Source: Apostichopus japonicus
Lineage: Eukaryota; Echinodermata; Holothuroidea; Aspidochirotida; Stichopodidae
DNA: 64,000 nucleotides
Assembly (NCBI RefSeq): GCF_037975245.1
Contig: NC_092566.1
Coordinates: 7,234,001 to 7,298,000, forward strand
Direction of reading: 5' to 3'
Part shown: positions 1 through 64,000 of the stretch, piece by piece
Position numbering within the stretch: the first letter of the stretch is position 1
Layout: each line of letters starts with the position of its first letter
Notes under the pieces: model-generated
The model's database searches: none
The model's input: only the letters and a program-made list of their open reading frames with translations
What the model was told of the DNA's origin: nothing
Program-made: the position numbers and the translations under genes

Positions 1-461
1 TTACAGGCCTATCTTCTGTGCAATCCTTTGGAGTTTTTGCATGATACAGTCTCATTTATCTTCTATCATTCGACCTTCCCCGCCACCCCCCCCCCTCCCG
101 CCTTCCTCACCCGCCCATCTAATCACGTTATCAGTTTGATCGTCCCACACTCTCAAATACCTTACACTGAAGTACCGATACCTTCCTCACCACACATATA
201 TAGTTCTTGCCCTACTTTTCCCTCTCCGCACCTCTCCTTAGCCCTCTATTCTTCTGTTGCACAAATTGCCCCCTTCCCTCCTCCATACACCCCTATGACA
301 CCATCGATCCCTCACACAACTTACCCACCGTCACGTTTGCAAAGTCTGCTTTAGCCTGAAATCATGACATGAACACGTTATTAACCATTGTGGCTGGCAT
401 GTTATCGTAACATGGAAATATTTCATATATAATGGTACATTGTGTTTTGTCTGTTACACAG

Positions 462-13101
<12,640 letters not shown>

Positions 13102-13306
13102 AGCAAGATCTCGGTACAGCGGACTGCGTATGTTGTCTTTCAGTATCATAGGATAAGTTAAAGGTACAGCTTACCTGTATGTATCTATAAGAGTAATACA
13201 TTAAATACGTGAATATCATTGCTTGCAAATTAGAAGCAGTCAGAAGGCGAAATGGTATACAAATCTGAAATCATACGAGAAATATCGATACGTTGAAATT
13301 GGCAAT

Positions 13307-13312
13307 AATAAA
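13307..13312 (+). promoter_or_regulatory. Candidate polyadenylation signal AATAAA (proximal)
   Basis: AATAAA 206 bp after the stop codon of the SRCR gene. Confidence 0.35.
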
Positions 13313-14505
13313 AGCAATCAACTGGTTTCATTACCGAAGTTTATGTGAAGTCTTTGGTTGTATACCTGTCAATTCTGTCTTTGATTGTGTGACGTTACTG
13401 TTGACTTTTTCTATTGTAATGAACTTGATGTTCTGAATACGCTGCGGCCTGCGGCTTTACGAGACAAAGGATAAAAGGCGGTGAAGGTGAGGGGAGGGTT
13501 GTACATACTTCCTCAACTTTCAAGGTTTGCGGTGAGAGCAATTGACAGACCAGGCTGTTTGGATATATTAATAAGTGTATTATGATATCGTGACAGTGCA
13601 CATTTTATGTCCGATTGGCATCACTAAAAGCGATATATCACAGGTGGTAGGCTATGCTACACAGAATCATTTCACGTCTGCTTCTACATGCCAGCAAGTG
13701 CTCCTGATTCTATAGAGCAAATTGATTTCATTGAAAAATTCAGTAATCGATGTAGTTCATAAACTTATGTAAAGTCAATTTGGAAACCTTCCAATGTGCG
13801 TTTCACTTGTGGGCTTTACATTCACACGAAGAGTGTCCGAGCGAGATGTTGTAAAAGGAATGAAATCATTAATGACTTCCTCTTCAACATTTCATATATA
13901 CTTCATTGTCTTAGCTCAATTGATTAACAATCCTGTAACTTGACAGTTGCGCACTACCCTTTACATAGGCTATGAGGTCATACATTGAATTTTTTTTTTT
14001 TATATTATCTTAATTTTTATTTTGATGCCTTAAATTTTTCTGAGGGCTCAAAGTTCTCAGAGTTATTCTAAAACAAAATTTCAGTTGTCTTTATAGCGCT
14101 AGGGTATATACCACGCCAGTTGAATAGCCCCAAAATGTCTTTGTTGTAATGTGTGGCTTTATGATATACATATAAGTTTTATAGTTACCACCACAGCATG
14201 TGATTTTAGCGCGTTTATCGCTGGTAACATTATATTGTATGCACGTATAAGCTGTGCTTAATTTAGTCCAATAAGTGATTGTTTGTTTGTCATTTTAAAT
14301 TTTGCTTTGATTGGTTGTTCCTATATTTATACGCTTTTAGTGGTAGGCTTGTAATAGTTTTCACCTTAATTTATATTGCAGCTTGTGTCGAGTTTTCGCG
14401 GTCACGGTAACATTCCAAAGATTGTGCTCAATGTTGACTATAAGGATATATGCTGTGAAATAGCCACACATTTTCACGTGTCTTTTCTTCATTTCGTTCT
14501 TTACT

Positions 14506-14511
14506 AATAAA
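14506..14511 (+). promoter_or_regulatory. Candidate polyadenylation signal AATAAA (distal)
   Basis: AATAAA in ttactaataaagttg, 1.4 kb after the stop. The stretch 13102-14505 shows no coding exon and could be 3' UTR. Confidence 0.35.
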
Positions 14512-15520
14512 GTTGAAAAAAAAACAACTTTAGAAAGCAAAAGGATTTTTATTTTCTACATGTTACACAGTGGAGGTATGTCACACTCAATCGCTACCCT
14601 CCCCACCCCTCCCCTCCACCCCAAAAAGTTTCTTTGCCTTTTCAACTTCTTACCATTCCACATTGAATGAGGGGGGGGGCGGCAGTGGGGCATATTTCTC
14701 TGATTTGAGGGAGCAAACCACTAAGTTTCCTCAAAGCTTTCCGACTACATGGACCTCCGTAAGTTCCGTATCACAACAGCGCACTTTCTAAATAAATTTT
14801 CAACAACATGGTAAATTTGAAAATAACAAAAAAGAAATATATTAATACGATAAATGAAAATCGATACTGATACTTTTTGCCTTCCTGTTTATAAAGAGGC
14901 CAAATTTGAGGGTTTTCACAAAACTGGGTACTGTGCCAATGTCCCCCCCCCCCCCCACCTCCCTCCACTTGCCGCCACTTGAACAAAGATTCATGACTTA
15001 CAATGAGTATAGTGTCTACCGTTATCTTTAGCCTTGCTATCGCACAACATGGTACCACCATTCATTACATTAACCATCAGACTTACATTCAACATGAGAA
15101 TGTTATGAAATACCTCAATAATAAGGATGACCGTAGTCAAAGATTGATTGACAAATACAAACTAAGGCACATAATGCACTGTATAGTTGCACATATGTAT
15201 GCACATATTCAATGATTTCCTCCTATATATTCCCTCTTCGTGGATCTTTTAGATGCAGTAAACATATTAACGTATTACGCTCAGGCTGGATTGGGCTACA
15301 GAAAGTAGGATGTGTGAAAGGAGAGTGGCAATTTCCCATCTCTGTCTTCTATTTTTGGACTTCACCATTTTTCCGATGTTCACATTCCGTCTAGTACCCT
15401 TATCACCCCCCCCCCCCCTCTGCTCCCAAGGCACAAATGTAAAGCAAGGTATTTTTTTAATCTCAGGGCATATGGCAATATGGCATCATCGTCGTCGTCG
15501 TCATCATCATCGTTGCCATC
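14512..15520. other. Intergenic, no gene seen
   Basis: Contains poly-G/C runs (about 14671, 14942, 15406) and a short (CGT)/(CAT) trinucleotide tract at 15488-15511. Open frames here are short and of simple composition. Nothing coding is supported. Confidence 0.6.
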
Positions 15521-15896
15521 TGTACGGAAGCGTAGAAGGGACATTGCATTGACGAGTTACCAACTTGACTCTGCAAATTGACGAGTTGTCGAGATGGTAA
15601 CGTGACAAAATTCAGAAAATTGACGTTTTGACGAGATAACGGATCTCGTCAATGCATCAATTTTCTGCAAATTGACGAGTTGCACACTTACTACGTATAC
15701 CATCTCGACAAGATGACAAAATTCAGAAAATTGATGCATTGACGTGATCCGTTATCTCGTCAAAACGTCAATTTTCTGAATTTTGTCATCTTGTCGAGAT
15801 GGTATACGAAGTAAGTGTGCAACTCGTCAATTTGCAGAAATTGTTTTGTCAAGTTGGTAACTCGTCAATGCAATGTCCCTTCTACGCTTCCGTACA
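15521..15896. mobile_element. 376-bp nested palindrome / foldback element
   Basis: The outer left arm starts tgtacggaagcgtagaaggg (15521) and the outer right arm ends with its exact complement (to 15896); the match extends through the following gacattgcattgacgagtta. Inside are further inverted blocks: attgacgttttgacgaga (about 15620) pairs with tctcgtcaaaacgtcaat (about 15755), and a block near 15660-15720 pairs with one near 15780-15838. The whole can fold into long hairpins. Non-coding; probably a MITE or foldback transposon. Confidence 0.8.
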
Positions 15897-17209
15897 TCTG
15901 TCTAGTTGTAAAATTAATGTTACTCTCTGCGTCCAACACAAAATATGATTGGCTCTTGCTGAAGGTGCCGTGCCGGTGGTTCGGTGACTCCGTGGACAGC
16001 TTACCAAAAAGACTGAGATGTCACTGGAGCTGATTGCTACTGTAAGCTAGGCCCTAATAGTGAATTCTATCAGAAATTAATAAATTCACAAACGGCATTT
16101 CGGCGTAAATAATTATGGAGACAATAACAGCTGTTTAACACTTGGTTCGACTTAGGCCTAGCCCACACTGGCGCTCCCCACGTTAGCCACACGGTAGGCC
16201 AAATGTGGTGAACGCTAGGACCGCCTGTGACCTAGCCTAGCCGACTTGAATTAAAATGTAGAAGTACTTCTATTTGTAGTGAAACAATTTGTAAAAGTGC
16301 CTAAAAATTGATGTTTCCTAGCCTGTTTCCTAGCCTATTTCCTCTGTCGAAATGTTAGGTGTTTTTGTTAAAGATGTGTCAGTCAGTGTGTGGATTAAAG
16401 TTGCATTTGAAAAAGTGGTAACAATTTATAAGATATAATATTATAAACAACGTGCACTATGAATCCATCCAAGGTATTTATTGAAGAAAAATCAATCCAA
16501 AAGTTACAGTTTACTGCAACCCACCCCCCCCCCCCACACATCATATGACCCTTTGATTAAAAAAGAACAGTTTAGGCTGTTAAATTTCAGAATCTATTTT
16601 CACTGCAAGGATGAATTGAATGTCAACGTGCTTAATTTATGAGATGTTGACTGTTGACTATAAGTTGTTATAATAATTATTTATACTTTGCAAACTTGAT
16701 GCGTAATGCCTCATCCGGTAGCTGTGTTTTGGACTCTCCATGGTGCCATTCCTTGTCCATATTTTGTACTTTCATTTCTTGTAGCATAATAAAACACAAG
16801 TTTTCAAGTTGGAGATTGCCTGTTCCAGAGCTAAAATTAGATTGTTGTGTATGCTTTATGCGTGTATACATATTCCTGCGATCTAGCAACTCTGTATTGT
16901 TGTCTAATCGACTCTTCTTTTAACTTGTTCATCAACCGTGAGTCTATTGTGAAGTCCTTCATTCCTTGTACGAATATTACCCATGTCTGTGAGCTACAGT
17001 ACAGGCTATGGTTTGTACTAATATTTTCTATACTACTACTATAAAGGTTCATTATGCTAGTATAGGCCATTGTATATAGTAAATACAGATAGAACCATGC
17101 ATACCTATGAAAACCATGGTGTAACAAATAAATGTTCTTGCATCACTCAATTACAAAATTTACAAAATTCTTGCAAATTTTTTGTAAAGTCACATTACAA
17201 AATTCCTTG
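15897..17209. other. Intergenic, no gene seen
   Basis: AT-rich sequence with a poly-C run near 16524. The short open frames have no recognisable domain. Confidence 0.55.
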
Positions 17210-18475
17210 TTTTTCTCTGTTATACTTTGCACAATTGACCTATAGGCCTACTAACATTTTGTTTTTACTTTATATAGCACATGCATGTACAAACCAACCC
17301 CTTGCAACTCTATGATACTTTGTTTGCACAATTGACCTATACTAACATTTTGTTTGTAAATTTATAGCACCATGTACAAGCTGCCCCTTGCAACTCTATG
17401 ATACTTTGTTTGCACAATTGACCTATATTAACATTTTGTTCGTACATTTTATAGCACCATGTACAAGCTATCTGCTTGCAACGCTCTTATACTTTGTACA
17501 ATTGACCGATCATAGGCCTACTAACATTTTGTTTGTACTTTATATAGCACCATGCACAAACCAACCTCTTGAAACTCTATTAAACTTTGTTTGCACAATT
17601 GATCTATACTAACATGTTGTTTGTACATTTTATAGCACCATGTACAAACTATCTTCTTACAACTCTGTTATACTTTGTTTGTACAATTGACCTATACTAA
17701 CATGTTTGTACTTTATATAGCACCATGTACAAACCCCTTGCAACTCTATGATACTTTGTTTGCACAATTGACCTATAATAACATTTTGTTTGTAAATTTA
17801 TAGCACCATGTACGAACCCCTTGTAACTCTATGATACTTTGTTTGCACAATTGACCTGATTAACATTTTGTTTGTACATTTTATAGCACCATGTACTGTA
17901 CAAACTATCTGCTTGCAACGCTGTTATATGTTGTACAATTGACCTATAGGCCTACTAACATTTTGTTTGTACTTTATATAGCACCATGTACAAACCAACC
18001 CCTTGCAACTCTATTAAACTTTGTTTGCACAATTGATCTATACTAACATGTTGTTTGTACATGTTATAGCACCATGTACAAACTATCTTCTTGCAACTCT
18101 GTTATACTTTGTTTGTACAATTGACCTACAGGCCTTCTAACATTTTGTTTGTACTTGATATAGCACTATGTACAAACTATCTCCTTGCAACTCTATTAAA
18201 CTTTGTTTGCACAATTGATCTATACTAACATGTTTTTTGTACTACATTTTATAGCACCATGTACAAACTATCTCCTTGCAACTCTGTTTTACTTTGTTTT
18301 TACAATTGACCTATAGGCCTTCTAACATTTTGTTTGTACTTGATATAGCACCATGTACAAACTATGTCCTTGCAACTCTGTTATACTTTGTTTGTACAAT
18401 TGACCTATAGGCCTACTAACATTTTGTTTGTACTTTATATCACACCATGTACAAACTAACCAGTTGCAACTCTGC
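17210..18475. repeat. Minisatellite, ~90-bp unit, about 14 copies
   Basis: The motif caattgacctata recurs about every 80-97 bp (near 17231, 17328, 17414, 17500, 17596, 17684, 17769, 17847, 17937, 18028, 18118, 18212, 18305, 18399). Each is followed by ctaacattttgtttgta, then tatagcaccatgtacaaa and ttgcaactctattatacttt. Units differ by optional insertion of ggcctac and other small changes. Confidence 0.92.
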
Positions 18476-20837
18476 CAGTGACTCTACATGATAAACTTTA
18501 AAGAAGACCTCATAAAACTCATTAATTTACCGATTTTGTCCGCCCTGTCAACCTATAAACTTACATATATTGCCTAACTTACACAAATACTATGTTACCT
18601 TTTCCTTTTTTGGAGGCATACGTCACCCAGCTATTAGGTACATGAATGTACTCCAACACCATGAATAACGATATGAAAGTACTGTATATTTACCAACTCT
18701 ATTAAAACGTTAGTTATTCTGCCGTAGCTGCTTTACTAGCTGAATTCTGTAGTGCTTTGACGATCATGTAACATAGATAATATGCCATTAGACGTAGTAG
18801 TTGTGACAGGTGTTCTCGACACAAAGCCCAATAGCGAACAGGTCTAGACACTTTAGTAGTACCCATTATTAACGATAATTTACCTGGTGTCCCACCACTG
18901 ACTGACCTTAAACCTAATCGATTATATGGATCATGAGTAGCAGAGGCGTAGCTAGACTTCTCGTAGTTTCTGTTCTAGTTTTAGGGGGACCCAAAGCTTT
19001 TCCAAGAAGGCAGGCAGAACCTTTTTAAAAAAAAACATTTTTCTGACCATTTCTGGAAGCCAGACAAATATCTGTGGAGCCTAGGCCTAGGCCTCCCCTC
19101 GCTATGAAACAGACGAGTAGTCCTAGTTTCCAAAATCTAACAGTATTATTTTTTTAAATCTATATCGTTCACACCTATAGATGGCTGTACAGCATTGTCT
19201 AGTTGATTGGCAATGCATACAGTGCATATCTGTATATTCAATGCAGGTACAGTAATATATGTTTGAATTTGTAAAGGGTTTATGGAAACATTGAATGACT
19301 GGGATATTCCACAGACAACATCTTCTGCACTTCTGGTGACAGTAGATATTAAGAAGATAGTGAAAACATCTTCCACAAGTGAAGGTTTGTGTAAAATATT
19401 TCAACCGTGGGGCATATACTATTTGTACCGTATATGTTTTGTTTGTTGGGGGGGGGAGGGAGAAAGAAGAACCTAGATGTTAAGGTACCTATTTTCAGTG
19501 TAGAGACAGTTAATTGAGCTAGTATATGCTGCAAAAATTTAGTCTTGTAGGTTTTTAATCATTATTATGATTTTTTTGCTCACTGTATAATGTGTGCATG
19601 ATGATAAAAAAATAGATATTTTTTTGGCATCACTTCCCAAATCATTTATTTGCTGTGACTTCAACATATCAATTAAACTTCCAGCATGGCTGTAGTAGAA
19701 TACACTGGATCCAAATCTAGCTAGTTTGTTTTGAGACAAGTCTTGAGTTGAAGGTAATTTTTTCCCTTTTGAGATTTTTCCCTTATTGGCCTCTTGATTT
19801 GGTTCTGTTTTTGTAGTAAATGCATGATCTAAGTCTGAAAGAATGCTACCATATTTGGTTCAATTGTTTGCTTTCTCAATTTTGTCGGTTGCTGAGTCAC
19901 AATAGTGTATGTAATTGTCATAGTACAGATTCCTAGTCCCAGGTCTCTTTGATAGTATCATTTGGTTAGTCACAGGCCATTATCATATATTGAGTTGATG
20001 TAAATATGTAAATAATACCCTCCCGCCCCCTCCCCTCCCCTCGCTTAGCCATTGTGGCTCATTTCGAAAACTATTCTTGTCTAATACAATCTTGCGTTGT
20101 AAAGTCTGAATCTCAGCAAAGTTCCTGCCAGTATGATTAAGGTATACTCATAGGCGTAGGAGCCCAATTTGATTTGGGGGGGCTGTAACGACTTGCCCAA
20201 AAAATATAACCAACATTTGGTTTTTTTAAATCCCCATGTTCCTCTCTTCCCCTTTTCTCAGCCTCCCTTTCTCTTTCCGTAACTCTCTTCCAACTTGCTC
20301 CCCAGGATTTCATTCCTCTGTTTACTGTCTTTATATTACAGTAACGTTAACGTGTCATGTAGGCTCCGACAAGCTGCACGGCTGTTGTGGCAAATTCTCT
20401 CGGAAAGACGTTGTCTTGCCTTTTGTTTGTCTGAACAGCAAACTTTGGTTGTTAGAAAACAATTTAGCAAAATAGCAATTGAAGAAATGACTAATATGTA
20501 CACCAGCTAGTGTAGGAGAGATGTGTATACTGTAGGTCTGGCTGGTGAATATAACACTAGCTAAGTTGAGCCAGTGAAACTCCAATCCAGGTGGATCATA
20601 GACCTATACCACTATTTTTCATTTCAGTATCTTCAGAGTTATGAAGGGCAATACTAATTCATCATTTTAGCTATGCCATGTGGTATCCTTTTAATAGTTA
20701 CAATGAATTCTGAAAACCTCCAAAGGGTTTGGTCATCTCAGACGGCAATAAAACTTTGCCATTTGTCTAGCTCATGAAATGTCTGACTGCGGTGCTTTCT
20801 GCTTAAAACCAGACAGACAAACAAACATACAGACAAG
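18476..20837. other. Intergenic, no gene seen
   Basis: Contains remnants with hAT-like ends (cagaggcgtagctag near 18942; ataggcgtaggagccc near 20153) and poly-G. A 35-codon + strand frame at 19282-19384 ending at a GT, with a minus frame over it, is the only protein-like stretch; it has no partner exons and is not called. Confidence 0.5.
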
Positions 20838-20841
20838 TTAA

Positions 20842-21201
20842 AGGCATTGAAGACTCGCCCCAAACCGAGTGCGGCCATTTGAAAAAGTTAACTTTCTGTT
20901 GCTTGCAAGTGATGTTTTGTTCGTGTCGCTACAAAATGCAGACAGTAATGAAATGTGATACCTTGTTATCTTTAGCTGGACCTGAGATGTCCATCACTGT
21001 ATCGTTTGTACACTGTGCTGTGGGTATTGACTGTAGCTGTATGTACTGACTGTACACTAGTGTCTCATTACCGACGGTAGCAAGCTGTGTGTGTATTTTC
21101 TGGGATTGATGGTGGTGATTAACACTTCTGTTACACCTCATTCAAAACTAGGTCAAATTACTGACATTAGACGTTTCTTTTTGGGGGAGTCTTCACACCC
21201 T
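20842..21201. mobile_element. TTAA-flanked inverted-repeat element (360 bp)
   Basis: Starts AGGCATTGAAGACTCGCCCC; its right end reads, on the opposite strand, AGGGTGTGAAGACTCCCCC. Both outer edges are flanked by TTAA (20838-20841, 21202-21205). TTAA target duplication is the hallmark of piggyBac-type elements; TIRs are imperfect. Non-coding. Confidence 0.65.
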
Positions 21202-21266
21202 TTAATCAACAGTTTGTGCCACGGATGATTATTTTTGTAGGCCTCCTGTATTTTGGTGAACCAGGC

Positions 21267-21294
21267 CATGGAGCTATTACCGAATAGCTCCATG
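21267..21294. repeat. Perfect 12-bp hairpin
   Basis: catggagctatt, loop accg, aatagctccatg. No coding or element context was recognised. Confidence 0.6.
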
Positions 21295-22686
21295 ACCAGA
21301 CCCACCTTTACAACACCTGCGGTTTATGCCCCCAAAAATGTGTCACCTCAATTTACAATTTATATTAGACCTTCATGTGTGCAATTCGCGTTATCAAAAT
21401 CTAAATACTTATGAGGTCTTGAATATGTGGGGAAATCTTCTGCTCACAGCTGTTTTCTCTTACAATTTTATCGGTTGTACTGAAGGAGTGGTTCACATTT
21501 TACCATTAAGAAGAAAACTTGGTATGTCTGTCTATTAAGAGTTTAATAGAAATAGTTTCAACATTGGATTCAGATTATTAGCTTTAATCATGATTTTACT
21601 TTGACTTAGGTTTTTTTTTTTGTTCTTTGAGGCAAAAAACTGATTCCAGTTAAGTTTAGGTGAACAGTTAATTTAGCTGTATACAAACCTCTGAATGAAC
21701 CACTATTAGAACTAAAAGTTTGTTTAATTCAATGAACAACTTCCTTCACACTGACGTCAGTCATTTAGTCATAACAGCCGGAGCACATATTTAACAAATG
21801 AATTTGCTTTTTTTCTTCCATCTTGTTACGTGTGTGTGTTAACAAAGTTAATTTAAGAGGAACCTAGATTTTTCTATATTTCTGAAGAATGCATCAGGCT
21901 ATGAATGTACGTACGTCAGTCCTTTCTGCTCTGATCATACCTGGTCCAGTACTCAGTATATGCATACACAATAGGACAATATGTTCACTGTACCGTGAGT
22001 TGGCATCAAGCTCTGCTTGGCACCAAAATCAACTTGCAAAAATTCTTTTCTGCTTCAGTAAACTCAGACTTCTAAAAACAAGTACTGCAGTATGAGACCA
22101 TTCAACAGTCGAATCATGGACGAAATTGTAGTTTAAACACAAAATTGGGGTAAGGACAACAGGTTCCAGGTTTGCTTGTGTTCCAGCGCATGAGATTACA
22201 TGTTGTAGTCAGTAACTCTACAGCTAGTTGACGTATGTGGCAAAAATTGACTGATTTTTCTTCGAAGCTTGTACTCTTACTTCTGTCCTAGAACTATTCA
22301 AGCTGGTGGTGAGTTAATTAAGTATTATAATTTTTATTTAACATCAAACTGAACCTATTCTGGTGATTTTTATAGTTTAGGAGAGAAAATAAGTGTGCTT
22401 TCTATATTTGATGCTCTGTAACCCAGCCCCCACTCCTCCCCCATCCTTCCCCACCCCAACCCCTACTAACCCACATAATATATAAATATAATAAAAATTT
22501 GGCAGAAATAACAGATGACCTTTGAAACACCAACAGAATGTTAATTTGGAAAATAGTAAGAAATGTTTATAGGCTCATACCAGAGAAGGAAAGGTAATGT
22601 TAAACAGGAAGTTGTTATGGAATTGTGTTAATAAAGATGTACATGTTGCATTACATTTGCCTCAAAAATCTGATGTTATATCATAC
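21295..22686. other. Intergenic, no gene seen
   Basis: AT-rich with scattered homopolymers; no domain-like frame. Confidence 0.5.
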
Positions 22687-22974
22687 TCCATGATGGTCAA
22701 GCCTGCCTATAAAAAACAGTCCTCCTCAAATTCACTCAAGCATTAATAATTTGTTACTAATTAATAGCATAGACTACCCCAAATACTGCCATTAGCTTAC
22801 ATCCTTGAGCCTAATTAATTGCCATATGATTGTAAGACACAGTGTTTTAAAGGCCAGCACTACTTTCCTGTGTGTGAAGACAAGTTTGGCTTGACCACTG
22901 AAATAGCACACTGTGTTTAATCATAAATTTGTGCAGAGGAGCATTCAGTATGGCTAGCATTACCAACTCAGGTA
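22687..22974 (+). repeat. Dispersed repeat A, copy 1 (~290 bp)
   Basis: The stretch from ccatgatggtcaagcctgcc to ctagcattaccaactcagg recurs inverted at 36489-36798 and, in part, at about 33951-34100. Shared internal words include acagtcctcctcaa and aatttgttac. No terminal inverted repeat or coding frame was seen. Confidence 0.7.
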
Positions 22975-25900
22975 AATTTTCAATCTCCCCTGTTTTTGGC
23001 CAAAACCAGCGGACTGGGTGGTATTTGCCGCCCTAGGCAGGGAAGATTAATTGCAATGTAGAATGTGGTCCAAAATTGTTGGTTTATAGCTGATACATGT
23101 AAGCCTTATTTTCTGGGGCCATCTGGGCCCGAAAAAATTCCAGGCCCATTTTTGGGCTAGGTGGGCTCAAATAATATTTCCACTTCAGATGCATTGTGGG
23201 ACACACATTCTTTGGGGTCTAATTGTTTGGACCCAATATTTACATAATACAATTTTTGGGAGTTTTATTTTGGGGACAAATATATGTTTGAGCCACTTTG
23301 TTTGGGCCAAGTATTTTTGGGATCAAATTCAGAATATATCCAAACTTGGAATACAGTTGTTGGTTAATAGCTGGTACATATGTGGGCATAAATATTATGA
23401 TATTGGACAATGACATACAACACTTGAATATTCAATATTAGCAAGGAATCATAGTGCCTGCTGGGCTCTAATTGTGACAAACTTACTTCAAACCTCCAAT
23501 AACTGTGAAACTGTTAACAATGTTAAACAGCTCCCTGAATTGACTCTCTAGTAAAAACTCTGTAACAAAAGTGGTACAAAAACAGTACAAACAGCAATGA
23601 ATTAAACACTTTTTTTTTTGCCTTAGGGTCCGTCTTGAAATTTCCCAATAAATTTACAAACGTAGTGAATATCACTGAAAATAATACTATAATATGAATG
23701 ATCAAATTAAGACAATTTCATAGGTTTGTCTACGAAATGAACCTTTACTAGCTGGCGGTAAATCGGTAATTGAAATGCAGTTTCAACTCTTTTTTTTTTC
23801 TACTACATGTCTGTATTCATCACATGCCAAAAGCAAAGTGGAGAGTTTCAAAGAAATCAAACTTCCTATTCTATTTTAAGCGAGTTGTGGTTTCCTATCG
23901 TTATTAAAAATTTTCATCAAGTCGATTGTTTATTTTTGGAAATGTTCCAAAATATATATATATATTTTCTTACCTGAACCTCCTTACCTGTTGTTAGAGC
24001 TAATTTTTATATTGTTAATATAATATAGAAAGGGAAACGTATAGGTTATTCCCCAAATAAAATACAAAAATAGAACAGTTTGTAACATGTTTCCACCACA
24101 ATTGCAACCAATGTTACAACTCACCATGCATGTTGAAACACTGACCTTTGGGTGACAAAAGGTTTAAGTTGCAAACATTGAAACATATATGTGACACTCT
24201 TGACCATGGGGCCAATACTGGAATGTCAATTACATTAGGGTAGTGTCATCCTTTCACCACTTTGATGGCAGATATGCCATGATAATCCAAATGTAAGGCC
24301 TGTATATACGAGCCAGTTGTGACAATTTGCTATTGCTAATACCTCTCTAAACTGTCACCTCCCCTCCCATCCCCCACGCCCCCCAATATTATGCTTCAAA
24401 GCACTGGAATGGACAGTGCAAACAGTTCTTAACCATAATCTGATTGAAATATGATATTCATACTGCTCATACTGACAGTATGAGTGCTTTGAAGTGGGAC
24501 ATGACTACAATATATATATATAGAAATAAATGTCCTAACTGGGTGTATATATACATCTGTTTAACTCTGCAATTCAACAAAATCACACTTGGATACATAC
24601 AGTATGAAACAAGACAGACTAATTTCTGGTATTTACACTTAAGGGGCTCTTGAAAATTACCATTTTTATGGATGAAAAAGGCTGCGATATATTTTTACTC
24701 GGGACAATATTAAACTGACAAGTTGAACTGTTCAAACTATGGTTCCTTTATAACCATGCATTATTTGATGGCGGTCAATAGCTTAGTATTTTATTCGCTT
24801 CAAGCTGACTACCATGATTCTTGCAAAAATCTCATTGTGTAATAACACGTAGGTGGTAACACCATTGTCATTAATTGAGACAAAATGGTTTTGCATCGAT
24901 ATTGGTGGAATGAGTCATATTTTCATTCTTTATTTTCTAGTTAGTAATCCAGTGTGCGGTTTTATTGTTTGGAGCTAATTTTAATTTTGATGTCAGACTT
25001 ATTTTCAGATTCGATGTTATAACCATCAACAATGCCTTTCCACTATATATATATGTTTGTTTGACGTCTGCGGTCATATTTTTTTCTTTTCTTTTTTCAT
25101 TTTGTTAATACCGATCTGTGGTTGCATGTATTATAATCATGCATGACGATGCTGATTGTTCGATATCTCCCAGACCCTTCACCTCACTAATGATATTGAA
25201 ACTGCAGCTCTTTTAGTAAGGTGATTGTGGTAAAAAAATTGTAGATTCTACTCAATATACTGAACCCCCCCCCCCCCCACCAGATGAAGAACTTGTGTTT
25301 ATGATTAGTCAATTTTTTTCTTTCTTTTTGTTTCTTGTTCAAATTATGAAGCAGAATGTATGCATAAAAGGTACTATTGAACAGTAATTATCACCATGTG
25401 ACAGTGCATCAATGATCTAAAGGTGTAAATCAAACAATATTGTGACAACTTCCACCTATTATTGGAAGGGGGCAGGGGTGTCAATCGGAATTGAAAAATG
25501 GGGATGGGGGAAATAAATGACTGAACATGGATAAAACTGAAGGAGTCTGCAATCGCCTTGTCACAAAGCCTCTATCGGGGGGGTCCAGGGGCCTACTTTA
25601 GGGCCCCTGATAGGGTCCAGGAGTGAAGTCCCAGTCAGTCCAGGGGGGGGACTCACAACTACAAATCTTCAAGTTTGTTACTGTTTGGTCCCTGAATTGA
25701 TGTGTCAGTCATAAATATATTTTAACATAAGTCACATCTGACTATAGTGATTAGACCCATGTTTAAGAAACACTGGGCACATTTACTTTATCGGAAACAT
25801 AAAAACCTATAATATAAAGATACTTCAGGGCTGTACCCTGGGTAGACCTCCTATGGGGAGAGTTGAGGAACAGCGAAAGACATGTATCTTCCAAATGTTA

Positions 25901-27113
25901 CATGTGTGTTTATACCAGGGCATTTTTGAAGAAAGTTTCAGTGGCTGGGCCATTTCCCAAAAGGGACCATCATGACACTAAGTGGAGTGCCATCATTGGT
26001 TGGCACGTAGCACAGCAAGAAAATATTTGCCAAAAATGCCTCCCAGATAACCAGAAATGGCACGTCCCAGGCCTTGTAAGTTGCATCTAAACATTCTTAA
26101 GTTTGAGATCTCATGTTCTAGAAATTTACACATATTCATTAGAAGAAATAAAAAAATCTTCATAAAATAACTTTGTAGGGGAAAAACTGGGACTTTACGT
26201 CGCTTTATAACCTCTGATATATTCACTGTTTTACACAGGTCCATTTGAAGGTATAATAGTACACTAGGGTATTCTGATAGTAGCCGAACCCCTCTAGATG
26301 CTGATGGGAAGCCATATAGGGAATGTATGTGTAAATTAATGGTTGGGTTTGTGTTATCATTCTTTGTTTTACATGCCAAAAAGGGCCTACGGGGGTTGGG
26401 GGAGGGGGTGGATGAGCTGATTGGGTGGGCGGTGTAAGGGACTGTGCCTCAATTCTTTGTTAAACTATTGGGGCACTGATAAAGGGGCTAACAATGAAAC
26501 TGATAGGCCTATATTAAACATCTATAGATGCAACAAACTATTTATGATATAAGTTTCACATGAGAATGCTACACTTGTTCACGCAGGTGAAATCTTAGGA
26601 GCTAGCCCTGTACGTTTATTATTAGCCTAACAAAACTTGTGAAAATCAAACAAACCCAAGGTCATCGCATCTGCAATCATGCATATCCGTATTTATAAGT
26701 GGTTAAAATAAACTTGTACTTTTTGAACGCCATTCCTACAGTACGTGCCTAGAATCTTGATGTTGCATGCACACTATACTGACTAAATAAAATCAGAAGA
26801 AGTGATATGGTCATTCTGCCAAAACTAAGTGAAATTGCGTACCCCTGTCCAGGATTTCACACTATTGTAGGCCTACCCCCATTTAGGAAGTGGGGATCTC
26901 ACAGGGACAGCTGCCCTCCCCCTCCCCCCCCCCACAGGCTATGGCCCTGTACTTGGCATCAGTTAAATCACAAATAAAATATTTTGTGAACATATATATA
27001 CGTAACTATACCAAACTAGATCTTGAGGTATAACAAGTAACATGGTTATAACAACAACATTGACAAGCAGCTTAGCACCCAGACTTAGCACCATATATGT
27101 ATCTGTCTCAAAA
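22975..27113. other. Intergenic, no gene seen
   Basis: Decayed low-complexity sequence, including G/T-rich text near 23100-23340, poly-G/C runs (25265, 25580-25660, 26395) and a short TA run (24511). No exon with plausible domain content was recognised on either strand. Confidence 0.5.
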
Positions 27114-27325
27114 CTACTATGTATGTATTTTAGATCCTCCTGCAAGTAGGAACTCGCGAAGAAGCCTGATTTGGCTTATCAAAGCCGCAAGCTGAACAAA
27201 GTCAGTCTCTTAGATTCATATTTAACTCTGTAACTAGACGACATATGTACATTAATCTTGGAGTGACTCGAACTGGGGATCTTATGATTGGAAGGCACAG
27301 GCATTAACCACTGAGCTAACACTCC
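27114..27325 (-). mobile_element. tRNA-derived SINE (family 2), copy 1
   Basis: On the minus strand it begins ggagtgttagctcagtgg (A box) and has the B box agttcgagtcac, a tRNA-like head. The body continues to the tail near tgtatgtattttagatcc. A second copy with the same layout lies at 56664-56886. Ends are approximate. Confidence 0.7.
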
Positions 27326-28745
27326 TTATGTAATTAGGAAATATGTAATTATGAGATATGTAACTATGAAATGTAAATATGAAATATGTAATTATGTCAA
27401 AAAAATTAAAATTGTGATGAGTGGCATTCCAAACTAAACTGAATGCACAATATAATTTACATGTACATGTAGTGTTACATTTCTTGTACATGATATTACC
27501 ACATACTATAAAATATGAAATATAATATTGTAGAAAGGAGACTAGCAAATGATGCGTGTCTGTGGAGACTCGAACGAAATGAAACAAACAAGCAAAATTT
27601 ATACTTCGTCTCTCTATCATGGTTCCAAAATACCACTGGGTTTAATGGCCAGTGATTTCAAAGAAAGTACAAGCATAAGAATAAAAATAAAAGGGCGGTG
27701 GAGCAAACAGCAACAGTGTGAAAAGGTGTTCACTCTCACATCTCGATGGCTAGTATAGATCGAGACACTAATTAAATCTTTGTTAAAGTAATTATAAAAA
27801 CAGGGAGGATATTCGAATGGATCTTTCCTGTCTACAGATTCGATAGCAAGTGGCGTGGATTTGTGGCAAGAAAGTTATGCAAGAAAGTTACGCAAGAGGT
27901 AGAACACTACCACTAGGCGTGATTTGTAAACGAAGAACACCTTTCATTTACCAAGACAGTACTTGCGTGGCAACAAGCTATGAAATAATGAATATTCAAG
28001 AAGGGTGAAAGTCAAGACTTTCGTAGAACGATGGAAATAATTAACACGATCCATCACATGTGCTTTCTTTATTTGCTGGCTTAGCAGATAGCCTAAGTGG
28101 GGTATGGGCAGGGTTCCTCATTTTAATTTACGCTACTTTAAATGAAATCTGTATTTCATATTACAACCCAATTGAAAAGTTATGTTTTTCATCGGGGGAA
28201 GCTTGAACAGATGAGAATAAAAAATAATCATGACTACTAAATACAAAGCACAATGTACAGTAATAAGAGATAAGTTTACGAGATACAAGGGTCATGAATA
28301 GCCTGATAGGCCTATAGCGCCTAAAAGAGTCAGTCACTAAACCCGGAGGGGGAGGGGCCGAGGGGGCAACATTTGATATCGTGTCCCTACACTTCAGAAA
28401 ATGGTGGGTCGTGTCCCCCGTCCCAATTGTTTATGGGGTGGGAGGGGCACGGCCGGGAGTTATTGGCCAGTGTTTTAACAAGCTGCATGTGACTCAAGTC
28501 ACTAAACTTTAAAACTGATGTGACTCGAACAAGTTTGTCAAACATTTACACATGCATAGAAATAACACAGTGACTCTCGCAGGAAAAACACTGACAAAGA
28601 CTCCGTCGGCTCACTCAATCTTTGAACCGACTCACTACAACTCTAAGAGTTGGCTCTTTCCCCCTCTCCTCCCTCCTTCCCCACCCCTTCTTTCCTACTC
28701 CTTTTCTTTCTATTTATTTTCTTGTTTTTGTTTGGATTCCCGCAG
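27326..28745. other. Upstream region of the receptor gene
   Basis: No gene seen. Ends in a long pyrimidine-rich stretch (about 28660-28745). A promoter could not be placed; the transcription start may lie further upstream if a 5' UTR intron exists. Confidence 0.4.
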
Positions 28746-28773
28746 GTAAGCCGGAGGAGAAGAACCCACCACC
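28746..28773 (+). promoter_or_regulatory. 5' UTR segment and start context of the receptor gene
   Basis: A pyrimidine tract ending ttcccgcag precedes 28746, so an acceptor here is likely, leaving a 28-nt leader before the ATG in the favourable context cccaccaccATGC. The same junction cag|gtaagc also fits a donor, so its role is ambiguous. Confidence 0.45.
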
Positions 28774-31700
28774 ATGCAACTGTTACCCATCCTCCTTGCC
28801 GTGTTCATAGCCGGCGTCAGTGCCAATCATGATTCCACAGAGTGTAGTCATAGAAAGCTCGGGCTCATCGAAGGCAACGTCACTCTGGGTTTCATGTTTT
28901 CCTTTTTTGGATCTGGCGACGAAACTTCAACGATTTGTGATGAGACCGTCATACCCAATCCTCAAAACATCCAGCTGCTTGAAGCATTTATATTTGCTAT
29001 TAAGAAAGCAGAAGGAAGAATCCCAGGCATTTCTATAGGTGAGTTTATACATGCAGATGTTGTAAAGGGGAGAGGGGATTATGTAGGAATGCAATATGCC
29101 CCCACCATATCCTCCAACCCCCCACACCAGCTTCACAAATGCTTCACAAATATTTAAATTACAGTTTCAAGTGAAATTACCCAGACTCTCCTTTCTCATC
29201 AAACCTGGTCCGTCCTTCCCGCACACCCCTTTCTTCCCCCCCCTTCATCATCCTTCCTCCCCCCCCTCAATTTTTCGATTTTTGAAGGTGCTCAGATGCC
29301 AAATGCTGGCACTTGTGTAGCTTTTAAAGCACATACACAAGTACTAGTTTTGAAACAGTTTACATCTTTTTTTTTTTTAGTGAAATATATTACGTACCTG
29401 GTAAAAGTTATTAGTTTGTTTCAAAGAGATTTTACAAGGGACGGATTGAGAGCCGTAAGCAATGTTTCTCGTATGCGTAACTGATGCATTATTAGTCTGT
29501 ATGATTTTGGCATTGGCTAGGCCCAATTTATGTTGAATATATTGTTAGGAATGTCGGGATTTTAGATTAAAATAGTGCTGGGCGGGATCCACGATTTTTA
29601 AGATAGTGCTGGGCGGTGCCGCCCAGCGTGGGCACATCCCTGATAAAGGTGTAAAATGCAAATTTTATGGTTAATGAATCTAATTTTTGATGACTGTGTT
29701 GCATACTGATTTCTGGTACTTTTTTATTGTTGCTATAGGTCTTGAAGCATATGACACTTGTTACTCCAGGGCTGCAGCAGTGGATCATTCTGTCACATTT
29801 CTGAAAGACCGCTTGATTAGTCAGGGTGATAGTAATGTCCTCCAAGGCTGTGGAGAAAGAGTGAAGCCAGGTACGGGCATAGTAAACAGAGTTTTCTCAC
29901 TGTACCAGCGTTTTCAGTAAAACTTTTGTGGAATTCTACCAAATATAACTTTTTCAGTTAACAAGTAAATTTTTTTTTTTTTTTTTTTACTCCTTTGACA
30001 TGGCGATCTATATTAGCTACAGGGTTAAGTGCAAGATATAAATATTGTGATCCTGTTTTTTAAAACAAAATAAACGGTCAATTGAAAATAAATCAATCAA
30101 ATAAGCGTTTTAGTTTTCTTCCCCTTTCATTTATATTATTATTTTTTTTTTTATAGTTTGTTTCCATTCACCAATTTCTCTCCAGTATATATGTATATAT
30201 TTATTATATTCAAAATGGGGAAAACATTCTATAGGCATTGCACTTCTTTTCCATGCATTTGTATAGCTTAAATATTGTATCATAAATATTATATCAATTA
30301 ACATGATGAATGTTTTTTTCTTTCTTTGTACCTGTCTCTCTAGATTGTATTGTATATCAAAATATTCGTTTATACTTTGTAAAACATTCATGTACTGTAC
30401 AAAATTGCTGGAAAGAAATTGTTGTCATTGTCATTTAGCCTGAAATTTCTGTGCAAAGGACTCATATTATTTTTTTAGGGGGGGGGGGAGTGACGGTTCC
30501 AATTAATAAAGTAAACTTCAGTAAAATGTTCAATTCTCTTTGCTTGTATATGCAGTTAAAGTATAATGCCAAATGTCCTGAGACAAAATGTCAAGAATTT
30601 AATTTCAATAATTAATTAATAACGTTTCCATCTTTGCCAAAAATTTAAGAAAATTGATTATCATATTTGCTGTTTTATTAAGTCTTTTTTTTTATCTTTG
30701 GTAATTGCATCAGGTTTAATTGGCTCCCATGACGATGGCCTTGGATCAGTTTTAGGTACTTTGTTGTCTAATGCATTTGTTGCAACTACAGGATATGCTG
30801 CCGACCTGCTTACGTTGTCTGACACGTTCGGACTCGATTATGTCACCAGGAGGGTACCATCATATGTAGAAGAAATAAGGGTAGGTGCTACATTCAGATG
30901 TGAAATGAGGTATTATCATGAGCACAAGTTTCTAAACCTGGACTTGTATAATTACGTCAACGTTATAATAATAATAATAATAAACAATTATCAAATATTA
31001 ATTATTAATTAAATATCACATCTAGATTTGACTTTATCAAAAGAAATGAAATGTTTTGAAAATGGAGGCTTATACTCATTTCTATTGATTCTTTCTAGTT
31101 TTACTTTTGCCTCTTGTTGCTCTTGTTTTGTTTTATCTATCTATCTCTCTCTCCACCTCTCTCCCTCTCCACCTCTTGCTCGCTGAAGGTGATGGCAGAC
31201 TTTATGAATACCGTAAATATGAGCTATGTCTATCTGGTCTCTACCGATAGCGAAGAATCGACATTGCGGTCCAATCTCTTCCTGGACACTGCAGCTAAGA
31301 CCGGAATGTGCGTCTCACAGCATTACCGACTGAACGATTCGGTTAGCGTCCTCGATGAAATTTACAGGAGTCTCTTCTCCAGTACGGTGAAGACAGTGGT
31401 CGTATTAACCGAGGCTGGTTTCTTCAGGGACCTTGCGATGAAAGCTGCGGACCACCAAGTATCGGATCTACAATTCATCGTCACCTTCGATCTATTTCTG
31501 AGTGTCCCTGTCCGCACCTTCCCTTCAAATATAGCGACAGTTTATAGTGCTGTACCAGATAGCTTGGACACATCGCAAGGAGACGACGACGAATTTGATA
31601 GCTACTTCAAAAATTTGAACCTGACAGCTCACAGCCAGGAAGCCAACCCTTGGTTTCGACATTTTTGGGAGAGCAGTTATGATTGCAGCTTCGACGGGAG

Positions 31701-33021
31701 CGAGGGTTCCATGTGCGACCAATCAGATATCACCGAGCATATGACGTCGTACCAGAGGAACCCCTTCGTGGCACCAGTGATCGATTCCGTGGATGCCCAC
31801 GTCCAGGCTCTGAAGGATGTGTTAGAATGCGACGAAGCTACCTGCGACGAATTGCCTGCATTCACGCAAGAAACATACTTGGCCAGGCTGAAGCAAGTGG
31901 ATTTCGCCAGTCAAGTCGGAAACAATGGAAGAGTCGCTTTCAAACCCAGCGGAGACCCAGAATATACTCGGTTTCAGGTGATGGCATTGAACAATACTGA
32001 TGGACAGAAATACTTGGTGAGTTAAAAAGCCACTTCTTTTGCAAGTTAGATCTCAAACTGTTAAACAATATGTTATATTTCCAAACCTATGCACACTAGT
32101 TTCTATATAGTGTAATCGGTGAACTATAGCTGCAAAGGCTAACATGAACTATCTCTGCTTCTTTTGCTGGAAAAGGTGCAGTTGTCTCATAATTTGCCAG
32201 ACATGTTTTTCACAATAAACAACTTTTTCTTCTAATTCTTACGCTATATTTAAAAAAATAAAATAATACTGTTAGCAAACTGGCTTATCCACTAGTCTGG
32301 AGCCTGTGTAAGAGAATGTGTAAAAGTAAGTTGGATCCTCAGTGTTTTTTCAAGCGATATTAATGCTTGAGTTTTTCCTGTCCCTCGAAAGCCCTGTCCA
32401 ACAGCCACAAGATATCCCTTTTTTTTTGGTGAAAATGTTCTCAAACTCTGTTAATTTCACCTTACAAAACACCTAACTAAACATTTGCGCCAAAAAAAAA
32501 CTAACACAAAAGAGAAATGTAAACATGTGCAAAGAAGATGTTTAAAAAATGATCACACCTTCTTATAAACATTTTCGTTTTGCACAATTTAAATCTCTTG
32601 TTTGTTTGGTATGGCCAATTGAGGCTGCCCTTAATTACCTACACATGGTAAGGATCTTTCAAGTGCAGTTACCAGAGAAACCAGATCAACAAAAATTGCT
32701 TTACCACTCTGCATGCTTTGGATCTGACGTGTAACAAACTTAAAAGCAGGCAAAGCTCATGCATGTGGTCACAAAATGCATTGCGGGTATAACTTTATTA
32801 TATATAACTTCAAACAAAAACAGCTATGTCGTTGGTTGTGTCCGTGAAATGGATGGTTGTCTAGTTTTTTGTTTTTTTTGTTTTTGGCTTTTCAGGTCAC
32901 AGAATGGTCCAATGGCGTATTTGGTGCATTCACAGATTTTCCAATCCAAGCCTCCCAATGTGAAGAAGTTTGCTTGGATCCTCAGTGTTTTCTTTTGAGG
33001 CTGAAGGAAGGAGAAGCTGTG
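28774..33021 (+). other. Signal peptide and Venus-flytrap domain 1
   Basis: Five exons. After the signal peptide come IEGNVTLGFMFSFFG (first strand), LLEAFIFAIKKAEG (first helix), GLEAYDTCYSRAAA (matching the mGluR strand with D.C), a second lobe YVYLVSTDSEES, NPWFRHFWESSYDC, a final helix and VTEWSNGVFGAF. Ligand residues are degraded: GSHDDG replaces the Ser-rich loop, GYAADL lacks the Thr, and VPSY replaces VPSD. The domain ends with CEEVCLDPQC, a stub of a cysteine-rich linker. Likely structural or modulatory. Confidence 0.8.
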
Positions 33022-36000
33022 GTGAGTAGAGATTGCAAAAACCAGGTCTTCCTGTCATGGTTTGTGTAATTCCTCTATGAATCTGTGCAATAAACAAACC
33101 ATCATTAATTAGCCTACTTTTAAAGCAGCATTTTGCGTTGGGTCACTTTTTTCCACCTTTTTAACATGTGCATCGATTTTTTTACATGTATCAATCATAA
33201 AACAGCAAACTAAGATACCATCCAAGTTTCACCCTGCCAAGAGCGTTAATTAGCGAGTAATTAACGATTTATATCGATAACGAGTAAAAGTGTCCTCAAC
33301 AAAGTTTTCATATCTCCAAATCCACTAGTTTGAATTCCACCAATCAGTGAATAGTATCTTTATTCATGAGCATTTTGCGTTTGGTCGCCGTTTTCTACTT
33401 TTTTGACATGTCCATCGAGTTTCTTACATACATCAAATCACAAAACAGCAAATTAAGATATTAGCCAAGTTTTTCCCTGCCAAAAACGTTAATTGGCGAG
33501 TATTGCACATACAAAATTAAATCGCATTCAGTTCCCAAACCCACTAGTTTGAATTCAACCAATCAGAGATGCAGGTTTAGTTATGAGCCGTTGCTAAAAA
33601 TAGATTCAAGACTTTGCGTTGGGAGTTGTTATGCAACTCCCTGGTACAACTGCCATATAGACTGTACACAAATCAAGCATTGTGTTATATTACGTATCTG
33701 TCAATGACGTTCGTAGTGTTGAAATATTCATATTATGGGCGAGGTTTATCGGGTTCCCAACGGAAAATATCTTGGAGAACAACAAAGTTGAAAGTTGCAT
33801 TTTTTCGACTTTTATGCCACCATTTGAAGTAAAATATAAATAGATAAGCTAGTTATGTATGTCGTTATGGCATAGTGGAGTCAGTGAGGTTGAGAAATAT
33901 CATAGAAAAGGACGCAAAATGCTGCTTTAAAAATCATTCCAGGTTTTTACATGACGGTGATCAAGCTTGCCTACAGGAAAAAACAGTCCTCCTCAAGTTC
34001 ACTCGAGCGTTACTGATTTGATACTTGATAGCATAAAACTACTAAGTACTTTCTTTGTGTGCACAGAAGAAATGGCAGAGTCTGTCTTCCGGCTAGCCAG
34101 GCCTATATTGCTGATAGTTTTTCTATGCTAATTTTAAAGACATGCACAACAAAGAGAGCTAAAGCTGGAATTCGATTATTACAAGTCAGTTAATTAGGAA
34201 CTCTGGACTAAAGGGAGAAGGAGAATGATGCGGTCCATCTTGGTTTGAAACAGCGTCTAAAATTATGGAAGAAAATAGAGGAAAAATGGATTTTTGGTGA
34301 GATATGCAAGACTTCAAGAACAACTTCACCTGTGACTGATTTGAGCTCCTCTTATTGGTGAAATTTTATTTTATACTCTTGGAGGCACTAGGTAGATGTA
34401 TAGATCTACATAGATATACAAAGATGTATACATCCTCCCAGTAACTCCAAGAATATAAAAGAAAATTGATCTACGTAGATCTATGTAGATCTATAAATCT
34501 CTATACTCGTACATGTTATAATGGGTTTGTATGAATATAAAGTTCCAAACCACATTCGTATTTTATCCTGAGCATTCTTGCTACCTTACAAGTTTCTTTC
34601 ATTTCACTCTATTAGCTTCTCCTTCAGAATGATTTGTCCGACATCATTAGCAATGGAATTATGTTCTTTGGTATGTTTGAACAGGGAACTCCCTTAATAT
34701 CCTGTATAAATATGTACATTATATCTATACTGTTGGCGATTTATTATTACACTTCTATGGCAAACCTAAGCTTCCAATTTTCCTCTTGCGTAGGCATACG
34801 TTGAGGGCGATGTAATCCTCGCTGGGTTTTTCCCCGTCAACGAATGGAATGAAGAGATATCGCAGTGCGGTGACCTCAGTGAGAGTGGCGCCCTCTACGT
34901 GGAAGCCATGCTGTACGCCATCGAAGCCATTAATAACGACACCGACCTCCTACCTGGCATAACCCTCGGAATGGACGGTTTCAACACCTGCAACTTTCCA
35001 CAGAGGGCGGCAGACATCACCCTCGATCTATTACAGAGAGGGTCGTTCGACTTGGGCCATTCTGCGACCCGTCTATCCGCTGACGGAACACGGCTGGAGC
35101 ACTTCTTCGGGATCGTCGGTCCCAGAGAATTGGACGTGGTCGCTGTTGTCAACAGTCTCGTCAGCAGCAACAAGGTCCCTATGATAGGTTATGATGTGGA
35201 CGACCCGTCTGTAAATACCTTCTCATACCCTAACTTTGCACGTATCCTTCCATCCTCCATCAGCTACATCCATCCTCTCTTTCGATACATGAGCGAACAG
35301 AAAATTTTTTACTTCCAATTACTCTACTTAGATGATGGATCACCAGGACTCAGGACAACCCTCAGTTACTTTGGTGCTGGAAGTTGGGTAAGTCCTATAG
35401 CCATTTTTTTTTTTTTTTTTTTTGGGGGGGGGGGGGGCTTTAGGCAAGTATGGCTACAATATTTGATCTGAGAATCATCAAGTACATTGTAGCTTTTGAA
35501 AGTGTTCTGAGTCTGAAAATATAAGTAGGCCTACCCCAAGTCACCCATTTTAATTCCCTGCCAAGTCACCCATTTTAATTCCCTGGGGTGGGTTACCTGC
35601 CTGCCCATTTTCCTGTTAGTGTCCTATTAGGAGTATCATCACTACACTAGAGAGGCTGGGAGTAAGTGCTATTTTAGCTACTTTTACTTTTTGAGATATT
35701 GTGTGTACAATGCTTTCAGACTTTGACCATATGCTGACCTCAAATGACCTTTGACCAATACCAACAACAATCCTAAACCACTTCTATCTAACCTACATAC
35801 CAAATACGAAATGTACCCTGTTATCCTTTAGAAGCCTGATACACACGTCATAACTAAAAAGTGAGGGATTTGTCATTCTTTACATTAAATGAATGTTATT
35901 TCATTCAAGTGTTTCTTTGTTGATATTTGACGCATGTTGTGGTATGTTCTCTTTGGCCCAAACAGAAAATACAACATGTATTGTTCTTACCTATTTCATC

Positions 36001-37821
36001 ATTTGTGACAAAGGAGCAGATTAATTCTGTTTTGTGTATATTTTGTATATCATCGTACAAAGTTTGGCAGAGAGCAGATAAATTCAGAGTGGGTTCTTTC
36101 TTTCTTGATCTTCACCACCCTGTTATCTAGACCAATGTCTGCCTTGCACAGAGCATTAAAATTCCTCAGACCGATAGCGATGAGGAGTGGAATGAATTGT
36201 TTGATGACTTGACCAAGAAACCAGACGCTAGAGCCGTATTCATACACGCCCCCTCCGATGTTATCCTCAAAGTCTTAACCCGAATGGAAAGCAGAACATT
36301 TCCAGAGCCGTACTTGATTTTAGCCGGGCCGTCTTGGAAACTAACCAATGAAGATATCAGCGGCCTAAGCATAACTAGAGGTAAGTAATTGAGGGAAGGC
36401 TACACCATTACAATATTCCCTGCCTATAGCAAATTCCCGGCCTCCAGAGTCCCTTGTTTTTTGGACAAAAAACGGGAGATTGTATATCTACCTGAGTTGG
36501 TATCATGCTAGCCCTACTGAATGCTCCCCTGCACAAATTCATGATTTAACACATGCACAGTGTACTATTTCAGTGGTCAAGCAAAACTTGTGCTTACACA
36601 GGAAAGTAGTGGTAGCCATTAGAGCACTTGCGTTTACAATCATATGGTGGCTGGTCAGATATTTAGGTGTGCTCAAGGATGAATCCTAATGGCAGTACTT
36701 GGGGTAGTTCAAGCTATTAAGTAACAAATTATTAATGCTCGATTGATTTTGAGGAGTACTGTTTTTTTCTATAGGCAGGCTCGAACCATCATGGTAACGC
36801 TGGTGATGGTCCCAGCGAGATATATCACCAGCACAGCTAACGAGTCTCCCACTTTCCCACTGTGCTGTCAGTTGAAGCAATTATTAGAAGTATTCATAAA
36901 AACTAAAGCTTTGAAATCAGCAGTGTTACTCTCTTATAGACATAATAAATAAAAAATAGACATATCAGTATGGGTGAGACCTAACAAAAACTGGACAATC
37001 CTGTCTAAAAGCCTTCTATACAAACATAGGGACGGATATGGTCAAACATTTTTCATAAAAGTTTGACTGAATACAGAGATGGAATGGTCAAGTATCTTCC
37101 CTACAAAATCTTGAAACCGAACAGTGGAGTCTGTATGTACTGGGAATGGAAAGATAATGCCCACTGTTCAGTCTTGCTTGGAGAAGTCGTTTCCTGGAGA
37201 CCCTCTGTAAATTATCTTGCATGATTCAAGATCACTGATGAAAAATATTGTGAGAGATGCAGTGAACTGCTTTCTGAATTCGGACATGAGGCAGTATCAC
37301 TTGATTTAATTTCTACCATATTTCGGGGAAGGGAGTGGGGGAGGTGTAACACAGATACCCTCTATCATGCCCTACTTATGAGCTGTATTATAGCCTTCTT
37401 TTAGTCCATTTTAGAATCAGTTTTTTTTTTTATTGCTACTCCTCTTTGCAACTGGAATCCAAATATGCTTTATATAATTATTTTGTTTTCTTTGGTACGA
37501 ACAGGTGCTTTAATACTCCAGTCACCAGATCGAAATTACAAAAATTTCGAGGAGCACTTGCAAAACAGGGTACAATTCCCAAACAACACTCGTAATCCAT
37601 GGTTTAATGACTACTGGACGGAGACATTTAAGTGCAATATAGCCTCCTCTGGATCTAACACATGCACTGGTATGTTTTTATTAGCTTTACTTTATCATCA
37701 AACAGTTGGCGAGTTCCAAGCAAGTTCAAACTGTATATATATATATATATTTGAAAATCGTAATGAGTTGGAAAATCAAGAACAGTGAAAAAACTTCCAG
37801 CCTCCACCGGGATTTGAACCT

Positions 37822-37862
<41 letters not shown>

Positions 37863-40800
37863 TAATGGTATTTATTACATGTATGTTGTAAAACAACTTG
37901 ATCGTTAGCAGTGTGGTATGGTTTAATCCGGGGTTTTCCAATGTTTTGCAGAGGAGGGCCACATGGAATGATTATGATGAAGGAGGGGGCTGCATGAACC
38001 CTTCGCTCGATTTTTTGCCCGAAGCCCAAGGCAACAAAATGTGAGCACTGCGCGCGGAGCGCACTGACTTATTTTCCTTCCTGATAAAACAGATGAATAA
38101 AGTTCAGCCCCCCCCCCTCCGCTGAGAGAGTGTCACACAAACTGACCTGTATGCAGTTTTTGGACCCAGAAGGTTCGAATGATTGATTATATAGCTTCAA
38201 ATTGTTATCAATAAATCTGCTCACTAAAATTTGGCACCGTAGATCATCTCTGGTGGGCCGGACGCAACCCTGCGGCGGGCCGGACTGTGGCCCGCGGGCC
38301 GTAGGTTGGACAATCCTGGTTTAATCTTATCAGTTGTCATACTGTAGGTGATGTGATTTCCCATGTGCATTGAGGTGTTTTTTACATACCTTTGTTACTG
38401 CTTGAAAAGCATTAAGAGAGCATTGTTTATAAACTGCTATGTTGTCATTAAACTACTGCAAATGACCCGAGTAATAGGAAGATGTAATACAGTGAGATTT
38501 TATCAATATCGGGAAGAAAAGGGGGACCATTTCTAGCGGCCCGGGGAAAGAGCCTTTATTTGACAGCTGATTTTCACCCTCGCCTTTGTGGGAAGAACTG
38601 ATTTTGAAGGGCCCGTAACTACATGAATATGGTACCAGATTTCAAGCTAAAAAAAAAGGAGCATATAGGGGGTCCTCTTTCTACATTGTGATTCAGTTGT
38701 CACTTTCTTGCGTTCCCGTCTTTTTCTGTTCAACAGGCCAAGAAAGATCGCAACAGAATGATGAGGTGATACCTCAAGTCATCGATGCTACATATGCAAT
38801 GGCGAATACTCTCCACACTTTACAAATCCAATACTGCGGCAATGCTAACCAGAAAGTCTGTCCTGAACTGCTCACGGTCGACGGTGACACTTTTATTGAG
38901 ACCCTGCGGGACGTAATAGACTTTACCAGCATCAACGATGAACGCCGAGTCACTTTTGATTATCAACTGGGCTTGGATTATTCTTACAATGTGATGAATG
39001 TGCAGGAAGGCCAATTGGTCCAGGTCAGTAAACCATATGATAGTACCAAAACCATCGCTGCGAACCCCCTTCCACCCCCCCCCAAAAACCCCACTATTTT
39101 TCTGCTTACTGTTCCAGATATCGGGACATACAAAGAAAATGCCAAAAGGTTTGAAAACACAGCAAGCAACCAAATCAGTGGATTGGAATCCCTGTTTTTT
39201 GTTGTTGTTGTTGGCTAATGCAGTTTGGCTCCTTACCATACAGTTTATGGAAACCTAAGTTTGGCTATGGACTTGAAGTGTTTAAAGTATCAATTAAGCC
39301 ATTAATTAGTGTATACTGGCCAGCCTTGTCTCTCCTGTTCGCATAACTTTTGTTTTCTTACTTTTTCTTCGTTGATATTGTTTTCTAAAAGATTGGAACC
39401 CTAGAAAACTTTCTGGTAACGCCAGTTGCTGACCAGTCGTTTAAGGTTTATGACGCGGATGGTCAAGAGATTACTGATGATGCAGAGAGAGTCTTTCAAT
39501 GCCAAACTGAGAGCTGTGAGAAGTCATGCAGAAGGCCTGACACTGATATGGTGGCAGAATCACATCAGGATGGTTCTGGTGATGTATGGATTGGAGGTAA
39601 GTTAGTCTATTCATTCATTCATTCATTCATTCATTCAATTGATTGATTGATTTGATTCATCCATTCATTGATTCATTCATTCCATCGATTCATTCATTCA
39701 TTCCATTGATTGATTGATTGACTCATTTCATTGATTCATTAATTCTTCCCATTGACTCATTAATTAATTCCATTGATTCATTCATTCCATTCATTCATTC
39801 ATTCATTTGGGGAAAAGTTATGCTCTCCAAGAAGGTAGCACGCATGTCTCATTCCTATACAATAAATTGTTGTTTGAAATCGGAAGTACAAACAGTTTCA
39901 AAAGCATCCTAGAAGCACTGTAGTTTACACTAAGGATAAAAACAGCTTTAAGCAACATAATTCAAGTTTAAATTAGTGGCAGACGAGAATGTCATAATAT
40001 TTTGTGAGACAAATGTTCTGCAAATGTAAGTGCCAAAATTCTAAGCTTTTGTATTAGATATTTCCAGTCAGGGCTGGTACATAGGAATAATGTCCCCTGC
40101 ATTATTTCTATATTGATTGATTGATTGATATTGATTGCTAGACGGACGGACGGACGGACGGAATGAATGAATGAATGAATGAATGAATTAATTAATTAAT
40201 TAATTTATATAGCACCTTAGTCAATAAAAACTGGCTTTAAGGTGCTTTACAATAAAAACATACCAGTCAAGAAAATAAACAATAACTGAATGTTGAAGAT
40301 TCAGATATATAAAGGTAAAAAGGCATTAGATAGTCGAAAGGCAAAATAAGTCAGTGCAAAATTCAAATTCATATTAAAAGAGCAAAAAAAAAAAAAAATT
40401 ATGAAGCAATAGTCTTGGAAAGAAAATGATGATTGCACAAGATATGAAATATTTACCCCCCCCCCCCAAAAAAAACCCAGATATGAAGTATATGGCATGA
40501 AAACTGCAGGTTCAAAAACGTGGCTGTACATGAACCCAAGATATGAGACATGGTGTATAAGCCGATTTATGGAAATACAATATAATAATAATAATAATAA
40601 TACATAGTTTTTATATAGCGCCAATCAAACTTTGAAATAATTCTCGTAGCGCCTAACATAATAATAACAATTATAACATATATGTTTTGGTGAAAAGATA
40701 CGTTTTTGAGAGCTGATTTGAAACTGTTCACAGTATTGCACATTTTTACATGTTCTGGAAGTAAGATCCACAGGCACGGTGCACTGGATGCGAACTTTCT

Positions 40801-43800
40801 CAGGCCGTAAGTCTGTGTTTTGACTCTAAGGATGAGTAACATCAGCAATGAATTAGAGCGAAGTGAGCGTGTGGATGATGGTCGGAGCTGCAACAAGTTA
40901 GTGAGGTAGCTTGGTCCTACATTGTGCATACATTTGAACACCATCAGAAGTAGTTTGTAGTTGATTCGTTCACGTATCGGGAGCCAGTGGAGTTCGATCA
41001 TATAAATTCCTTATAAATATAAATTCCAGATATCATACATGGTATATAGGCCTTTGATATGAAACTTGGTGGAGTGGTTTCTAGGATTCCTGAAGTTACA
41101 GACAGTACTTACTACCTCTTTGCTCCTAACCCCCCATTCGTTAACCTTTTTGAGTGTTGATGAGTTTTCTCAGCAGGGTATCTTAACTTTGGTTTTTACA
41201 GGGTTCTTTGAGCTGTCAGAGCCATCGTCAGACAGCCTGCTTCAATGTTCAGATCAATTGGTCCTAGAGAATATCCCGTTAGTCGAGGCATTTCTGTTTG
41301 CCATAGATGACATCAATCTACGAGAGGAGATCCTCCCGCAACTGAAACTCTCCGGGATTGCTTTTGATTCGTGCGGAAGTCCAGAAAGAGTCTTGAAGGA
41401 AGTAGGAAATCTAGTTACTGGCACGGTGGATTACCGTACCGCCTATGCTATCAACCAAATCAGCATTTCCGGCGTGGTAGGTGGCGCGACCAGCGACACC
41501 ACGGACGCCCTAAGTTCTGTCCTCACTGCTCGAGGTATCAACCAGATCAGTTACGCTGCCACCGCTACCCAGTTCAGCGACGGCTCCAAGTATCCTTTCT
41601 TCCTAAGGACGGTACCGTCCGATCTGGACCAAGCCGTGGTCTTTGTCGATGTCCTCTCCGAATTCGGTTGGAGGTACGTCTCTGTGGTATTCTCGGATAA
41701 TATCTACGGTAACGATTTGACCAGTGTGTTTCAGGAGAGTATGAAGGGGTCTGGTATATGCGTGGCTATGACTCTGGGAATCGACAGAACTTTCAATGAG
41801 AGCAGGTTTGACAACCTAGTCGCCACTCTTCAGAGTAACCCCAGCAGCAGAGTGGTCGTTCTCTTCACATCCGACGTGGACACACGATCGGTCCTGGAGG
41901 CAGCCGAACGTCGAAACGTCACGGACATCCAGTGGGTAGGCTCTGACACCTGGGGAAGTAGCAACTTCATCATTGCAAATGCCGGGAGGACGGCCCGTGG
42001 GGCCATCACTGTGCGTTTCAGGAGCGAGCCGATCATACCATTCTGGAACTATACCACAGGACTGTCCCCATACTCAAATTTTAGAAATCCTTGGTTTAGG
42101 CGCTTCTTCCAGGATTACAAAGAGTGCGATTTGTATGGACAGCCAATTGTATATGGCGTGTACTGTGGCTTCTTTGATAGCCTTCCTAGCTCATCTGTGG
42201 ATAATCCCCAGGTTACTAGTGTCATCAATGCAGTTTATGCATTTGCACACGGTTTGGACAAGGCTTTGAAGGAACTCTGTCCAAATGTAACCAACCACCA
42301 CATCTGCAGGGATCTTGAGAACCAGCCACAAGCATTGCATGAGATTCTTCAAAGTGTGAGTTTTCCGAGCGCCCAAGATCCAGAAACCCCTTTTAAATTT
42401 GACGAGAATGGTGATGCCATTGGAAAATACGACATCTTAAATTTGCAGCCAAAAAATGACTTATTGGCATATGGAAAGGTTTGTCCAGTAATTTTTTTTT
42501 CATTTTTTATTTCTTCATATGATGGGATATTCGGGAGGCAGACAATAAATTTTATATTTGACAAAAAAAAACGCTGCAAAGTTAGTTTAAAACCCCCATC
42601 TTCAATATCTTGTCCCTAACTTGAGATCATATGATTGATTGAATTAAGCCGATTTTGATCAGCTTTAATAATGTTAATCTCCAGAGAGTGAATCACAGTT
42701 GGTGGTCTGTGATGTCACCAGGGCATTGTATTCTTCTAAAGCTTCTTCTTGTAGATTTATGATTATCCGAAAAAAACCTGATACATTGAGCATGTTTTCT
42801 TGAATAGCTGTCAATATTCTTTGCTATTTTGCTCAAAATTTATTTTCTCTGTTCCTGTGTTTAATAATTACCCAGTCAGTTGTTAGCTGTTGTTCATTGT
42901 TCTGTGCCGTTAAAAAATATCTCATCAAATTGTTACTTTACTTTAGAAGCAATTTTTTCCTCTGTGGACAAGCAATGAAGTGTTATGGACAAGAATAAAG
43001 ACATATTCAGGTGGTATGCCATGATTGCATCATTCAATCTTGCCATAGATGCATATTTACAAAATATCACAATAACAAGTCAAAATCATATCTTTTACAA
43101 TACAAATGCTATGAGTTTTCAACTAAGAATGCAGAAAAATGTTGAGCAGTTTTGTTATGGCATGCACCTTCATGCTCTCTGGAAAATCCTTTTTAATTTG
43201 ACTATGTGAATATTAGGGACAAGATGATGTAATATCAATATCATTCAGGTTTTTTTTTCGGGGGGGGGGGGACTGGGGGCAGGAAGGGGGACAAGGTGAG
43301 GACATTTAATTTAACAGCATAAGATAGTTCAACATTTAATTGCAGATCTAAGTTTCCTCCGTAGAATATTAATATTCTCACAGTTCCAATGTGCTACCAA
43401 GGCCGCCTGCAACATGGAGGCCATTGGCTCCCCCCCCCCCACCCCGCCCTTCAATTGAGTTCCTAGTACAGTGGGCAAAAAGTACCCAACATTTACGGTG
43501 GCAAGAAGTTCCTTTCCTCCAAAGACTTGAACTGAAAGTTTATGAGGTTAACCACAAGATATGAGTACTTGGCTCCAGAAAGGCCAGAAACTGTCCCACA
43601 AAAGTGCTTAATTGCAAGAGCTTCCGGACCCACACCTGCACCCCACACTGCCCGAGCGTGCTGCTCAGAAAGGACTACACAAGAGTCTGCCAACCGAACA
43701 TTTCGCCCCTCCCACTGCCCTTTTCAAATGCAGGTGTCCCTGTGTGCTACAATGGGGTCATTATAAGAGGTCTCCAGGATTAACTTCATTTTCAAACCAT

Positions 43801-46800
43801 GACTGGGAAAAAATGTAGCACTCACGTCTCGTTCCTATCTACAATATAATTGTTTGAAACCGGTGGTTCAAACAGTTTCAAAATGCATCCCAGAAAGTGT
43901 TGTAGTTTAAGCTAAGGTTAAATCAGCTTTTTGTGACATAATCAACTTTAAAGTTAGTGGCAGACGAGAATGTCTGCAAAATTAATTGCCAAATTAAAAT
44001 TCTTTTTTAGATATTTCCAGTAGGGCTTGTACAGACGAATATGTACAAAAGGATTGTTTAAGATATTTCCAGTCGGGCTTGTACATACGAAATAATGTGC
44101 CCTCAATTCCAATGTCGAAGGGTGAAGGTGAAATTTTTTTCCTAAAAAATTTCATAAAAATAAAAGGAGTGCTTCTTTGGATTATGGTGTAATCAAAATG
44201 ACTCTTCTATGTTGTTCCTCTCTGCACCTTTTATGTACAGATTGGTTCTTGGGATAGTGGCAGCCTGACCCTTAACTTGGAGGAAGCATCCCTCGCAAGA
44301 GAAGGGATGGACACCAGCAGCGATTGCTTGGGTAGATGTTCCGAATGTGCGCCCCCAGAGGTAGCGTTTGTATCTTTGGACGGTGTCATCCAGATAGCCG
44401 GTCTAGCCGAGGTCCACAATGCTGGCGACCATGTCGGCGACTGCTCCTCGTTGAAAAATTCGGGCGTCTTAGACGTGGAGGCGTTCATGTTCGCCATCGA
44501 CGTGATTAACGCAGACGGTTCGATCTTACCAGGGTTACAACTGGGAGCAAAGATATTCGACAGTTGTCAAAGCGGTGTGAGAAGTATCAGGGAGATTGCG
44601 TCCTTTTACGGTGGCACCGGGGTGTTCTCTAACAGAACGAATTGGCAGTTTAACGGTGGACTCATCGGTGGAGCCACACCGTCGGTCACAGAGCTGAGTT
44701 ACCATGTTGCTCAGCAGTATAAGCAACCCCACGTTAGTATTAATGTAGTGTCAGTGTATCATTTTTTCGATCCACAAGATGTACTTATTCGTGAAAAACT
44801 TAAGACATTTTTTACGGGAGATTTTTCTCTTGTGGGTTCGGTGGAAAGGAAACTGAAACTTAAAGCTCTCTCATCTGAAAATCCGCCCTTAAGTAAGACT
44901 GCCGTTCATTTTTTCGCCACTGGCCACTTCTTCACCTTTCAAGGTTACAAACTTGTCTGGAACATTAGCCTGTGAATTATGCATTCAATTCGCCAAGCCT
45001 AGCAAAGGAAACGAGCGCGGAAAAGTGTGCTCCTCAGCTCAAATTTCCCCCGACCTACCGTGAGAGCCTATGCAAATGTCAGAGGCAGGTAAACTGTTCT
45101 GGCAGTGGTATTATAGGGTGCATTTTCAACTGTCAATATACAAAGGACCAGCAGAGAATTAAAAACAATAGAAGAAAATGTTGATGTTTCATCATAATTT
45201 GAATGATGTAGACCCAGAATACACTATTATAAACAGACCACAGAAAAATTAGACAACAGATTTTGTGGACCATACATTCTTCCATAGCGATACAGTCAGT
45301 GGCGGAGCTAGGGGTATTGGTCAGGGGGGCGACAATGGTCTGTAGGGGCGCTTTCGACACTATCTTAGCGGAGCCCCACCACAGGTCGGCGCGGAGCGTA
45401 CAGAAATGTTTTGAGTAAAGATTCTCCCTAGATTGCCGGAAGTGACCCTTTCCGGGCCTTGCTAATTTGCAGATAAACGAAGAATAAATAGGTTTCATCG
45501 CCAACAAAATGTGACAAATGTCAACAGGTAGATAGAGCCCAATAAAAAAGTCAATAATCGCGAATAAGTAAAAAGTGGTAAAAAGCTGAAAAGGGCGCCA
45601 GCAGTCCATTTGAGTCCATCGGGGGGGGGGGACTGGATACAGTCGACTGTTGTAAAAGTTGCAAGTGTGGCATCGGCCAGCTGGTACAATCTATTGGCTT
45701 GATAGCTTAGGTCTCTCATCCAGAAGTAATATGATAAAAATATTGTTTTATTTTATGATCTGGTTATTGTTTTTCTTTGATTCTCCCTTATCTTTCAGGT
45801 TTCTTACAGTTTTAGCTCCAATCTTGAGGATGCTGATTATCTCATCAAGACCACGCCTACCATAGACTCAGTCGTCCAGGCAGTCCTAGATGTACTCAAG
45901 TATTTTAACTGGTCAGCTGTTTCAGTGGTGGCAGATTCTGGGGATGAATCACAAATGCTCCGTGAGTGAATTATATATAGCTGTTTCTCAAGAATCATAA
46001 CAGTACAAATCACAGAAATTACCACAAAAAAAAGTATTTATCTATAATAATTGTAACAAGGCTAATTAGTAAGGTAGCAAAAACAGTGATAATAGCAAAT
46101 ACCTATAAACAACAACAGAGAAACAACAATATCAACAAATAACAGTACTTAACAAAGTGAACAGCCTGCAGTAACGATAACTGCAAGTACTATTTTAATT
46201 GATATTATCCAAACTATCTGAATCTCAGGAACAAAAGAAATATGCATAATTTGTAATGATCGTGGGTTGTGAAATTATCAAGTCGACATCTTGAAACTAT
46301 CAAAGTTTGATTTTGCTCTGAGACTGAAAGGCGTCCATTGCTTTTTCGCTGCTTATTTTCACTTCTCTATTCTTTCTTTCATTCTTGGTTATGTAGTGTA
46401 CAATGCTTTCCTCGAATCGTCGAGCGACTTATGTTTGGATACCACATCGACATTTACCACCGACAGTCTCAGCCAAGTCATTTCCTCCGTTGGCGATACC
46501 AGAGTGGTGGTGATGTTTGCATCAGCTCGAGTCATAAACTTGATTACCAAGACAGCTCAGGCCCCTCATAAGACATTTGTTTTCGCTGGTGTCGCCACGG
46601 CCGATGCCATCCAACCTTCGGAAGCTATCGTCGGCTCGTTAGTCTTGTCGTTCTCTCAGAGAGCTTCAAACTTTGAACGTTTCCTGCAGGACTTAAGTCC
46701 CACGAAGGCATCGGACAACCCTTGGCGACAGGAGTACCTCAGCCACCAGCTTCAGTGCAATGCTGGAGAAGTCACAGAGTACAGCCAAGACTGCATGGAC

Positions 46801-49800
46801 TCGGACCGTCTGGGCAGCGTCAGTGGAGAGGACGTCGTGAATGCCAGACGGATCATGGATGGTGTGTTTGCCCTCGCAACCAGCATCCATAGCATTCAGC
46901 AGGAGAAATGTGGCTCGGGTATCAGAGGACTCTGTCCAGATTTCCTGGTAACAGATGTCGAAGACTTCCGGCTCGCCGCAGTGGATGTGAGCCTCACCAA
47001 TGAGAACGGAGAACAAGTAATATTCCAAAATGGACAGCAACTCCTTACCATTTCTGTCTGGAACATCCAGTCACCTTCAGGGAATAGTCCAGTCAAGGTA
47101 AGTTCATTATGTTCACGGATAATTTTCTTTAATTCTTTCGGGGGTTGGGGGCAAGAGTGAATGTGAATCGGGCAGGCGGAGGATGGGGGGGGAAGGGATT
47201 TTAATGTACCAGAAAAGAGCTATGGGCATGTGTACCATTAACATTTGAAAATGCTCCCTTTAATACCATCAGTGCTATAACAGTTTATGTGCCTCAAGCA
47301 TTATATTTAGGCTCTCGCAGTAGATCAGGGGAAATTTGAGCTGCAAAAGTGACTTTTCCATGCTGGTTCCCTTTGCTTAGCTTGGCGAAGTGATTACGTA
47401 ACACACAGCCTCATGTTCCAGACCAATAACCTTGAAAAGTGGCCATTGGCGATAAATTGAACGACAGTCTTACTAAAGGGTGGATTTTCAAATGACAGGT
47501 TTTTTAGATTTTGTACAAATTTCTGCTATTTTGGGGAAACAATATGGAAAAGCATAATATGCAGGACGTTTGCAACTTAACCACCATGTAGACTTGACTG
47601 CCAAAGAGGGATTTAATCTGGTCAGGCACAAACTTGATGGAAGTCTTCGTGGGATATATGACTTTTGTTTAAAAGGGGTGCGGGGGGAGGGGGGCAGGCA
47701 CCAAGTAACCTCCAAACTTCCATTGAGCAGTGGATCCTTTTTTTGCATTGCACCTCTATTTGAATGGGTTTGGACAAAATCTGCACTTATTAACTGCAAT
47801 TTTGTTTGACATTCCTTAACAAAAGTCATCTGCTTATTATTTACCTTTGTCAGACAAAAGGGCCCTGTTTCAAGAACAAAAGGGCCCTGTTTCAAGAACG
47901 AAAGGGCCATATTAATTACAAAAAAATTGAAACTGGGTTCTTTCCATTATAAATAGAAATGGGCACCTGTAATCGAAATAAGGGCATATTGTGAGTGCCC
48001 CAGCACAGTTTTTCCCTAGACATATGCATTGACACACAAACCTGGCTACTAAATGGTTGCAAGACTCTTGTTTTTTGTCCAGGAACATATAGTTTGTAGT
48101 GTATCCATGGGACCGTGCATTAATAACGTGAATAGCATGAATATGAATATCGTGCACTCAATTAGTGGTTTAGTGAATAATGGTAAACTGTCGAGAGACT
48201 TTAGAGGCAGTATTTTTATCGTTACCTTTTTATATACAGGCGCCTATCCAGGGGGGTGGCATTGGGGGTGCGTGCCCCCGGAGTAAGAAAATGAGGAGAG
48301 AAAAAAAAGAGAGAAGAAAAAGGGGAAAAATGAGGGGGAAAAAAGAGGGGAGGAAGGAGAGGAAGGAAGGATAAAGAAAAAGAAGAAAGAGAGAAAAAGG
48401 AGAAAAAGAGGGAGTAGAAGAAAATCGCCGAGACACCGGGAAGAGAAAGAGGAACTGTGACATAACTACAGCGCTGATCCCCTATTATATACACAGGGTA
48501 GCCAGTGACGGATTGAGGATTTCGGAAGGGGCGTGCACCACCCAACCCTACTCCTTACACCAACAACTCCATTTTTGACGTTTCCATTTCTCCTCTCTTA
48601 CTAATGTATTAATATATATACTAAATATAGTCTATCATAATGAGTGTGTAAATATATATAAATATATGTGACAGTGTCTGTTAACAGTGTTTCCATATTC
48701 TTAGTGTTACAGTACCTTCATAACCTTTAGCCTATTTCTATATGTAAATTCTGCCCTCTTTATTGCTTTGTCTTCTCATATACTCATTTTTAAACTTCAT
48801 TACCTATCTATTCAAGAGTGATTTTGTATCCGAGAATATCAAGAAATGTAAGGACCTTCACAGTCAGGGTTATTTTTTTATCCTTATATCAAGGTTCCGT
48901 GAAAACTGCAATTAGAAGAAATCAAACCACCAAAAAATTCTATGCCTCCTCTTTGTAGCTAATTGGCACGTTCACATATATATCTATATATATTTACAAA
49001 TATTTAAATACAAATATATATAAATATATTTTTTATATATATTTATATATATTTTCTTACTCATTTATAGATAGCAGACTTGGATGGTATGCCTCCATCT
49101 TTGATAGGCATGCCTCAATTCTTTGATGAAGATGGTAACCTCGGGATGATCAAATCACCTTGCCCAGCAAAAAGCACTACGACCAATCCGACCAGTGACC
49201 AAACAACCGATGCTAGCCAGCAGAGCCTTGCAACAGACTCAACCGATGCTAGCCAGCAGAGCCTTGCAACAGACTCAACCGATGCTGGCCAGCAGAGCCT
49301 TGCGGCAGTCTCAACCGATGCTGGCCAGCAGAGCCTTGCGACAGACTCAACCGATGCTGACCATCAGAGCCCTGCGACAGACTCAGCCGGTGCTGGCCAG
49401 CAGAGCCTTGCGACAGACTCAACTGATGCTGGCCATCAGAGCCCTGCGACAGACTCAGCCGGTGCTGGCCAGCAGAGCCTTGCGACAGACTCAACCGATG
49501 CTGGCCAGCAGAGCCAGAAGCCAGACTCAGCCGGTGCTGGCCAGCAGAGCCAGAAGCAAGAGCCAGAAGATCCATGGTTTATTCTCGCTCTGATCCTTAG
49601 TGGTTTGGGTGTCCTCTTTACTCTCTTGGTGTTAGGGGTCTACGTCTTAAACTCGGACACCAACTACGCTCAGTTTCAATCGTCGTTCCTCGTCTACACT
49701 CTCCTGGTTTCGTTGCTGCTGATGTTCTCGCAGACCATCTTATTCCGTCTGGAAGTCCACCCGGCAGTCTGCGCCCTAAGGAGGATCGTGCCGGGGACAT

Positions 49801-52229
49801 CCTTCTCCCTGGCTTTCGTCTGCATCTTCCTCATGTCAGGGAGGTACTTCAGGATCCTGAAGAAGGAACAGAGAATCTCGGGCCTAGGAGCAAAGTATAT
49901 CGACAACAGGAGCCAAATGATTGCATTTCTGTGCGTCTTCCCGATGGAGTGCATCATCCTCTTACAGTGGCTACTCTACGAACCCCCCTCCGTCGACGAA
50001 TCGCCCGAAGATGGAGAAAATCGGTGGTTACATTGCGTATTCATCGACAGAAACTTCCCAATCTCCTTCATTTTCATTTACTTGCTCATGATTGGCAGCA
50101 CTGCTGTATCGACGTTGGCATTACGACGGAGCAGGGTCTACTTTACATTCGAGCTCAGTAGCACCATCATCTGCTGCATCTGTAAGTAGTATACTAAGGA
50201 TTTTTTACCCTTCTTTTTATCTCTTTTGTTTTTGATTTTCATTTAGAGAGATCCCTCCCATGTGATGCACACGAGGATAAAAACAAAATGTGAGAGAACT
50301 GCAAATGGTCAAGTTTAACAGGGAAAAAAAAGGGGAAAAAAAGAGAAAAAGGCTGTAAATATGAACATTTCATTGCTGTGTGTGTGCTCAGTCTCCTTAT
50401 TGCAGCAAATTAATACTTTGCTGTAATACTTTATAAACAGAATTTCTCTGGGTAAACTCAGTGTTACTGCACGCAGAGTATAGTTAATGTGGGAGTCACA
50501 TATCTGAAAGCCAAATACAAAACTCAAATGATCTTCATAGCTGACAGATCGATTGCTGTATGGGTTTTACACATCCAATTTTAACCCTCCATTGACATGT
50601 GGTTATATGCTTGCTTTAAATTATTTCTTGACCCGGTCCAGTGGAGAAGCTAGGCGTATTGGTCAGGGTGGCAAGAATGGTCTGTAGGGGCACTTTCGAC
50701 ACTATCTAAGCGGAGGGCCACCGCAGGTTGCTGCGGAGTTTACAGAAAATGTTTGAGTAAAGATACTCCCTAGATGGCTGGAAATCACCCTTGCTAATTT
50801 GCAGATGATGTGACAAATTTCAATAGGTAGATGAGAGCCCAATTAAAAAGTCAATAATCGCGAATAAGTAAAAAGTGGTAAAGCTGAAAAGGGCACCAGC
50901 AGTCCATTTGAGCCCGTCAGAGGACGCATCCGCCCCCCTGACTGACCCGGTCAAGTCCTCATGTCAAGATCACAACCAAGGCATATCATATTTCAAGTAC
51001 GGACAAATCAAATCCAACTGAAAAAAAAACAAGCTTTGAACCTTCTTTTTTTTCTTTTTTCTTCGATGTGTCTTTTTCTTTTATGAAAGCAAATTTTTGT
51101 TCCTCTAGAAAATTGAATACATTAATAATTATTTGTTCACGACTCTATACAGTGTCCGTCATTCTGGGTGTAGCCTGGACCATCTGCGGGTTTTTGCTGA
51201 CTGCCCGCGTCTACGTGCTGGTGACGGGTTTCCTTGGGATCCTCCAAGGGTACATCATACTCCTCACCATCTTACCAATAATCGTGAGAGGGCTTTTCAA
51301 AGATGAAGAACCATTCGATGCAACGGGCTTCACAGATGCGAGTAGCGTCGCAGACGGGACTGACGGTAAGATCATCGACAGACTTTGTAAAAAGAATGGC
51401 TCCATTCCAGTGACATGGAGGGCATTGTGTTCAAGTGGTTAAGGAAGTGGACTGGTCATCTAAGGATTACAGGTTCGAGCCCTGGCCAGATCATTGTGTT
51501 ATAGTATGTCCTTGAGCAAGGCACTTTACCTCGATTGCCTCTCTTCACCCAGGTGTATAAATGGGGACTTGCGAGGTAACTTGTAAATATAGTTGCGTGC
51601 GCCGGTTGTGGCTGCACCCTATGGGGAGTACCTCGGGGGACACGTGGTTGTGGTGCACTGTGGTGCCCCAAGAGAGATTGATTTAATGGGAACACTTTGG
51701 TGTTACAAGTCACCAATGACCAAGGCTAAGTTGTCAAAGCGTTACGATCTCAATATACTAGCAGCGCTATATTAGTATCTAATATGTATGTATAATGGTC
51801 TGTAGGGGCGGAGAGAGCCCATACATCTGCAATATCCCCCCAAAATGGGTTCTCACCACCACCAACCAAAAAACGGTCTGAAATTTTGGCTTGTGTTTAA
51901 GCAGTAGCCATCTTCAAAAAATTGTGTCTTTCTGCCCCCTCTCAGCAGCCACCACCTTGAAACTTTTATCTAAATTGCATCATTGCTACATATCTTGATC
52001 AACTCTATTCCCAATTGTCTTAGAATTTCATCTACAAAAGTTTGTTCAAATCTCCATGGCAAGTTTTACTACATGTTCGGTCCTTTTCCCTATTTCGGTC
52101 GCAGGTTTTACAAATCCAGTTTCTGTTTATGAGTCACCATACGACAGCCCTCCGCTCGACAAATGGAAACAGGAGAAAAAGATGCAGGAATTTGCAGTCG
52201 GTGGCAAAGAAGATGAGAGCCCAATGTAA
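28774..52229 (+). CDS. Class C GPCR with four tandem Venus-flytrap domains (mGluR-like)
   Basis: Seventeen exons: 28774-29038, 29739-29870, 30714-30880, 31189-32016, 32896-33021, 34794-35387, 36131-36380, 37505-37669, 38737-39023, 39392-39596, 41202-42478, 44241-44732, 45799-45961, 46397-47097, 49071-50181, 51153-51365, 52105-52229 (TAA 52227-52229). They total 7101 nt, 2366 residues, and every junction keeps phase. Only one signal peptide (start MQLLPILLAVFIAGVSA) and one stop are present, with no internal start or end between domains. Order: VFT1 (~20-500), VFT2 (~505-1000), VFT3 (~1005-1455), VFT4 (~1470-1910), repeat stalk (1930-2049), seven helices (~2053-2290), ~70-residue tail. The VFTs carry mGluR-type signatures (NPWF, FLRTVPSD, VGSDTW, FDENGD..YDI, IGSW). 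It should bind small molecules outside the cell and signal through G proteins; the ligand is unknown. The full cysteine-rich domain of mGluRs is absent. Transcript support is needed to prove all exons form one mRNA. Confidence 0.85.
33022..34793 (+). other. Intron between VFT1 and VFT2
   Basis: A 1.77-kb phase-0 intron. Holds the TTAA-flanked element 33124-33926 and part of dispersed repeat A. The self-complementary 14-mer gatctacgtagatc lies near 34468. Confidence 0.7.
33124..33926. mobile_element. TTAA-flanked element with 15-bp perfect TIRs (803 bp)
   Basis: Left end AGCAGCATTTTGCGT, right end ACGCAAAATGCTGCT: perfect 15-bp inverted repeats. TTAA flanks both sides (33120-33123, 33927-33930), as for piggyBac-type insertions. 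Inside, a ~220-bp block (about 33126-33350) is repeated in tandem form at about 33367-33570 (shared words: cattttgcgtt, aaaacagcaaa, ccactagtttgaatt, accaatcag). Non-coding. Confidence 0.78.
36489..36798 (-). repeat. Dispersed repeat A, inverted copy
   Basis: Reverse complement of 22687-22974 over nearly its full length. Intronic, between VFT2 exons. Confidence 0.68.
37823..37860. repeat. (TA)n microsatellite
   Basis: A TA run in an intron of VFT2. The adjacent 37755-37815 is the inverse of 4585-4645, which also abuts TA. Confidence 0.8.
37929..38318. mobile_element. hAT-like element (390 bp) with 8-bp TSD
   Basis: Left end CGGGGTTTTCCAATG, right end TTGGACAATCCTG, with an inner GGGCCGGACTGTGGCCCGCG typical of this hAT group. 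The 8-bp direct repeat gtttaatc is present on both sides (37921-37928, 38319-38326). Intronic and non-coding. Confidence 0.8.
39605..39812. repeat. (ATTC)n/(GATT)n tetranucleotide array
   Basis: About 200 bp of cattcattc and gattgatt units starting 9 bp after the donor of the last VFT2 exon. Confidence 0.9.
39818..40088 (+). repeat. Intronic repeat B, copy 1
   Basis: Shares a long diverged match with 43799-44100: gtagcac.cacgtctcgttccta-like start, acagtttcaaaa, gtggcagacgagaatgtc, agatatttccagt. Same orientation, each in the intron that follows a VFT (VFT2 and VFT3). Confidence 0.7.
40142..40290 (-). mobile_element. LINE 3' end with microsatellite tail
   Basis: On the minus strand a stretch (aaagcacctta, ctatataaattaatt) ends in (attc)n then (gtcc)n tetranucleotides, the usual look of a truncated non-LTR 3' end. 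Only the tail remains. Confidence 0.45.
40580..41001 (-). pseudogene. 5'-truncated non-LTR retrotransposon (CR1/L2/Rex-type) reverse transcriptase C-terminus
   Basis: Minus-strand translation begins LHWLPIRERINYKLLLMVFK and continues with GPSYLTNLL, YGLRKFASSAPCLWILLPEH and FKSALK, the conserved C-terminal tail of LINE ORF2 proteins. It is followed by ggcgctatataaaaac and a (TTA)n tail on the same strand. The rest of the element is absent, so it is a dead fragment in the intron between VFT2 and VFT3. Confidence 0.82.
41202..42478 (+). other. Venus-flytrap domain 3 (single large exon), best-conserved binding site
   Basis: One 1277-nt exon (phase 1 in, phase 0 out) codes nearly the entire domain. 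Marks: PLVEAFLFAIDDIN, GIAFDSCGSP, SGVVGGATSDTTDALSSVL, QISYAATATQFSDG, PFFLRTVPSDLDQA, WRYVSVVFSDNIYGND, QWVGSDTWGSSNF, NPWFRRFFQDYKEC, FKFDENGDAIGKYDI. Aligned by eye to rat mGluR1, the residues holding the amino-acid backbone are kept: Ser165 (S of GATSD), Thr188 (T of YAATA), Asp208 (VPSD), Tyr236 (IYG), Asp318 (GSDTW). Arg323 is not obviously kept, so the side-chain preference may differ from glutamate. The closing strand IGSWDSG is in the next exon. Confidence 0.88.
42479..44240 (+). other. Intron between VFT3 and VFT4
   Basis: A phase-0 intron of 1.76 kb with poly-G/C runs (43259, 43431) and intronic repeat B copy 2 (43799-44100). No exon recognised. Confidence 0.7.
43799..44100 (+). 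repeat. Intronic repeat B, copy 2
   Basis: Diverged same-strand copy of 39818-40088; the segment agatatttccagt..ggcttgtaca occurs twice here (about 44008 and 44060). Confidence 0.68.
44873..45072 (+). repeat. Intronic repeat C, copy 1
   Basis: Reverse complement of 47308-47494 (shared: gaaaatcc.ccc, agtaagact, ggccact, cgccaagc, gctcaaatttcccc). Lies in the intron upstream of exon 45799. Confidence 0.75.
45297..45635. mobile_element. hAT-like MITE family M, copy 1, with 8-bp TSD
   Basis: Starts CAGTGGCGGAGCTAGGGG, ends in a poly-G run plus GACTG. The 8-bp repeat gatacagt flanks it exactly (45289-45296, 45636-45643). Related to 50639-50944 and 57233-57607. Intronic, non-coding. Confidence 0.82.
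47308..47494 (-). repeat. Intronic repeat C, inverted copy
   Basis: Inverse of 44873-45072; the pair encloses the last two VFT4 exons. Confidence 0.75.
48288..48425 (+). repeat. Polypurine (G/A) tract
   Basis: About 138 bp of almost only A and G in the intron between VFT4 and the stalk exon. Able in principle to form triplex structure. Confidence 0.8.
49071..50181 (+). other. Stalk repeats and helices TM1 to start of TM6
   Basis: A 1111-nt exon, phase 0 in, phase 1 out. It starts with IADLDG (closing strand of VFT4), GMPQFFDEDGNLG and a single-Cys KSPCPAKSTTT. Then ten 12-residue units and seven-helix sequence: WFILALILSGLGVLFTLLVL (TM1), FLVYTLLVSLLLMFS (TM2), VCALRRIV..SFSLAFVCIF (TM3), MIAFLCVFPMECIILLQWLL (TM4), WLHCVF..FIFIYLLMIGS (TM5), ELSSTIICCI (TM6 start). 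Cys at the head of TM3 and in the loop before TM5 match the conserved class C disulfide. QWLLYEPPSV resembles the class C TM4/loop motif WL...PP. Confidence 0.88.
49206..49565 (+). repeat. Coding minisatellite, 10 x 36 bp (12-residue units)
   Basis: Units of the form TDAGQQSLATDS, with variants SP for SL, AGAG for TDAG, and QKPDS in the last two. Rich in Thr, Ser, Asp and Gln, so an extended, possibly O-glycosylated stalk joining VFT4 to TM1. Because 36 is divisible by 3 and no stop occurs, other frames are also open here; those are shadows. Confidence 0.95.
50639..50944. mobile_element. hAT-like MITE family M, copy 2, with 8-bp TSD
   Basis: Starts CAGTGGAGAAGCTAGGCG and ends CCCCCCTGACTG. 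The 8-bp repeat acccggtc flanks it (50631-50638, 50945-50952). Intronic, between TM exons. Confidence 0.85.
51153..51365 (+). other. TM6 remainder, TM7 and proximal tail exon
   Basis: Phase 1-1 exon of 213 nt (acceptor ctctatacag, donor gtaaga). Encodes LSVILGVAWTICGFLL (TM6), YVLVTGFLGILQGYIILL (TM7), ILPIIVRGLF and an acidic tail. The class C PKxY motif after TM7 is not present (LPIIVRG instead). Confidence 0.85.
51419..51775 (+). mobile_element. tRNA-derived SINE (family 1), copy 2
   Basis: Head tgttcaagtgg (A-box-like) and caggttcgagccc (B box), body gcactttacctcgattgcct and cacccaggtgtataaatggg, end agcgctatattag. Begins only ~54 bp after the TM7 exon. Same strand as copy 1 at 8030. Confidence 0.78.
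52105..52229 (+). other. C-terminal tail exon of the receptor
   Basis: Acceptor ttcggtcgcag, phase 1. About 40 residues with VYESPYDSPPLDKW and a charged end ESPM before TAA. Short for a class C receptor; no class I PDZ motif. Confidence 0.82.
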
Positions 52230-52365
52230 TTATGAAACTGAGGGGAAAGTCCCAAAGTGGAGTTTTGATTACTTCTTTTTGATTATGATGATTTTAATAT
52301 GATTATTTTTAAGGTTGACATTGTGTTGTTTACTGTTGATGAGCCAAACTATCACCTGCTGGAGA

Positions 52366-52371
52366 AATAAA
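52366..52371 (+). promoter_or_regulatory. Candidate polyadenylation signal AATAAA
   Basis: AATAAA 137 bp after the receptor stop codon. Confidence 0.45.
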
Positions 52372-53406
52372 TTTACTCCACTAGTCTGAAGTAATTGTGG
52401 GCAGGAGAAACAAAGTTTTGTAAAAAACTCAAAACTGCCCCTTTAGACATAAGAAGTGCCCCTTATTTTTGTTTTTTCCATTGTTTGTACAGAAAGTTTT
52501 ATCATGGTTTATGGAAAGATAAAAAAACTTCCTATGAATAAAAAAATGAAATGAATTTGTCATTTTAGTCCAATCAAAACACTTTTCTTGTTTTTTTGCT
52601 TTTTTTAAGACTTTTATTGTACATTTTACCTCAGATATGGTACGACTACAGAGTTCCAACGGCATGATTCTTTCTGATATTTTTGGGGTGAGGATGTTGT
52701 GAGGAGAAAGAAATTAATTTGAAACATCATATAAGAAAACACAATGATGCAATGCTAGCATAATGATCCATAGCAAAAACACAATTACGATACCGTTTTG
52801 CTGTCGTAACATGTATAATTCAAAATAAACTTTCTTTTATACATAATTAATTGGTACAATTTGCTCGGTATTCAAAGTCTCAATGGTTTTAATGTCAAAT
52901 TTTTGCAATTCTGGCAGCTTTTCATTGCTCCTAAGTGTCAGCAATCAGTGTTATTGTTGGTTTTTTACTTTTGTCTTTTTTCTAACATGAATTCACATTC
53001 TTAACTGAACGATTTTCCTCGGTGATCATGTCTTTAATCAATTTTTATGTAACATTGCTCTTTCCATTATGCAAGATATGATCTTTGACATATTTGGTTT
53101 TGTAAACCACTAAAATGACAAGAAACTTATTTTTTTATGATTTTAATTGCTGCGGAATATTTTTTTTAAATATATATGTATATATTTGTTATATATTGGG
53201 ATGTCTGGGATGGTTGATATTTTCAGTGCTTTCTCGACTGCTTTTATTATAACGTATGTAGGCAACCTTGGTAGCATCATGTTTATGTCTTTGAGATTGT
53301 CTGCACACGAACTAAAAGTGAGTAACAGTACTAATTTGAATAAATATATATTCAGAATATAAATTGATCAGGTGTCCCATTGTTTTTCTTGTCTACGTTG
53401 CATGTG

Positions 53407-53443
<37 letters not shown>

Positions 53444-56400
53444 TATTAGAGAAAACCAGAGAAATAAGATATGACTCATAATTGACAAATAAGGAGTAAG
53501 TTTTAGAAAATATATGGGAATTTTCGGTCCCCCTGGGACCTTCGTCAGCAATACTTGGCAGTCGAATGAGAAGTACAAAATGTGACACAATGGAAGTATG
53601 ACGCTAGATAAGTGTAAGTTGCAATGATGGAATTAAAACCAAATAAACCATGACTATACAGGAAGCGGATTAAGAAGCAAAGAACGGATTACATATGCTT
53701 GTATTATATATATATATATATATATATGTATGGCTCTGCTAGATACTGCACCATATTTGTAATGTACATCCACTCAAGAAGGTTCAAGGATGATAGTGCT
53801 CCAGGCAGCGTATTTTAGACGTGACACGTCTGTCATCTGTTATGGCAATTTACCTACATGGTTTCAATTTTAGGTGGATTGAAGGTGATTCAAAGCATTG
53901 TAATATCTCATTGGTGAAATAGCACAAGAATAATGATAGAAAACAGAACTTTACAATATCACAGAGCCGTTACATACCACTTAAATAGCCGGTCATCGAA
54001 TACACTGGTTGTTTTTCAGTAGCATTTGAACATGGGAGGTTCGTAAATCAAAGTTTTTGGATTCTTTTAACCTGGAATGCAGACAATTGGGTCAACTGCA
54101 ATAAGCTATAGGCGGCAATACCAAAGTTATTAGGTAGTCTTCCGACAGCACAAAAGGTTTTTTTTTTATGTGGCATATATCACAGGAAAAATCTTTCATA
54201 TATTCTAGTTTGATATCAATGACGTATCTTCTCTGTGCTTCAAAATTTGGATCGACAATTTTTTTCCCATTTGCAATGTTGTTAAATTATCATGTAGGCC
54301 TCACATACTGATAATTGTTAGAGGGTGATGGAACGTTTAGTTTAGGCCTTAGATAATTGCCGAAACTTGTAACGTTTGTTGCACAGATGATCAAATTTCC
54401 CCTATCATTCTAAAAATGACTTGAAATGAAGATACGTTCACTGGTCTTTCATAAGTCTTTCATATATTACGAAATGTGAACTTAGGGCTGTCAGCAGATA
54501 CCTTCCCGTGATTGCTTACATTTTGTTAAGACTGGGCAGTTTTCGAGTAACGACAGTCGAGTTCGGTCAGCGGAAGTCCGCGGCGGGTTTTACATGTTAA
54601 AACAATAGGAAGTTCTAGTTAAAACATCAACGAATCTGATTATCATAGGTTTGGTTGCAAGTGCAACTTCTAGTACAGTAAACATAATCCGTGTCAGATG
54701 TGTAAGAGCGCCACGTTGCCTCGAATGCCACATATTTTTCGAGGGGCAGGCTTAATAACCGTATTATAAAACTTATTCATTCCAAATGAAACGGTAAACT
54801 CATGGAGCGGTAATAAATAAATATCAAGCATATGACCATTTCTATGTCATACTTTGGTTTTTGCTGCTGTGAAAACCAAAGAAATTTAACTTGATCCAGA
54901 CAGCCAAGACAAGCTTGAAAAATATTTGAAATGAACATCATAGAACCGATTAGCGGAACATGCTCGTCTTGTCCCGACGTACTGTAGCCTACTCGATTCC
55001 CATGCCACGTGGTAGTCTTTATTAAATTTTGTACTATCGAGTGGCAACGCAAGAGCAAGATTATCTACATTGGATCGCGTTTGATCAACAACCTAGGGTA
55101 ACCGATTGTGAGTGTTTTCACTGCCTTATCGACGAGGGTATTGGTATTGCTGCAAGTTAACGTTCTTAAACTGCTAGGATTTACCCCTAACCTTCCTCAA
55201 AGTTAGGACAGATAGTTGGCAGACGTAGCTAATGTCTAATAGTTAGGTCCTTCAAGTTATAACTATAAGCCTAGGTTAGGGTCGTTTGGCCAAGTTTAAT
55301 TTGTAGTTACCAAAGAACTATTTCTAGTATGAGTGTGACTGATTATGATCGTGTTTCGTGGTAGTATGGCTGAACAAAGGTCAATCTGTGAAGTTGTTAT
55401 GCATTTACATTTTTCATAATTGCGTTACAATTCTTGTTTGAATGGAACAGAAAAGTCGATCAAATAGCAAATGATAGTAACGAGCAAAGAAAATGGGACT
55501 CCTAATCTAGGGAACATGAGTGAACAAAAATTTATTCTTTGAAGCCAAAAAATGTGTGATAAAAAATACTTGTAGGTAACTGCAAGGTAACCTAGTTACA
55601 TTTCACTTAGTGCAACACATGGTGCTTTATATATGAAATAGATGCTGGGAAATTAGTCAATGTTCTGGTGTTCATTTATCTGGGAGTTGTGAGTGAACTT
55701 TAATATGTAGGCTAGTTGTAAATAATCACAGCCTATAGGTACAAGCAGTCTATATGAATGGGAGGCCAAAAAGGTAAAATTGAAATTACAGACTTTCTTG
55801 AAATAGGGAGAGCCCATGACATAAAGTTAATAAATTCCTCAGACATTACAGAGGACATTTTTTATCTGGGGATGGTACATTAAATCCAGCTATGTCTGAT
55901 CACCTTACCCTTATCTGATTGCTGACTAATGTACCCACAGAACTGGGCAATCTTGCAGGTCACTGGACCATGTTTCTATCGAGAGACTTTAACGTAATAA
56001 AGCCTGGGTTGCCAATGCTGACAATTTAATAGTGTTGTTCAGTGCAAAGTTCATGAATAAAGTGTACTGTATGAATTTTAAACATGAAATTGTTTAGCCC
56101 ATAACCAATTGTTCTATGAAGGATTGTTCTATGAAGAAAGCATATTTGCACAGTACGTATACTTGAAACAGTTTTAGCATGAATTATTATTCAACTGACT
56201 GAATATCTACAGTACTTGATACCCCTAAAACTACATTAGTAGATAACCAGTGGCTTCAGTATGAACATTCTTCCTGTTTCGATTACGAGCAAACTTTGAT
56301 CAGTGACATATGATGTGTGTTTACTGCATAGTTGTCTTGTTTACTTAATGACAAATAATCTTTTGATAGTCTTTGGATATTGAAGACTTATAGAGACTGC

Positions 56401-56663
56401 AACTTCTGTTTCAATGTATATTTAGAGGGGTGCCCCCCTCCCCCCACCCCGCCGTCCCTCCCGAAATTGTTACAGGCTTCCCGCATGAGTGGATAGAAGC
56501 AAATATAAAAAGGAAACCCAAACAGCTAGGTGAGAGAAGTTATTAGGGATTTGGTAGGAGCAGATAGAGACATATATTAAAGAGTAATTTACATGAAACT
56601 GTTTTCATTTGAGAAGCTTAGACACTATGATACCACTGATTATGTCCTATATGTATGAATTTA
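52372..56663. other. Intergenic, no gene seen
   Basis: AT-rich with TA runs at 53409-53444 and 53704-53728. The 54.3-55.4 kb part is less repetitive but no exon with recognisable content was found on either strand. Confidence 0.5.
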
Positions 56664-56886
56664 TGTATGTATTTTAGATCCTCGCGAAGAAGCCATCATT
56701 GGCTTATCAAATTAGCCGCAAGCTGACCGAAGTCAGTCTCTTACATTCATATTTAACGTTAATGATTATGAATTGTCAATTGTCAACAACTCTGTATCTG
56801 GACGACATACATTAATCTTTGGAGTGACTCGAATTCGGGACCTTATGATTGAAAGGCACCGGTGTTAACAACTGAGCTAACACTCC
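56664..56886 (-). mobile_element. tRNA-derived SINE (family 2), copy 2
   Basis: Minus-strand element like 27114-27325: same tail text tgtatgtattttagatcc, same tRNA-like head (ggagtgttagctcagtt, B-box gaattcgagtcac). It has an extra ~45-bp segment in the middle. Confidence 0.7.
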
Positions 56887-57063
56887 TCAACACTATAACA
56901 ACCCATATCACACAACCACAACACTCCCAAAACACTCCTAAGAATTTAAGACATATAGAACAGCTACATTATTCTGATCGATCATTTCTTTTGGGCTACT
57001 AATTGATAACGAATATAAATTAAGTCAAATCATTAGGTGATTAAGGATAAGTGTGATAGCTAT

Positions 57064-58152
57064 CAAGGGCGGCAGAAGCACTTTTAATCTGGGGGGGCAC
57101 CGATGTCGAAGGGCACTTTGCAGAAATTTGATTGGACTGATGCAGCCTGATATTTAGTACCCTTTATAACTCTTATTGTATTATCTTATTTGCGTATACA
57201 TATCACTCCTTCAACGCCCCCCCCCTTCTCTGCAGTGGCGGAGCTAGGGGTATTGGTCAGGGGGTGAAAATGGTCTGTAGGCCAGGGGCGCTTTCGACAC
57301 TATCTAAGCGGAGCGCCACCACGGGTTGGCGCAGAGCCTACAGAAATTTTTTGAGTAAGATACTCCCTAGATCGCCCTTGCTAATTTGCAGATAAACGAA
57401 GAATAAATAGGTGTCATCGCCATTTTGTCAGAAAATTACACCAACAAAATGTGACAAATGTCAATAGGTATTTGAGAGCGCAATAAATAAAATCAATAAT
57501 CGCGAATAAGTTAAAAGTGGTAAAAAGCTGAAAAGGGCGATAGCAGTCATTTTTGAGTTCGTCAGGGGGGCATCCGCCCCTCTGACTGTATGGACGCTCC
57601 GCCACTGCCCCATCCCACCCTCAAGGAAAAAATGCATACTAGCACTGCAATATCCAATGTGCACATTGGAAACAAGGAACAAGTTTTCTTTCGAGACAAA
57701 ATGAGGTGAAATCATTATAATGTCCAAGTCCATGCACACGCGATCGATACATGCATGAAAGCAAATGAAATATGTCAAATACGAAAGGATGGGGTAGGTT
57801 ATGGGATATTAAAATAAACTCATGATTCATAGTAGGCTTTAAATGGCTTCTGCTTATTACAAAGTCACAATGTAATATAGCAATGTATTTTTGGAAATGT
57901 ATTAGGATATTTTTGACAAATTGAATATGCATAATGGCACTCACCAGAATGTTAGAAGCCTTGTGGTAGTAAACATTTGAGTTTGGCCCACAGAAATTCA
58001 TTAATACTTCTAAGTTAGGATTAGATCTCTTACTGAAATATCGCTGACCTAATAAGGTGATTAAGAGTACAATTTTTTATGTAGAAAAAGGGCACATTTT
58101 TAACCTGAGGAAAAGTGGGGGGGCACGTGGCCCCCCGGTTCTGCCGCCCTTG
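57064..58152. mobile_element. hAT-like element (1089 bp) with perfect 14-bp TIRs and 8-bp TSD
   Basis: Left end CAAGGGCGGCAGAA, right end TTCTGCCGCCCTTG, perfectly inverted. The direct repeat atagctat flanks both sides (57056-57063, 58153-58160). It contains a copy of MITE family M (57233-57607). No transposase frame was recognised. Confidence 0.88.
57233..57607. mobile_element. MITE family M, copy 3, nested
   Basis: Starts CAGTGGCGGAGCTAGGGG and ends GCTCCGCCACTG, a perfect 12-bp inverted end. Internal text matches 45297-45635. No target duplication was found for this copy. Confidence 0.75.
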
Positions 58153-58160
58153 ATAGCTAT

Positions 58161-60638
58161 AGGCTTTCACCAGCTAGGTTACCAGGTAAATTTTTTTTGT
58201 TTTGTTAAGTTGAGACATTCCCGACTATCATTATAACCAGTACATATGATTTGAAACAAAGTTGTTTTTTTGACAGACTTGGTCGGAATGGGGGAAGACA
58301 AGAATTTGTGGGTGAAATTAAGATGCTATATTTTGAATATTAAAGTCCAACATTCCACAGTTAGCTCTAATTTGCAATTTGTTCAAACACTTTTGAGTTG
58401 TGGACACATTCCCAACCATTTCCAGCGCTCCCTCCATTTAGCTTCTGTAATGACCAATGGACTAAATTGGTATTTATACAGTAACTTTGCTTCTGTTTAG
58501 ACAGTGATTCAGATTAAGATAAATGGACACTGGCCTATTTATATAGGCCTATTAGCTAAAGCAAATATTAAAACAGACGGAGCTAATCTGTCATAAAATG
58601 CTTGCATGTAAAACGCTCGACTGTATTGGTTTAACACGGTTGAGTTGATATTTTATCACACAACACTGACTTTACTAGTGTGGTGAATGACAGTATAAAC
58701 AGAATGGATATTCCACATACACACAAGGGGTGAAATATACCACATAATTAAAGCTCCAGTTTGCATTGAAATGTATCAGTCTTGTAATGACGATCCAGGG
58801 ACATTTGGTAAGGCCAAAATTATCTGTTATTTAAGTCAATATGTGCCATAATTTGCAGGGAGTGGTGGAAATTTTTCATCTGCCTTTCTAAAAATCAAGA
58901 AATAATTAAGGTTCTGCATAGGATATATAAGTATTACATTTTCAAGGTTGTGGCAATAAACTAGACAAATTGCTTCCATGGAACACTGAAACTTGTTACA
59001 CTTTTGTTTCTTTTAATATTCTAGCTAATAACATACATAGTTTCAACTTTTCCAATTTTGCTATCTTAATTGATTGCTGGGATCACCATCGCAGTAGTCT
59101 AGGATAAGGACCTTATACGTAATTCATCGATTTGTGAATGAATTCTGAATATCCGCGTCTGAAATTAACCTAGCAACAAGATGGGTTTTCCTAAATGTTT
59201 ACATTGCAAATTAATAACAGTTAATTAATGACCAGAGAAGGTATGTGAAGCAACTAGCTAGTAAAAGCAACTCACTTTTTTTTTGCTTTGAAGATTCTTC
59301 TGGCTTCTGCTAACTAATGCTAAGTCTATGACTACCTCTTCATGCTAATATATATGTATATATCAGGGATGTAAGTCTTCCGTATTTTTACGGAAATCCG
59401 GTTTTCTTTTATTATATATGTATATATTTGGGAAGTATAGATAGGCCTAGTGGTATTGTATGTTTAATTTTAAGGTGCTTAGATGCAAACTGGTACTAAT
59501 TTTTGCGACATTTAAAAGAAAATTTAAATTAAACGGTTTTCCTTTAGGTAGGTCAGTTTCCATTATAAACAATTTTTTAGGTGGACCCAGATATTTTGTG
59601 GGGTGGGGGCCGGTATATTTATGACAGGTATGCATGCACCCCCCCTTCCCCCTCCTCCACAGTATAACTTTGCACAAATAATATTCCACCCTTTCTAGTT
59701 TCTAATCAATAAAGCACAGTAAGAGGAGACAAGTTCTTCATGATAATCTCCATTACATAAATGTTGATGAGTGACGAGCTCTGTTTCTAGGCGACAAGTT
59801 TAAATGAGCAAGTCTTTCTGGCCACAAACCATGTCAGTATGATATCTTATTGTAGATTTACCACCTTTTAAGCTAGTGCCTGGTGTTCATAAATTGAAAT
59901 CTGGACAAATCTCTCATTAACTCCAGTTTGTCAATTATTCTCTGCCCTGCAGTGGTCACCAAGTTTTCTTGATAGCACTGACAATTTTCCTGCTAATGGC
60001 AGTAATAAACTTTTGATATATTTATTCCAAGTACATGCACAAGTGTTCCTTTTGCTTTGATAGACAATTACATGTTGTCTGTAAGTTGCACAATTTTAGC
60101 GGGGGGAAGTTGATTGATAACGCCAGCAGAGATATTGTGGACATAAAAACTCGACCTTTGGAATCAGATTGTTTTTCTAGGACTTTGCAACCGAGTTGCA
60201 TGATTAATCAGACATTATGACTATTCAATGGGAAGGTTCGAAGATCGTATATACGCCCAAAGATTATAGCATTCCAGATAATTCATTATATCTGTGCTAA
60301 CATTGAACGTAATTGTTGACCGTAGGTGGTAACATTATCTACAAGGATACGGATAAAAAATTTGGCCAGTGTGTCTCTCTCTCCTTTGTGATATTTTGTT
60401 CAATTTATTTCAAACATCACAGATACCATTTTTTAATTATTACTACATTGGAAAACCTCTCCAGTAACCTACAACGCTTGGACTATTTCTGGCCAGCAGA
60501 GAGAAGACCAATGTACTAACTGGGATGTATATGAGAACAGTGAAGTGTGGAATACTCACATGAATTTATGTTAACATTGCACATCTACGAGGAAGCCATA
60601 AATCATAAAGATATCACGTTTTTCCAATGCTCTGGAAG
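58161..60638. other. Intergenic / upstream of the third gene
   Basis: No gene seen. An element-like start cagggatgtaagtcttccgt lies at about 59363. A non-coding first exon for the next gene may exist but is not identifiable. Confidence 0.45.
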
Positions 60639-61341
60639 ATGGAGCATTTATTGAACTCCCGTGCCTTGGCTGTGACAGCATTTCTCATTTTTAATCTTTT
60701 CTTGTCAGGTAGGTTTTCATGTTTTTTTTTCAGAGATTTTGTTTAATTAATTTAAACTTTGTCAATTGTAAACAACGAAATACCATACATGTGCCATTGT
60801 GTCCTGGAAATATTTTCATGAAATAGAAGGTATTATTTTTTGCACTTTAATGAAGAGGTAATTGTCTTTTCTATAGCCATACTCCTCCCCCCCCAGTCCC
60901 CTACCCCTCATTTGGGCATGCCACCCTTTAATGACATCGATTAACATTACGTATAATGAAGAGTGTTAAGCTTTTGAAGTCATTACTTGGAGAATATTAC
61001 TGAAGTTTTAACATTTCTTTATTTTTTTTACAAATCATCATATGAGAAATTGATACAGTGCTGATTCATACAGTGGCACATAAGATGGTCCACTTCCACC
61101 CTCCACCCCCAGATTTTCTAATAGTTAGTTATATTGTTTGTCTACCCCTTCCTCCCCATTCCCTTGAAATATATTAATACCCTACCACCTGAAGCTAAAT
61201 GAGTCAAACAAAATCTTTGTTGCTATATTGCTAACCAGAAGTTAGTTACATACATCATAAACACCATGTATGTCACATACTCAGCCTTATAGACAAGAAA
61301 GAATGGCTGATGAGTCTAGGATTACCTTACATTCTCATACA

Positions 61342-61385
<44 letters not shown>

Positions 61386-64000
61386 GAGTGGTCAAAAGTA
61401 TTTCCAAAACATTAAGAATGAGTTGCAAATGTTGACAATTATCAATTATGCTTTCCAACATATCGATCTTAGTGACAAGTAAGAGTGGATACTTAAGAAT
61501 GTCCAAACATGTCATCTTCAAGCCACTTGGATGTGATTGTGGTTTTTTTTCTCACACCCTCTCCCCCCCCATATTTCCTTAATTTCACTGCATTGAACAT
61601 TTTCTTTTATACACAAGGATTCTGATGAATTTGTTGATTATAAAATGTTAAAGACTTTAATGTGACCTTTTGAAAGCTAGAAGAAAGAAAGGGAAAATAA
61701 AAGGCCCTCATCTCCTGGTGCCAAATCAGCCACTTGACACAACATTTAAATCCATGATGTCTTTCTGTTACGAAGTCAGATACAGGTTGTAGTTTGTTCT
61801 TTAGGTTTTGTAGTCGCAGTGGGAAACTAATCAGCAAACGAGAAAGTAGACGAAAGGGCAGTTAAATGCAGAATGAAATATAGTAGAACTTTCCTTGTAA
61901 TTACATGAAAATATACCCAAAAAAACACGTACAGGTACTTACAAACTTAAGCTAACGCGGGCAGAGGTAGGGTCAGGTCGTGGTGTAGGAGTTGGTCCGG
62001 CCACTAGTTACGAGACGGGATGGTGCAGTTAAGCCGTTTTCTGCAGGTAAATATGGAAGAAAGTACAGGTATCAGCGGATTAAAGACTGCCTCCTGAATT
62101 ACGATAGAGACGCCGGTGCTGGGCAGAGTTACAGGAAACGGAATAGCGTTGTGACAATAATTAGATAAAAATGCAGGCAGGATCACATGTTAAGGCAAGA
62201 AGGAATGTTTGAGACAGCAACAGCCAAGGATCAGAGAGGCTGCGTGGAACTGTCCGTTATATAGGAATGACTTAAGTCTCAGCCGACAGTAACCCTACCT
62301 TGGTAATCAGTATGGTGAAGCTTGACCATCTGAAGGAATCCAGACCAGCAACATACTAAGCATTGTAAACAGGGTATACAGACAAAAGGAAATTGAATTT
62401 TTTCAGAACAATTCCATACAATAACAATTTTTCCCCCCATTGTTTTTGGCTGTATAGAGAATTATTCATTTTTAGTAGGGCCAACTTTATCATTAACGTT
62501 GAAGAAGAAGTTTGGGTTTAACTCCTCCTTTTATTATCTTTAGAGGAAATAAATAGGACTCTATGCAAAACCATAAATATGATCATATTTTGAAATGAAA
62601 ATATATATTTTATTTTATCAGTTGCAAAAATATAAAACAGCAAAGAACTAAGCAGTGGGAATTCATACATGAATTACTGTTCATTTTGTTGAAGATGAAT
62701 TCAATTTTTAATATTGATCTCATAATTTTCCCACCATCATGATGCAGTTATTATGGCATTATTAAGCAGCGGCTGATCCGCACAAAGTTCTCCGAAAGGA
62801 GGCCCGGGAGACTGACAGAGTATCGGTACATATCCTTAATTTCTACCGAAAATGGTGGTGCATTTAATAGGAAAATAAGAGATGCTCTGCATGTTAATTT
62901 GATACTGAAATGTCTGCTGCTTAATTTCTAGTGCAAACATTTCAGAAGAGAGGGCAGCTTAGGCCCCTTCCTTGGATTTGGCCCAGATGGAATCATTAAC
63001 ATCAAGCATTGTTCCAACAATTAATTTAACCATGCTTTGTGTTTTGCTCATACTTTTTGCATTATAGTCAAGTCATATTTGTGATTTCTTCCTTATTTTA
63101 AATTCTCTTTCAGTTATAAATGGCCAAAGTAATCCAGTATTTTCCGCGGATTCAGATGATATTCTTGAGTATGAATCAATATCCGAAGGTTTAGTTGTAG
63201 GTGATTACATAGGTGAGTGACATTTTTGACAGCATCTCAATCTGTGGGGAGGGGGAAGAGGGGGGTGGAGGTAGGTCATAGACTTTGAGGCACAGCTAGT
63301 GGAACTTATGTGACTTTGACTAGAGGGACAAAATACAGAGTTTATCCTTGAAAACTTTCTCACCAAATGGATCCTCGGTGCACAGTACTTTCGAAAATTA
63401 CTTTTCCGAAAATTGCAATTGTTTGTTGACTTTTTGTCATAACCTTTCAACAACAATGCCCTTTTTTATTAAAATTTTTCTTTATCATAACAAGGTCCTT
63501 TTTTAAAAACAAAAGGGCACAATTTAATAACAAAAAATGGTACTTTTTGTGTTGGAAGAAAAATAGGCACCTTGATGGGGGAGGTCGTACATCATTGTTA
63601 TTTATGGAACTCAAAATAAACATGGCTAGTACCGGGCCAAACGTACATGCTTATCTATACCCATGGACAAGATTGAGGAGCACAGGTTTGCAGAGGGTAA
63701 AGTTGTCTCCAAAATCTAAATGTTCCAAAACTATGCTGAGCAACAGATCCCACACTTCAAAATGAGTGTTGATGAAAAAAATTAGATTTTTGTAGCTCCT
63801 CTTGCTCCTTTCCATGCCCCATCCCGGCGCCGGCAAATTCATGTCATTTCCTTTTGTGAGCATATATTGATCAATTGAGTTATTTATCTTTCAATATGCA
63901 CATTGGTATCCAATTGTTAATCACAAATAATCATTAATTTCTTAATCTTTTTTTCAGTTATCATATTTACAAGCCAAAGTGCACCCCACATGCACGTGCA
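60639..64000 (+). CDS. Start of an extracellular/membrane protein gene, possibly another VFT receptor (3' partial)
   Basis: Exons 60639-60708, 63114-63212 and 63958 to the window edge, all joined in phase 1. Exon 1 encodes a signal peptide (MEHLLNSRALAVTAFLIFNL). Exon 2 encodes an acidic stretch ending ISEGLVVGDYIG. Exon 3 starts VIIFTSQSAPHMHVH. The string EG..VGDYIGVIIFTS resembles the first beta strand of class C VFT domains (compare IEGNVTLGFMFSFFG in the upstream receptor), and strand and signal peptide fit. Donors gtaggt and gtgagt and acceptors ctctttcag and tttttcag are good. The family assignment is tentative because only ~70 residues are visible. Confidence 0.55.
61339..61385. repeat. 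(TA)n microsatellite
   Basis: TA run in the first intron of the third gene. Confidence 0.8.

Follow-up and report, generated by a model that had tools for sequence, protein, structure and literature searches.

Here, we analysed a window of 64,000 nucleotides from Apostichopus japonicus (C6:7234001-7298000; by "the window" we mean this whole stretch), which holds a gene whose product is a class C G protein-coupled receptor (GPCR) with four Venus-flytrap (VFT) domains. By using a splice-aware model with GT-AG introns and an unbroken phase, the gene (28774-52229, plus strand) was put together from 17 exons encoding 2366 residues, with the start codon at 28774, the stop codon at 52227-52229 and the exon phase series 0,1,1,0,0,0,0,1,1,0,1,0,0,1,0,1,1. 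This model was steered by fixing or rewarding its start, its stop and its anchor exons and by penalising two stretches. It returned the very figures of a first-pass annotation of this DNA, which had joined 17 exons into 2366 residues without a phase error. The parts of the gene are as follows:

28774..29038 (+): exon 1, start codon, signal-like stretch (by eye), first strand and start of VFT1 (model, VFT HMM, paralog)
29739..29870 (+): exon 2, VFT1, bearing the loop cysteine restricted to VFT1 among the echinoderm proteins (model, paralog)
30714..30880 (+): exon 3, VFT1 (model, paralog exon)
31189..32016 (+): exon 4, remainder of VFT1; whole VFT1 84 bits to ANF_receptor
32896..33021 (+): exon 5, linker 1 with three cysteines (model)
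34794..35387 (+): exon 6, N-terminal part of VFT2; VFT2 110.7 bits
36131..36380 (+): exon 7, VFT2 (model)
37505..37669 (+): exon 8, VFT2 (model)
38737..39023 (+): exon 9, C-terminal part of VFT2 (model, VFT HMM)
39392..39596 (+): exon 10, three-cysteine linker 2, then SGDVWIGG as the first strand of VFT3
41202..42478 (+): exon 11, almost the whole of VFT3; 203 bits; mGlu3 E 3e-69
44241..44732 (+): exon 12, three-cysteine linker 3, followed by the N-terminal portion of VFT4; VFT4 97.7 bits
45799..45961 (+): exon 13, VFT4 (model, paralog, VFT HMM)
46397..47097 (+): exon 14, C-terminal part of VFT4 (model, VFT HMM)
49071..50181 (+): exon 15, one-cysteine linker 4, the mucin-like stalk and (helices judged by eye) TM1-TM5 with the first part of TM6; 7tm_3 95.7 bits
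49204..49551 (+): tandem repeat, 36 bp x 9.7 copies, coding the 12-residue TDAGQQSLATDS-type stalk; not in the paralog
51153..51365 (+): exon 16, last part of the 7TM and first part of the tail (model, paralog)
52105..52229 (+): exon 17, cytoplasmic tail and stop codon (model, paralog)

In looser runs, 18 exons and 2402 residues came out at two of the penalty settings and 26 exons at the loosest one. The 18-exon version adds, among others, a 28-base exon in DNA that is repeat-like by eye. The exon 48240-48267 was dropped, as the phase-0 acceptor at 49071 keeps the frame without it and agrees with the paralog described below. A start of exon 11 at 41085 was rejected as well, since a good phase-1 acceptor is present at 41202 and also in the paralog (local position 13737). 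We chose acceptor 41202 because it restores the first strand of VFT3, checked by hand at the end of exon 10, and because both copies have the phase-1 acceptor.

Upstream of this gene, at 634-10093 of the window (plus strand), frames with CUB, SRCR (three frames scanned) and a zona pellucida C-terminal domain follow one another; by its layout we take this neighbour to be DMBT1-like. Within intron 10, an open frame without a Pfam match lies on the minus strand (40567-41010), and by its motif it presumably resembles the end of a LINE-type reverse transcriptase.

The domain content was assessed with Pfam on five consecutive hand-cut pieces of the joined protein. ANF_receptor (PF01094) was matched in each of the first four pieces, with 84, 110.7, 203.2 and 97.7 bits for VFT1 to VFT4 (cut-off 25.4), and 7tm_3 (PF00003) in the fifth, with 95.7 bits (cut-off 33.5); the four VFTs and one seven-helix domain read in the first-pass annotation were thus recovered above cut-off. 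When the whole 671.6-Mb genome was scanned for 7tm_3, the window held one match, at 49566-50177. NCD3G was absent from the protein at E 0.01, while the same library detected it in all three of the other class C receptors scanned from the same genome as a control. The N-terminus carries a signal-like hydrophobic stretch, judged by eye. The mutual identity of VFT1-VFT4 is just 19-24%, which rules out their recent duplication, and the intron sites within the four VFTs all differ (by eye). Every VFT unit is, however, flanked by phase-0 introns (after exons 4, 9, 11 and 14), and this pattern fits an array that grew as a 0-0 module was duplicated.

Six-frame scans of the genome revealed a second locus with an identical order of matches (C6:5159149-5141078). 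The same modelling turned it into a paralog lying 2.1 Mb from the window gene on the opposite strand (C6:5161386-5138827), with 17 exons, 2225 residues and a phase series identical to that of the window gene. The two proteins share 774 of 2162 aligned residues (35.8%), and identity per domain, from VFT1 to VFT4, is 29.9, 35.2, 50.3 and 25.2%, with VFT3 the highest. Our own VFT HMM finds four VFTs in each protein. The mucin-like stalk is missing from the paralog, and its VFT4 lacks the cysteine found in lobe 2 of the other VFTs of the pair.

Relatives in other animals were sought by a whole-length search in which candidates were confined to 0.55-1.75x the query length, among ~8000 sequences; this favours long proteins and shows presence only. 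The window protein retrieved a 'Metabotropic glutamate receptor 2' of Holothuria leucospilota (2322 aa, 45% identity over 99%), LOC110973163 of Acanthaster planci (2318 aa, 31% over 97%) and LOC135483289 of the nemertean Lineus longissimus (2821 aa, 22% over 73%). With the Lineus protein as the query, nine further proteins were obtained: those of Haliotis asinina, Pecten maximus, Solemya velum, Sinanodonta woodiana, Argopecten irradians and Limulus polyphemus, and three lgn-marked ones. An alignment-based homolog search at E 1e-20 returned zero matches and missed the known members too, so it is uninformative on absence. Pfam finds one 7tm_3 in each of the 12 homologs and NCD3G in none of them. 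ANF_receptor is matched in four stretches in Holothuria, Acanthaster and Limulus (the first VFT of Limulus is incomplete, hence at least four there) and in five stretches in the nemertean, the five molluscs and the three lgn proteins, in agreement with our own HMM. At least four VFTs and one 7tm_3 per chain are therefore found in the window protein, in the paralog and in all 12 proteins returned, two of which are flagged LOW QUALITY by their source. In the databases the family goes under the names 'uncharacterized', 'hypothetical' or 'metabotropic glutamate receptor 2'.

The lgn-marked proteins come from contigs of 8823-9298 bases and comprise 2733-2885 residues, with five VFTs and the 7TM in one frame. 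We take them to be lophotrochozoan because they are placed inside those groups in the VFT tree. The contigs barely exceed their own coding sequences in length; if this size means that they are transcripts, five VFTs and a 7TM stand on one mRNA. Together with the intact paralog and the full-length homologs annotated in two echinoderms, these one-frame contigs uphold the single-chain reading of the first-pass annotation. Thus, it is supported, at the level of sequence, that the window gene encodes a single chain of four VFTs and one 7TM, and its reading frame and layout are shown at that level. The search of other echinoderms that the annotation had proposed gave Holothuria and Acanthaster, with four VFTs each.

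Two loci on another contig, C4:1575038-1643374 (plus strand) and C4:14195373-14326899 (minus strand), carry ANF_receptor arrays without a 7tm_3 match. In the 20 kb inspected of the first, the frames closely copy or are related to one another and are natriuretic-peptide-receptor-like by eye. This second type, with its many ANF_receptor frames and no 7tm_3 match, was rejected as part of the multi-VFT family, since it looks like natriuretic-peptide-receptor type genes.

In order to trace the history of the array, a tree of 67 VFTs was built. The echinoderm VFTs fall into one clade per position (E1-E4, support 100/99-100 each), and so do the lophotrochozoan ones (L2-L5 at 99-100/97-99, L1 at 90/82). 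These positional clades imply that the four-VFT array is older than the starfish/sea cucumber split and the five-VFT array older than the mollusc/nemertean split. The window gene and the Holothuria gene pair in all four VFTs, with the paralog next to the pair (well supported for VFT1, VFT2 and VFT4, weakly for VFT3), which dates the gene duplication before the split of that pair. E1, L1 and the first VFT of Limulus cluster together (91/92, not starred in the tree). L2, L3 and L4 are united in a clade (100/100), so some units of the lophotrochozoan array were added later; VFT2 and VFT3 of Limulus pair as well (96/93). A constraint that unites the 16 echinoderm VFTs carries a cost of 20 log units (p-AU 0.044), and one that unites the 45 lophotrochozoan VFTs a cost of 25 (p 0.024), the constrained groups having been chosen after earlier trees were known. 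Independent amplification in each phylum is hence disfavoured, for the echinoderms at the margin only, and the tree favours, without proving it, an array that predates the protostome/deuterostome split. The mollusc proteins split in two, with Haliotis, Pecten and lgn9 on one side and Solemya, Sinanodonta, Argopecten and lgn11 on the other. It seems that molluscs have two old multi-VFT paralogs, the two scallops standing on opposite sides.

The 7TM domains were compared with nine other class C 7TMs, eight from the same genome and a human mGlu2 fragment. Nine class C loci of the genome, out of 58 7tm_3 matches, were used; locus L005 (in-frame stops) and L015 (two exons) were excluded. All 14 multi-VFT proteins form a clade (96/99) with one single-VFT gene of the genome (L022 on contig C15, about 25520618-25526103), which places the window gene in this family. 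When the C15 gene is left out, the multi-VFT 7TMs form no clade in the best tree, and their forced monophyly is not rejected (p 0.251); in an earlier tree with fewer rows the nemertean 7TM stood apart from the echinoderm ones. The C15 gene, read as separate exons, has one VFT, and no further VFT match better than E 0.08 was found in the 30 kb upstream. NCD3G is unmatched in its 7TM exon, and an acceptor-like phase-0 site lies directly before a VG-type linker. Thus, this gene may resemble the single-VFT ancestor of the multi-VFT receptors. Going by these sequences, the family is present in both deuterostomes and protostomes, and the window gene seems to belong to an old, apparently undescribed multi-VFT type of class C receptor that is widespread in invertebrates.

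The linkers between the VFTs are largely uniform in their cysteines. With cysteines counted from 8 residues ahead of the end of the VFT match, 50 of the 51 inter-VFT linkers contain exactly three (echinoderm 12/12, lophotrochozoan 36/36, Limulus 2/3, the third having two). In the last linker, leading to the 7TM, Limulus and all but one of the nine lophotrochozoans have three cysteines, and the remaining lophotrochozoan has five. Each of the four echinoderm proteins has a single cysteine there, and in three of them the linker continues into a Ser/Thr-rich stalk. In mGluRs, a lobe-2 cysteine forms a bond with the cysteine-rich domain. Its counterpart is present in 63/65 VFTs (15/16 echinoderm, 45/45 lophotrochozoan, 3/4 Limulus). 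Since both this cysteine and the three-cysteine linkers are kept, each VFT unit seems to retain a rigid VFT-linker coupling. The inter-subunit cysteine of mGluRs, in turn, sits in a loop of the VFT. Among the 13 proteins from echinoderms and lophotrochozoans, every VFT1 has a loop cysteine, and so has VFT5 in all nine that have this domain. None is present in the 39 E2-E4 and L2-L4 domains (E2-E4 alone, 0/12) or in VFT2-4 of Limulus, whose VFT1 lacks the loop region. The stalk that precedes TM1 seems to change quickly in evolution: the window protein has a repeat rich in Ser, Thr and Gln, Holothuria and Acanthaster have Thr-rich stalks of a different sequence, and the paralog has none.

We next consider which of the VFTs may bind a ligand. 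The five mGlu3 residues that contact the amino acid backbone, which we take to be S151, T174, D194, Y222 and D301, were scored with Ser/Thr, Tyr/Phe and Asp/Glu treated as equal. All five are found in VFT3 of the four echinoderm proteins; the other 12 echinoderm VFTs have 0-2 of 5. In the same VFT3s, the equivalents of the mGlu3 arginines R64 and R68 are replaced in all four proteins in two alignments, while an mGluR of the same genome retains both. The column of mGlu3 K389 reads Arg in one alignment and Gly in the other for the paralog, and the mGluR of the same genome has no Lys there in either. Among lophotrochozoans the contact signature is found in VFT4, in VFT5 of five of nine proteins, and sporadically in VFT1-3, and in some molluscs several VFTs per chain have four or five of the five residues. 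No VFT of Limulus exceeds 2/5. As the position of the signature differs in lophotrochozoans and the signature is absent from Limulus, VFT3 is not the general binding site of the family. A comparable pattern was described for class IV mGluRs, in which Arg78 and Lys409 (mGluR1 numbers) are lost and another amino acid ligand is predicted, according to the available part of that paper (PMC6307864). The same argument, from loss of contacts to a ligand other than glutamate, is made with reference to the fly DmXR in the available part of another (PMC9138782).

We thus favour, at a probability of roughly 55%, one receptor in which four VFT-linker units are followed by a mucin-like stalk and then by a class C 7TM, which would be dimeric and whose VFT3 would bind an amino acid other than glutamate. 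In the putative dimer, the distal VFT1s would be joined via the loop cysteine. VFT3 is the candidate orthosteric site, predicted to hold the backbone of such an amino acid or of a similar small molecule, and its closure would be passed via VFT4 and the stalk down to the 7TM. VFT1, VFT2 and VFT4 may serve as dimerising, spacing or allosteric modules. Expression of the chain and its coupling to a G protein are predicted along with these steps.

The same four-VFT receptor might instead bind different ligands at several of its VFTs and work as a coincidence or multi-input sensor, as the first-pass annotation had suggested. We find this rather unlikely. Its premise holds in part: the four VFTs are kept in four proteins, in clades that correspond one to one and predate the separation of starfish and sea cucumbers, and the molluscs with 4-5 of 5 contacts in several VFTs of one chain also point that way. 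The low contact scores (0-2 of 5) of echinoderm VFT1, VFT2 and VFT4, which leave the contact residues of these animals in VFT3 only, speak against it, however weakly, as other residues could bind other ligands.

It is also conceivable, but improbable, that the locus gives shorter products, i.e., separate receptors, secreted VFT arrays or chains in which VFT units are skipped in frame. The unit boundaries, symmetric in phase (0-0) here and in the paralog, fit such skipping. A single start with a signal-like stretch, a single 7TM match and the homologs annotated as one chain in two other echinoderms nevertheless do not favour separate genes, and the three lgn contigs, if they are transcripts, suggest one spliced mRNA.

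Still less probable is a non-signalling protein, whose ectodomain would serve adhesion, ligand capture or as a decoy and whose 7TM would be merely an anchor. With 95.7 bits to 7tm_3, the 7TM is fairly diverged next to the 236 and 210 bits of two NCD3G-bearing receptors of this genome, but the third such receptor, with 84 bits, scores below it. The PENFNEAK-type motif ahead of TM6 is missing in the window copy (by eye); on the other hand, the cysteines of TM3 and ECL2 are found in all 14 aligned proteins, the helices are recognisable by eye within the aligned pieces, and the 7TM is conserved across phyla. The chance that neighbouring genes were wrongly joined, or a domain wrongly repeated, in assembly or annotation, a risk raised in the first-pass annotation, is negligible, because the paralog has the same 17 exons with identical phases, the same layout occurs in other genomes, the VFTs are only 19-24% identical within the chain and they form one-to-one clades.

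The preferred reading, a single receptor with VFT3 as its candidate binding site, can be compared with known systems. The group II mGluRs, mGlu2/mGlu3, are alike at the level of parts: VFT3 aligns over its full length to mGlu3 (E 3e-69), the 7TM matches mGlu2 best (E 7e-15), and VFT3 keeps the backbone contacts and the lobe-2 cysteine. However, the window receptor has four VFTs and not one, lacks NCD3G and has lost the side-chain arginines of VFT3, and the multi-VFT 7TMs fall, together with the C15 gene, outside the mGluR-type group (96/99). Class IV mGluRs, found in insects and other bilaterians except vertebrates, likewise keep the backbone contacts and lose the side-chain arginine (Arg78, taken as mGlu3 R68), but as far as the available text describes them they are mGluRs well conserved overall, a comparison made by description (PMC6307864). 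GABA-B receptors also combine a VFT and a 7TM without the nine-cysteine domain, whereas the window receptor has four VFTs and three-cysteine linkers; GABA-B entries are absent among the 56 PDB matches of its 7TM. The C15 gene shares the 7TM clade and the lack of an NCD3G match in the 7TM exon, but has one VFT where the multi-VFT receptors have at least four. In the sources as far as available, Venus kinase receptors and the bacterial sensor kinase BvgS also couple VFTs to a membrane signalling protein, in BvgS even in tandem; their output is a kinase, unlike the 7TM here.

A 2025 survey of metazoan class C layouts gives, in its available part, ANF with NCD3G, ANF alone, and Cache with EGF (PMC12716839). 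Starfish chemosensory papers mention mGluRs and, in the parts available, leave a multi-VFT layout unmentioned (PMC6267866, PMC9759900). Among the titles and abstracts listed from the open-access literature, a collection with most subscription journals and bioRxiv outside it, we found none on a GPCR with several VFTs per chain. The remark of the first-pass annotation that it knew of no described receptor of this layout stands within those listings; the layout itself is not unique to this gene, being shared by a whole family.

Further back in time, we tentatively propose, as slightly short of an even chance, that the bilaterian ancestor had a GPCR class with tandem VFTs joined by three-cysteine mini-linkers, now with four VFTs in echinoderms, at least four in the horseshoe crab and five in molluscs and nemerteans. 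The ligand-competent VFT would have moved between lineages, and the chain would either integrate several inputs or propagate one binding event along its column of VFTs.

Models of class C activation assume a single VFT in each chain and two in the dimer, coupled in mGluR-type receptors via the nine-cysteine domain. If our reading is true, a dimer with 8-10 VFTs and no nine-cysteine domain would provide a test of whether closure can be relayed along stacked VFTs, of whether extra VFTs are sensors or scaffolds, and of the mode of dimerising. As such receptors occur in both deuterostomes and protostomes, a whole receptor class seems to have been overlooked for long, perhaps because genes are named after the single domain that matches best.
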